This document shows positions 1-64,000 of a DNA stretch of 64,000 nt, in pieces (position 1 is the first letter of the stretch; each line of letters opens with the position of its first letter). The stretch covers positions 1 to 64,000 of the forward strand of contig JAOTON010001270.1 in assembly GCA_034440635.1 (NCBI GenBank). Reading direction: 5' to 3'. This DNA is from Lepas anatifera (lineage: Eukaryota > Arthropoda > Thecostraca > Lepadidae). The position numbers and the translations under genes are program-made. The notes under the pieces are model-generated. The model ran no database searches and was not told the origin of the DNA. It saw only the letters and a list, made by a program, of their open reading frames with translations.

Positions 1-218
1 CTGAAGAGCAGGACAGCTGGATTCCCCACGTCGACTTTAGTCTATCCCAAAGATATTGATTATCCGTTTTAACGCGTCCATCCACAGTATAATACAATAA
101 GGTATATCCGTGTTATGGACTACAGTCGGAACAGCGATGTAATTAGGTCGGCAACGGAAAACTGGAACTCATCAGACACGGCACGCCGCGTCCAGACACC
201 TATCTGTGTACGATTCTA

Positions 219-281
219 CCAGCCCTCAGGATTATATTTCCAAAGGATCAGCAGCAAGTACCGGGAGGTGGGCTGCTGCCT
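219..281 (-). CDS. Possible last exon of integrase-like gene
   Basis: After cggcag the phase-0 frame reads RQQPTSRYLLLILWKYNPEG and then reaches a stop at 218-216 (a GTAGAA donor one base earlier is an alternative). RYLLLILWKYN resembles the late integrase-core helix (pattern 'yLplvlfaYN'). This is the weakest exon of the model. Confidence 0.25.
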
Positions 282-370
282 CTGCCGCAGATAGCCTGTA
301 CCGCACCCCAGGCCTGAGTAGGAGATGGCCTCCCTCCTCACTGGCACCGGGGTGACGGCCGAGTACTCAC

Positions 371-482
371 TGGCCCAGGTACAGTCCCAAGAGGACTCCT
401 ACAGTGTGAGGGCGGCTGCTCAGAGCTGGGCTGCTCCAGCTTCTCGAAAATCTGCTGTATCTGCTCAAACAGCGCCATGCCC
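371..482 (-). CDS. Probable 3'-ward exon of integrase-like gene
   Basis: Bounded by acceptor cactgtgcccgcag|GGGC and donor GGGCCA|GTGAGT. The frame begins GMALFEQIQQIFEKLEQPSS and stays open to the donor. It resembles the integrase helix after the SDQG motif (pattern 'NelFxxlCxxlgI'). Its entry phase does not match the exit of the 1553 exon, so another exon probably lies between 490 and 1550; I could not find it. Confidence 0.4.
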
Positions 483-3400
483 CTGCGGGCACAGTGAAGG
501 TGTTGCTATTTCTCAGAAGTGGAAGAGAGAACAAATGGTTACGCCCGAGAAAACAACTACCAGCAACTCAAACCGAAAAAATACAACAGGTAAGAAATAA
601 CAACTCGGAACATCAGCAAAAAATTATCGGTCATGTATTGCAAATCTTACAATCCTATCCAGCCTACTGGTGAGCAAAAACACGACGGCTTTCCGGAATT
701 CCCACCACTGAAAGAAAAATTTACCTGTCGAACAGCAAACCGCTTAAACTGAACAGGGCCATTCAAGAGGCTCGTTATAGCGGCAGCGTAAAAGAACCAA
801 ACAGGAGGATTTCAAACCAGTAAAACATTTCCTACAGATCGTATGTTTGAGCACCATTTGTTCTAACGCGACACACGATATAAACGCGAAAACATATTGC
901 TGATTATTAATCCCACCCGGGTTATTCAAGCGTCGACTCCGACGCAAAAGGTTACAGAGTCTCGGAGCAACATAATATTTTGGTAGCTCAGCGCGCCTTA
1001 CAGTCTGCGTGTCACGCCCGGGACCTGGTGACAATCCACGGATGGAATTAGAGTCATATACAGCATCTTTGGCGGCACATTCACTTTACGTATCTAACGT
1101 CACCTCTGTTGCGGCTCACAACATGCGCCTGACCGAGCGAGCACACGAGTAATGACCCCTCATTTTCGTTAAAAAGGCGCTGGGAAGACGCACATTACAG
1201 TTTCGGATGGGATTCCATCCCGGGTGTAACACTCTTCCACTTCCTCAGCTCTGCAGGCGCTGTCATGTAAGCAAAATGGGTTATTGTTGTATCAGCCTGA
1301 AAGTAGGTGCCGCCCTGGAACTTGAACATAAAAACCCTTTGCAAACAAAGGTTTATCACGGGAAATTTATAAACAGAGGAAGCTGGCAGGTTACATATCA
1401 AGACTTTCTTCCTTTCCGAAATGCATCCTTATATATTTTTCCCTATAGGAGTTGTAGAAACTTAAAACGTGCTAGAGCCAATTTCTGCTCCAAAACCCCG
1501 TAGATCGAAAGTTCCGATTAAACTCCGGTCACTACCATCAACCCCTACTCACCTGTCCTGCATCTCCCTCGAACCTTGCTGTTCCGGAGACGCTCGCACC
1601 AGGCGCACTGCGCGAACCCCAGGGTGCAGAAGGCGCGGAAGATGAAGTCGGCCAGCCGGACACAGTTGCCGCTCTCCGAAACCGGGAAAGGCGCTCGATC
1701 CAGCGCGAGACCGGGATCCACCAGACCCAGCAGGTACTGGTTACCGCTCTCAGTCTCCCGGGTACGGCCCGTACACACACGCTCCACCCACCTGCCGGCA
1801 CGGGGAGTGAAGGTAGATACGGCCTGTACACACACGCCTCCCACCCATGCCGGCACGGGAGTGAGGGTAAGGGCACGGCCCGTACACTACTACGCCTCCA
1901 CCTGCGGGCACGGGGGCTGAGGGGTAGGGATTACGGCCCGTACACACACGCCTCCACCTGCGGGCACGGGGCTGGAAGGGGTAGGAGTACGGCCTGCACA
2001 CACACGCCTCCACCTACCGGCACAGGGGGTAAGGGTAGGGTGCACGGCCCGTACACACACGCCTCCACCTGCGGTCACGGGGGTAAGGGGGTAGGAAACG
2101 GCCGCCCACACACGCCGTCACCTGTGGGCACGGGGGGTGAAGGTGAAAGGGTACGGCCCGTACACACATTGGTAAAGCGTCCACTTGCAGGGGCTGAACT
2201 GATCACCAATGACTGACCAGTGATTATTTCTGTATTATTGGACCACAAGTTCCGGAAGTGCAGTTAGTGATATTATTATTGTTATTGTTGTTCTGATATT
2301 TTTCTGATATTACTGATGTTCTAGCATATACCGTATCAGATTGTTCTGACCATACCTACGAACAACTAACAAACTTGGCGCTGCGCGGCAAAATTCAAGG
2401 CCTCGAAACCCGTCAGGTCCATTGGGGAACAAAGTTACGTCTGAATTAAGGAAAATGTTTGAACACAACACAAGACGGAGGAAGGAGGCGGTCAGGGTGT
2501 CACATATTTGATTACATTCCACGGACGCTCTCCTCCACTGTCCGCCTCCCTTCCTGACCGACCGCGCGGATGAATACGATGATTTGGTCATGTACTATTT
2601 TCCACAGAGAAGTAAAGAGAGATTCAAAGGGAAAGAGACAATTCCTCTGCACATATAAACTCCAATGTTCGATGCATTTTACGATTGTGTCAGGTATTTT
2701 CGAAATCAAAACCGCCCGCCCTATAAAAGCATCAAGACCCCTCATCCTACCTCCGACACCATGTCGCCCTCCCACCACTCCTCACCTTTGCCACACATCG
2801 GGTGGCGCGGTCCGTCCGGACCTGGGCCTTGGTGACCTCAGAGGAGGCCTGCTGCAGTCGCTCGGACCGTTCGGACCGCTCTGACCTCTCGGCGGCCGCC
2901 GCTGGTCCGGCAGTGAGGTGATCTGTAGCGCCCGGCGGTCTGGAGAGACGCTCCTCCTCGAAACAGGCGCCGCACATGCGCACGTGCTGGGTCAGGTCGT
3001 TGTAGACGCCGCGCCAGTAGTGCTGGATGTGTGTCGCGTACATGCGCTTCACACCAAGGTGGATACCTGCAGAGAGCCGTACTGTGAGTGGGCTGTTTAG
3101 AAGATTCGAACATGTGTCGCCATATTCGATATCCACGCAGCTCGAACCAGCACCCACTTTGCCGTTAAATTCATTAGCCCATCTGTCATTGTAAAACGAA
3201 GGATCATGTAATTCGTTAAGGTTTGTATGCTAGAAAATAAGGCACCTGGCCCCTGTCCACGCCGCGTGGGTTTTTCTGCTTCGCACCGGCTCGCGGTGGC
3301 TGGTAGCCAATCGGGGTATCGTACCAGTAGCCGTGCGCAAATTTGTTTTATACTAGGCGCAGTGTAGGCATTCAAGAAATGATAATAGTTGCCCTTTGCA

Positions 3401-5539
3401 GGTCCGTATGGTATGGTGTGTTTATTTGTGGAAGGATTTTTTTGTAATAAATTACTGCGCGTGTTTTTTTTTAAACAGCACGTGTTTCCAATTAATGGCC
3501 TGAAAATTGTGTTTTGAATGGCTATTACGCCACTCCAGATCGCGGAGGGCGGAGGCTGTTGTGTTCATCGGCCTGATCAGCGGACAGCAGAGACCGTGGA
3601 CAGGCCCACGGACAAAAGCCACACACGTCGGCCGTTTGGTCGGCGGCGTCTCAGCCGCAGGTCAGTATCGTCCGGGCGCGGCGCGGTTCACCGGCGCGTG
3701 GCGGCACCTGCCTGTTTGCGGCTCCACGTGGACGCGGGCGATGATCTGCCGCTGCCGCTCCTTATCCAGCACGATCTGGCGCGGGTTCCGACTGCCGTAG
3801 TACAGCTCGCCGTCCACCACCTGTCACATACGAGAGTCAACGTCAGCACCTGCCGCATAGGAGAGTGGACGTCGGTATCTGCCGCAGACGAGAGTGGAAG
3901 TCAGGACCTGCCACAGACGAGAGTAACCATCAGTTGGTTACTGAACATGGTGCCATACAGCAGGGACATTATGTGAAGTTACTGCTACATGCTGCTGAGA
4001 CATTCTCCTCCGTCATGGCTGCGTAGGTCTAATGTCATGAACCAGCCTGATGTGAATCCTGACTGTCCTTCCGCAGTTTTAAAGTTACCCCATTTACATA
4101 CAAACGGTACTTGAAAAACTGGAGGGAAATCGAGATGAGTCGCACGCCACACAAATATAAATCACGTTAGCTGAAAGGCAAGACCAGAGTCACTATCACT
4201 GTTTCCAGCATCCCAACTAGCTGTATCGAACTTCCACTTACCGAGTATTCTTTGACTTTCTTCTTGAGACTCTTGACGTTGGCCTCTGACGAGTCCGCCG
4301 TGACTCCGGCCACCAGATATCTGTAGATATCCGCGAAGAACTGCACCTCGGGGTCGTTCTGGTTCTCCTCCGTCATGAATGGAATGTCGAGCTGCAGGGT
4401 GAGGGGAGGGTTCGTCCACCTCCGGCTGCTGCTGCGGGTGGTGCTCCGGCTCGCTCCTGCTGCTCCTCTTCAGCGGCCGACACCGACAGCTCCACACCCA
4501 GCGCGTCCCGGTGGTACGCGTAGTGCCCGCCTGCGGGGAGCAGGGTGAATACGGGGGGAAGCGGCAATGTGGGAGACGACGTGTAAAGGCCGCCAGCCGT
4601 GGAGACGAGGTGAAGACCAGGCAAGCGGCAATGTGGAAGACGAAAAGCGAAAATTACGGGAGATACAATTTATAGTGTTACAGGAGGCTTTGGAGTCTGC
4701 AACCCTTGTCTGTAAGGGAAACCGACCTTGCTTTCAATTTCGGAATGACATAGCTCTGTTTTGTCTTTTCTACAGAATGCATCTTCTGAACAACTACTAG
4801 AAACCACGTCTGGGTTTGTTTTGCCATTCCCCCACCCAGAGCCGCTGGCGCCCTCACCGGTGTCGTCGGGCACTATGGTGACGGCGTGTCCGTCCATGTT
4901 GTGGTACTCGGAGCTCAGCACCTGCAGCACCTCCCCGTCCGCGCTCAGCACGCGCACCACCTGACGGCGAGGAGGTCAGACGTCAACGACGACGGATCTA
5001 CCAAACGCCCGCGTGACACTGGAGTACAACCAGCCGACGCCGACACCGACAGCGATTGCCAGCGAAACAAACCGAGATTGAATAGTAATATGCAAAAACT
5101 TCCTTGCGATGATAACAGTAAGCATACGATAGTACAGAATAGAAGAGCATTACGGCTAAGATACAACATGTACAACGGAGTTTCACAGTGCGCGAACAAC
5201 AGTCACTCGAGCGCACCTTCCAGTCCTTTAAAAAGTCTCGAACCAGGCACTGGAGACTCCCGCAGCAAGAAACATAAATGTGTAATGTGGATCCGATGTA
5301 AGCCCCGCTCATCCCCTCTCCCACACGCAGCAGCCAACCAAGTGTGGGCGCCCGCCCAGCTGCACTCCTCGCCTGACCTGCATGGGCGTCTGTGAGATGT
5401 GGCTCCAGTCGTGGGCCGACTCGTCCACCAGCTGGACGTCCTGGCGTTCAGCGTCCATGGTCAGCTCGTCAGCGTCCACGTGCAGCTCCACCACCGGCGG
5501 CGGCTCCGGCAGCGCCAGCGCGCCGCTGTTCAGCTCCAT
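371..5539 (-). CDS. Spliced host gene with integrase-like C-terminal half (gene-level model)
   Basis: Exons read on the minus strand: 5539-5378, 4960-4858, 4530-4484, 4391-4242, 3820-3712, 3066-2786, 1791(or 1754)-1553, 482-371, perhaps 281-219. The first six junctions are phase-compatible and give about 284 residues. The N-terminal part is acidic and matches no family I know. Exons 4-6 form the pre-HHCC helix and HHCC zinc-binding domain of Ty3/gypsy and GINGER integrases, and the next exon resembles the start of the RNase-H-like integrase core. Introns, a Kozak ATG and GC-rich exons in repeat-rich DNA point to a domesticated integrase gene (compare vertebrate GIN1 and KRBA2-type genes) rather than a live element. 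The core lacks the second catalytic acidic motif, so I infer a DNA- or protein-binding role. Junctions after 1553 do not match in phase, so at least one exon is unidentified or the 3' end is wrong. The gene might also be decaying. Confidence 0.6.
1553..1791 (-). CDS. Integrase-like gene, core-domain exon
   Basis: Ends at a strong donor ACAG|GTGAGT. ESGNQYLLGLVDPGLALDRA followed by PFPVSESGNCVRLADFIF and RAFCTLGFAQCAWCE lines up with integrase-core strands (family pattern GNxYILxxVDxFSRxxxxxPLxxxxAxxVxxxLxxxFxxFGxPxxxxSDQG). The first catalytic Asp (LVD) is present. The SDQG position reads as Cys/Trp-rich, so the second catalytic residue is missing. Two acceptors are possible: ccgtgccggcag|G at 1791 (phase 2) or cccgggag|ACT at 1754 (phase 0, compatible with exon 6). 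Confidence 0.55.
1741..2175. repeat. Minisatellite, unit about 57 bp, 7-8 copies, at a splice acceptor
   Basis: Units begin near 1752, 1820, 1874, 1932, 1990, 2041, 2097 and 2152, each with a cggcccgtacacac block followed by cctccacctgcgggcac. On the minus strand each unit carries a pyrimidine tract plus gcccgcag|gtgg, the same arrangement as the 3' splice site of the adjacent integrase-core exon. Confidence 0.85.
2786..3066 (-). CDS. Integrase-like gene, exon 6 (HHCC zinc finger plus charged tail)
   Basis: Acceptor ggctctctgcag|GTATCC, donor GCAAAG|GTGAGG. IHLGVKRMYATHIQHYWRG, then VYNDLTQHVRMCGAC, is the second half of the integrase zinc-binding domain (family pattern HLGxxKTxxxIxxxYYWPGMxxDVxxxVxxCxxC): second His, then C-x2-C. 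The tail has a short RSE repeat (ERSERSERSER) and a charged, probably helical segment replacing the usual linker to the catalytic core. Exit phase 0. Confidence 0.7.
3712..3820 (-). CDS. Integrase-like gene, exon 5 (first half of HHCC zinc-binding domain)
   Basis: Acceptor gtatgtgacag|GTG, phase 0. It reads VVDGELYYGSRNPRQIVL and continues through DKERQRQIIARVHVEPQT. VVDGELYY and the RxIVxDxxxRxxII..xH pattern are characteristic of the H2C2 integrase zinc-binding domain, and the first metal-binding His is here. The best junction to exon 6 is ACAG|GCAGGT, a GC-AG intron. It restores Q-T-G-I-H-L-G with correct phase. Confidence 0.65.
4242..4391 (-). CDS. Integrase-like gene, exon 4
   Basis: Exactly 50 codons between a classic pyrimidine-rich acceptor (ccctcccctcaccctgcag) and a consensus donor TCG|GTAAGT. 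It includes PFMTEENQNDPEVQFF and ends SLKKKVKEYS, which corresponds to the basic helix just before the zinc-binding domain in gypsy/GINGER integrases (typically a K-rich helix, then 'xxYxVxDGxLYY'). Confidence 0.65.
4484..4530 (-). CDS. Integrase-like gene, exon 3 (short; donor uncertain)
   Basis: A strong acceptor (ctgctccccgcag) opens a frame reading GHYAYHRDALGVELS in phase with exon 2. The same frame continues as a Glu/Gln/Ala-rich stretch until a stop at 4373, but exon 4 is in another frame. A TCG|GTGTCG donor would give a 92-nt intron and restore phase 0. It is a weak donor, so a frameshift or sequencing error is the alternative. Confidence 0.4.
4858..4960 (-). CDS. Integrase-like gene, exon 2
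   Basis: The acceptor is ctcctcgccgtcag|GTG and the donor ACACCG|GTGAGG. It reads VVRVLSADGEVLQVLSSEY followed by HNMDGHAVTIVPDDT, exiting in phase 1 with a G that pairs with GC of exon 3. Hydrophobic/charged alternation suggests beta strands. No family recognised. Confidence 0.6.
5378..5539 (-). CDS. Integrase-like gene, exon 1 (start codon)
   Basis: 54 codons from an ATG in good context (gccATGG) to a donor CAG|GTCAGG. The product starts MELNSGALALPEPPP, is acidic and proline-rich, and ends near SHISQTPMQ. It exits in phase 0, matching exon 2. No known domain. The sequence just upstream, to about 5640, is GC-rich and could be the 5' UTR or promoter. Confidence 0.6.
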
Positions 5540-5639
5540 GGCCGCTCTTCAGCTCCGGTCGGCGCCGGCAGAGGTCACGGCTGCAGCACGGGCAGGAGGC
5601 TGGCGGCGGGACGTGACAGTTAGAGGTGGTCAGCTCATG

Positions 5640-6430
5640 TGTGTAGTTTAGTAAGCCCAAAACTGGACACACGTCTGTCTATTTTGGGTGGTGTTGACAA
5701 GTGCTGCACACTTTCAGGATGCATTCCGCCTCCGAGTAAAAGATAGATTTATTACTGCACACACGTCATGACATCATCCACACAGAAGAGGTGGGGCTTT
5801 AAAAACAAGCAGGGCGCCACAATGAAGCCATTCACATTTTATTAATCCCATGCAGAAGCAGGCAAAAACTCGCACACATACACAGATAACAAATGACAGT
5901 CAATGATACACGCAACTGCCAGACATGCCAGAGTACACACCCAAAACAGGGTGTGAGGAAAAGGACCCTTATATACTTTTGCATCAATTTTTATCACCTT
6001 ACATTGTAGCACTGATATGGCCAATGCTATTTTTTGTATGCTAAAATGTGTAGCATGCTCGAGAGTTTTGAGTAATTTACACAGCAATCTAGCCAGCCCA
6101 ATTATTGTGATTGAAAAATCCCAGATAGCAAAGTAGTACCAGGACACGGGCTTACCTGCATAGAGCAATATTCTGCAATTTTTTCCTATAAAAGGAAAAT
6201 TGCTAGCATATACGATGAGAGTGGCAACGTGTAGTGCAGGGAGGGGGTTCTAAAGTGCCCCCTAAGATCTCAAAACCCAAAAGGTTGGAAAAAGTCGTTG
6301 CTGGTGTAGGGGGTGGTGGTCATCTACAACATACCTAAGTTTTATTGACCAAGGTCAATATCTTCAATGTCGAGAAAAGTATTAAAGCTCAAATATGGGT
6401 CACGCTGACGCCATGGAATAACATATGCCA
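5640..6430. other. Upstream/intergenic sequence of integrase-like gene; nothing definite
   Basis: No supported coding sequence. It lies upstream of the exon with the start codon and may hold its promoter, but I see no clear TATA box or initiator that I would call. Confidence 0.3.
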
Positions 6431-6439
6431 TGTTGAACA

Positions 6440-6600
6440 GGGATGCGGAGCCGAGACAATTTTGGACGGCTCCGGCTCCGGCTCCAGTCCGGGGTTATGA
6501 TTTCGGCTCCGGCTCCGGCTCCGGGTTCAAGTTTCCTAACGGCTCCGGCTCCGGGAAAAATAGTCGGCTCCGACCGGCTCCGGCTCCGGCTCCGGCAATG
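6440..6600. repeat. GGCTCC-rich short element, copy 1
   Basis: Arrays of GGCTCC hexamers. The left end reads ggatgcggagccg, the inverse of the cggctccgcatcc that ends copy 2 near 10,130, and both copies contain tcggctccgaccggctccgg. This fits a small inverted-repeat MITE with a simple-sequence body. Apparent Gly-Ser reading frames across it are a by-product of the repeat. Confidence 0.7.
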
Positions 6601-6915
6601 TACCTATATCCAAAATGTGATCGAAACGTTCTCAAGGGCGTGAAAGCCCATCAGATACAAAGTGACTATGTATTTGTACGAATGAAAAATGGCGACTGGA
6701 TGAACGAACGCTCCTGACCAGATGCCAAAGGCCAGTGAACCTCAAAACTGGACCAACCTACACTGCAGTGCAGTCGTATGGCAAACTGCACTGCACTGTT
6801 ATGGCAAACAGAAATATGGGTCAGACATGCCCGCAAACCCACATAAAAAATTAAAGATACAACGATCAAGTAAAACTTGGACAGCCCGCAAAGAAAAACC
6901 TCGATGAGCTAACAG

Positions 6916-9321
6916 CAGGGTCGTTCAATTTTTTTCAGATTCGAACCCACTTTTTCCCATTATATATTCAATTCTAATTTCAATGAGCCACATTCCAAGC
7001 GTCTACGACAGCGGGAAAGATCGCCTCGACACGGTTAAAGATTTCATGTTTCGGGCGCAATTGGCCACCGGCGTTGCAGTCCCCCCCTTGTTAAATTGGG
7101 ATGAAAGGGGTGCATAACCTACCAGTAAAGACAGCCTGGCATGTGCGTGCGTATAAGAGCGGTAGATGGGATTTAACATGCAGGCATCTACTTGTCAGAT
7201 GTATTTGCAGCGCAATACAAATACATGTTATTCCACAAAGACCTGAAATTAAATTATTCAGCACCCTAGTACTGTAAATCCCGACAGAACAGGAATGCCT
7301 TCCGGAGGCAGAACCTTTCTCTAGTAACTAACGCTGGAGAACGTCGTGTGGCAGATGATTCTCCCTATTCTCCTGCGAACTATTTAAGAGCTCTGGTACT
7401 GATAAAAGAAGATCCTGTTTCATATTTTTACCCTTTAGGTGGCTCACGAAATCTTCCACCAGCTTCACAACACGTTCTGTGGGACCATTCATGACAGTAA
7501 GTTCTGGAATACCTTGGAAACAGGGGAAGCTATACCAGTCACTAGCTTCTCAACGGAGCCATTTCTGGTCAGAATCTTTCAGATTCAGGCGCTCGAATAC
7601 CATCCAGCTTTCAGGAATGAGAAATTGGGAGAGGGGTTGGTATCGAGCCGAGCTCTTCATAGCGTCTGTCGGAAACTTTAGCCTACCTAACTGAAAGGTG
7701 GATGGTTATGCTGTTTAGGCCAGGTACTGCATCACTGCCTTTTTACCTTTAGCATTGTGATTCTTATTTGCTAAGCAGATTATAACTTTCTGGTCACAAA
7801 TAACAGTTACGTTTGCAGATTGACTTCAGCGTCAATATCGGAGTATTATCTCGAATTGCGCAAGCTGGTTTAAGTGTGGCTGTCAAGAGGGGTTGTCTCC
7901 AACAACTGTCTGTTTAGAAGACCCGGAGCTCACCAGCGAGCCATATTATGGAATATAGGACATTTATGACATGAAGTGCGTGCTACTACTGTGTCAGATT
8001 CCGTTCATCATTCCAGAAGATAGTTAAAGACAGAATATTATAATTTTTGGAGTTTAACAACGCATCAACTGCTCCAGGTCATATGTCATCAGAGAAGAGA
8101 GGGAAATAATTAGCTCGGGCTAGAGCAGGGCGCCAGGTTCTGCCTCTGGGTGGGCTCGAACCCACGACACCCAGCACATAATGAATGTCATTGGCCAAGC
8201 CGAGCGCAAGCGCTAACCGACTGAGCCACTAAGAATCCAAAATAGTTCGCGGCTTTCCTTATAAGTGGTTCTAAACCATGCATTTGGGTTCCTCCGTCGT
8301 GGATAGTCATCTTTAGAGCCTTCTATGAGCCTCAAAGCTATCCATAAAATGCAATGCAGTGCTTTCATTAAGTTAATATAGAAATCGCCCTGAATGTGCT
8401 GAAGTCAATTTGTCATCAGCTGTGGTATCTATGCACAGAAAGTTATATTCTGTCGCGCTGGTGAGAACCACCATCGTGGAGGTAAGGAGCCAGTCGCACA
8501 ACAATTGGCCAAAACAGCAAACGATTCACATTTGACTAGGGCAGGCTTAAGTTTCCGATAGAGGCTATGAAGAGCTCTGTAAATGGTCGGTACTAAGCCT
8601 CAGCTAGCTTGTTACTCCTGACAGCTGGCTGGTATTCGATTGCCTGAATCTGAAATATTCTGACCAGAAATGGCTCCGTTGAGAAGCTGGTATAGCTTCC
8701 CCTGTTTCAAGGTATTCCAGAACTTGCTGTCGTGAACGGTCCCACAGAACGTGGAGTGAAGCTGGTGGAAGATTTCGTGAGCCACCTAAAGGATAAAAAT
8801 ATGAAACAGTATCTTCTTTTATCAGTACCAGAGCTCTTAAATAGTTCGCAGAAGAATATGGAGAAGCGCCTGCCTCACGACGTTCTCCAGCGATAGTTAC
8901 TAGAAAAAGGTTCGCCTCCGGAAGGCATTCGTGTTCTGTCGGGATTTAGAGTACAAGGGTGCTGAATCATTTAATTTCAGGTCTTTTTGTGGAATAACAT
9001 GTATTTGTATTGCGCTACATATACATCTGACAAGTAAATGCCTGCATGTTAAATCCCATCTACCGCTCTTATACGCACGCACATGCCACGCTGTCTTTAC
9101 TGGTAGGTTATGCACCCCTTATATTCCAATTTAACAAGGGGAGACTGCAACCCCGGGCGGCCAATAGCGCCCGAAACATGAAATCTTTAACCGTGTCGAG
9201 GCGATCTTTCCCGCTGTCGTAGACGCTTGGAATGTAGCTCATTGAAATCAGAATTGAATATATAATGGCAAAAAGTGGGTTCGAGTCTGAAAAGAAAAAA
9301 AGTTTGTTTGAACGACCCTAA
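6916..9321. mobile_element. Large inverted-repeat (foldback) element
   Basis: About 930-bp arms (6916-7845 and 8392-9321) are reverse complements with moderate divergence. For example, ccaagcgtctacgacagcgg at about 7000 matches the complement at about 9215, and the section at 7439-7560 pairs with 8660-8790. The arms end outside near agggtcgttcaa. The roughly 550-bp loop holds a tRNA-derived SINE. I see no transposase. It could be a foldback transposon or a locally inverted duplication. Confidence 0.8.
8130..8232 (-). mobile_element. tRNA-derived SINE head in the foldback loop
   Basis: On the minus strand an A-box-like tggctcagtcggttagcgc (around 8212-8231) is followed about 50 nt later by a B box ggttcgagccc (8152-8162), the spacing of an internal pol III promoter. 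The region beyond does not fold as a clean acceptor stem, so it is a SINE or tRNA relic rather than a working tRNA gene. Confidence 0.6.
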
Positions 9322-9598
9322 GTTAACAGTGTTCAACATCGAAAAACACATCAGATAGGCTGATGGCATAATTCCTTTTCGAGAAAAATCGGAACCAACC
9401 ACCCCTACTGCCCAGGGCCCAGCAGCTGGCTCGCTCACTATGGGGAGGTGGGAGCAAAGATTTTATTGCTCGACAGACCTAGTGTAAACACCTTTTTTAA
9501 ACAATTTCTTCGGCCTTTGGGGGCCAAAAGATAGTCTGCCCCCTTCCAGGGCTTTGGGTGGGGGGCATGACCGGAATGGCATACCCCTGCGTCTGTCA

Positions 9599-9726
9599 AC
9601 AGGGGCGGATGCAGGCCGACGGTATGGGGTAAATCGTGAAAAACATATGGTTTTAAGAAAATCGCCAAAAATTGGGCAGTTTGGGGGGCAAATGCCTTTT
9701 TGCTCCCCCTCATGGATCCGCCAGTG
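9599..9726. mobile_element. Small hAT-like MITE, copy 1
   Basis: Starts caggggcggatgcagg and ends catggatccgccagtg. The flanks tctgtcaa and tccgtcaa agree at 7 of 8 bases, as in hAT target duplications. The interior (aaatcgtgaaaaacatatgg, then aagaaaatc) recurs at 34,424-34,577, so the two are copies of one family. Confidence 0.75.
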
Positions 9727-9963
9727 TCCGTCAATGCTTTCATTTGTTGCCAATTTCTGTCCATGCTAAATGGCCGGGGCGCATTACTTGCCCGAGAGTG
9801 AGACCGTCTACGGAACACCCTAGTTGCAATATTTCATTAATCTCGATATACATAACATATTGCGAAAATGTAATATTTCAGGTGAATAAAGGTGTTTCCA
9901 TGCGACATCTCACGAGGTAAAATGTGACCATTTCACGTTTGATTTTTGGTAATTTTAGAGCTC

Positions 9964-10135
9964 TTTGGGAGCCGGAGCCGGACCCTTTCTGACGGCTCCG
10001 GCTCCGGCTCCGATCAAAAGTGTTTCGGCGGCTCCGGCTCCGGCTCCGATCAAAAGTGTTTCGGCGGCTCCGGCTCCGGCTCCGGGCAAAATGGTCGGCT
10101 CCGACCGGCTCCGGCTCCGGCTCCGCATCCCCGAT
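9964..10135. repeat. GGCTCC-rich short element, copy 2
   Basis: Two near-identical 36-bp units (gatcaaaagtgtttcggc plus GGCTCC hexamers) and further hexamers, ending cggctccgcatcc. Same family as 6440-6600. Confidence 0.75.
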
Positions 10136-10139
10136 GTTG

Positions 10140-12130
10140 AACAGTGCCATCTGACCGGGATACTGGGGTCAACGGCCTTGACCTGTGACTGACCTTCACA
10201 TGAGTGAATTTGGCATATGGCCCAATTATATGACATCCCCACTTGGTATACAATGCAGTTGAACAGGTGCGGCCGTGCGACCGTGGAGGTCTCCAAATAT
10301 GGGTCTGACTTTGAAGTCTATAAATAAAAAATACAGACCAATTTTTTGCAATTTTTTTCTTCCATCGATGCACTCATGGATTCTCTGAAATGTAGTCAAG
10401 TGGCGTTTTCCGGCAGCAAACGGTTCTCCGGAGTCCGGACATCTAGGAAAAATAGGGGTGGGGCACTTTATGACCCCCTCCACTGTGCCTGTTAAATTAG
10501 GTAGCTCTTTTTCTATCTGCCCTACCAATGTGCCAATCGGAAGGGTGCTGGGTGGAGAACGACATCCAGAAAACCTCAATTTTCCACTAGTTCTGTATTA
10601 TTTTTCCCTAATTTTCCACTAACTTATCAAATAGTTTTTAAACACATTACAATAATCAGGGTGCAAATGATTTCCTTTAATGCATGGTAGTACAGCAACT
10701 TGGATGAACAAATTATCTCTACACTTTAAAAGAATGGTTCAAATAAGGGTTTTAAATGACTTTTACAATATTGTAGCTTTTTTTATTTTCAACTTGCCAA
10801 TTATACTTTCCAATATAAATTTTACATTCAGCATCCTAGCACAAAACCAGCTTTGGGACACTGCCCTAATGATCTCACAAGTGGTACTGAAAAGCCACAT
10901 CAAGATTTAAGACTGGATAAGGTTTAAAACAACGATCATGACATTCAAGGCAAAGTGTGGTAAAGCAGCTTTAGACATTTTTATTTCATTATTACATTTT
11001 AATGTATTAAATTATTACATTATTTTATGCAAAGTAATGTATTCAAATACATTTTAACCTTGAATTTGACTGATTTAATAGCCTCCCGCATACATGCCAT
11101 TTTCAATACAAAATATTGTTTATTTTTATCCGGACCAGCCCAAAATTATAGCCAGTAAGGAGCCCTGTGACAATATCTGACAATATGTGACAATATAATG
11201 ACAATACCAAGTTTGAGCACTTCTTAAAACCCTAGTCAGCAGAATAAGGAAGGTTTTATAATATTTCATTGGGGCAGCTCTACCAGTCCCAGGCAGCTTT
11301 TGCCCATATTTGGGGAAGGACTGACCCACTGGGACAGACCCAAAGGCATTGGAAAAAGAGAAGACAAATAGCTTCTTTCTCTTAGTGGCCTAACTACTGT
11401 ATACGATGACAATTTAAGTACCAGAGGGAAGATAAGTCTGCCTCAGCAACAAAATTTGTTCCCCAGTTGGAGCCAGGTTTCAGCTACCCCAATTACCCTG
11501 AAAAGAAACCAGTATTGGTGAAGCAGATGTCACAGGAACATGCCAGATCGTCACCTTGGGAAATGTTTTCAAAATTTCCCCAGATTTACCTTGGGAAATG
11601 TTTTAAAAATATCCACATATTCTGCAAGAAAATCCCTAGAGGCAAAACAGAGGGAAGGAGGGTGAGTTTGAGTAGTGTAAAGTGGTACCCAGAGGCACAC
11701 TCAGATTCTAGAAAGAGGGGTGATATCCCCAGACTAGGAAATAGGGACCAAGGGCATACTCAACTCAACTGACCTGACCTGACCTAACCTAACCTCTGTG
11801 CAAAAACTCCCCATTTCTAGCAGTCTGAGCACCCCACTGATCATGTGGGTGCGTCCAGTGGGTGGGATCACACATTATCACATCGAGACTTTCTTCAGAA
11901 TATGGGGATATTTTGACAACATTTCCCAAGCTGACAATCTGGCATGTTCCTGTGACATCTGCTTCACCATTACCAAGAACCCTACCATGTTCTGTGCAGT
12001 GGTCCAGCACCAAAACACCTACCAAACTAATGCCCTTTATCCCTTCTTTAAGCAAGGACAAAGGCGGAAACACTTAATGGTTTTAATACCAATTGAGCCT
12101 GCTTTTCCTATTATTTCCCAATTCCTGAAA
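10140..12130. other. AT-rich intergenic sequence, no gene seen
   Basis: There is a short duplication of ccttgggaaatgtttt at about 11,556 and 11,590, and a (tgacc)(taacc) simple repeat near 11,770-11,793. The open frame at 11,798-12,397 shows no family similarity and runs into the foldback arm, so I do not call it. Confidence 0.4.
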
Positions 12131-12480
12131 AGGGTAGATAACTCTGCTAGGTCTTCGGTACTGCTAGGGGAGACGTCTCACCTTTGCCAGATAGAGACAT
12201 TGGGTTTTGCGTGGAGCCAAAAAATCCCAAGATTTCTAAATTTCCCCAGATTCCCGGGATCTCCCCATGAGAAGCTTGGGCGAGGGATTCTTGGTATGGG
12301 CGTCGAAAGCGGGGGAGGGGGGACGGGGGGACGCGTCCCCCTGTTGTCCTGCCAGGGGGGGAACATCTCCCAGAGTTTCTGGGTCGATGGTTATTAATGT
12401 TGTCAGGTACCGAATATGCTCAAAATTCGCCTCCCCGGTCACTCGCAGCCCGGGTCTGTCCCCCCTGCGAAAATTCCGTG

Positions 12481-12795
12481 GCGGTGCCCCTGCATGGGCG
12501 TATCCAGGGAAGTGGACTCAGGCCATGGGCAGATCCAGGGAAGGGTAGAAGACGGGACCCAACAAAATTAAGCATGTGTCATAGGCGGATACAGAAAGAA
12601 AAATGTTAGGGCGCACTACGGAGCAGGGCATTCCTGGCGTAGGCGTATCTAGAGAAGGGGATTTAGGCCATAAGCGGATCCAGGGGAGGGAATTCCCTCC
12701 TCTGGATCCGCTTATGGCCTAAACTCGCCTCCCCGGTTAATTAGGGACCTACCTAATTAATTAGGTGGGTCCCTGTAAAACAATGCATTCCGGTC
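12481..12795 (+). repeat. 140-bp satellite, left block, with 62-bp palindrome
   Basis: It has degenerate units with ggcggatccaggg, ttaggccat and attcctggc landmarks. Positions 12,662-12,723 form a near-perfect palindrome centred on gggaattccc (one mismatch in 31-bp arms), a head-to-head junction of two units. Confidence 0.8.
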
Positions 12796-12859
12796 CAGTG
12801 GCGTAGCCACGGGGGGTCCTTGGGGTCCGCGGACCCCCCTTGGGCTGACCTTATGCACT

Positions 12860-14400
12860 GGAAAACACGAGCACTGGTCTCAGGGCCCCCTGAGCTTGGT
12901 CTCAGGGGGCCCTCCGAGCTCGATCTCAGGCCCCCCTCCCGAGGTTGGTCTCAAGGGACCTCCGAGCTTGGTCTCAGGGGCCCCTCAAGCTTGGTCGTAC
13001 GGGCCCCCTGATCTTGGTCTCAGGACCCCCGAGCTCGGTCTCAGGGGCCCCCGAGCTTAGTCTCGGAGCGCCCAAGCTTGGTCTCAAGGGACCTCCGAAC
13101 TTAATCTCAGGGGCCCCCCGAGCTTGGTATCAGGGGCCCCCGAGCTTGGTCTCACGGGCTTTCCGAGCTTGGTCTCAGGGGCCCCCGATCATCGGTATTG
13201 AGGACTCCAGAGTGCCGAACATTGATCTCGGGGGGGGCACGAGCTTAGTCCCAGGTGCCCCCCGAGCTTGGTATCAAGGTACCTCCAAACTTGGTCTCAG
13301 GGGCCCCCGAGCTTGGTCGTACGGGCCCCTGATCTTGGTATCAGGGGCCCCCGAGCTTTGTCTCAGGGGTCCCGAGCTTGGTCTCAGGGACCCCCGAGCT
13401 TAGTCTCAGGGGCCTTTCTATCTTGGTCTCAGGGGGCCCTCCGAGTTTGGTCTCAGGGACTCCCGAGCTTGGTCTCACGGACCTTCCGAGCTTGGTCCCA
13501 GGGGGCCCCCCGATCATCGGTATTGAGGGCTCCAGAGTACCGAACATTGACCTCGGCGGCCCCTGAGCTCGGTCTCAAGGGTCCCTGAGCTTGGTTTCAG
13601 GGCCCCCGAGCTTTAGTCTCACGGGCCTTTTGATCTTAGTCTCAGGGGGCCCCAAGCTTGGTGTCACGGGGCCCTCCGAGTTTGGTACCAGGGGACCCCC
13701 GAGGTTGGTCTCAGGCCCCCGAGCTTGGTCTCAGGGGGCTCCTCGAGCTTGGTCTCAGGTCCCCCCAAGCTTGGTCTCAGGGGCCCCGAGCTTGGTCTCA
13801 GGGGGCCCCAAGCTTGGCATCAGGGGGTCCGAGCTTGGTCTCACGGGCCTTTCGAGCTTGGTCTCAGGGGGCCCCGAGCTTGTTCTCACGGGCCTTTCGA
13901 TCTTGGTCTTAGGGGGCTCCAGAGCTGGTCTCAGGGATCCCCCGAGCATTGGTATCGATGGCTCCGGAGCAGCGAACATTGACCTCGGGAAGTGGGGGGG
14001 GGGACAATATTGATCTCGGGGTGCCCCCGACTATCAATATCGAGGGGACTTATGGGCGAGGCACGAGAATTGTCCCCATGGGACCCAGAGTTTGGTCTCA
14101 AGGGCCCAGGCTTGGGCTCAGGGTCCCCGAGCATTGGTATCGAGGGGCTCCAGAGTACCGAGCATTAGGCTCGGGGGGCCTCCGAATGTTGATCTGGGGG
14201 CCCCCCGAACAACGGTGTCCAGTTACTCCTGAGAAAAGCAGAAGCATGGGCGTAAGGGTGCCCCCGAACCTGATATAAGTGGAACCCCGAGCTTTAGGAG
14301 CCCTGCGCATCAGTATCCAGGGGCTCCGGAGTAATGGTATCGGGGGGGTGGGAAGCAATGCTTTCCGGAGCCTCCAAGTGCTGATCTCGGCGGGCCCCCG
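12860..14400 (+). repeat. GC-rich minisatellite, type 1
   Basis: Units of about 20-30 bp of the form cccgagcttggtctcagggg. A longer landmark (catcggtattgagg, then ccgaacattgacctcgg) recurs near 13,190, 13,512 and 13,944 with a relative near 14,125, giving a higher-order period of roughly 320-430 bp. Open frames rich in WSQGP here are repeat artefacts. Confidence 0.9.
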
Positions 14401-14412
14401 AATGTGTGGATG

Positions 14413-16050
14413 CAGTGGCGTAGCCAAGGGGTTCTAGGAGTCCGAGGACCCCTTTTGGGCCAATCTGAACCACTGCAAAGCATTCTCTTATCACGGGGCC
14501 CCCAGAATCAGTCTCAGAAGCCCCTGAAGATTCGTTCTCAGGGCGTCCCGAGCCGGCCTCAGGGCCCCGCCTGAGGGTCAGTCTCAAGACCCCCAAAAAG
14601 TAGATTTCAGGGGGTCCCTGAGAGTTAGTCTCAGGGGATCCCGAAAGTCGGTCTCAGGGGCCCCCAGAGTCGGTCTCAGGGGGGCCGAGCTCGTCCCAGG
14701 GTCCCCCAGAGAGTGGTTCTCAGGGCCCTGCGAGTCTATTTCAGGGGGCTCTATGAGAGTCAGTCTCAGAGAACCCCAAGAGTCGGTCAAGGGGACCTCG
14801 AGAGTTAGTCTTAGAGGACCCCCGATATTCGGCCCCATAGTCTTACGGGCGTCTCTCTCAGGAGTCAATATTTACTTTCAGGTGGCCCCGAGAGTTAAAC
14901 TGGGGGTCCGAGAGTTAGTCTCATTTGATCCGCAGAGTGCTGATCTCAGGAGGCCCCCGAGGGGTAATCTTGGGAACCCTCGAGATTTAGCCTGAGGCTG
15001 TGCCCTCCCCTAGTTGTTGAAAAAGAGGCCCCGGGAGTCAATCTCAGGGAGCACCTAAAAGTTAGTCTCAGAGTGCTCCTGGGAGCTAGTCTCCGGTTCG
15101 TCCAAGAGCTAATTTTGGGGCTTTGAGAGCAATTCCCAGAGGTGCTCCAGAATTTTGGTCTCAGTTAGCCTTAGGCCTCTGAAGGCTAATCTGGGCTTTA
15201 GAGAGGCAGTCTCAGGAGTGCCGTGCCAAGTACTCAGTCTCAGTGGTGCTTCCACGCCTCCATCCTCGAGTGTTAGTCTCAGGGGGCGCCCTAGGGTTAG
15301 TCTCAGAGGGCTAACGGAAGTCATTCCCAGCCCCCCGCCCCACCCCAGAGACAGCCTCAGGGGAACCCCAAGAGATTATCTGGATGGCTCCGGAGTCAGT
15401 CTCAGCCCCCTCCCCCAGAGCAAATCTGGGGGGCCGATAAATAAGCCCAGAGGTGCTGCCGATAACTAATCTAGGGAGCTCCGAGAGATTCTCAGGAGTC
15501 CACAATTTTGGTCAAGAGGCGCCGTGAATCAGTATCAGAGACTCCCTGAGATCTAATCGGGAGAGGGGCCGGAAATTAACCTTGTGAGTAGCGCCAAGTG
15601 TTGGTCTTAGGCGGCCCCAGAGCTAGTCTCAGGTCCCCTAAGAACTGATCTCGGGAGCCCGAGTTATTTTCAGAGGACCTTTCAGTTCTAGTCTAAGGAG
15701 GGCCGGAGAGCTAATCTCAGAGATTCGAATATTAGTCTCACGAGGTCTCCAGGAGTTAGTCTCAGGGGTCCCCTGAAGCTGCCCTCAGGTGTCCCCAAAA
15801 GCTAGTCTCAGCGAGCACTCCTCTCCTTCCTCCCCCCTCCCCTCAAAGTTATCCTCAGGGCCCCACGAGAGTAAGTTCCAGGGAGTCCTAGTAGGTAGTC
15901 TCATGGTACCCCCAAATGCTGGTTTTGGGGGACGTTAGTACTGATTTGCAGGAAAAGTGTTGTTTTCGGGGGTCCCAGATACTGGTTTCGGCGCCGTGTC
16001 AAGTGCTAGGCCCCTTGAGATCTCTGCTCGAGCTAGGGGTCAGGAAGGGG
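14413..16050 (+). repeat. GC-rich minisatellite, type 2, headed by an internal H1 terminus
   Basis: Begins with a second CAGTGGCGTAGCCA terminus and subterminal sequence similar to the start of H1 (ggagtccgaggacccc against ggggtccgcggacccc). Units read gagagttagtctcaggggg, related to but distinct from type 1, and degrade towards 16,000. Confidence 0.8.
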
Positions 16051-17280
16051 GGGTTTTGGGTGATGGTCCTGGATGGCTTAACACTGGCATAGCAATGCAA
16101 GCCTTGTACAAAGCCTATCAGAGACCAAAAGTCCAAGGAAGTACTCACCTCCCTAAGCCCCCGGGATCTCCAACTAATGGCTAGGGAGGAGTAAGTGAGC
16201 GGTTTCATCAGTAGGACCGTCCATGGAATAGGTTTTATATAGCATCTGGGGCACACTCACATATCCTTTTTATTGAGTTTCCTTTTTCCTTTCCATTTCT
16301 TTTAGATTTTAGAATACAATCCAGAGATATCGCTTGAGATCCTAGGCTCAAAGAAGATTTTCAAAAATCATATGCCTCGGAAAAATTTATATTTTCCTAT
16401 TGCGTACCAAAAAGACAAATTGAAACATGTCGATCAGGCACCATTACTGAAGGAAAGGCAAAAATTAATCTAATTTTAACATCCATAATAGCAAATCGAA
16501 CAGGGAATTTGGAACTTCAGCTGGTTTTCAATCTATTAGCTTAGTTCCAATAACTACCCTCCTAAATATTCTGAAATAAACAATTTTCAAATATTTTCGT
16601 AGGAAACCAAACAAACAAGGAAAATGACACACATTGATGAGCATAATCCCAAAAAGAAAAATAGGTATGAAAGGTTTAAAATAACAATGACAGAGTAATC
16701 CAAGGCGATAGTTATCTCAGGCGCCTATTGTTTTGGTCATTTTTTTTGCTCATTTACAACATAGCAAGGGTAAGAAAGTAACTGTGGTGAATTCATCAGG
16801 ATCTTTCCGCGGAATAGACGTTATATAACGTCCAGAACACACCACCATCCACCATATCCCTTGTATTTGTATTAATTTTTTCCATTTCTTTGGAAACTTT
16901 CTGATGAAAGAGTTCATGAATTCGACACTCGGAAAGAATTGGTAATCATTTTCCGTAGAAGACCATTTCTTCGTACTCAAAACGACTGACCTTCAATAAC
17001 TTCATACCTGATTACCAGAGTGAATTGAGGTAAAGTCACGTTGAACATCATGCACGCAGTAAAATTTGATTTCCAGAAAAGTGCCACAAAACTGTTATAG
17101 CCACGCTGTCATATAGGTATGGGCCAGCCTTAATATTTGGTGACCTAAATTTACCAACACTTGGTCGGATCGAGAAAAATCAAACTATGAAAAAATAATA
17201 ACAAGCACTTAAAAAGGATAGACGAATTTCCGTCGTGTAAATGTTATAATGCCAAAATTTTATACGACACATATAGGAGA
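16050..17280. other. Unique interior of H1; diverged direct repeat, no gene seen
   Basis: About 16,197-16,330 and 16,786-16,915 are diverged copies (ttcatcag..ggaatag..ttatata..cacac, then ccatttctt). No transposase motif is seen in either strand, so this may be the decayed interior of an autonomous parent. Confidence 0.4.
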
Positions 17281-17367
17281 TGGGCCCGACTACTAAGGGG
17301 CCCCCCGGCCTGGGGGCCCCCGACGGTAGTCGGACCCCTCCTTGGCCGAATCCTGGCTACGCCACTG

Positions 17368-18935
17368 TTCCGGTCACAGGCGGATTCAGAAGAGTTACCG
17401 TGCTCTACAGAGCAAGGGATTTCTGGCATAGGCACACCCAGGCTAGGGGATTTAGGCCATGGGCGGATTCAGGGGAGGGAATTAGGTGGATCCCTATAAA
17501 ATAAAGCATTCCAGTCACAGGCGGATTCAGGAGAGTTGCAGTGCTCTACAGAGCAAGGAATTCCTGGCATAGGCGCATCTAAGGTAGAGGATTTAGGCCA
17601 TGGGCGGATCCAGGGGACGAATTTAAGTGGGTCCCTGTAAAACAAAACATTCTTGTCATAGGTGGATTCAGGAGAGTGCCAGTGCCCTACAGAGCAAGGG
17701 ATTTCTGGCATAGGCACACCCAGGCTAGGGGATTTAGGCCATGGGCGGATCCAGGGGAGGGAATTACGTGGATCCCTATAAAATAAAGCATTCCAGTCAC
17801 AGCCGGATTCAGGAAAGTTGCAGTGCTCTACAGAGCAAGGGATTTCTGGCATAGGCACACCCAGGCTAGGGGATTTAGGCCATGGGCGGATCCAGGGGAG
17901 GGAATTAGGTGGATCCCTATAAAATAAAGCATTCCAGTCACAGGCGGATTCAGGAAAGTTGCAGTGCTCTACAGAGCAAGGGATTCCTGGCATAGGCACA
18001 TCCAGGCTAGGGGATTTAGGTCATGGGTGGATCCAGGAGAGAGATTTAGGTGGGTCCCTGTAAAACAAAGCATTCCAGTCATAGGCAGATTCAGGAGAGT
18101 TGCAGTGCTCTACAGGGCAAGGGATTCCTGGCATAGGCGCATCTAAGGTAGAGGATTTAGGCCATGGGCGGATCCAGGGGACGGATTTAAGTGGGTCCCT
18201 GTAAAACAAAGCATTCCTGTCATAGGTGGATTCAGGAGAGTGCCAGTGCCCTACAGAGCAAGGGATTCCTGGAATAGGCGCATCCAGGTTAGGGGATTTA
18301 GGCCAAGGGCGGATCAAGGGAAGGAGACGGGACCCTGTAAAACTAAGTACACTCGTCATAGGCGGATTCAGGAGGGTTGCGGTGAACTGCAGAGCAGGGA
18401 ATTCCTGGCATCAGCGGATCTAGAGAAGGGGATATAGGCCATGGGCGGATCCAGGAAGGGGGAAGAAGAGCAGACCCTATAAAGCAAAGCATACAGGTCA
18501 TAGGTGGATTCAGGATGGTTTCAGTGCACTACAGAGTAAGGAATTCCTGGCATACGCGCTTCCAGGGTAGGGATTTAGGCCATGGGCGGATCCAGGAAAG
18601 TGGAAGAAGAGGTACCCTGTAAAACAAAGTATACGTGTCAGGCGGGTTCAGGAGTAGATAATGCTTAAGTGCACTACAGGGCAGGGGATTCCTGGCCTAG
18701 GGGATCTAGAGATTAAAGTGCACTACAGGGCAGGGGATTCCTGGCATAGGGGATCTAGAGATAGGGATTTAGGCCATGGCTGGATCCAGGGAAGGGGAAA
18801 AAGGCGGGACTCTGTAAAATAAAGAATACGAGTCACAGGCAGCTACAGGAGGGTTGCAGTGCACTACAGGGTAAGGGATTCCTGGCATAGGCGCATCCAG
18901 GGAGGGAATTTAGGCCATGGGCGGATCCTTTTTAC
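17368..18935 (+). repeat. About 140-bp tandem satellite, forward block
   Basis: Eight or more units with the landmark gcggattcaggagagttgca near 17,382, 17,521, 17,662, 17,802, 17,943, 18,084, 18,224 and 18,360 (spacing 136-142 bp). Each has ggcggatccagggg once. Open frames of up to 176 aa are repeat products. Confidence 0.92.
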
Positions 18936-19236
18936 CGTGTCCCGTCTGCTTCTATTCCCTGGATTCGCCTATGGCCTAAAATCTTTACTCTGGACCTGCC
19001 CATGCCAGGAATCCCGTGCTCTGTGGTGCACCGTAGCAGTTTCCCCTGAATCTGCCCATGACTCGTATACTTGGTTTTACAGTATCCCGTCTGTTTCTCT
19101 TTCCTGGATTCGCCCCTGGCCTAGATCCCATTCCCTGGATGCACCTATTCCAGGACTTCCTTGCTCTGTAATGCACCGCAACGCTCATGGATACGCCTAT
19201 CCAACAAATGCCTTATATTTTTGGGTACCCTCTACT
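18936..19236 (-). repeat. 140-bp satellite, inverted block
   Basis: Orientation flips at about 18,930-18,940: the unit landmarks now read as their complements (ttccctggattcgcc, atggcctaa, tgccaggaatcc). The block ends at the H2 insertion. Confidence 0.85.
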
Positions 19237-19568
19237 CAGTGGCGGCGGATGCTCTTTTCGGATGGGGGGGCAAGAATTTTTCCAGGGGGCCCCCTTGACG
19301 ATGGGGCCCCCTCGGCAGCAAGGGCCCCTAAAAACTGCGATGGATTGGTTGGGATGGCTGCCTGAGGTCAGAGGCATAAGCGCAGGGGCGGATCCAGGGG
19401 GCTGAGGGGGCTTCAGCCTCACTTTGTTCCATTTTCGCAATTTTTCGCCCTATTCCCCCTTTTTCGCCATTTTTCAAAGCTCAGTGACTCCCCCAGCAAA
19501 ACCCTGGTTCCGCTCCTGCATAAGCGTCACAAATGGTAAAAGTTATATTTGGCCCAGTACAAAAATGG

Positions 19569-19787
19569 CTATTCCTCCCTGTTGTTTAGTTGGCCCGTGT
19601 AAAAAATGGTTTTGCCTTCCCGTTCGATTTTCCACACGATCTCGGATTCCAGGCTGGAATATGTTTCCTGTAGTGCAGCAAAATAAGCAGCGTATTTGAC
19701 ATGTAGATGTCGAAATATGGATCTGCGTTTTATAGGTTCACGTAAGCCTCGGACATTGGACGTCAAAGCTTTAAGCTCCAGCGTCAC
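19569..19787 (-). pseudogene. LINE ORF2 endonuclease N-terminal fragment
   Basis: The 72-residue frame includes LKALTSNVRGLREPIKRRSI and FAALQETYSSLESEIVWKIE. The pattern LxxxxxNVRGLR..KR..IF, then LQETYS, then W..E..GK..FY.G, is the start of the APE-type endonuclease of L1/Tx1-like non-LTR retrotransposons. It stops after about 70 residues, so it is a fragment. Minus strand, inside H2. Confidence 0.7.
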
Positions 19788-20034
19788 GTTAGGAGTTTAG
19801 CAAAATTATAATAACGGTACAACAACGGCCTTCCGAGGCAAATAGTTCTTTTAAAAAGTGAATGCTGTTTGTTCGTATGCATCTACATCATAAAACATGG
19901 TAGGTAACACGAATTATTATATACGTTTTTTTTAAATTCCGTCTCCTGCAGAATGAGAACTGGGGGCGGTGGATGCTGTCGTCTATATCGGCACAGAAAA
20001 AAACGTTAATGACAGGCATATTGACTTGAGCACA

Positions 20035-20935
20035 CACAAGACCAAGCTCGGGGCCCTGAGACACAGCTCGGGGGGCTCCTAGCTTGAGCTTGGGGGCTCC
20101 TAGAGATCAAGCTCGAAGGCCACCGAGCCCCCAAGCTCACGGCCCCTGAGACCAAGTTTGGGGGCCTCTGAAACAAGGCTTGGAGGCCCTTGAAACCAAG
20201 CTCAAGGCCACCTTAGACCAATCTCGGAGGCTGCCTGAGACCAAATTCGGAGCCCTGAGACACAGCTCGGGGGCCCCCTGCAGCCAAGCTTGTGGGGCTC
20301 CTAGAGATCAAGCTGGAATGCCTCCGAGTCCAAGCTCAGGGGGTCCTGAGACCAAGCTCGGGGGCCTCTGAGACCAAGCTTGGCGGCCTCTGACACCAAG
20401 CTTGGAGGCCCTGAAACCAAGCTAAAGGTCCCTGAAGACCATTCTCGGGGGCCCCTTAGACCAATCTGGGAAGCCCCCTTATACCAATATTGGAGGGCCC
20501 TAAGACCAATCTCGGAACCTCCATGAGGTTACGTTCGGGAGCCCCCTGATACTAAGCTTGGAGGGCCCTGAGATCAAACTCGGGGGGGCCTTAGACAAGC
20601 TCCGGAGCCCCTTAGACAATCTCGGGGCCCTGAGACCGAGCTCGGGGAGCTCCCTTAAGGCTAAGCTTGTGTGCCCTGAGACCAGCCTTGGGGGCCCCTT
20701 AGACTAAGCTTGGGGGTCCCTGAGACGAAATTCGGGGGCGAGGAACAGCTCGGGGCCCCTAAGACAAAGTGGGGGCCCTGATTCCAGGCTCGGGGACCTT
20801 TAGACCAAGATCTGGCCCCCTGAGGCCAGTCTCGGGGCCCTTTACGCTAATCTTGGGGCCCCTAAAGGCCAAGTTAGAGGGTCCCGAGCCCAAGCTCAGG
20901 GCCCCCAAGATAAAGCTCGGACACTGTCCAAATCG
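20035..20935 (-). repeat. GC-rich minisatellite, type 1 relative, inverted
   Basis: Units of about 22-30 bp such as ctgagaccaagctcggggg, the reverse complement of the cccgagcttggtctcag unit in H1. Divergence between units is high. Confidence 0.88.
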
Positions 20936-21077
20936 AGAAACTGTTGAGGGCTCAGTCAGGTCATTCGTGAACTTTCAGAAAAGAACCAAGCTAAAATTGC
21001 GTTTTTTTACAGGGGGCCCCCTCTGATAATTTTGGGGGTGGCAACTGCCCCCTTGCCCCCTTTATCCGCCGCCACTG

Positions 21078-23050
21078 CCTCTACTTCCCTACCATGGATC
21101 CGCCCATGGCCTAAATCCCCCTTCTCTGGATCCGCCTATACCAGGAATTTATTGCTCAATAGTGCACCGCAACCCTCCTGAATCTGCCTATGACACGTCT
21201 GCTTCTTTACATGGTCCTGCCTTTTTTCCCTTCCCTGGATCCGCCCATGGCCTAAACCCCCTTCTCTGGATCTGCCTATGCCAGGAATTAATTCCTTAAT
21301 CCGCCTATGCCACGTATGCTTCCTCTACAGGGTCCTGTCTTCTTCCCTGGATCTTCCTATGGCCTAAATCCCCTTCTCTGGATTCGCCTATGCCAGGAAT
21401 TCAATCCTCAATCCGCCTATGACACGTATGCTTTCTTTACAGGGCCCTGTCTTTTTACCCTTTCCTGGATCCTCCTATGGCCTAATTCCCCCTTCTCTGG
21501 ATCCGCCTATTCCAGGAATGCATTCCTTAATCCGCCTATGACACGTATGTTTTCTTTACAGGATCCTGTCTTTTCCCTCTTCCCTGGATCCGCCTACGGC
21601 CTAAATCCCCTTCTCTGGATTCGCACCTATGCCAGGAATTCAATACTTAATCCGCCCATGACACGTATGCTTTCTTTACAGGGTCTTATCTTCTTCCCCT
21701 TTCCTGGATCCGCCTATGGCCTAAATCCCCTTCTCTGGATCCGCCTATGCCAGGAATTCATTCCATAATCCGCCTGACACGTATGTTTTCTTCACAGGGT
21801 CCTGTCTTTTTCCTCTTCCCTGGATCCGCCCATGGCCTTAATGCCCTTCCCTGGATCCGCCTATGGCCTAAATCCTCTTCTCTGGATCCGCCTATGCCAG
21901 AAATTCATTCCTTAATCCGCCTATGACACGTATGTTTTCTTTACAGGGTCCTGTCTTTTTTCCCTTTCCTGGATCCGCCCATGGCCTAAACCCCCTTCTC
22001 TGGATCTGCCTATGCCAGGAATTAATTCCTTAATCCGCCTATGACACGTATGCTTTCTTTACAGGGTCCTGTCCTTTTCCCCTTCCCTGGATCCGCCCAT
22101 GGCCTTAATCCCCTTCCCTGGATCCGCCTATGGCCTAAATCCCTTCTCTGGATCCGCCTATGCCAGGAATTCATTCCTTAATCCGCCTATGCCACGTATG
22201 CTTCCTTTACAGGGTCCTGTCTTCTTCCCTGGATCTGCCTATGGCCTTAATCCCCCTTCTCTGGATCCGCCCATGCCAGGAATTCATTCCTTAATCCGCC
22301 TATGACACGTATGTTTTCTTTACAGGGTCCTGTCTTTTTCCCCTTCCCTGGATCCGCCCATGGCCTTAATCCTCTTCCCTGGATCCGCCTATGGCCTAAA
22401 TCCCCTTCTCTGGATCCGCCTATGCCAGGAATTCATTCCTTAATCCGCCTATGACACGTATGCTTTCTTTACAGGGTCCTGTCCTTTTCCCCTTCCCTGG
22501 ATCCGCCCATGGCCCTAATCCCCTTCCCTGGATCCGCCTATGGCCTAAATCCCTTCTCTGGATCCGCCTATGCCAGGAATTCATTCCTTAATCCGCCTAT
22601 GACACGTCTGCTTTCTTTACAGGATTTTGTCTTCTTCCCCTTCCCTGGATCCGCCCATGGCCTTAATACCTTCCCTGGATACGCCTATGCCAGGAATCCC
22701 TTGCATGATGTGCACCTTCACTGTTTCTCTTACCTGAATCCGCCTATGAAACGCATGCCTATTTCGTCGGATCCCATCTACTTCCCTTCCCTGGAACCGC
22801 CCATGGCCTTAATGCCCTTTCCTGGATACGCCTATGCCAGGAATTCCTTGCATGAAGTGCACCTTCACTGTTTCTCTTACCTGAATCCGCCTATGAAAGG
22901 CATGCCTATCTCGTCGGATCCCATCTACTTCCCTTCCCTGGATCCGCCCATGGCCTAATTCCCTTCCCTGGATACGCCTATGCCAGGAATCCTTTGCTCT
23001 GTAGTGCACCTGAACTTCCCCCTCTTGAATCCGCCTATGGGCCGAAATCC
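21078..23050 (-). repeat. 140-bp satellite, long inverted block
   Basis: At least ten units with tccgcctatgacacgtatg, ctttacagggtcctgtc, cctggatccgcccatggcc and gccaggaattcattcc, with spacing of about 115-155 bp, in the opposite orientation to 17,368-18,935. The last units (22,680-23,040) form a subtype with cacgcatgcctatttcgtcgg. Confidence 0.9.
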
Positions 23051-23204
23051 CTTCCCTGAATTCCCTTTCTCAGGGGGAAAACCTGGGAAACTGGGGAAAT
23101 TTCTGGGTCTTGGGAATTTTCTCTTCCAGTGATGAACCCCACGTTTCTATCTGGCAAAGGTGAGACGTCTGCCCTAGTTATACCAGGTCTTCTACCCCCA
23201 AATC

Positions 23205-23745
23205 TGGGCTGCATAGCACTTCGAGAAGCAGTATTTGATAGTCTGAAAGTTTGAATATAGGTAAATGTTCTATGCATGAATGCTTCCTTGTATACATTTA
23301 AACATGTTTACTGCCATCATCCCCTCGACGAAGTTTAACCTTCTGCGAGGATACACAAAATAAAGTTTAATTGAATCTCACCTATACCCTCCTCAGGCTA
23401 AATCAAATTTTCAATAAGCTCCTCCTTGCATGTCCCCTCCTTCTTCAGTGCAAGGCAAATTACATTTTTCAGATCTTACCAGCAGGGTAAAAGAGACCTT
23501 TCTATCTAATCCCCTGTGTATCTTATTCCACGGGCACTTACAAGGAAAAGATAAACGCCCGGTCGTTGTGTTGTGTGGTGTTATGACAGTTCAACAACAA
23601 GTTCCTTAGCTCCCTGAACTGGCAGCCACAGTGCAGACTCGGAGTTAGTAGATACCTTCAGAATTAAGCTAGGTATGTTCAGAACACTCCATGAACCCTT
23701 CAGAAAATGGCGAGAAGAGCTCAGATCAGGTCATTTTTTAACATG
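23205..23745. other. Spacer between foldback complex and first TTAA element; no gene seen
   Basis: No coding similarity and no clear repeat beyond scattered simple sequence. Confidence 0.4.
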
Positions 23746-24942
23746 TTAACCCTTGCCCCGGTGGGGAACGAGCCACCTTCACCCTGGTGGGGGGAGCTAA
23801 AAAAACCCCACGATCTCAAAAATTAAGCGAGCTAGAAAAAAACGCAAAACGGCAATCAAAAGCTCTTCAAAAATGATATCGAAATTACTTTGGTCATTTT
23901 TCTTGTCCGGTCAATATCAAGGTTACCAGAGGTCAAAATAGGTCAAAATCGCTAAAATGAGGTGTACTAAGGCAGCCTCATATATCTCAGAAACTATGAT
24001 AGCTAGAAACATTTTTCTAACATCATTCCAAAGCTCTTGAGATGCTCTTTCATTACCGTGGCATTCATTTTCGTCTCAGATCAAAGCCTAGGGAGCTTCA
24101 GGTCACTGAATATTGGGCATATTCTTTGGAATGTCCATAGCCATCCATGCATAGGGCGTTTACTTTTTCGCTAATAGCTTGTAAATCAAAAAAGATACAG
24201 CCATAGTTGATGCACCGTTGCAATCATCTCGTCAATACGAATCCAATGATATATGACATTGCTATACCAGGTCAAATTTAAGAATTTGACCTGACCCAGG
24301 TCAACGGTCTGACCCAACTTGACCTGGTATAGTCATGATGTATATCATTTGACTTGTAGTGACTATACGCACACGTTTGTGACAAAATAAATGTTCTATC
24401 TTAGTTTATTTAAAATTTATAGAGTAAAACAGCAAAAAATGCTTATTTGACCTAAGGTGACCTTTTAAAGGTCACAAGTCAAAATGTTTGGCATCAACTT
24501 CAGAAATGGGCCAAGAGCAGGTCGTTACCGATGTTTGAAGTTGATTCCATCCATACTTACTGAGAAAAGCTCATTTCGTGATTTTCCCCATGTATTTACA
24601 ACGGGGAGGTCATGCCTGCACATGACCCTAGGTCAACAATATAAAAAATCCCGGAACAAATGTTGTAGCTCCTGGTGAGCCCAATATGTGGTATGAGTTT
24701 GAACTTGACCGGTTAACCCTTCTTTTAGTTTTGCGGTCCTAAGCATTTTTGAGGTGAGGTCACTTCACCTGGCCTGGTGACCTGACCTGATATGACCTTG
24801 AGTTGAAATTTTCAGGAAAGCTGTAAAAAGGATGAAAGAACAGCTAGACCAAGTTTGGCGGCGCTGCGCGCTGCCGTTTTTTGGTCGCTTTGGAAAAGCC
24901 CGAGGGGGGTCTAAAAAGACCCCCAACCCGGGCGACGGTTAA
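23746..24942. mobile_element. TTAA element 1 (AGGTCA-rich, piggyBac-like MITE)
   Basis: TTAA at both ends (23,746-23,749 and 24,939-24,942). GC-rich termini ttaacccttgccccggtggg and, at the right end, cccgggcgacggttaa form an imperfect inverted repeat. TTAA duplication and CCC-initial termini are piggyBac traits. The interior is dense in AGGTCA/TGACCT and includes caggtcaaatttaagaattt, then gacctgacccaggtca. No transposase. An inverted relative lies at 52,597-53,787. Confidence 0.75.
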
Positions 24943-25455
24943 CTAGGGGGCCATTCCCCCAGTCGGCCGAAATGCCCCCCAGTGCCCAGAAATTGGCCCC
25001 CCAGTGAAATAGACAGATGAATTAAAATTGACCAAATGCAGACACGCCTAACGAAAATAAGACAGAACACCGCCCGATAATTTTAACTTTGTTCCATTTC
25101 TGGTCCCAGTTTGGCAATCCACAAAAATTGTGTTAAAAAAATTTTTCAGACGAAGACGAAACAAAGCGTGTAGTTACGGGAAATCTCGGCAAAGCAGCTT
25201 CAGCATCAACTAATCACAACGCTGGCCTACAACCAATCAACCATTCTGTTCTATCCGACCGGAAGCCCACATCCCAGCCAGTACCGTGAAATTTTATGAT
25301 GCTCTCATTTCAAACGCAGTCCGTTGTCAGCGCTAAGAGCTCCTTTGTGGATTAGACGGGACACGGTGTAGTCAAAGTGCGTAAGTCTGGTTGCTGGTGT
25401 GGCGGTATGAAGTGTTTAGCCTTTTTATTTATCATCGTGGTGGTAGAATAGATAA
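24939..25455 (+). repeat. Module A, copy 1
   Basis: Begins TTAACTAGGGGG, then ccccagtcggccgaa. It is similar throughout to 42,505-43,055 (shared aataagacagaacaccgcccgat, cacaaaaattgtgtt, tatccgaccggaag, tcccagccagtac). Its first TTAA is the last TTAA of the element to its left. Function unknown. Confidence 0.75.
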
Positions 25456-25840
25456 ACGTCACCACCGGCGAAAAAGTGAGGGGGCCAGCCAAACTTCAAC
25501 CTGATGGTGACAGCAAACTGTCCACGTTAATAGCAAGAACTTTTCGAATTTGGGCTCCTTGTTGCCTTCCGCAGCGGCTGGTTAAATAAATTTCCGGTTT
25601 ACTCCCATTTTGACTGAGATCAGGAAATTGTTGGTCTAAAAGTAGGAGGAGGGTGATTGAAGATCCAAAAAATGTTCTGGTTATGTGGATAAAATCATTC
25701 GATGGCCACGCGGGGATGGAAGGGCACTCCTGGCTTCCTATTAGATGGGCAGTGTGCTAGAAATATTGCGTCAAGTCAATATTTTTGCTTCCTTTATAAT
25801 ATCAATATCAATATCAGTTTGCTTCCTTTCTTTGCCCTTG
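25455..25840. other. Spacer separating modules A and B in copy 1
   Basis: Not found in the 42.5-43.6 kb copy. No coding similarity. Confidence 0.35.
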
Positions 25841-26325
25841 AAGGTCGGTGCGCAACAGTTTTTTCCTCGCCGACTGGCCTGAGGGGGTTATGGAAAGGGG
25901 CTCATACATGGGTAATCATGCTTTCATATCAAGTACCTCTCACCTCATCATCTAAAAAAGGCTCAATTCACGTTATTGGTACGTAGATTAAACATGTATG
26001 TGGTTCAGCACCCAAGGTCAGGTGGCTCTGTGGTGTTTCCACGCCTGACACACAAAATATCATGCTCTCATCTTCAGTCACTCTCACCTCATCATCATAA
26101 AAAAGTGTTTCCGCACCCGGTGTCAGTCCTCACCCTGGTGTTCCCACGTGGGACACACAAAAATCATGCTCACATCTTTATTCACTCTCACCTCATCATC
26201 ATCTAAAAAAAGACTCAAGACACGTCATCATGTTACGGATATTAAACCTGTCTGTGGTTCAGCATCCGGTGTGAATACACTCCGTGGTGTTTCCACGTGG
26301 GACAAACATTATAAAAAAATATCAA
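25840..26325 (+). repeat. Module B, copy 1 (internal tandem repeats)
   Basis: Three or four diverged units containing gtggtgtttccac, gggacacacaaaa, tcatgctcacatcttt and cactctcacctcatcatc. The reverse complement of the whole block is at 43,118-43,590. Confidence 0.75.
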
Positions 26326-26342
26326 ACTGTCAACAATTAGTT

Positions 26343-27200
26343 TTAACACGCGCATTGAGAGGGGCGGGTACTCGCCCCTCGGGTTTTTCGGAGATAGCAG
26401 TAAAACGGCGGTGCGTAGCGCCGCCGTACTTGGCATACCTTTTCCCTCATCATTTTTACAGCTTCTGTGAAAATTTAAGGTTGGTCATCTCAGGTCAGGT
26501 CACCAGTACAGGTCAAGTGACCTGACCTCAAAAAAAGTTTAAGATAGCATAAGTCGGAGCAGGGTGAACTTATCCGATTGAAACTCACACCACATATTGG
26601 GCCCACCGAGTTATCTAAAATATGTTCCGGTATTTTTTTATATCGATGACCTAAGGTCAGGTACGAGGCATGACCTCTCCATTGGAAATACATGGGAAAA
26701 ATGGTTGTTACTGTATAACTCAGTAACCGATAGTGATAAAGCGTTTATTTTAGCTGCATTAGCTGCATTAGCTGCACTTGCATTGGATTTGCGGTTCTAA
26801 TGATATGAATTTTATATAATTTGGCCCTGACCTGACCTCAGGTCAGGTCAAATCCTTGATTTGACCTAGCAAGGTCAAATTATATATCTTTCGATTCGGC
26901 TTGCTGCGAGGATTCATATCCTTTCAGTCGTTTTGCTCTATCTTTATTTGTTCAGATGTAATGGTAGAAAAACTTAATTTACATGTTATCCCTATTACGG
27001 CATGTTTTGACCTCTCGTGACCTTAAATGTGACCTGACAAAAAATGGTTCAAATGTTTTCGATGGAGAAGTGGATGGGCAACCCAACGCCGTTTACCGTT
27101 TTTCGCTACCTACCGTGGTTCTCGAGATCTTAGGGGGGCGGGTACCCGCCCCCCTCGTCAAAGCGAAGGTGGCTCAGACCCCCGTCAATGCACGTGTTAA
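26343..27200. mobile_element. TTAA element 3 (AGGTCA-rich)
   Basis: 858 bp between two TTAA sites, with termini TTAACACGCGCATTGA and the inverse of TTAACACGTGCATTGA. Five half-sites (three AGGTCA, two TGACCT) lie within 26,492-26,528, and a 23-bp palindrome of four half-sites lies at 26,828-26,850. The core has atatatctttcgattcgg. No coding potential is supported. Confidence 0.8.
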
Positions 27201-27633
27201 ACAGTGATACAAGACGCTTTTTCTGTGGTTTTATGACTGCCGCTAGGGGTCTTTTCAGTCTCAAATCAGGCTTTTGTGGTGTTTGTTTGGATATTTTAGT
27301 GGAAATAGAATTTTGCCGTTCTTTGGCCCTTTTTCTAACTCGGTTTGACCTTTTCCGCTGAAAAAACCTGGGAGCCATGGGGCAGTATCTATAATCTTTA
27401 GACTTGGAACAACAAAAAATTGAAAAAAAAACATTTTTTAACACTAACGCGTCTAAGTTTTATTAAACCTCCTCAAAATGGAGTCTTGACCCCTTGAAGA
27501 CACTATAATGGCCAGCACAAGAAATGCTCCCCCCACTGACTTTTCCTTCAAAATGCCCTGGCTCAGAGAGGACTACGGGGCAGGTGTGAGAATCTATATA
27601 CCATTGAACAAAGTGGGATAAGTTTTAACACCC
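27201..27633. other. Spacer between TTAA elements; no gene seen
   Basis: No similarity recognised. The minus-strand open frame here shows no conserved motif. Confidence 0.35.
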
Positions 27634-28100
27634 CGCATTGATGGGGGGGCGAGTATCCACCCATCCCTCGGGTTTTTAGCAGAGCAAATAAAAACGGCAG
27701 TGCGTAGCAGGGGTGTAACTTTGTGAAAATCTTTAGGGGTGCTTTTTCCTAGCCAACCCATAACATTTTACTGGCATTGTTCGGGGATGAAAAACGTAAA
27801 AAGGGGTAAAAACTTTACACTTTTGTCCTTACACCTTTGTTCTGCGACATTAAAGTAAACACCCCTCCCACAAAATTCTCCCACACACTTTAGACGCGGG
27901 CAAAGGTGCTTTGCACAGAATGCCTTATAAAGAGCCCTTAACTAGCTAGCTAACACTTTTGTCGAAACATCTCTAATGACTTCTTTCTTGCTTTATTTGC
28001 ACTCCACACTGTTCCCCTTGGATCAAAAAGTAGTTTGGCCCCCTGGTTTTAGCGTTTGGGGGAGTATGGCCCAAATGCCATCCCCCTGGATCCGCCAGTG
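27634..28100. mobile_element. TTAA element head interrupted by another short element
   Basis: 27,634-27,706 is the first 70 bp of a TTAA element (ttaacaccccgcattgatgg). It then breaks at caggggtgtaactttgtg, the terminus of a second family also seen at 33,735-33,830. The right side ends ccccctggatccgccagtg, a hAT-like terminus. Confidence 0.6.
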
Positions 28101-28102
28101 AC

Positions 28103-29124
28103 TTAACACGCTCATTGCTGGTGGGCGAAATTCGCCCCTCCTGGTTTTCCCGGAATAACGCAAAAACCAAGAAACGCAGAGCAACGAAACCTACAGTACC
28201 TTATTCCTGATCAATTCTACGCATCTCACCAAATTTTTGAGGGCAGGTCATGTCAGGTCAAGGAGCTATCCAAGGTCAAGCGACCCGACCTCAAAACCTA
28301 AAATTACGAGTTTGATACGGCGCCTAAGGAGCATCAGCCAACCGATCAGTTTGAAACTCCCACAATATGATGAGGCTATTAGGGTCTACAAATCTGCTAT
28401 CTCGGAATTTTGATATTGTTGACCGAAGGTGCGGTCAATTTTTTGGTCACCCCATTTTAAGTCAATGGAGAAAAATAGAAAGGGCTCGTTTTGGTAAAGC
28501 CGGGATAGATAAAGCTGAAAATGCTCAAACGGTGTATTCTTACCACGATCTTGACCATAAAGCTGAGTTTTGGACCATCTGACCTCTCAAAGGTCATGTC
28601 AGGTCACAGGAGCATACAGTGATTGTTTTGGCAATAACTTCTCACTGATTTGAGATAAAGCTCCCATTTTGGTTTTATTGTGCTTGTATTGTCACGAGGA
28701 GTCCATTGATATGTAATATGACCATACCAGGTCACCCTGTGACCTTGACCTAACTAGGTGTTAGGTCATTTTCACAGTTTGACCTAGGAAGGTCATATTA
28801 TACATCATTCGATTTACCACAATGAGAGGAAACCAATGATGCATAAATATGTGCTCTAGCTCCACTGAGAGAAAAATCTAGAGGGGGAAACGTACATTGC
28901 CCTGTTGTAAGCCTATGGGGCATTATTTGACCTATGCTGACCTCAATATTGACCTGAAATAAAAATACTTCGTATAATTTCTCTTCGTCTCGTGAAGAGC
29001 TTTCAAACGCCGTCCGTAATATTTCTTTAGCTTTCCTGGGAAATGAGATACGGAGGGAGGGGGCGAAATTCGCCCCCTCCAGCGGGGTGCGTCATGCCAG
29101 GGACCCCAGCGGGGTGCGTGTCAA
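28103..29124. mobile_element. TTAA element 5 (AGGTCA-rich)
   Basis: 1,022 bp. Starts TTAACACGCTCATTG, ends ggtgcgtgTCAA (one mutation from TTAA). Contains ggcgaaattcgcccc stems near both ends and the core attatacatcattcgattt followed by gagagga. Close relative of 29,314-30,340. Confidence 0.78.
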
Positions 29125-29313
29125 CATACTTTAAGAGATGCGCCCAAAAACCGTGTTAAAAACTTTCGGACTATGGGGGCAGTGCCCACCATTTTCCAGC
29201 CGTTCCCGTACCTTTTTTCAGCAACAAATCAAACGATAAGCCGAGTTACCTTCGGCCCCACCGAAATCGAAGGCCCTTTCCCACAAGTTCAAAATGATTC
29301 CTGCGCGGATGCT

Positions 29314-30340
29314 TTAACACGCACCCCGATGGGGGGCAAAATTCGCCCCCTCCCCTCCTGGTTTTCCCCGGATAAAGCAAACACGAAGAGTCGCAGAGCA
29401 ACGAAACTTGCAGTACCTTATCCCTGATCAATTTTACGCCTCTGAATTTTCTAGGTCAAGTCGTGTCAGGTCAAGGAGCTATCCACGGTCAAGTGACCCG
29501 ACCTCAAAACCTAGAATCACAAGTTTGAAGCGGTGCATAAGGAACATCTGCCCATCGATCAGTTTGAAACTTTCACAATATGATGAGGTCATTAGGGTCT
29601 ACAAATCTGCTGTCTCGGAATTTTGATATCATTGACCTAAGATGGGGTAATTTTTTGGTCACCATATTAGAAATCTATGGTGAAAAATTGAAAGGTCTCG
29701 TTTTCCGTAAATACTGGTTAGATAAAATTGAAAATTCTCAAACCGTGTATTTTTGCCACGATATTGACCTTAAAGGTTATTTTGAATATTTGACCTATCA
29801 AAGGTCATGTCAGGTCACAGGAGCAAACAGTGATTGTTTTGTCCATAACTTCTCACTGAATTGAGATAAAGCTCTCATTTTGCTTGCATTTTGCTTATAT
29901 TGTCACAGGGAGTCGATTGATATGCAAAATGACCATGCCAGGTCACCCTGTGACCCTGACCTAGCTCGATGTCAGGTCATTTTCACATTTTTGACCTAGC
30001 AAGGTCATATTATACGAGTGCATTATTCGATTCACCACGATGAGAGGAATCCAATGTTGTGTAAATATTTGCTCTAACTCCACTGAATAAATATATAGAG
30101 GGGGAAACGTGCACTGCCCTGTTGTAAGCCTATGGAATATTCTTTGACCTATGCTGACCTCAATATTGTCCTGACATAAGAATACTTCCTGTAATTTTTC
30201 TTCGCCACGTCAGGAGCTTTCGAACGCTGTGCGTAATTTTTCTTTAGCTTTCCTGGGAAATGAGATACGGAAGGAAGAGGGCGAAATACGCCCCCCAGCG
30301 CGGTGCGTCATGCCAGGGAACCCAGCGGGGCGCGTGTTGA
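29314..30340. mobile_element. TTAA element 6 (AGGTCA-rich)
   Basis: 1,027 bp. Starts TTAACACGCACCCCG, ends cgcgtgTTGA. Colinear with 28,103-29,124 over its length (ggtctacaaatctgct, ttgacctatcaaaggtcatg, ttcgattcacca). The two copies lie head-to-tail, 189 bp apart. Confidence 0.78.
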
Positions 30341-30520
30341 GCTTCCTACTCATCAAAGGTCACAGCTCGAAAAGCTGCAAACGTGGTTAAGCCAGGAGTT
30401 TTTGGTGTCTTTTTAAACTAGCGCGCAGACAAACGGCTACCTATTTAGTGTTATTTTTTGCATTTTACCACCATTTAAAGCTTATCTATGGTGTTACATT
30501 GTTCTTGGACCAACAAAGCT

Positions 30521-31333
30521 TTGAACACTTATCTATCCCTCGCCCCGGGGTGGGGGTGTTTGAACATCCCCATTCGGGTTTTTGGCGGCACGAAAAACGG
30601 CGGCGCCGCCAAAATGATTTTCTATATCGATGACCTAAGGTAAAGTACGGATCAAGACCTCTCTATTGGAAATGCATGGGAAAAACAGAAATTGGGCTGT
30701 ATTTGTGTAGATGCAGCTGAGAATACCTCCATCTTCTCCAAATCGCAGTATCCTGGGCCCCTTTTCAGGTTCATGTTGCAATTTAAGACCTGTGACCGCT
30801 GAGAGGTCATCTGTGCTACTTAAGCAGTTTTCAGAACTAGGTAAATAACTTTGCATGAAATGATGGTACAACTTTTATTTTGACACCATTGCGCTTGGAT
30901 TGCTATTGCAAGTCGATTGATGTGCATATTGACTAGGCTAGATAAAATGTGACTTTGACCCTAACTTGAGGTCAGGTAATTTTTTGTGTTTTGACCTAGT
31001 ATGATCATATTATGCATCATTCGATTCGCCGTGATGAGAGGAAGCGAATGGTGCCTAGAAAATGGTTCTAAAACTCAACTCTTTGAGACGCTAGAGCCGA
31101 AAAACTCTACTCAAAATGCCACTTTCTTTGACCTGTCATGACCTCAATATTAACCTGAGCCAAACAATGACTGATATAGTTTCTTCATGAATTTCTATGA
31201 GCTATCCACCAGCCTTCGCGTCTTGCGCTATCCCGCGTAGGGGCCGAGTTCGAGGGGGCAGGCGTTCAAACACCTCCCCCCACGCACCCACCAGGGCTAA
31301 GGTGGCTCGGAGGCCCACCAGGGCGCGGGTTAA
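30521..31333. mobile_element. TTAA element 7 (AGGTCA-rich)
   Basis: About 813 bp from ttgaacac (mutated TTAA) to gcgggTTAA at 31,330-31,333. Termini are GC-rich (cctcgccccggggtggggg; ccaccagggcgcgggttaa). Core catcattcgattcgcc, then gatgagagga. Confidence 0.7.
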
Positions 31334-31754
31334 TACCCAAACTAAGGTCGAAAACTGCGTTAAGCTAGAGCCATAATGTAGGCAAATCCTCTCGTTACGG
31401 CGAATCAAATTATGTATGGTATGGACATGTGTCAAAATCTAAGAATGACCTAACCAAAGGTCAGGCCAAGAGCATTACCTTGTCAGACATAATCGATATG
31501 CATACCAATCGACTCGTAATGACAAGCTAAGCGAAATGGTACCAAAGTGAAATCTCTGTTATCATTTCCTGCCAAGTTGTCCAGCGAAGTTGTCCGGGTT
31601 TCCTGCGAACCCATGTCAGAAAGAGGCTTAAATAGTCCCAAATGACCTTACATAGATCATAGAACAAACATGTCAAGTTGGTCCTTTGGGGTGGCCCAAT
31701 ATACTTCTATTACGAGAACAGGAAGCTATTTTGACCTTTGCCCTTCTGGAGGTA

Positions 31755-33192
31755 TTTTACTCCCTCGCCCTACCGGGGGATCGATTCGACCCTTATCCGT
31801 TTGAAAACTAAGAAAGGTGGAAAGACGCGGTAAAGCGCAGCCTGTTGCCCGAGATCTGAACTCTCCGACAGTGTACAATTATGTTTACCCTAGGTTAACT
31901 AGTAACCTCGTGAGGTCAAAAATGGTGAAATTTTGAGACATTTAGAAAATCCCTTATGATTCGGGAATCAATAGACCTAGAACCAAGGTGTCAATGCGTT
32001 TGTCGTAACCCAAGGAGTTCCACAATATGTGGCATGACCTGGCAAGGTCACGCATGACCTTGGCCTTAGACCACCTAACATAACCTTAGGTCAAAGTCGA
32101 AGTGAGGTCGCATACCATCGAATCCTTGGGTGATGCTCGTAACTATGATACCAAATTAATTTCTACATCTTGTCCCGTCCATGAGTATAGCCAACAAGAG
32201 CTTCTAAAACGGTAACCTTTGCTGACCTTTGGGGACCCCTGGTGCCTTCGTTATGGAATTGATCTCAAAATAGATGGCGTATTCCAAATTGCCTTTTCAG
32301 GAGCCTTCGAATCCTTTTTAGAAACCTGATCTGCCTCTTCTAGAAGCCGAGTAACGCCCGGTTTTTCAGATATATTTTAGTACCAAAATTGCCTTACATG
32401 GGCATAGAAATGGCGTCATAACTCGGTGACCCGACATGACATTTACTTAAAATTTGGTCAAGATGTGTCGAAGTAATTTTGTTATACAATTTCCACGCAG
32501 CATTGGGCTAAACGAAACTTTTTGCGTCATCACAAAAATAACGAGGGGCGTCGAATCGGCCCCCCGAAGGACGAGGGTTAACCAATATTAGTCAAAATAT
32601 AGCTATTTTACAGTTTTTACCCTGTATTTCCATTGAAGAGGTCGCCCGTAAATGAAACTAGGTGTATCACCGATTTCATAAAACCCGGAATATATGTTGC
32701 AGCACCCGGTAGGCCCATGATGGTTTTTAAGTGTCGGATTGCTAGGTTAAACGTGCCCCCCGAAGGAGGAGGGTTAACCAATATGAGCCAAAATATAGCT
32801 ATTTTACAGTTTTTACCATGTATTTCCATTGAAGAGGTCGCCCGTAAATGAGACTAGGCATATCACCGATTTTATAAACCCGGAATATATGTTGCAGCAC
32901 CCGGTAGGCCCATAATGGTTTTTAAGTGTCGGATTGCTAGGTTAAACGTGTTCTTACTTATAAATAACTTTACTTTACTTATTGCATAAATGCAATCCTA
33001 ATATTTTAGATGAAGTCACTTTCCTTTGCCTGATGACTTAACCTAACATGACCAAACTTGATTTTTTAAAGATGCGGAATTGATCAAGGAAGAGATATGA
33101 AAGGTACGGCGGCGCAGCGGCGCCGTTTATCCGCTATCCTTACAAAGCCTTATGGAGACCATCGATGCTCCTCTCGGACGGGCGAGGGTTAA
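31755..33192. mobile_element. TTAA elements 8a/8b with tandem duplication
   Basis: A head ccctcgccctaccggggga at about 31,760 and tails cccccgaaggacgagggTTAA (32,581), gaaggaggagggTTAA (32,777) and gggcgagggTTAA (33,192). A 196-bp unit is repeated head-to-tail at about 32,561-32,756 and 32,757-32,952. The last part is a reverse-oriented fragment (ggcggcgcagcggcgccg). Confidence 0.65.
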
Positions 33193-33735
33193 GCACAAGC
33201 TACGTTTCCCAGATACTGGCCCTGATTTCCCTCCCTTTCTAAACAAGTTCCAATAGATCACAGCTACCACATGTTGCGTTTTGACCCTCTTTTGGTGCGT
33301 ATTATCAGCTATGGACAGGTCTGATCTACATGCAGCCTAAATAAGTTCAGAAATAAATTGCAGCATGCACTATGGCATTTTGGAAAAGAAGTCCAGCATT
33401 TTTTTCTGTATGGAAGACATGATCAAGGAAGCGACGAGTGCACTCGATGGTACTGATTTTGAGACAACGGCGACATGGCAATTAACATTTTGGAAAACGC
33501 GCTCTTTCGGCTTTGGTCGCAAATGGCAGCTACCTAATTTCCATAGTTACTCCTGCGGCTCACCGTCTAAATATGACCTCATGCGGTTATATGAAATCTT
33601 CAGATCACTTAAGTAATCTTCTAAACTCGACATTATCTTTAGATGAATAGTTACAAGAGAGCTCCGAATCTTTGATACTTATTATTTAATTGCTACATAA
33701 TCCTGACATTATGTCCTATTAGAACATCGCATAAT
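33193..33735. other. Spacer, no gene seen
   Basis: The plus-strand frame at 33,365-33,616 (83 codons) matches no family I know and is not called. Confidence 0.35.
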
Positions 33736-33830
33736 AGTTTTAGGGGTGCTTTTGGAAGTTTAGGGGTGCTTTCAAAGTTTTAGGGGTGCTCGCGCACCCC
33801 TAAAAGTATACAAAGTTACACGCCTGGTGC
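33735..33830. mobile_element. Short inverted-repeat element (TTTTAGGGGTGC family)
   Basis: Three direct copies of tttaggggtgct followed by the inverse gcacccctaaaa and acaaagttacac. The same terminus (gtgtaactttgt, then tttaggggtgct) is at 27,709. It truncates the left end of the TTAA element that follows. Confidence 0.6.
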
Positions 33831-34423
33831 GTAGCGCCGCAGTTCTTGGCATACCTTTCTCTGACCATATTTAAAACTTTTGTCAAAATTGGGCCGCCTC
33901 AGGTCAGGTCAACAGTACAGGTCAAGTGACCTAACCTAAAAATGAATTAAGACAGCATAATTTAGACCCGGGTGATCCCATACATTTGAAACTCATCACA
34001 TAATGGGCTCACCGATTTCTTCAAGAGGCTACCATTCGCCGGAAGACGCATATTATTTGACCCAGATTTGACGACAAGATATGATACACTTTTCGACAGA
34101 CTTAAATTTGTCTGTATTTAAAATTTCACTAAAACTAACAAAATGGAAAACTTCATGCAAATTTCTGACAAAAATGCCTAGAAATATATCCATGAAGAAA
34201 AGTAGTGCGGACGGAGAGATGCCAAAACAACAAACATGCCAATTTATTAAACCAGTACTTATCGAAAGGGGCCCGGCTGCGCACAGTGGGGGGTGGTAAG
34301 CTACGGGGGGTCGTAAGCAAGGCAAGGAGCCCGGCTAGAGCCAGAGGACGCTTGGGTAGCCCAGAGGGAGCCTGAAATTTTAGCACGGGTGCCCGGATAC
34401 AGCGAAGTGGGAGGAGTGGAGTC

Positions 34424-34577
34424 AGGGGCGGATTCAGGCCGATGGTAGGGGGAGGGGGTAACGGGGCCCCAAATCGTGAAAAACATATGGTTTTTTGTTT
34501 GAAGAAAATCCGTAAAAATTGGCAAAATCGGGAGATTTGGGGGATTTCCCCGTTTGTCCCCCCCTGGATCCGCTAGT
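34424..34577. mobile_element. Small hAT-like MITE, copy 2, nested in minisatellite D
   Basis: Starts caggggcggattcaggccga, ends ccctggatccgctagtg. Same interior as 9,599-9,726. Minisatellite units lie on both sides. Confidence 0.7.
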
Positions 34578-34585
34578 GCTGTGGT

Positions 34586-36230
34586 TCCTTGCAGACCACA
34601 GGGACGCGGACAAACCATAGGAGCCCGGGAAAATTGCAGGGGGCCGGACAACCCGCAGGGGGCCGGGTAGACCACAGAAGGCCCGGGCAGACTAAAAGGA
34701 GGCCAGACCACCCACAAGGGGCCCGGGCGGACCACACAGGACCCAGGCACACTACAAAAAGCCCAGACCACCTACAAAGGGCCCGGGCAGACCACAGGGG
34801 CCCGGGCAGACTAAAAGGGGCCAAAGCAGAATACAAGGGGCCCGGTTGCAGCCACAGAGGGCCCGGCTGAACCAAAAAGGTCCCGGGACTGCCTGAAATA
34901 GGGGCCCAGATACAGTCAAAATGGGCCTGAGAATATCGTTAGGGGCCCGTTTGCGGACACAGCGATTATGGGTGGCCCTAAAGGGAACCGCACCAAAGCA
35001 AGCATGCCAGGCAAGCATGCCAAGGAGCCCGGCCGCAGCCGCAGCAAGCCCAGATAGTCCACGGGGCTCCGCACTCATGGCAAGGGCCCGTCCGTGGCAT
35101 TAGAGGACCCGCGCCTCCTGGACCACGGGGTGCCCGATTGCAGTCATAGGTCCCGGTTGCAGTCACAGGGGGCCCGGGTGAATCACAGGCGCCCGGTTGC
35201 GGTGACAGGGGCTCGGGCGGATCACAGAGGGCCCGGTTGCAGTCACAGGGAGCCCGGTTGGACCACAGGGAATCCGTTTGCAGTCACAGGGGGCCAGGGT
35301 GGATCTCAGGGGGCCTGTTTGCAGTCAAAGAGGGCCCGTGTGGATCACAGGGGGCCCAGGATGGATCACATGGGGCCTCAGGTTAATCACAGGGTGCCCC
35401 AGGTGGATCACAGGGGGCCCCAGGTGGATTACAGGGGCCCGATTGCAGTCACAGGGGGCCCGAGTGGATCAAATGGGGACCGGTTGCAGTCACAGGGGGC
35501 CCGGGTGGATCATAGTGGGTCCGGGTGGATCACAAAGGGTCCGGTTGCAGTCACAGGGGGCCAGGGTGTATCACAGGGGGCCCCGGTGGATCATACGGGG
35601 CCGATTGTAATTGCAGGGGGCCGGGTGGCTCACAGAGGGCCCGGTTGCAGTCACAGGGGACCCGGGTGGATCACAGATGGCCCAGTTGCAATCACAGGGG
35701 GCCCAGGTGGATGACAGGGGGCCCGGTTGCAGTCACAGGGGGCCCGGGTGGATCATAGGGGGCCTGGTTGTAATTACAGGGAGCCCGGGTGGATCACAGA
35801 GGACCCTGTTGCAGTCACAGGGGGCCGGGTGGATCGCAGAGGGTCCGGTTGCAGTCAAAGGGGCCCGGTGGATCACAGATGGCCCGGTCCCGGTCACAGG
35901 AGGCCCGGGTGGATGATATGGGGGCCGGTTGTAATCACAGGGAGCCTGGGTGGATTAAAGGGGGCCCGGTTGCAGTCCACAGGGGCCCGGGTGGATCACA
36001 GAGCGCCCGGTTGGATGACAGAAGGTCGGAGACTGCCGGAATTAGGGACCCGGCTGGAGTCGAAGTGGGCCTGAAAATATCGTTAGGGGCCCGGTTGCGG
36101 ACATCGAGGTTAAGGGTAGTCCACAGGGGACCCGTAAGCATGCCAGGGAGCCTGGCCTTCAGCCAAAGCTAGCCAAGTAGACCACTGGGACCTGCACTCG
36201 TGGCAGGGGCCCGGCTGTGTCCGCAGGGGC
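34586..36230. repeat. GC-rich minisatellite D
   Basis: Units of about 21-22 bp alternate gcccggttgcagtcacaggg and gcccgggtggatcacagggg, giving a roughly 43-bp dimer, best ordered at 35,150-36,000. Several frames stay open (up to 206 codons) because of the repeat; they are not genes. Confidence 0.92.
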
Positions 36231-36944
36231 CCGCAACTTGGGATTGGGGGGGCTCGTCGGGTCATTGGGGGGGCTTCTCCGAGCATTGGGGGCTCGAGCC
36301 CCCAAAATATATGGAAACTTGCGCCCCTGTATCCGGTATGTTTTATATCGATGGCCTAAGGCTAGATACGAGCCATGGCCTCTCCATTGGAAATACATGA
36401 AAAAATGGTTTAAATTTAATAGCTTAGTACCTAATAGATAGTGGTAGAGCGTTTCTTTTAGCGGCATTAGGTACGCCTTGAATGTGCGGTTCTAATGATA
36501 TACATTGTGACCTAATTTGATTGTGACCTGACCTCAGATCAGGTCAAATTATATCTATATTTGTATAAATTTACCTACATTTGACCTGATTTCACCTACC
36601 AAGGATATATCATATATCATTCGATTTGGCTTGCGGCGAGGATTGCAATTATCTAAATTGTTTTGCTCTATCTTCACTAATTCAGACGTAATGACTGAAA
36701 ACCGTTATTCACATGCTATTCCTATGGTGCCATGTCTTTCACATGCATCGACCTCTAGTGGCATAAAATTTGACGTGACAAAAAAAGGTTCAATTTTTCT
36801 GTTGGAATTTGGTGGGCTATCCGACGCCGTTTACCATTTTTCGCTATCTAGCTTGGTTTTCTAGATCTTAAGGGGGTACCCACTCCCTCCCCCGTCAAAG
36901 TAAGGGTGGCTCAGACCCCGTCAATGCGCGTGTTGACGCATGCA

Positions 36945-37844
36945 CGCATGAAATTTTTTTCCTCGGGTCACCCAAGGTCAGGTCACCAGGCGAGGTCAAC
37001 CAAGGTCACTTCACTTAAAATTTTGAGCTCTATAAGAGCTACATTTCTTAGTCGATCGATTTGAAACTTCCTACACTATATGACCCCTCCAGGTTCTACA
37101 AGGCGTATATCCGGGATTCTTATATTTCGTGGCCTGAGCTCAGGTCACGAGGTAACCTCTCCCATTGAAAAAGCATGGGGAAAACCTGTCTTATGATCTA
37201 AAAGTCACAAAAACAATTACAAATGCTCAGCTTGCTCAGAAAAGCGTTTTTGGACACCCCTTAACGTATCCCAGGGGACATATTTCCCCTTTGACTTCTC
37301 CAAGGTCATCCAAGGTCACCAGGGTTCAAAAACAGCATTTTGACAATAACGTTTGACCTAACTGAGCTAGATCTCTGAATCAAACATCATCGTGTCTGTT
37401 CTCGTCACTGGCTTTTATTTGATTTATGGCAAGGTCACTTTCTGACCTTTCGTGACCTCACGTCATATTAGGTCACGAGATGACCTCTGGAGGTCAAACC
37501 ACTGCCGGGAGGTCATTACGTTTCAAATAGCGAAAAAAGGTCTGCCTATTTCCTACCAAATGGACTTTACCAGATCTCAATAGCACTAATGGCATAAGAG
37601 TTATGCCCAGTTTTCTTAAGCCTTACATTTTGAGTGAAAATAGCTTACCGTGACCTAACTTGGCCTCTGGAGGTCAAACCATTGACTTGAGCGCTTAAAC
37701 ATCCATAATAATTTCTTACTGAATTCACGCGAGCTTTCTATTGCACTTTGCGGATTTGCGCTAACTCTCATATTTTCGGAGTTAGGGGCATCGATGGCCC
37801 GGTAGGGCGAAGATGGCGCCGGACCCCGGTGGGGGGCGGGTTAA
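36945..37844. mobile_element. TTAA element 11 (left end lost)
   Basis: Colinear with 39,720-40,619 (cgggtcacccaaggtcagg, ctacattt.ttagtcgatcgat, gccgttt-free core) and ends cggtggggggcgggTTAA at 37,841-37,844. The left end abuts the preceding element and lacks the terminal TTAA. Confidence 0.72.
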
Positions 37845-38229
37845 AGTAAGGGTGGGCACTAGCAAACAGCCCGATAAGGCAACCATTCATTCTCATGGCT
37901 CCTTGTTCTAGCAGTACAGCAGGTTACTGAGAAAGCACACCCGACGGTCCTTACTGTTTATGCCTATGTTTGATTCATTGTTCTCCATTCCAGGTGTTCA
38001 CACACCTCTCTGTCATGTCCCAGAAAAAGAGACAGGCTCTGAGCTGTGAATAAATGTGCGTAAGGCTTCAAACAAATCGGAAAATACGAAAACAGGTATA
38101 TTTTGAGCTTTGTTTATGCTTTCCGAGACAAGAAAATTCAGGTTTTTATGAAAATGTAAGTACACTGAAAGACACTGCAAATTATACCTGTAATCTGATT
38201 CAGTGAATGCTGAATACACTGACAGATAT

Positions 38230-38400
38230 TGTGGGGTGAGGGAGGCCATCCCAGCAGTCTGACGTGGTTTACAGCAATGGTTCCTTCCATGGCATGCTAT
38301 ATTGAGCTGAGGAACTTTGCCCCAGCCCCCCCTCTCCCTGACGCAAAACTGTGGCGTTGCCCTGGCTAAGGACATTTACTGAGAAAACCGATGGAGATTG
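38230..38400 (+). repeat. Empty-site paralogue of the TTAA element 12 insertion
   Basis: Reads cagcagtctgacgtgg, then catggcatgctataTTGAgc, then tgaggaactttgcccc. The same host sequence flanks element 12 (catggcaaagtatat, TTAA, element, TTAA, gctgagaaactctgtccc), so this is the uninserted version with TTGA at the target. Confidence 0.75.
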
Positions 38401-38650
38401 GCGGCGATGATCGAGGAAGAGGGGGGTAGGATGGATGACGAAATATATTGTACCTAATTGTATATCGGGACATCATTCAACCGTTCCTAGTCGTTTGGGC
38501 TATTCCTTGGTTGCTACCATATATGTATGCACAGACGTTATTAATTCACTTTTTCGAGACCTTCATTTACCTGTTTAAACAGCAAAAATATAGTAAAAAT
38601 CAACGCTCTAAAAGACAATTAACTTATGAGGGCACTGTACGCTGTCAAAA

Positions 38651-38703
38651 ATGATTGGGAGTGGCCCTAATAAAATAAAATAAAATAAAATAAATAAATA
38701 AAC
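38651..38703 (+). mobile_element. SINE 3' tail
   Basis: gattgggagtggccctaata followed by AATAA-type repeats. It is the 3' end shared with the SINEs at 40,650 and 43,618. Confidence 0.6.
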
Positions 38704-38843
38704 AAACGTATGTATGTACATCCTGACTGCATATCAAGAGTTCTGAGCAATACCCGGCGGTATTTTTCAAACGTTCTCCATGGCACGCCGAGAAATTCGC
38801 TGACATGATCACTGTGGCGCCTTGATGTTACTTGACTGAGACG

Positions 38844-39109
38844 CATAGGTGCATCCAGAACAACCAATCGAGGTGGGGACATTGTCGGGAGGAGAGAGGA
38901 GGAAACATCTGGATCAGGTGGCGCCAGTTTTGGCACCAAAACCTATAAGGTGGGCGCCAAATCATATCCTGGAGCGCTGCTACTCGCAAATATCGGTGGA
39001 GGGAGGGGTGGACGGGAAGTGTCATTTTAGGGGGTGCCACCGACCTTTCAGGGGGCGCCGAGTGTCGATCGGGGGATAAGTGCCCCCTTGTCCCCTGGAT
39101 GCGCCTGTG
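38844..39109. mobile_element. hAT-like MITE, CATAGGTGCATCCAG family
   Basis: Terminal inverted repeats cataggtgcatccag and ctggatgcgcctgtg. The flanks ctgagacg and gtgaggcg agree at 6 of 8. The interior (gggggtgccacc, gggggcgcc) is shared with 63,276-63,689 and 59,750-59,945. Confidence 0.65.
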
Positions 39110-39591
39110 GTGAGGCGCACGATAACAAAACGTCTCTCTCTCTGTGGAACTGTGTGGTGCGAACAAAGGTCACTGTAGACTAATTTGATCATCCATTTCG
39201 ATCATTTCATTACAAAGACTTTGCAGAGACTTATTGCCGCAGTCTTATTTACCATGCATCCATTGATTAGGCTTGAAGTCGTTGAACGTTGATCAATGGT
39301 AGATACATTTCAATAACCTCTTTCCGTGTTTGACCCATCCGCTCTGCAGCTGCGCGACTACTGACGGAAACGAAAGTTGGAAATTTGAGAATTTTTGTAT
39401 TTTCAGTATTGCTTGTTTTACAAGACTGGAAGTTCAAGTATTCCGAAACTTGAAGTCCATTCAAGCACTGTGAATGATACCATTTAATTCAGTTAAAATT
39501 GAAGATACTGAGAGCGCGCGTGTGGTGGGGGAAATTTATGCCAGCAGTCTAGCATGGGTTGCAGCAATTGCTCCTTTCATGGCAAAGTATA
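39110..39591. other. Unassigned sequence; left flank of element 12
   Basis: No supported gene. 39,535-39,591 is the diverged copy of the 38,230-38,292 host sequence. Confidence 0.4.
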
Positions 39592-40619
39592 TTAACCCTC
39601 GCCCCACCGGGGCCATCGATGCCCCCTCTAAGGTTATTTCAGAATAGCAGAAAAACGACGAGCCGCAGTAACGTGGTTGAGGGCTGTATCTCTCACACCA
39701 TTATTTTCCCACCATCCCTGATTTTTTATCTCCGGGTCACCCAAGGGTCAGGTCACCAGGCGAGGTCAACCAACGTCACCTCACTTCAACTTTTGAGCTC
39801 TACAATAGCTACATTTCTAAGCCGATCAATTTGAAATTTCCTACACTTTATGACCCCTCCAGGGCCTACAAAATTTACATCCGGGATTTTTTGATTTCGT
39901 GACCTAAGGTCAGGTCACGGAGTGACCTCTCCCATTGAAACATAATGGGGAAAAGCTGTCTTATGATCTAAAGGTCACAAAAATGATTGAAAATGTCCAG
40001 ATTGCCCAGAAGAGTGTTCTTGGACACCCTTTCACGGATCCCAGGGGCCATATTTGCCCTTTGACTTATCTGAAGTCATCACAGGTCACTAGGGGTAAAA
40101 ACAGTATTTGTACGATAACTTTTGACCTAATTAAGCTAGAGCGCTGAAATAAACGTCATTGTGTATGTTTCATTACTGGCTTTAATTTGATATACAATAA
40201 GATCACTTTCTGACTTTTCGTGGCCTCAGTTCAAATTAGGTCACAGGGTGACCTCTGGAGGTTAAACCACTGGCGGGAGGTCATTATGTTTCAATATCAG
40301 AAAAAAGGTCTGGTATTTTCCTATCACGTGTACTTTACCAGATTGCAATAGCTCTAACGGCATGAGAGCTATGCCTAGTTTGCTTTGGTATTGCATATTT
40401 TAGTGGAATTAGCCTATCGTGACCTAACTTGACCTCTGGAGGTCAATCCATTGACCTGAGTGCTTAAACATGTGAGGTAATTTCTTACTGAATTCACGTG
40501 AGCATTCTAATCCACTTTGCAGATTTGCGCTAACCTCCATATTTTTAGAGTTAGAGGGGGCCATCGATAGCCCCGGTGAGGCGAAGGTGGCGCCGAACCC
40601 CCGGTGGAGCTCGTGTTAA
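39592..40619. mobile_element. TTAA element 12 (complete, AGGTCA-rich)
   Basis: 1,028 bp with TTAA at 39,592-39,595 and 40,616-40,619. The left terminus ttaaccctcgccccaccggg is mirrored by cccccggtggagctcgtgttaa at the right. It contains ccatcgat near both ends and many aggtca motifs. Its host flanks match the empty site near 38,293, which makes it the best-supported member of the family. Confidence 0.85.
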
Positions 40620-40644
40620 GCTGAGAAACTCTGTCCCTGGGTGC

Positions 40645-40850
40645 TGGGTGGCCTAGGCACTTAACAAACCGTCTTCAGATCGGACAGCGCGGATTAACGT
40701 TGGTTCATTCCCCACGGTAGGAAACCGCCTTCCATGTTCGATCTGACCCGGTGGGGAGGATCCTTAAGCACCCACGCCAATTCTCCCTATAACTTGGTAA
40801 GTGTACCTGTTGGGAGTGGTCCTAATAAAACAAAATATAATAAAATAAAA
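40645..40850 (+). mobile_element. tRNA-derived SINE, copy 1 (diverged)
   Basis: Shares gtcttcagatcgga, gcggattaacg, ggaaaccgcc, gatctgacccggtgg and gttgggagtggtcctaataa with 43,618-43,805. The A-box region is decayed (gggtggcctaggcac) and the B box is ggttcattccc. Confidence 0.7.
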
Positions 40851-41797
40851 GCCATGGCACCACGCCCGGTCCTAGAGATTGTGAAGTTTTAGCATATTAA
40901 AACATAGGAAACGCAAGTCAGTGCAACCCACTCTTCAGCTATTCGCCATATGTTTGACATACGTTTCGGAATGGAAGGAAGGGGGAGGGGGCAGAGCGGG
41001 CAACTCCCCACTCCTCATACCAAAAATTCCCGAGCTCAGCTAAACTGGGCGGAAATAAGAAAATGTTGTAACGAGCCGGTGTGGAAGGCAGCAATGAGCC
41101 CAAATAGAATGTCTTCTTTGTGCTAGAGGGGAAGTTTCTTGTCAGCAGCAGGGGGAAGATTGACTGGTCCACTCGCTTCTTTGCCGGTGCAGTGGCGACG
41201 CTTATCTATCAGGAGACCCGCAGGACGGTATATAGGGCCCCAGAAGTCAGCGGAGGAGTTTGTTGGTGGAGTCTCATAATGGCGGATTCAACCAAGTTTG
41301 TACACAAACCCGGTTTAGAGATGTTAGACGAAGTACCGGCCAGGCTCCTACTGAACTTTTAATTAAGAAGGCGGCATCGCTCCGCTGAGGGTTAAAAATT
41401 CCAGGGGGCTTTGGGGCTTATAAGCATAGTGGGTTCTCGACTGATAACTTGCTCTATAGAAAGTGGATCTTTATCCCAGAAGCGTTGGAAACGCCAACTT
41501 TTGCAAAGCCGGGTTGGATGAAACCAGCCTGGGAAATTCACATTCTTACACCAGGTAAATATTGTACTCAACCCTGTTGTTCACAAAGCCAATAAAGCTG
41601 GGTAGCTTGAGGCGCCGCTGCCAACGGTCCGCGAGCCGGGAACCAGACCGGTGGGCGTTATTGTTCCGAAATAGCCGAACCGGCTCAAACTCGGGATACC
41701 ATGAAAGACCAGTGGTTGTCCGGCAACGAAAGCCGGCCCAATTTTCGGTCGTGAAAGGACGTTAAAATGAAGACCTCTGATACAAATATAACTCAAA

Positions 41798-41800
<3 letters not shown>
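40851..41800. other. Unassigned sequence; no gene seen
   Basis: Contains several short open frames on both strands without family similarity. A short gagggTTAA near 41,386 may be a TTAA-element remnant. Confidence 0.35.

Positions 41801-41804
<4 letters not shown>

Positions 41805-41879
<75 letters not shown>
41805..41879. repeat. (AT)n microsatellite
   Basis: About 37 uninterrupted AT dinucleotides. Confidence 0.98.
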
Positions 41880-41881
<2 letters not shown>

Positions 41882-42504
41882 AAAATAACTATATTGATGT
41901 AGAGGGGACCACGGTAGAAAAATGGCAGGATGAAAAAACATGGTAGTTTCTACTGTCTTAGTTTAACCAGCGTTATCATTGAATGACCCAACTGAAGCGA
42001 TCAAATGTATATGGTTTTTCATTGACACTGTTACCATAGTTACATAGGATGATGTGATAACGACTCCTGTTAATTTCCATTGGCTAAATTAGCCAAAATA
42101 TTATTCATACGCAGAACCAGAATTACAAGCTCCAAACCAGCACTACAATTTAACACTGGTGCCGCAATTCTTTGCTGCTGGGTCAGAATGACAACCAAAC
42201 TGCAGCTCCTGGCTGTTTATCGATATTGACAGTTCCCTGCATCAAGAAAATTCGACAGTCATACTGGCCGAAATCCCTTCTTACCGCTTCACCGAATCGA
42301 GCTCGTTTCAAGAGAAGTTTCAGCTCGGTAGCAACTAAAGCTTATCTCACTCCGATGGGGGTACGTTTTTTCACACGACTTGTTGAAAAGTTGGGTCGGA
42401 TTTTCGAGCATTTGTTCAACATTCAAGAGGTGTCAAGGAAGTGTTCAACCGGCTCCTAGTATAGCAGCTCCAGAAATGTATGTACCACACCATTTTTTTA
42501 ATAT
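41880..42504. other. Unassigned sequence; no gene seen
   Basis: No supported coding, RNA or repeat feature. Confidence 0.35.
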
Positions 42505-43075
42505 TTAACTGGGGGCTATTTGCCCCCCAGTCGGCCGAATTGCTCCCCCGTGCCCGGGAAATGGCCCCCAGTGGGACAAGCAGGAAATGACTTAAAATTG
42601 AACAAAGGTAAACTCACCTAACCAAAATAAGACAGAACACCACCCGATAATAATTATATTGTTCTATTGTTCGTCCCAAATTGACATTTCCACAAAAATT
42701 GTGTTCAAAACTTTCCACCAGTGACTGCCTATTCCATCGCGCGAAGACGAAACAGTGCGTAGTTGCGGGAAATCCCGGCAATGCAGCCTCAACATCAGCT
42801 GCTCACAGCGCTGGAGCCAACGACTAATCAAACATCGTGTTCCATCCGACCGGAAGTCACTGTCCCAGCCAGTACTGTGTTATTGTATGATACTCTTATT
42901 TCACACGCGGTCAGCTGTCAGCGCTCAGAGCTTGTTCGTGGATTAGCCAGGACACGGTTTAGTCAAAGCGCGGCAGACTGGTTGCTGGAGTGGCGGTGTG
43001 AAGTGCTTAGCCTATTTATTTATCATTGTGGTGGCAGGATACGTAAACTTATAGGTGAGATCGCTGCATCAAACT
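42505..43075 (+). repeat. Module A, copy 2
   Basis: Starts TTAACTGGGGGC. Direct-orientation paralogue of 24,939-25,455, about 17.5 kb away. Confidence 0.75.
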
Positions 43076-43117
43076 TTTTTCTGTAGATTTGATCAGTTTT
43101 AATTATTTTTTAAATTA

Positions 43118-43590
43118 ATGTTTGTCCCGTGGAAACACCACGGAGCGTATTCCACCGGTGCTGGACCACAGACATATTTAATATCCGTAACATGGTGACG
43201 TGTTCTGAGTCTGTTTAGTTGATGATTAGGTGAGAGTGACTAAAGATGTGAGCATGATTTTTGTGTGTCCCACGGGGAACACCAGGGTGAGGACTGACAC
43301 CGGGTGCAGAAACACTTTATGATGATGAGGTGAGAGTGACTGAAGATGAGGCATGATATTTTGTGTGCCAAGCGTGGAAACACCCAGAGCCACCTGACCT
43401 TGGGTGCTGAACCACAGACATGTTTAATCTACGTACCAATAACGTGAATTGAGCCTTTTTAGATGATGAGGTGGGAGGTACTTGATATGAAGCATGATTA
43501 CACATGTATGAGCCCTTTCCATAACCCCTCAGGCCAGTAGGCGAGGAAAACCTGTTGCGCACCGACCTTCAAGGCAAATGACCTTTTTTC
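43118..43590 (-). repeat. Module B, copy 2 (inverted)
   Basis: Reverse complement of 25,840-26,325 (tgatgatgaggtgagagtgac, gtgtgtcccacggg, gtggaaacacc). Here it directly follows module A. Confidence 0.75.
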
Positions 43591-43617
43591 AAATAACGCA
43601 GAATCAAAGATGTGGGC

Positions 43618-43805
43618 CGGGTAGCCGAGTGGCTTCGTTCCCTGTCTTCAGATCGGATAGCATGGATTAACGTGGGTTCAATCCCCATGGTGGGAAACCG
43701 CTTTCCATGTCCGATCTGACCCGGTGGAGAGGGTCCTTAATATCCACACCAATAATCCCTGTAATTGAGCAAGTGTGCCTGTTGGGAGTGGTCCTAATAA
43801 AAAAT
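43618..43805 (+). mobile_element. tRNA-derived SINE, copy 2
   Basis: A box tagccgagtgg and B box ggttcaatccc about 45 nt apart form a pol III promoter. The tRNA-unrelated body follows and ends gttgggagtggtcctaataa plus an A-rich tail. Best copy of the family. Confidence 0.8.
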
Positions 43806-44012
43806 GAAATGTGCAGAACAACACTACTTACCGTATCGTATTCTGCATCACTTTCAAATATCTGTCCAAATTGTTTTCACACCTCTGCCAGCCGATCAGT
43901 TTCAAACTCTCATAATACCAGTTGTCCCAAATAAGTACCACATTTAAAATGTGTATATCTGCGAAAGTATTTACGATAGAAACAAGAAACCTTCACCATG
44001 TTACTCTGTATT

Positions 44013-44300
44013 TCAAAGTATTTTTGTGTCGTGATAACACTGATGGATTCTCATTCTAAGCCCCATACAGCACGTGCTCCAGATGTGAGCCATTTCTGAA
44101 GCACATACCTCTGCCCTCTTTAGAACTTTCTCACAAACACGTTCGCACATTTCAGGCTTGATAAGGCGAACTTGCTTCCTGATGTTGTTCTTCAGGTCTG
44201 TGGTGTTTCTTTTCCTGGATAGTACACTTTGAGTTTTAGGTATCCCCACACAAAAGTCTATGGGGGTCAAGTCCGGTGAGTGTGCTGGCCAGTCAACTTA
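44013..44300 (-). pseudogene. Tc/mariner-like transposase C-terminal fragment
   Basis: DWPAHSPDLTPIDFCV, then an apparent one-base frameshift in the W-G-Y-L-K segment, then a helix-rich C-terminus (TTDLKNNIRKQVRLIKPEMC and onward). 'WPxxSPDLTPxDFxxWGxLK' holds the second catalytic Asp region of the Tc1/mariner DDE/D transposases (seen in Tc3/SETMAR-like proteins). The upstream catalytic parts are absent. Confidence 0.75.
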
Positions 44301-45000
44301 GTCTTCTTTGAGATCACCCGTCATCAAGGTGATCCCTAAGCCAATTGGGGTAGGGTAGCCATGTTATGATAGGAAAAATTCCTTATAACGCACATCTAGC
44401 GTAGAAATTGCAATTGGTCAAAGATTGGGCAATCCTGAATCATGTAACTTTGCAATGTCGCAGTTCAATGTGTTGTCTACTCCTGTCAGGATAAGAAAGT
44501 TTCAGTTATGATGGTCATCGCTAGAGAACAGTTTTTCGAACAGTCTGCATTTGTGTGTCATTAGGAACAGGGTGTCTTATTACGCACACTTCGTGAAATC
44601 CGCGTGCTTGATTACACACACCTCTTATTGACTCTATCTAAGACATATGATTGTTGTATCATCGTATTGTAATGTAGGGTATTATTGTGTTTTCTATGAT
44701 TATTATGTTTTAGTTTTGTATTATTGTATTTATTATGTTTGATAGAATTATTATTTTCAAATTATACAGCTTAACGTGGCACGCCTAAGGAATACACCAA
44801 CAGAATATATGGTTTTATTCATCACAGAAAGCAAACGCATTACCTTAATCGCAATATCACATCTACTAGATCTCTGTCGTCACACTGCTCTACCTGGACT
44901 CCTCCAAGTGGTCCCAATTGCTTAGATGGGGCACAGGTAAGGCAGCATCAAAGCAAACCCATCTTTGGCAGGAGCTTTAAACCACTCATCGGTGTCAATA
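44300..45000. other. AT-rich unassigned sequence
   Basis: Probably part of the decayed Tc/mariner copy near 44.3-44.6 kb, but no terminal repeats were identified. Confidence 0.3.
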
Positions 45001-46335
45001 AGGTTCAAAACGCAGATACCCAAAATATCAGCTTAACGACACCATATCAGCTCAGGAGCCTTTAGGCCAATTCAGGGATCCTTAGATGAGTTCAGGGGAT
45101 TGGAAAATAATTAAATCAAAACAGCTAAGGGGCGCCAGATCAGCTCAGAGTCCGTAGGTTAGCTTAACCCCTCGCCTCACGGGGGGCATCAATGGCCCCC
45201 TAAGGTTTTTTTCGGGATAGCAGAAAAACAACCAGGCGCAGCACCGCAGTTGACAGGCTCTATCTCTCAACCCATCATTTTCCCACCATCCCTGAAATTT
45301 TTTACCCCGGGTCACCCAAGGTCAGGTCACCAGCTGAGGTCAACCAAGGTCACCTCGCTTCAACTTTTGAGCTCTATAAGAGCTAGGTTTCTCAGTCGAT
45401 CGATTTGAAACTTCCTACACTTCATGACCCCACCAGGGTCTACAAGGTGTATATCCGGCATTTTTCGATTTCATGGCCTGAGGTCAGGTCACGAGGTGAT
45501 CTCTCCCATTGAAAAAGCATGGGGAAAAACTGTCTTATGATCTAAAAGCCACTAAAACTATTGCAAATGCACGGCTTGCTCAGAAAAAAAAAGTTCTTGC
45601 ACACCCTTTCACGGATCATAGAGTTCATATTTTCCCTTTGACCTCTCTGAGATCATTCCAAGGTCACCAGGGATTAAAACAGTGGTTTAGGAGTACCTTT
45701 TGACCTCATTAAGCTAGAGCGCTGAATCAAACACCATCGTATATGTCTCGTCACTGGCTTTCATTTGATATATGGTAAGGTCACTTTCTGACCTTTGGTG
45801 ACCTTAGGTCATATGAGGTCACCAGGTGACCTCTGAACCACTGGCGGGAGGTCATGACGTTCCACATAGCGGGAAAAGGTCTGGCATTTTTCTATCCAAT
45901 GTAGTTTATCAGATCTCAATACCTCTAATGGCATAAGAGTTATGCCCAGTTTTCTTAAGCATCGCATATTTGAGTGAAAATAGCCTATCGTGACATAACT
46001 TGACCTCTGGAGGTCTAACCATTGACCTGAGCTCTTAAGCATGTGAGTAAATTCTTACTGAATTCACGCGAGCTTTCTATTACACTCTGCAGATTTGCGC
46101 TAACCCTCATATTTTCGGAGTTAGAGGCGGGGGCCATCGATGCCCCCAGTGGGGCGAAGGTGGCGCCGGACTCCCGGTGGGGCCCAGGTTAAGAGCCCAG
46201 CACAAGCTCAGGGTACCCCGATCAGTCCACCGATCAGCCCAGGGAGTCTCTGACTAGATCAAGGGCACTCCCACAAGCTCAGAGGGCCACCAGACCAGCT
46301 CAAGAGGTTCATCAGACAAGCTTTGGGGTCCGGTA
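45000..46335. repeat. Degenerate 'agctcaggg' minisatellite interrupted by TTAA element 13
   Basis: Repeats such as atcagctcaggagccttta and cacaagctcagagggccacc lie on both sides (45,025-45,160 and 46,197-46,335) of the inserted element. They resemble the H1/H2 minisatellite units. Confidence 0.6.
45164..46192. mobile_element. TTAA element 13 (complete, AGGTCA-rich)
   Basis: 1,029 bp, TTAA at 45,164-45,167 and 46,189-46,192. Termini ttaacccctcgcctcacggg and, at the right, ccggtggggcccaggttaa. Colinear with 39,592-40,619, including catcaatggccccc / gccatcgatgccccc near the ends. Confidence 0.85.
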
Positions 46336-47195
46336 ATTTCATGTATCATATTACAGCTAAACTGTGGTAATACAGGGGCCCACCACAGGTAGGTGGTGGG
46401 GATAGGTGAGCCAGGGACCCCTTGTTCCTTGGCCTATGTTGGGTCATCTTCCAGTCTTGGTGGACATTTACCATGCTTATATGTGCGAATCCCTGGCAGC
46501 TAATTTAGACATGGTATATTTTTAGCCCCGAGTGGCATTTCTGGTCACGCCTATGGTTGAAAATGTGACAGATAAAAAAATACTTTGTAATAGTCATTTA
46601 TAGATGAGTAAATAAAGTTAGTAAATATAGTCGGATAAATAAAAAGTTTGTTTAACTAGACGGGAATTGTATCCAGAATGCATGTCAAATTTCGATGCAA
46701 ATGCAGGGAATTGTGTCTTAAGAAATTATTTGCATCCAGAATGCAAGACAAATTTGATATGTGCGTAGTTCGAAACACTCAATTTGTGCGCAATTAGGGC
46801 CCATGCTTTAAATACGCCCAATCTTTCTTTTTAAGTATTTGTGGTCAATCCAACCGTGCATCATCGAACCAATCCTAAGAAATCCAAAGGCTGATCCTTC
46901 TTTCTGTATCTTTTGTCACCACAAGTGAAAATACCAGAACAATATGAATGCTTAGTGAACGATGAAACTCTAAGTGTTGTAATTAACGAGACGGTATTTG
47001 CCACGATTATCTGAAAACATCGTTCCATCAAACTAGCCATTGAAACCACCGCCGCCAATTACACGCTCGTGCGCGTTGCAGATGACGCTGCAAAGAAAGA
47101 TCGCCGAGTTTGGTAAACATAGTAATTTAACTAGACTTTACTTTGCACTATCATCTAGGGGCACTTTTCTGTGCGTAATATGGAAACTTTATGCT
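46336..47195. other. Unassigned sequence; no gene seen
   Basis: A stretch caggggcccaccacaggtag near 46,372 looks like a hAT-like terminus. A direct repeat of tccagaatgca occurs near 46,672 and 46,735. No coding similarity. Confidence 0.35.
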
Positions 47196-47395
47196 AAGGC
47201 CATTAGGGTCTACAAATTAGGGCCACATTGGAACTTTCATATTGTTGACCAAAGATACAGTCAATTTTTGCTTGCTCCACTTTAAGTCTATGTTGGAAAA
47301 TGAAAAGGACCTTTTTTTAGAAAATATTGGTTAGATCAACTTGAAATTCCTCTTACCATTATTACGATCCTATTATTACGATCCTAATAACAAAG
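47196..47395. mobile_element. TTAA element fragment (element 5/6 subfamily)
   Basis: ccattagggtctacaaatt, ttgttgacc and gtcaattttt match the middle of 28,103-29,124. Both ends are lost. Confidence 0.6.
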
Positions 47396-48450
47396 TAGAA
47401 TTTTTGAGCATCTAAACTCTCAACAGGGGAGGAAAAAACCTTACACCTGTCGCCAACCTAATGTCTAACACTGAAAGCTGTCACTTTTATTTTTTCAATA
47501 TAAACAATTACTAAAGCACACATTATGCAACAAATGGTAACTGCATTAATAAAAAACAATCAGCAGCCAGACAAAAATATTCCTGATTTTGCAATGATGC
47601 TTACCTACTGAACACCACATCATCATGTATTTCTACACTTCCACACAAATGAGGTGGCTTTTAAAGTGTTGTCGCAATGCGTATGAAGTGATTATAAGCT
47701 ATGGAAGGAGATGGTAAGGATGAGGAAAGGTGAGGATCAAGAGGATGGGATTCTACCTGGAGGGGTCGCTGCAGCCACAGGCGCATGCGCTCACAGCCTC
47801 CAGGTAGAGTAAGGATAAGGATAAGGATTAGGTACCGGTAAAAAACACACACACACAATCGCACACTCACTTCGTACATTTAAACTAAAATAATATGAAG
47901 ATGAAAATGTTCGATTCTTCGGCTTCGTTTTCATTTCGTCTTCGATCTGGTAAATTTCGTTGTTTGTGCTCCATCTTGTTGGTGACATCGTTGACCTTGC
48001 TTCACTGATGTTCAATTGTTGCATATTTTTTTTCTTTAGTCTCCGGTGCTGATGTTCTCTTTCACAAAACTTGTTTTTTTATTGTTCTCTAAAATTATCC
48101 ATCCTGAAATATTTCAATATTCCCGCCGCGAAGCTTTTTTCTTGAAGGAGCTCTTAAAACACGTGAAACGCAACAAAAATCAAGGAGAAGATTAGCGACG
48201 AAACAAGGATAGTAGGCCAAAATGATGACATACTTCTTATTTTTATCTTCTTCTAGCTTGCACCAGAGACGGTCGAGGCGAATGAAAATTAGTACATAAT
48301 GTAGCCAAAGAATGTATCCTTCACCTGTATGGTATCATTGCTGATTTTTAATTAGAACAGGAAAATTTTTTATATTTTCAAAGAGCACTGAAAACACGTC
48401 CACTCCCTGACGCTGAAAGAACTGAACTATGCATCTGAACATCTATGCAC
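47396..48450. other. Unassigned sequence with short simple repeats
   Basis: Contains ggataagg repeats (47,815-47,830) and an (AC)n run near 47,847. No gene is supported. Confidence 0.35.
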
Positions 48451-48451
48451 A

Positions 48452-48615
48452 CTGGCGGATCCAGGAATTCATTTGTGGGGAGGGGGCTAGGGTTTCGAGC
48501 CTCACCTGCCAGTACCTCGGGCAGTCCCTCGCTTATTTATTAACTATCGGGGCTTGGCCATTGGGGGGAGGGTAGCTTGAGCCCCCTAGCCCTCTCCCTT
48601 GGATCCACCACTGCA
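48452..48615. mobile_element. hAT-like MITE, CAGTGGCGGATCCAGG family
   Basis: Left end cactggcggatccagg, right end cttggatccaccactg. The interior is GC-rich (ggggagggggctaggg, then gccccctagccctctccc) and partly self-complementary. Confidence 0.7.
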
Positions 48616-48857
48616 TATGCGTAATTTTCCACCTGTGTAAAGGCTGCCGCAAACACTGCAAAACGCCCACTGACGTAGATGCAAATTGGACCTCCCGGAA
48701 ATCGGAGCCGCAATCTTAGATTTTCTAGCTCATGACTCCACTAACTGGGCTGCCACCGGCCTGCGATAGGTCATCGACGGGTGGCAAAGTAGCATCTAGC
48801 TGCAGAGTGACACGTTAGTGTTTGCCAGCTTAACTGCTTGCGAACAATGGTGGGATC

Positions 48858-50150
48858 AAATATGATTCAGCCTATCACTAGATTTGTTAACAGAAAAGGT
48901 CCAGAATCGTCTCAAAGTTGAGAGGGGGCACTGCCCCTAGTCCAAAAGTTGAGGGCAGCCGCCCCCTGCCCCCCGGCTCCCGTGCCTATGGTGTCTGGCT
49001 GTTGGAACTGCTGCTTCCTGATGACATTATTATATCAATAACTAAAAGTTGTTTGGTCGGGCCACAGTCGAAAAATACAAACCTGGTGACCAAAAAAGAG
49101 AACTAAAATAAACAAAAAGGCTGAAAGAGCTTATATTATACATAAGCGTCGCCACCCACAAAAAGTCAAGGGGCAAGCGATTTAGACCTCCTGATGACAA
49201 GAAAACCTCACTTGAAGCATCCAAAACTCGTCGGATTCTGGCTGCTTGATACTTTCAAGCTTTTCCCCAGTTTGGCTGAAAAGGGAGCATTTCACGAACA
49301 GTGGGTGGCAGGCCCACAATGACCTCCTCATACCATTATCATTATCATTCGTATATTTGGCGTTTTAGGACGCACCGACTACTGAGGTCATTTTGTATCC
49401 CTAAAAATAATAAAATATAATAGTAAAAGGACGGAAATCCCGTCAAGATGCGACAGCATCGTCATCTTTAAAGTGAATCTGGCACCTTTATAACGTGATT
49501 TTAACTGAGATAGCCAAGTTGTAAAGCAAGTCGGAAAACCCGGTACTCTATATATCATTTGTCTTGGAACTTGATTTTTTCGTAGAAAAAAGCTAAAACC
49601 TACCCGAAATGTACCTCTCATGTACCTCTCACCAGGTGGCCATTGTTGTGAGCTGCTGGTGTGACGACATATGCTGACGTCATGATGAGCATCAGCCAAT
49701 CGAAGCCCTTGAAGCATTTCGAGTATGGTAGTGGTTGCCAGATCATGAAATCATCCACATGCATATATTTATTTCTTTTCCTAGAGGAATATTTTAAAAA
49801 TCAAAAGATTAGGCTTATTGTACATTTTTCAGAGAAATCATGAGTAGTTTCATTATTTTCGGCTAAAATTAGGCCTAATTACACTAAATTCCAGGATTCG
49901 ACCAAGATGCCACATTCCCTTTACGACCCAAACAGGTACATGAAATAACAGGTGGGTCTAAAATAGTAAATAGGGCTCAACCTTGCACCCACAGGAAGGT
50001 CAAGACATTTTACACAAGAAACCTAAACGGCTACAAAGGTGCGTAGATGGCATTAAAGGGAACGCTCTCCAAATAGTACATTATGCTGGCGATCTCAACA
50101 GACAGATGCTCCCCTAGGAGCGAATCCAGTGTAGGAGACCGCCACAGATA
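48858..50150 (+). repeat. Segmental duplication, copy 1
   Basis: 48,858-49,450 and 49,955-50,150 match 54,210-54,985. The 49,450-49,955 part is absent from the other copy. Confidence 0.8.
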
Positions 50151-50900
50151 CAGTAGCGGTGGAACATTTTTGTCCAAGGGGGAGGAGAGCCTCAATGGGG
50201 TCCATGGCATCAGCGGGAAATGTCATGGGGGATTGTTTAAATGTAGATTTCACAGAAATCATCACTTCTTTATCGTGCTGTCGAAGACGCGAAGTTTTCC
50301 CAATTTCCCCTACTTTGACTTTGAAAAAAGGTACACATTTACCATCCAGAGATAGTGCTTACTCGCACATTGACTGACAATGTTTAATAAAAGATGTTGA
50401 GCAGAATGTAGATTTCTAACTTTGTTTTGCCTACTTCGTTTTATGTCATCTTAGAGGGAGAAAAGACATGGCATAGGTGTGTGCAGCTAAAATTTTCTTT
50501 TAATCTGCATTTCCACAGAAACAAATGGTCACTGCGTTGTTTTGCCCGAGTCGGTGTGGCTCCGCTGCGCTCGGGGTCTTACCCCGCCGCCGCTCGGGCC
50601 CCCTCCCCTCCTTTTTTCGCGCCGTTGTCGGGGAATTTCCGTACTACAATTAACCGAGACCAATTATGCGCCCTGATGGTGACCTTAAATCTTCTCCCCC
50701 ATTGAGCCTCCCCGGCTGACCCTGCTAACTGACATGTGTATGCCTCCAGTGTGTTCATCTTGCGCGTTGTCTTTTTGAATAAACTTGAATGGCTTCAAAA
50801 AGAATTCAGGGACAAACTTTGCTTTGGCGAATAAGGAGCAGTTCAAAATTGCGCTCATCTATGTATATCGAGACACATAATGAGACACTAGCCTATGAAT
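50150..50900. other. Unassigned sequence downstream of the LINE
   Basis: 50,555-50,630 is GC-rich. No gene is supported. Confidence 0.35.
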
Positions 50901-51024
50901 TTTATGTATGTATGTATGTATGTATTTCAAGAATCACCCACAGGCATGGGCACCCACTGACAGGTGAAGTCAAAAGGTTTAAAATAATAAATATCAATGC
51001 AGAAACAGACACAGCCGATCGTCA

Positions 51025-51560
51025 TTATCTCCTGTCGTGTAAGTATAAAACAACGCGCTTCTTGAATTCGGTGACACTTTGATACCACACATCTACATTG
51101 CGGTTTGCATTTAAAAAGGCGTTGCACGCCTTCGGTATTGGGCAAAATAAACTGTAATGGGCGGTATTTGTCCGGGCGAACATGACATGAAATGTAGCTT
51201 TGGTGCGGAGCTGCCGGGTGGGCACAGTCAGTGGGAGCTTAAAAAGCAAGAATGGAGAGTCTACTTTGTGGCGATGGACATCTCTTATAAACATCAAATC
51301 AATTTGCTCTCGTCGGGCCGCTAAAGAGCTCATTCTATAAATATCCATTAACTCCTCAAACTGGAGTGAGGGCCCTACCACTCGACACCGAGCACACAAC
51401 CACATGAAAAATGTATGCTGTACACGTTCAATCCCTTTCATGTGTACGTCTGCTGCTCCACCCCACACCACGCTACAAAATTCCAAAATTGATCCCACAT
51501 TGGCACAGTATGTACTTCTCACAGATTTTTTGCCCCGTTCAATGAACGCTCGTCCTTTTG
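51025..51560 (-). pseudogene. LINE ORF2 C-terminal fragment
   Basis: Continues the RT in another frame after stops and an indel. ANVGSILEFCSVVWGGAADV followed by HMKGIERVQHTFFMWLC matches the segment 'SILEYCSVVWxPxxxxxxxxIExVQxxF' found downstream of RT in many LINEs. Confidence 0.82.
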
Positions 51561-51671
51561 CCGGTCTGCAAATACCTCATAAGTAAGCCCAAGGCCCTAT
51601 TGGCCTTGCAAACAGTGGTGTTAACGTGTTAGCCGAAAGTTAGTTTTTCGTCCAAAAAAAAAACGCCTAGA

Positions 51672-52211
51672 TCACGCATCACTGACACTTTCTAATTCTA
51701 CCCCGCCTATAGTGTATGTGCCAGTGACAGGAGCACGTCTTAGAGATAAAGTTAAAATTTTACATTTTGCCGGGTTTAAAGTCAGACCCCACGTCGCAGA
51801 CAAGCAACAAAGGGAATCCAGCTGTCTCTGTAGGAATTCAACATCTTCGTCGCTATTAATTTTGCGATACATTTTCACGTCATCCGCGAACATTAAGGTG
51901 TATGTCTGAACAACTTTCGGAAAATCATTAACGAGACAGGCGAACAGCAGCGGCGATAACAATCCGCCTTCCGGTGTCCCCGATTGAACAGGCATCCATC
52001 GCGAGCACTTGCCCTTTACAACGGCTCGCTGCTGCCTCCCAGACAGATACGACTCACACCATTTAAATGCTTGGTCCGAAATATGAAATGAATGTTTAAG
52101 TTTGTGGATAATCAGTTTATGGTTCACACTTTGGAAGGCTGAACTATAGTCTGTGTAAGTCACATCCGTCTGAGAGCCAGCCGAGATGTTGCTCCAGGCA
52201 GTGTGGAACAA
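51672..52211 (-). pseudogene. LINE reverse transcriptase fragment
   Basis: About 180 residues with the palm motifs of LINE RTs: TYTDYSSAFQSVNHKLIIHK, GTPEGGLLSPLLFACLVNDF and YTLMFADDVKMYRKI (the FADD catalytic motif). The first codon shown is not a true start; the frame is truncated upstream. It breaks at a run of T/A near 51,655, so it is inactive. Confidence 0.88.
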
Positions 52212-52596
52212 CGTACTCAGGTTAATTGATTAAACCGGTTAAGACTTAGGTCGAATATCTCATAATTCACGCGTTAAAACAGAAATTGCCCCGAAAATTT
52301 TTAGATTATCTGCACACATGGCCTTGCTTATAGCCTAGACATGCACAAGGGCATCTCACTGACCGTGTTTTACCAGGTGCAAGTGCAGCAACTTCATAAA
52401 TAGTGGACGTGTTTCGGTCCTGATTGTTTACACGCGTAAAATGGCTGCAGGAAGGAAGCTTTTTTACACGCTTCAGAGCCGATGCGACACACTGGGGCTT
52501 GGGGCTTTGGGGGCTTTCTCTGGGTTTTCTCTGGGGTGGCTCGGGCTTCTCTGCCAAATCTAGTGTCACCGGAAGGGAGGTCCGCTGAAGACGAAA

Positions 52597-53787
52597 GACG
52601 ACTTCGCCCGGGTGGGGGTCTTTTAGAAGCCCCTCGGGCTTTTCCGAAGCGACCAAAAACGGCGGCGCGCAGGGCTGCCAAACCTAGCATAGCTGTTCCT
52701 TCATCCTTTTTACATCCGTCCTGAAAATTTTAGCTCAAGCTCATATCAGGTCATGTCACCAGGCCAGGGGAAGTGACCTCACCTCAAAAAATGCGTAGTA
52801 CTGCATAACTAAAGGAGGGTTTCTCAATCAAGTGGAAACTGGTACCATATATTGGGCCCACCAGGAGCTACAACACATGTTCCGGGATTTTTTAGATTGG
52901 TGACCTAAGGTCATGTGCAGAGCATGACCTCCCCATTGTAAATACTTGGGGAAAATCACGAAATGAGCTTTTCTCGGTAAGTATGGATGGAATCGACTTC
53001 AAACATCGGTTACGACTTGCTCTTAGCCCATTTCTGAAGTTGACGCCAAACATTTTGACTTGGGACGGTTAAAAGATCATCTCAGGTCAAATAAACATTT
53101 TTTGGCGTTATTCTCTATACATTTTGAATAAACAAAGATACAATTTTTATTTTGTCACCAAAGTGTTTGTATAGTCACTGCAAGTCAAATTATATGCATC
53201 ATGACTATACCAGGTCAAGTTGGGCCAGACCGTTGACCTGGGTCAGATCAAATTCTTAAATTTGACCTGGCATAGCAATATTATATATCATTCGATTTGT
53301 ACTGACGAGAGGATTGCAATGGTGCATCAACTATGGCTGTATCTTGTTTGTTTTGGAAGTTATTAGCGAAAAGGGAAACGCCCTTATGCATGGGTGGCTA
53401 TTGACATTCCCAAGAATATGCCCCATATTCAGTGACCTGTAGCTCCCTGGGCTTTGACCTGACCCGAAAATCATTTGCACCGTAATGAAAGAGCAACTCA
53501 AGAGCTTTCGAATGGTGTTAAAAACATGTTTCTATCTATCATAGTTTCTGAGATATATGAGGTTTTCTTAGTACACCTCATATTAGCGATTTTGACCTAT
53601 TTTGACCTCTGGTGACCTTGATATTGACCTGACGAGAAAAATGACCGAAGTGTTTTCGATATAATTTTTGAAGAGCTTTTGATTGCCGTTTTGCACTTTT
53701 TCTAGCTCTCTTAGTTTTTGAGATCGTGGGGGTCTTTTTAGCCCCCCCCACCAGGGCGAAGGTGGCTCGTACCCGCCACCGGGGTAA
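52597..53787. mobile_element. TTAA element 2 (inverted relative of element 1)
   Basis: Reverse complement of 23,746-24,942 over its length: cttcgcccgggtgggggtc at the left, tttttagcccccccc and gccaccggggtaag at the right. Both terminal TTAA sites are mutated. Same AGGTCA-rich interior (gacctgggtcagatcaaatt, tttgacctggcatag). Confidence 0.75.
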
Positions 53788-54205
53788 GAGTCCTAATGCC
53801 GATTTTTGTCACTAACGAGATAACTTTTTCAGGTTAATTTTCAAGTCCAAACACCATTTGTGGGTAGTCCAGGGCTACGTTCCTCATCCACCACCACCCC
53901 ACAACGACCTCGCGCCTTCGCTGTCAGTGCCCAGAGAAAATGATTTAAAAGATAATAATGCACATGCTATTCCAGCCTATAACTATAGTTAGCGGGGCAA
54001 AAGCGGGAAAATGAAGCAACATCGGTGTTTTTTATTGCTCTTCCTACACCGCTGCCGCGGCTTATGTTCCTTGCTTTTATTCGTCTTCTATAAGACTGGT
54101 TTGTAGAGAATAGTAGAATGTTAGGAGGAATACCATACTAAATTTAGCGTCTGGCATATGCGCAATAACTTTTTCCAAGTTGGGAGGGGGAGCGGAAGTT
54201 GTCAC
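53788..54205. other. Unassigned sequence; no gene seen
   Basis: No supported feature. Confidence 0.35.
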
Positions 54206-54209
54206 CAAT

Positions 54210-54985
54210 GGTCGGGTCAAATATGATTCGGCCTATCACTTAATTTGTTAATGGAAAATGTCCGGAATCGTCTCAAAGTTGGGGGCCACTGCCCCCAGTC
54301 CGAAAGTTGGGGGCAGCCGCCCCTGCCCCCCGGTGCCTGCGCCTATGGTGTCTGGCGGCTGGAACTGTTGTTTCCTGATGACATCATTATATCAACAACT
54401 TAAAGTTGTTTGGCCGGGCCACATACGAAACATATAGATTTGGTGACCAAAATAGAGAACTAAAATAATTCGATAAGGCTGAAATAGCTTATATTATGCA
54501 TGAGCGTCGCCACCAGTAAATAGTCAAGGGGCCAAGTAATTTAGACGGATTCTGACTGCTTGATACTTTCAAGCTTTTCCCCAGTTTGGCTAAAAAGGGA
54601 GCATTTCACGAACAGTGGGTGACAGACCCACATTGATCTCCTCATACCATTATCATTATCATTCAAAGCTTTTGCTTTTTAAGACGCGCCGACTACTGAG
54701 GTCATTTTGTATCCCTAAAAAAATAATGAAGGAAAAGATAATAGGAAAAGGACGGAAACCCCGCGCAGATTCGGCTGCGTAGTCATCTCTAAGACCAAAA
54801 AATAGTAAATAGGGCCCAACTCTCGCACCCACAGGCAGGTCCAGATCTTTTGTAAAATAGATATAAACGGCTACGTAGGAGCGTAGATGACATTAAAGCC
54901 AACAATCTCCAGGTAGCAAATTATGCTGGTGATCTCAACAGACAGATGTCCACCGGGAGCGAATCCAGTGTAGGAGACTGCCGCA
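54210..54985 (+). repeat. Segmental duplication, copy 2
   Basis: Direct-orientation paralogue of 48,858-50,150, about 5.35 kb away. Shared blocks include gggtcaaatatgattc, cagccgcccc, cataccattatcattatcat and gagcgaatccagtgtaggag. Confidence 0.8.
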
Positions 54986-55130
54986 GAAAATGAGTCCTCT
55001 CTATCTCAAAGTCCGAAATTGCACCAGGACATGTTTCGCGACAAGTCTATCACCAGAACGCGGGCACTCTTTCTGAACACGACTAGGTGAAAGATAGGCG
55101 TTCGTAGCATGGGTGCTTCCCAATTGCAAT
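54985..55130 (-). pseudogene. LINE ORF2 C-terminal zinc-knuckle fragment, copy 1
   Basis: On the minus strand, THATNAYLSPSRVQKECPR then a diverged GDRL..KHV segment. Direct duplicate of 56,205-56,350, more decayed. Confidence 0.6.
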
Positions 55131-56200
55131 CTACAGAGCGTGACCCCGTCCTTTCTGCAGCCCGCGTTGCTGCCGCTGGACGGCCAGAATCCTAACCGGG
55201 GCTTTGCCTCCCTGAGTTGTTGCTCCTAGTCACCGGGCCTCCTTATTCCGACGTTTATGATAATATACATCCGGGCCTTTACGTGTGGAACTACTTGCGA
55301 GATTGTGAAGTAATGCTTTATAGCTGTGGCGATTTTGTCACGCCGCTGAGCCGTATGATTCTTGCACACATGTGTGTGGACAGGAAGACGACAGGAACAC
55401 CACGTCGTCTCGACCCTGAAAGTTACCTTTTCCGAACTTCTATAGTACCTCCGACACGTCGACGCTTTTGGTGTTGAGCCTCTACCCGTGGAATGGCCCA
55501 GTGCTTCATATTTTTATAGAAGAACGGAAAAGTAATCACGACATTCGCACATGAGAAGAGGGCTGGAGGGAATGGCGCTGCAAAAAATTGAATTAGGCAC
55601 AGCCCTTCATCAGAATCTGGTAGAACTATTGTTTGTATTGTTTGTATTGTTACAACACTTCCCCATCGGTGGTAGGCCGGTATGAGTGTGTTACCTATCG
55701 CTTACCTACCTGATTCTGATGATGGATTGTGCCCGAAGGTTATCATTCTTTTAAGTTCAAACGAACTTTTTTCCTAAAAATGAATTTTGTTTACCCGTTC
55801 TGCTCTGGCAATACATTGGAAACAGTTTAAGGTTATTTTCCGATATTCTTACACTGCACAGTTATTTACTCCAGACACATGCCTCGTCGACTACGGCGAA
55901 ATTTTAACTCCACATGTCCATTTTAACATGTCCGCTATAGGACGTGGAAGAAGCTACACAATGAGACTCAAGATTATATGTGCAATACATATCATATATG
56001 AGGAAACCCAACCGAGTGGATTTTGGGCCTGACTTTGTGGGCCTGTAAAAAAATATTGCAAACTAAATGTTTCTTCCCAAAAGTCTGGCCCGAGCGCCGC
56101 TGCATTGCTATCACCGCCGATTTGAGGGGGGGCACCTCAATGGTGGTGCCCCCCCCTGGTCCGGCCAAGGGAGCACGGTGCCCCCGTTCCACCGCCTATG
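55131..56200. other. Unassigned sequence with a short inverted repeat
   Basis: gcacagcccttcatcagaatc (55,595-55,615) pairs with gattctgatgatggattgtgc (about 55,712-55,732), bracketing a tttgtattg repeat. No gene is supported; the 86-codon frame at 55,217 matches nothing known. Confidence 0.4.
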
Positions 56201-56204
56201 CGCA

Positions 56205-56350
56205 GATAATGAGTCCTCTCTATCACAAAGTCCCGAAATTCCACCTGGACATGTTTCGCGATAAGTCTGTCACCGCAGCGCGGGCACTCTTTCTGAACAC
56301 GACTAGGCAAGAGATAGGCGTTCGTAGCGTGGGTGTTTCCCAATTGCAAT
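56205..56350 (-). pseudogene. LINE ORF2 C-terminal zinc-knuckle fragment, copy 2
   Basis: LGNTHATNAYLLPSRVQKEC followed by PRCGDRLIAKHVQVEFRDF. The pattern TH..YLL......C..CG..L..KH...EC.D is the C-terminal motif of many LINE ORF2 proteins (after RNase H). Isolated fragment. Confidence 0.7.
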
Positions 56351-57058
56351 ATAGTCAGGTTGACGCATTGCGGCATACCTGAGCCTCTGCTGCAATGGTG
56401 AAAGCTTGAGTAATAATTTTGAGAACCTAGTGACATTTCGTGTCCTATCAATACTCCGGAGGTAGGGTCCTCATTCCCAGTGATACAAATACGGCCCATT
56501 AAATACAAGCAGACGACTCCAAACAGACGGAGAATATAAAAAGGACGCAGGTCACCCAACAGGTCAAATCTCAACACCTCCATATATCCGAATATAAAGG
56601 AGGTATTGCACCACCTGTGTGACCCTGGGTGGTCAAAGAATCCGGTGGGCACCTCAAACCAATATCGCACATTGGTTCATTATTTAAAGCACCAGGAATT
56701 GGGAAACCAATTGTAATGGCCTAAAGGCAAACAAGCGCTACTTCTCGTTTTCCCTCCGTCTAGAGGAGACCTGCCGCTCCCGGTGGTGACATTCTACTGC
56801 TCGGGAGGGAGAGGGTGGGCCGCCCCCAGTCACCACCCTGGATCTGCCCCTACATAGCATGAACCAAATTTCCCTCATCCCATCTCACTCGACGTTGACG
56901 ATACACGCCTCAATCAGTGAAACCTGCGAATGTCCTTTATAGATAACCATGGTCTGAACAAGACACTTGAGCAGGTGGTTTCCTAACCCCTTTGATTCTG
57001 ATAACTCAAGGAGCCATTTAAATGTTTTCTCTAAAGTTCTCACTGCAACTCTCTACAG
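56351..57058. promoter_or_regulatory. 5' flank and probable intron of the GH3 gene
   Basis: No coding similarity. A strong 3' splice site (ttctcactgcaactctctacag, AG at 57,057-57,058) directly before the GH3 exon implies one or more untranslated 5' exons upstream that I cannot place. Confidence 0.45.
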
Positions 57059-57250
57059 AGTACGAGCAAACATTTCGTAGAGGATGAGGTGGACTTATCT
57101 GCACTTGTTTCTGAGGGAATGTCTCTTCTGTTATCTAATCTGTCCGCAAGGCGATTGGGTGCACACTGTCCCGGTGCACCGCACAGTCTGTTGGCAGCTG
57201 CGGGCAAGCACACTCTGTTCTTGCACTGTCCCCTTCCTCAACTTCTCACC

Positions 57251-59062
57251 ATGGTGCTGCTGACCATATTCTGTTCCATCCTAGCTCTGCTTTTAGCGCT
57301 GATTGCCATCATTGCAGTTGATATCTACCGTTTGCCAAAATCTCGCTTCTACGAAACACGGGACCTGCTGTCGGTGTACTTTATGAGGCGGGTTCTGCTT
57401 TTATTTGCGGCATTCAAGTGGAGAACCTTCCAGAAGGACGCACGTGACTTTGTCAGGGTGCAGGAGAGATTCGTTCTGGAGCAGATCCGTGCCAATGAGG
57501 GAACGACGTACGGCCGCGACCACCAGTTCCAGCGGATCCACAGCCTAGCCGACTTCCGTCGCCTGCACCCGGTCACCGACTACTGCCACTACTCGGACTA
57601 CATCTCCAAGGCTGAGAAGGGAGACACCAACGCCATACTGGGCAACGACCAGATCGAAATGTTTGCATGCTCTTCCGGCACCACAGGCAAAGCGAAGCAT
57701 ATACCCGTTGGTAAGAAATTCATGCGTTATTTTATGGGGTTATTTGGAGCAATGCACGGCTTTCACCCCCAAAGATTTCTGGGAAGATCCCCACTATTTA
57801 AGGAGATGCAAGTGATGTGTGTACCACGCTGGCAGAAAGCCGAATGTGGAGTACCCATCGGACCTTTTTCTGGAATGGTCCTTCATAAGCGGTACATGAA
57901 TGCACACTGGGTTATCCCTTACGAGGCAATAGTCGTTGACACAGAAGCCGAGGCTCTCTACGTTTCATTGCTGTTTGCTCTGAGGGATCGTGACCTGTCC
58001 TTCATAGAAGGTGGTTTTGCTGCTGGAATGTTTAACCTCCTGAAGTTTCTTGAGGAGCACTGGCGCGATTTGGTGGCGGATATTCAGTCGGGTAGGCTAA
58101 AGGAAGACCTCGACATTAGTGACGACAAGCGTCGCATCATTAACGGGTTCCTGGTTTCGGACTCTGAAAGAGCGCGAGAGCTCGAGCAGGAGTTCCAAAA
58201 AGGAATGGATGGCATTGTGAAGAGAATATTTCCAAATCTGCTCGAGATCAATGTGTTGAGCTCCGGTACGTCCATGGCTCTCTACAAGAAACGATGTTTG
58301 CCCTACGTGAAAGGCATCGACATGGTGTCACCCATGTATGGCTCTTCAGAAGCATTCATGGCCGTTAACATGAGGTCTCCTAGGGAAGAACCAGCATACG
58401 TCCTCGTCCCCAGCGCGGCCTTCGTCGAGTTTCTGCCAGTGGATGAAACTGGTTCCCTGCTGGAGGGACAGGAGCCAGTCCTCGGTGACCAGGTGAAGAT
58501 AGGTCAGCTGTATGAGATTGTGCTGACGAACAACTCCGGTTTCTACCGCTATCGGCTGGGGGATGTTGTTAAGGTGGTGGACTTCTACCACCAGGCGCCC
58601 GCCGTGGACTTCCAGTTCCGGGCCGGCCAGCTCCTCAACGTCCACATGGAGAAGCTGTCTGAGGAGAGTTTCTACCACGCGCTGCAGGCGGCGGTGGCGC
58701 GATGGCCGGGCGTAGTGCTGCGCGACTTCACCAGCGCCGAGAGCGTGCTGGACCCATCTCCCCGCCCCGGTGCGCCCTACTACCTCGTCTTTCTGGAAAT
58801 CGAGTCGGGCACCGTCACTCAGGAGCAGCTCGATATGATCGATGAAACTCTGTGCGAACAAAACTACGTGTACAAGTCGTTCCGTGTCAAAGATTCGATT
58901 GCACCGATGAAGGTGCTACTGGTTGAATCGGGGGCGTTTTCGGCCTTCCGTCAGTTCACTTTTGACACAACCACTGCCTTCTTGAACCAGTTCAAGCAGC
59001 CTCGCGTGCTGCGTAACGGCAAGCAGGTCGAGTGTTTTATGAAGCACGTCCTAAAACAGTAG
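57251..59062 (+). CDS. GHDC: GH3 domain-containing protein (GHDC-like)
   Basis: Intact 603-codon frame in one exon. GH3 proteins are ANL-fold adenylating enzymes; plant members join amino acids to hormones, while the role and substrate of animal GHDC are not established. The protein has a single N-terminal hydrophobic segment (about residues 2-24), so it is probably a membrane-anchored or ER/secretory protein. The ATP/AMP-binding motifs are all present: SSGTTGKAKHIP at about 141-152, MYGSSEAF at 362-369, FYRYRLGDVV at 431-440. A catalytically competent fold is therefore plausible. I chose the ATG at 57,251 for its Kozak context (caccATGG) and the adjacent anchor. The frame stays open upstream, and ATG 57,119 would add 44 residues. 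Length fits invertebrate GHDC-type proteins (human about 530). The lack of introns across the whole domain is notable, but an upstream splice acceptor argues against a simple retrocopy. Confidence 0.93.
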   Translation: MVLLTIFCSILALLLALIAIIAVDIYRLPKSRFYETRDLLSVYFMRRVLLLFAAFKWRTFQKDARDFVRVQERFVLEQIRANEGTTYGRDHQFQRIHSLADFRRLHPVTDYCHYSDYISKAEKGDTNAILGNDQIEMFACSSGTTGKAKHIPVGKKFMRYFMGLFGAMHGFHPQRFLGRSPLFKEMQVMCVPRWQKAECGVPIGPFSGMVLHKRYMNAHWVIPYEAIVVDTEAEALYVSLLFALRDRDLSFIEGGFAAGMFNLLKFLEEHWRDLVADIQSGRLKEDLDISDDKRRIINGFLVSDSERARELEQEFQKGMDGIVKRIFPNLLEINVLSSGTSMALYKKRCLPYVKGIDMVSPMYGSSEAFMAVNMRSPREEPAYVLVPSAAFVEFLPVDETGSLLEGQEPVLGDQVKIGQLYEIVLTNNSGFYRYRLGDVVKVVDFYHQAPAVDFQFRAGQLLNVHMEKLSEESFYHALQAAVARWPGVVLRDFTSAESVLDPSPRPGAPYYLVFLEIESGTVTQEQLDMIDETLCEQNYVYKSFRVKDSIAPMKVLLVESGAFSAFRQFTFDTTTAFLNQFKQPRVLRNGKQVECFMKHVLKQ

Positions 59063-59264
59063 AGTAGATGCAACCTATCTGTATGTACTTTGCAGAGTGG
59101 AAAACAATGTGGTGCCCCAACCGACATTCTGGATGTTGAGATATAGAAATAGATAAGGCTGGAGGCCAAAATCTGTGTTGTCCACTGTTGTGAGTGTATT
59201 TTTCATTGAGGCTTAGCACGATTATCATGGGCATTCACATTTATGGTGCGCCCGTAGAAATAAA
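59063..59264 (+). terminator. GH3 gene 3' UTR and poly(A) signal
   Basis: AATAAA at 59,259-59,264, about 200 nt after the stop codon, is the first canonical signal downstream. Confidence 0.6.
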
Positions 59265-59745
59265 AGCACTAGTTATATACAGAAACAGTAGCGAGACAGT
59301 TGACAAAAATACAGTAGTTGATAAATATTACCATTTTAAATGATATTTACATGTACACACCTAAATACAATTACAGGCATAATACAATTACAAGTTAACG
59401 CCCGCGTTGCATACACTTATTGAGTTGAAGCTGTTATATGTATCTTGTATGCTTGTTGACTTGTATCATTATATCCTAATTGTGCAGTAATGTAATTGAG
59501 CATTCTTCTTGGCACTCAAAACTGAAGTATTGAAAATAGGACGCCTTTTGGGCTGCCTCGGGATCTTGAAGTTATGTCAAAAATATAAGTTACGATTACA
59601 CCTCAGTTCTATGCTAATTCGAATTCCGTTGAAAATAACCGCCAGGCTGGAGGCGCACCTTGTTAAGCATTGGTAAGCTTCTTTGATCTCGGATTTGATC
59701 TTAAGATTTGTTGAATCTCCCTTACCACGAGTTCCCCCATTCCCC
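59265..59745. other. AT-rich intergenic sequence; no gene seen
   Basis: No coding or repeat signal recognised. Confidence 0.4.
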
Positions 59746-59749
59746 CGCA

Positions 59750-59945
59750 TATGGATGGAAGGGGGCTCCATACAGACCAGGGGGCGCTATATCATATCGC
59801 AGGGGCACCAATGCTCGAGTTCTTGGGGAATGGATCAACACTTTCGGGGGCATATCGAGTTTCGGGGGAGGGAGGCACCGTGACTATTCGAGAGATTGCT
59901 GGGGCTTGATTTGAGTGGAAAGTACCCCTCATCCCCTGGATCCTC
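59750..59945. mobile_element. hAT-like MITE, CATAGG..ATCC family, diverged
   Basis: Internal gaccagggggcgc, tcttggggaatgg and cgggggagggaggcaccg, ending tcccctggatcc, match the interior layout of 63,276-63,689. The left terminus is unclear. Confidence 0.45.
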
Positions 59946-61150
59946 TCTGATGATTTCGGTGAATTTGATAGTGACCTGACCTCGATGGATGACAGTCTGT
60001 AGGTTTGTCTTTTCAACAGCTTTTGAATATTGTATTTTGTGGTGCGTTCCATGCCACTTCAAGGAGCCGAGTATAGGAACCTGTTTAATTTTTGGAGTGT
60101 ATGTATTGATCGTGCCTAGGGATCTCCTTCAGACCATGATGGGCCTTTGGAAATAGGCAATTCACAACTCGTTGATCTGACCTTATACCAATATTCGGTT
60201 TCCATAAGCTAGCCAAATTCAGACACTTTTACTTGACAAGCATGTTTACCTGTTGCAGTTCCCAGCTTTTTCGGTGCAGTCAGGCGGCTCCCTAAAGGGA
60301 GGCCCCCAGCTGGGTATTGCAAGTTGTTGGGCCAGCTCACAGACGGTGATTTTCTCAATATACTTAAGGAAAGGTCCTGAACAGGTCAAAGAGGCCCGTC
60401 GGTGCAGTCGATGCTTGCGGAGCCCCACATAGAGCTCAGGAGGGACTCAGCGTCATCAATACGTTCCTCAGATATGTCTAAGACCACTGACAGGCATAGA
60501 AGGCCCCTTCTGGCTCATAAGAGAGGCCCATAAAATGGAAGAGGATGCATTTAGGTTAGCCACACTTCAAGGATATATCTATTGAAATGGTCAAGAGTCC
60601 GACAGTGGCGGGCGCAGACCCCAATATTGGCGGACTGAGGGGTTTCCAGCGCCCCCGATAACGCCTCATACTTATGACTAAGGCTCATGACATGCATGAG
60701 AGGCCCCTAACTGGTCCAAGAGGCTCCCTAAGTGGAAGAGGATGCTCTTAGGTTGACAAAAGTTGCTAGCCCTTCATATTTCATGATTGGGCTATTGAAT
60801 AGATCAACGAAACCACATTCGAAAAGTGCCACTCGGCGCCCCTCTAATGGCGAAAATGCCCACAGCGTCATCGACACTTTTTTATTCAGATTTAGGCTCC
60901 TGGAACCAGAAATTCATCAGAAGTCCCCGATCTAATCACGGATAGGCAAGAGCAAAAAATATTTACTACAATGGCATGACACATATAAAAAGTGAACATA
61001 TGGAGGCCCCACAACGCGGAAGCTTCCTCTTGGTCAGGTATAGCAGGCCCCTTGAAATCTGACACCATGAAAAGATCCATGACGATGCCCCTGCTTTAAG
61101 TGTTGTATGTTAAGTGTATTATTCATTCTAAGTGGTAATACACATCGTAT
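59946..61150. repeat. Degenerate tandem duplications with an embedded CAGTGGCGG terminus
   Basis: atggaagaggatgcatttagg (60,537) and gtggaagaggatgctcttagg (60,733) are direct copies about 197 bp apart, each preceded by gaggccc-rich sequence. At 60,605 cagtggcgggcgcagacccc looks like a hAT-like left end. No gene is supported. Confidence 0.4.
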
Positions 61151-61154
61151 AACT

Positions 61155-61440
61155 GCCGGCCGCGCCGGGCCCGGCCTGCCGCGCGCACGGCTCATCCCTT
61201 ACCTGTAGCGGCGGCGCTCCCACCTCTGACCCTGATAAATCGCAGATGCGGCCACAGCCGCCGTCGACAAACGACACCGCAGGCCGATCGTGTCGACGGC
61301 ACCCGATACGGATGCCCCGCGGGTATCGCTGGCAATCTCAGCGCGAAGCTCGCCCGGCTGCAGCTGCAGCCTGGGAGACGGCGAATTGCTGTCTGCCCGA
61401 CCACTTGGAACGCTACCAATCAGCTTCTTTGAGTGAGTCG
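61155..61440 (-). promoter_or_regulatory. CpG-rich patch with a possible first exon
   Basis: Much higher CpG density than the flanks (ccggccgcgccgggcccggc near 61,157). On the minus strand, GCTACAG|GTAAGG at about 61,202 is a consensus donor following GC-rich sequence, as for a 5' exon whose gene would extend toward lower coordinates. No protein similarity, so this is tentative. Confidence 0.3.
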
Positions 61441-62280
61441 GAGTGATGGTTCGTATCCAGATGTGGTGCGTAGTGTCTCTCAGCTGCGAACGTGGCTGGG
61501 CTTCACGTGGTTATGGGTCTCGTTACAGTGATGACCTACACGGCATTAATCAATGGGCGTTGCATTTTATATTGTTTTGGGAATATGCATTGATGTATTC
61601 ATCATTTCATAACTCCATTCAGGGAGCTTATGGGGTAACTCAGGTCCATTGAATTGAAAAACTGTTTTTTTCTGCTGAGGTTCTTTGTCCTTATTGGCAA
61701 AGCAGAATAAGAGCGTTTAGGCCATGAGGTACGTTGTCGAGAACTTCCTCATGCCGCTTAGATCGCCAGCTACCATCAGTTGTGTCTTGTACGAAATGAC
61801 ATAATGACGAAATGACCTCCCTGGCATACGGGTCAGAATAAAGAGGTCAGTGGTCGCACACCCCACTTTTCACAGAAAATATTCCGATTGGAAGAATGGG
61901 ATAAATCGTAAAATCCTTACAAACAGCCCAGTTCGTTGCGAGCTCGTTTTATGTCCGCCGCGCACCACCATGACTCGAGACAAGCTCTTCAACTTAAACT
62001 TGATCGAGAATACGAGCGATATCTTGTGCTGGTAAATGGTGAATATTGAGTGCTTGCGCCGTCAATTACACTGCACTGCCGTTCTGTCTGGAGCCACGCA
62101 GCATGTTAACATGTTTTCGCGTCGTTCTTGCCGAAGTACGAACGATTTACGAATTCATTCTTGAATTTTAGGTATGAATGTTGTCCGAACGTCAGTTATT
62201 TAACTGATGTATTTTCCTCGTTTCAAATGCTTGACGTGCAACCATATAAAGCCTTGACTGACCGAGGGTGATAGCGAATA
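61441..62280. other. Unassigned sequence; no gene seen
   Basis: Short open frames only, without family similarity. Confidence 0.35.
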
Positions 62281-62283
62281 CGC

Positions 62284-62310
62284 GGATGATGATGATGATG
62301 ATGATGATAG
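62284..62310. repeat. (GAT)n microsatellite
   Basis: Seven to eight GAT triplets. Confidence 0.95.
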
Positions 62311-62327
62311 GTACGATGATAATAAGA

Positions 62328-62455
62328 GGTTGTCCATAAATAACGTAACACATTTTATCCATCTTCCCTTGTGTAACGTTCTTTGACGCCCGTGTTTTCC
62401 CTTTAACAACGCTATGACTGACCCTCCCACCCACCCCCTTGCGTTGTGTAGCGGC
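62328..62455. mobile_element. Probable MITE fragment (TTGTCCATAAATAACGTAAC)
   Basis: ggttgtccataaataacgta at the left with gtgtaacgttctttgac and ccctcccacccaccccct inside resembles short palindromic MITEs common in arthropods. The right terminus is not obvious. Confidence 0.4.
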
Positions 62456-63275
62456 CCTAAAGTTCTCTTAATGCCTGTTGGAGGTTGGGTGCCATCAGCC
62501 TATCTCGTGGAAACGACCCACAACCCTAAAAAATAAGGCAAAGTAGCTACAGCAGACAGAAAATCAGCTAGGCAACTAAAACCTGCCCAAAGACCCGCCC
62601 TTCAAAAAAAGTAAAAACACAAATAAAACCGGGTTAAAATTGCTGCTGCACCTAAAGAAGACTTTTCAGCCATATGCCCTTCACTTTTATTATCTGTTTA
62701 CGGGTTTGAACCAATCCCATGAAATAGATAAAGCTTAATAACTAAATGAATGCAAACCTTTATAGTTGAAATGATATTTTCCTCAAATATTTCACAACAA
62801 AACACAGCCTAATGGGACTGGGGATTAAAATTCTAACAGGGTGCAATTTATATTGTAGAGAATGCTCAGAGAATATTGAATTTCTATTGAATGATTTTTG
62901 GATACATTTTAAAGAAACCACCGCTACCGAAAAAAATGTATGATGAAGCAGGGTTGACAGCTTTTGACTCCTACCCTATTCCTCGGTGATTTTTGTGTTG
63001 AAATCGTGCAAATCGTGCATTGGGTGAGAACAAGATTCCCTTCCCTGGCTGTTTGCACGGGACACTAGCGTTGTCCGATACGATATAAGCATTTTACTTC
63101 CCTATCTGGCCGACTAAACATTGGGGAAACACGACTTTTTGGATATAAACGCGGGAACAGTTTCGGTCCCAAGCCTCTGCCGTCAGTCTTTTAAAAGACT
63201 GAAGAAGAATTATATGTTTCCATTTAGCACTAGTGTCCGTTTAGGTAGGAACAAATGCAGACTCATTCCTTGTTG
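62456..63275. other. AT-rich unassigned sequence
   Basis: No supported feature. Confidence 0.35.
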
Positions 63276-63689
63276 CATAGGCGGATCCCGGATTTCCGAC
63301 CGGGAGGAGGGGCAGGGACAGATGGTCGACGGGGCGCCATATGGACCAGGGGTGCCGTTTTCTGGACGACAAAACGTATCAGGTGGATCCCAAATCCTAT
63401 CGCGGGGTCGCCAATTACTCGCATCTTGGGGGAGAAGGACATTTCAGGTGGTGCCATCCGTTCTTTCAGGTGCCATCTGACCATCCAGCATTGCCGAATG
63501 GGGACATCGTCGGGGAGGGGGCGCCATCTGGACCAAGGGGCGCCACTTTGGGGCGGAAAAACCTATCACGTAGGCTCCAAATCCTATCACATGGACGCTG
63601 ACACTCGCATCCTGGGGGAGGGCGAAGTAACACTTGTATTGAGATATACTTAGCGCAATACATGGACGAATCCCCCTGGACCCGCCTAT
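63276..63689. mobile_element. hAT-like MITE with internal duplication
   Basis: cataggcggatcccgg at the left and ccctggacccgcctat at the right form terminal inverted repeats. The body contains two diverged copies of a block with gcgccat.tggacca.ggg, tccaaatcctatc and actcgcatc.tgggggag (about 63,328-63,440 and 63,518-63,625). Same family as 38,844-39,109. Confidence 0.65.
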
Positions 63690-64000
63690 CTATGCTTGCC
63701 CAATGCTTTTTTCCGCCAAGACGCCTTCTTTGTCCTATTTATTATTGTACCTACTCCGCATACAAATAAGACAGCACTCAAACTTCAAAGCAGAATCAAA
63801 GAAAACATACAAAAACAATGTTAAGAACGACTTTGAGTATCGTCTGAAGGATAACTTAGTGGATCACCCACACTCAGAAACGTTTTTGAGAATTGTTGCT
63901 AAACGGTTTTGCTAGAGAACATTCTAAATTCTGACCTTAGTCTATTTGGGGTCTTAAGAGCCATTTCATGTGCCATTTCTGAGTGCATGTATATCGTAAA
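63690..64000. other. Unassigned sequence at window end
   Basis: The 70-codon frame at 63,703 shows no family similarity. Nothing else is supported. Confidence 0.35.

Follow-up and report, generated by a model that had tools for sequence, protein, structure and literature searches.

The window, by which we mean the whole 64-kb stretch of Lepas anatifera DNA that was analyzed, contains a series of elements studded with the hexamer AGGTCA (or its complement TGACCT). The ends of A1, B1, C1, C2, D1, E2, E3, A2, and F1 were placed by eye. The features, with hexamers counted on both strands, are as follows:

23746..24942, + strand: A1, TTAA-bounded, 16 hexamers; by homology in the opposite orientation to B and E
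26343..27201, + strand: B1, a TTAACACGCGCATTGA-ended MITE with 17 hexamers; its family is derived from a C417-type autonomous element
26492..26528, + strand: B1 hexamer cluster I, ~165 bp from the B1 left end
26647..26676, + strand: B1 hexamer cluster II
26828..26877, + strand: B1 hexamer cluster III, including the near-perfect palindrome CTGACCTGACCTCAGGTCAGGTCA
27008..27035, + strand: B1 hexamer cluster IV, the right-end cluster, ~165-190 bp from the B1 right end
28103..29124, + strand: C1, 15 hexamers
29314..30340, + strand: C2, 15 hexamers, 84% identical to C1, right-hand TTAA mutated
30533..31333, + strand: D1, 6 hexamers, left TTAA decayed
31756..32581, + strand: F1, a decayed member, 6 hexamers
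33820..33999, + strand: left part of a split B-like element, 4 hexamers
36330..36934, + strand: right part of the split B-like element, 5 hexamers
36935..37844, + strand: E1, a left-truncated E element, 17 hexamers
39592..40619, + strand: E2, a complete E element, 16 hexamers
45164..46192, + strand: E3, a complete E element, 18 hexamers
52597..53787, - strand: A2, 88% identical to A1, neither end retaining its TTAA, 15 hexamers

The members listed in the first-pass annotation of this DNA are real, with some corrections to their borders. D1 starts at ~30,533 rather than 30,521, the pieces at 33,830 and 36,330 line up one after the other along a single B-like element interrupted by a minisatellite-rich stretch, and the decayed member F1 (~31,756-32,581) had been missed. 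TTAA is missing from both ends of A2, mutated on the right of C2, and decayed on the left of D1. E starts with CCC, and B and C start with CAC.

AGGTCA is the most over-represented hexamer of the window, with 203 occurrences against a dinucleotide expectation of 32.7. We counted 150 AGGTCA/TGACCT in 10,673 bp of elements (12 pieces, with ends differing by a few bases from the coordinates above), or 14.05 per kb, as compared to 53 in the remaining 53,327 bp (0.99 per kb) and a dinucleotide-shuffle level of ~0.5 per kb. The earlier claim of unusually dense interiors is thus borne out, and density equal to shuffled controls, which would have spoken against it, was not observed: the highest count reached by any shuffled element piece was 4 (300 shuffles each). 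Outside of the elements the 53 hexamers compare with 26.1 expected in shuffles, so there is a two-fold excess there too.

We then examined copies elsewhere in the genome, using E2 as the query for collecting copies of E. TTAA was present at the 5′ end of 33 of 37 E copies and at the 3′ end of 35 of 37, and at 30/30 and 29/30 ends of B copies. Terminal inverted repeats, including the TTAA, matched at 22/22 bp in B and at 95% over 22 bp in E. Exact B termini occur 25,296 times genome-wide and exact E 5′ termini 11,488 times; the genome holds many thousands of short TTAA element copies with hexamer-studded ends. Preliminary candidate numbers of 11,158 and 14,492 were rejected as copy counts, and a coverage of 3.5% (2,108 bp within 60,000 bp of sequence next to 30 piggyBac loci) was set aside because the sample was biased.

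We identify the window elements as MITEs, non-autonomous members of the piggyBac superfamily in Lepas anatifera. The parent of subfamily B is a TTAA-flanked element of 4,580 bp (C417:840451-845030) that encodes a piggyBac transposase (PF13843) and has the same termini as B (TTAACACGCGCATTGAC, matching at 15/16 positions), which upholds for B the proposal that these are piggyBac-type TTAA-bounded elements. Kolobok and Sola3 are other TTAA superfamilies; with a piggyBac parent found, neither is needed for B. The B consensus corresponds to bases 1-619 (84%) and 4383-4580 (87%) of this parent: B elements are the C417-type ends, brought together by an internal deletion. A second autonomous family, C1623, is 4,274 bp long with termini TTAACCCGCGCGGGGCTG (15/16) and an open 672-aa transposase; loci L116 and L117 are copies of it. 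It has its own MITE of 1.19 kb, made of bases 1-612/617 and 3710-4274 at 91-95% (3/3 fetched copies), with the deletion edge just inside the last array hexamer. This MITE is likewise a deletion derivative of the C1623 autonomous family. Deletion origin is thus observed in two MITE families, and both B and the 1.19-kb MITE are short, non-coding, and present in many copies. Homology and design suggest that A, C, D, and E are also joined subterminal regions of larger elements; among the best 30 transposase loci, the readable termini belonged to other families and no parent for these four was found. The transposases that have B sequence around them in L037/L041 and L043 were first considered as the partners. 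They were rejected because they belong to a different piggyBac family (termini CCCGRATCTGCCC), whose members have inserted at a TTAA within B copies or at their borders.

In both autonomous families the hexamers crowd into the non-coding ends. The C417 element has 14 in its left 700 bp, 1 in the middle 3,580 bp, and 3 in the right 300 bp, and the C1623 element has 10 in its left 700 bp and 1 in the other 3,574 bp. The array lies upstream of the transposase gene in the C417 element and downstream in the C1623 family, with similar steps. The first cluster sits ~165 bp from the element end and is followed by one per 160-170 bp; the best common period is 168 bp, and its R of 0.72 was reached by 0 of 1000 random placements. 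Across ten element sequences, the close hexamer pair seen most often is the direct repeat with a 4-bp gap (20), nine close pairs overlap by one base, and IR1 and DR1-3 geometries are absent. Genome-wide, the exact site AGGTCA-N4-AGGTCA occurs 223,375 times (406 for the reversed control), IR1 at 8,125 places (control 74), and DR1 at 21,150 (control 198). We inspected five of the 8,125 IR1 places: L118 and L119 both hold a copy of the same B-related element, L122 is an element bounded by TTAA to which L121 is 68% alike, and at L120 the IR1 lies outside the neighboring E element. An argument against ecdysone-type receptors from a lack of IR1 was dropped in light of these 8,125 places.

To determine whether the hexamer itself is under constraint, we separated variants shared among copies from singletons. 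Shared variants within hexamers numbered 78 against 296.6 expected in E (0.26-fold; 37 copies) and 6 against 52.9 in B (0.11-fold; 30 copies), a deficit matched by only 0.2-0.3% of circular shifts of the hexamer mask, and the deepest dip in variation sits on the six hexamer bases. Singletons were closer to expectation, at 56 against 68.0 in E (0.82-fold) and 20 against 36.7 in B (0.55-fold); as these are also somewhat low, some room is left for unsampled lineage structure or another cause. Between families (11 pairs), hexamer positions mismatch at 0.045-0.113 as compared to 0.152-0.310 elsewhere, although hexamers may help to anchor these alignments. The suggested selection for the hexamer is therefore supported, and neutral decay between subfamilies, its proposed refutation, is not what these mismatch rates show. 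Hexamers resist change in spreading lineages and much less so after insertion.

Array-bearing elements fall into one clade of the transposases compared. When 38 transposase domains (without L116 and L117) were placed in a tree, the four array-bearing rows (two lineages) grouped together with support of 96/94; because the subfamilies share ancestry, this clade and the 168-bp period are not independent counts, and the arrays could be partly inherited from a common ancestor. Twenty other TIR-bounded piggyBac elements were without arrays, with 39 hexamers in 60,380 bp (0.65 per kb). All 12 listed copies of the CCCGRATCTGCCC family carry 1 or 2 hexamers, at ~114 and 170 bp in from one of the ends, so this family is not entirely without the word. 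L108, the next relative, was rejected as array-bearing because its three clustered hexamers fall within its reading frame, beyond which it shows no array; it is a weak outgroup, as its termini were not recognised. The C1623 protein matched structure 6x67 at 3e-70. By eye, C-terminal cysteine pairs can be seen in the proteins of both autonomous families (C1623 and C417) and in the majority of 18 homologues (3/19 rows by a strict regular expression), and no PDB structure matched the C-terminal piece by sequence.

We propose, with a probability of roughly two in three, that these MITEs arose from deleted piggyBac elements and that the AGGTCA clusters are a cis-acting transposition signal, most likely read by the transposase. 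Loss of the transposase gene from an autonomous element joined its two subterminal regions into a MITE in B and in the C1623 family, and probably did so in the other subfamilies; the AGGTCA clusters would belong to the transposon ends and be needed, or strongly favored, for mobilization. The most likely reader would be the transposase of the array-bearing piggyBac clade, probably by way of a putative cysteine-rich domain of the cross-brace zinc finger type at its C-terminus, and the ~168-bp phasing may serve synapsis or fit nucleosomes.

AGGTCA is also the core half-site of nuclear receptors, and the first-pass annotation had offered two readings: mobile receptor-binding clusters, or a binding repeat for a transposase or host factor. 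The second fits best. Receptor sites tolerate RGKTCA latitude, and monomer sites have a fixed A/T-rich 5′ extension. The half-sites here do occur in receptor-type geometry, dominated by direct repeats with a 4-bp gap. However, in six family sequences the exact hexamer occurs 81 times against 2.7 expected, whereas words differing from it at one position, 18 in all, show little enrichment (69 against 48.6); the receptor-permitted AGTTCA is found 4 times (3.2 expected), and GGGTCA, the most enriched variant, 10 times (3.1 expected). A fixed 5′ extension is absent from the E and B consensuses. The near-exact word, the missing extension, and the one-base overlaps speak against receptor binding as the cause. 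A less likely alternative is that the transposon clade recruits a host nuclear receptor or other AGGTCA-reading protein to its ends that opens chromatin, places nucleosomes, or helps synapsis, in which case selection on the hexamer would act mainly during element spread. The genome-wide excess of 4-bp-gap, IR1, and DR1 arrangements is consistent with this, as is a ~168-bp step close to the nucleosome repeat, but arrays are confined to one of the piggyBac clades compared, and the nine 5-bp overlapping pairs should not hold two receptors simultaneously.

Three further explanations fare worse. That the arrays are a transposase promoter or enhancer, carried passively in MITEs, would suit the large upstream array of the C417 element but not the downstream array of the C1623 family, nor the constraint among spreading lineages of gene-less MITEs; we regard it as highly unlikely. 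Host retention of many copies as mobile hormone-response clusters could draw on the high copy number, the exact receptor-like half-sites, and the B singleton value of 0.55-fold, but private changes are depleted far more weakly than shared ones, unlike what would be seen if the host conserved the copies, and this exaptation is very improbable. Equally improbable is functionless inheritance with internal duplication of a hexamer-rich segment. E is internally similar around its clusters (for example, 626-666 with 305-340, 83%), but hexamer positions mismatch far less than their neighbors both between and within families, and circular shifts of the mask seldom reproduce the shared-variant deficit. 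The transposition-signal reading accommodates the array in either position relative to the gene.

Trichoplusia ni piggyBac (6x67, 6x68) is described in PMC7351741 as having TTAA targets, a DDE_Tnp_1_7 transposase, and a cysteine-rich C-terminus that binds paired half-sites inside the ends, a palindromic internal repeat partly printed as TGACGCATG. Ends of 35 and 63 bp suffice there, with one 19-bp internal repeat each, whereas the Lepas elements have 600-bp ends with 10-14 hexamers in phased clusters. This 600-bp reach far exceeds what suffices for the moth element and counts against our preferred explanation. In piggyBat of Myotis lucifugus, as described in PMC11707139, the left end contains palindromes and a recurring hexamer, GCGGGA, which is spaced at 44 bp across 120 bp and is read as several transposase binding sites; it differs in word, spacing, shorter reach, and number (three left-end copies as compared to 10-14). 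Acropora CMITEs (PMC2872659) are also piggyBac-linked TTAA MITEs with differing termini and a conserved interior proposed to be important for transposition, but they are ~100 bp long with one 75-bp conserved core of unknown origin, and the sections consulted describe no hexamer array; the Lepas MITE interior, by contrast, is traced to parental ends in two families. Among the matches listed in a search of open-access literature, we found no publication on AGGTCA arrays in piggyBac.

Many short subterminal repeats over hundreds of bases are required for transposition in Ac/Ds, En/Spm, and Tol2, which belong to other transposase superfamilies (hAT, CACTA); we know of no comparable 168-bp phasing in their arrays. 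The Lepas elements widen the range of piggyBac ends, which otherwise have one or three internal repeats, to include phased arrays that span 600 bp. Such ends also account for why the MITE interiors are so dense. With shared variants set against private ones at the hexamer bases, selection for transposition can be cleanly separated from selection by the host, and the open 672-aa C1623 transposase with its own MITE is a ready two-part assay.

While receptor binding is not needed to explain the arrays, 223,375 AGGTCA-N4-AGGTCA sites make effects on receptors worth testing, and a genome with ~223,000 exact receptor-type direct repeats offers a natural experiment in target finding by hormone receptors. 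We tentatively suggest, as a possible but rather doubtful extension, that a barnacle piggyBac clade built long, nucleosome-phased end platforms out of receptor half-sites, through a converged zinc finger or a hijacked receptor, and that its MITE bursts seeded >220,000 perfect AGGTCA-N4-AGGTCA sites, enough for a genome-wide receptor sink or a ready supply of hormone-responsive enhancers.

The first-pass annotation had described a TTAA-bounded transposon family, divided here into A to E, with interiors dense in the hexamer AGGTCA/TGACCT, and the counts bear out this richness. The whole window holds 203 hexamers against 32.7 expected; 150 of these fall in the 12 element pieces (10,673 bp; 14.05/kb) and 53 in the 53,327 bp outside them (0.99/kb), compared with about 0.5/kb in dinucleotide-shuffled controls of both the pieces and the remainder, so that the non-element window is also two-fold enriched. 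We searched the assembly (1.044 Gb, 2,126 contigs) for exact termini. The B terminus TTAACACGCGCATTGACGGGGG, a 22-mer, occurred 25,296 times, with each intact B element contributing two ends, and the 21-mer E 5' terminus 11,488 times; both reversed controls gave 0.

A genome profile search for piggyBac transposases (PF13843) yielded 711 candidates, 116 of them scored, and 120 matches. We inspected the best 30 piggyBac loci with their flanks, then 8 and 2 further loci. Readable termini in the best 30 belonged to other families (CCCGTTAACGCCCAGGG, CCCRTTAAGTACCA, CTGCTTCGGGACGA, CCCGRATCTGCCCA), no termini were recognised in the rest of these 30, and no parent for A, C, D or E was found among the loci inspected. 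Two autonomous elements, named here and in their families by contig, were recovered:

C417:840451-845030, B-type autonomous element, 4,580 bp, TTAA plus TTAACACGCGCATTGAC at both ends
C1623, second autonomous element, 4,274 bp, TTAACCCGCGCGGGGCTG ends, open 672-aa transposase

The C417 transposase is divided into two exon-like pieces, and its cysteine-rich tail is in a different frame. The C1623 transposase shares 51% identity with a protein of Amphibalanus; the C1623 terminus occurred 490 times in the genome (control 0). As the B consensus aligns to both C417 ends (1-620 to element positions 1-619 at 84%, and 655-849 to 4383-4580 at 87%), B is a deletion derivative, namely a C417-type element minus about 3.76 kb. 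Similarly, all three of the 1.2-kb elements that were retrieved with C1623 ends consisted of stretches matching C1623 bases 1-612/617 and 3710-4274 at 91-95%. In the short non-autonomous elements (MITEs) of both families, the array-rich end is kept over about 612-620 bp, and C417 has an additional hexamer at 656, past the MITE cut. The dense "interiors" of the annotation are thus, for B, the two subterminal stretches of a longer element brought together by the deletion, and we infer the same origin for A, C, D and E.

The C417 element carries 14 hexamers in its left 700 bp, 3 in its right 300 and 1 in the intervening 3,580 bp, and the C1623 element 10 within 700 bp and 1 in the remaining 3,574; the count in another twenty TIR-bounded piggyBac elements of the genome is 39 in 60,380 bp (0.65/kb). 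When 38 transposase domains were placed on a tree, the array-bearing loci L102, L105, L107 and L109 formed one clade (support 96/94), which amounts to two lineages because L102, L107 and L109 are near-copies; the L102 and L105 transposases are 49% identical. Outside the clade, a faint echo of the array pattern counts against a clean split: in each of the 12 listed elements whose ends are of the CCCGRATCTGCCC type, a hexamer or a pair of them lies near one end, at about 114 and 170 bp. The large array lies upstream of the transposase gene in C417 and downstream in C1623. Comparing the two by blastn returned coding matches and one 91-bp match between opposite ends; no array sequence was alignable beyond hexamer-centred matches of at most 31 bp.

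In E, B, A1, C1, C417 and C1623, hexamer clusters are centred at 158-177, 320-347 and 482-502 bp, measured from the array-rich end (the second place in C1 lacks an exact hexamer), and D1, with six hexamers, has clusters at 102, 274, 451 and 604. Across eight sequences, a common period of 168 bp fitted best (R 0.72). When these clusters were placed at random, the 99th percentile of R was 0.44 and none of 1000 trials reached the observed value; this test overstates independence, since the sequences are partly of common ancestry.

Variants within hexamers were set against those at positions elsewhere in the elements matched by trinucleotide, with CpG and the terminal 30 bp excluded. The copies were best-scoring matches rather than a random sample: 37 of E (mean 94.3% to consensus; 37 of 39 scored copies besides the window's own) and 30 of B (97.2%; the window copy and 29 of some 41 long matches). 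Variants present in at least two copies numbered 78 in E hexamers versus 296.6 expected and 6 versus 52.9 in B, and single-copy variants 56 versus 68.0 and 20 versus 36.7; a smaller E set (20 copies) gave 34 singletons versus 51.5 and 13 shared-variant sites versus 31.9. When the hexamer mask was shifted circularly, the observed deficit was reached in 0.2-0.3% of shifts for shared variants and in 4-6% for singletons. Because the shared-variant deficit greatly exceeds the singleton deficit, the hexamer is protected in lineages that spread and far less in resting copies, though the B singleton deficit shows that this contrast is incomplete. Across 11 family pairs, mismatch was 0.045-0.113 at hexamers versus 0.152-0.310 elsewhere, in agreement with the earlier suggestion of selection for the hexamer among diverging subfamilies.

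The site is nearly exact: six family sequences contain 81 exact AGGTCA versus 2.7 expected, and the 18 one-mismatch words jointly 69 versus 48.6. Variation drops across the six bases, with milder drops at some flanking positions and a weak T preference two bases 5'. Among close pairs (at most 24 bp, ten sequences), same-strand spacings of 10, 5 and 6 bp occurred 20, 9 and 4 times, respectively, with none at 7, 8 or 9 bp or as IR1 (AGGTCA-N-TGACCT). The main rival to a transposase as reader of the arrays is a host receptor. Receptor half-sites tolerate R-G-K-T-C-A latitude; shared-variant cells in the hexamers (7 at the first position, 34 at the second) seem to follow a different pattern, albeit on few events. 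In published work, the cysteine-rich domain of moth piggyBac binds a palindromic internal repeat, partly printed as TGACGCATG (PMC7351741), whose likeness to TGACCT, the other strand of AGGTCA, is suggestive but weak, and in piggyBat a repeated GCGGGA and a palindrome mark several transposase sites (PMC11707139). Together with the near-exact site and the close-pair spacings, these end repeats lead us to favour the transposase as the probable reader.

Host nuclear receptors encounter these arrays regardless of what selected for them. Genome-wide there are 223,375 DR4 sites (AGGTCA-N4-AGGTCA; 406 in the reversed control), 21,150 DR1 sites (AGGTCA-N-AGGTCA; control 198) and 8,125 IR1 places (control 74), five of which were inspected for location inside or outside elements. 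A 936-bp TTAACACGCGCACTGG-bounded element (L122 56-991) has 16 hexamers including IR1, a geometry absent from the window families.

Nested insertions were also observed. Two CCCGRATCTGCCC-ended piggyBac elements (L041 1259-4728, L043 1458-4476) each sit at a TTAA of a different B copy, one in its interior and one at its edge. Three B terminus pairs lie about 1.8 kb apart (C15:224527-226366, C19:271434-273229, C20:302178-304057), and with an exact E 5' terminus between the paired termini in two of them (C15:225179, C20:302353), such pairs look like B copies with a nested E copy.

Elsewhere in the window we identified two coding features:

57,035-59,062, + strand, GH3-domain gene, single open frame
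51,672-52,229, - strand, reverse-transcriptase fragment (RVT_1, 1.2e-18)

The former is 64% identical to a GH3-domain gene of the barnacle Amphibalanus amphitrite, the best of 9 matches; this and the Amphibalanus match of the C1623 transposase make a barnacle the most probable host. The latter is a retrotransposon remnant. Repeat arrays occupy 20.0-20.9 kb (units of about 22 bp) and 21.1-23.0 kb (about 118/147 bp), and a GC-rich minisatellite with 20- and 41-bp units lies at 34,600-36,050, in the stretch splitting a B-like element. Inverted repeat copies at 25,955-26,264 and 43,159-43,460, 88-99% alike, contain TCTCACCTCATCATC-like text, and similar text adjoins the transposase gene of the L041 piggyBac element.
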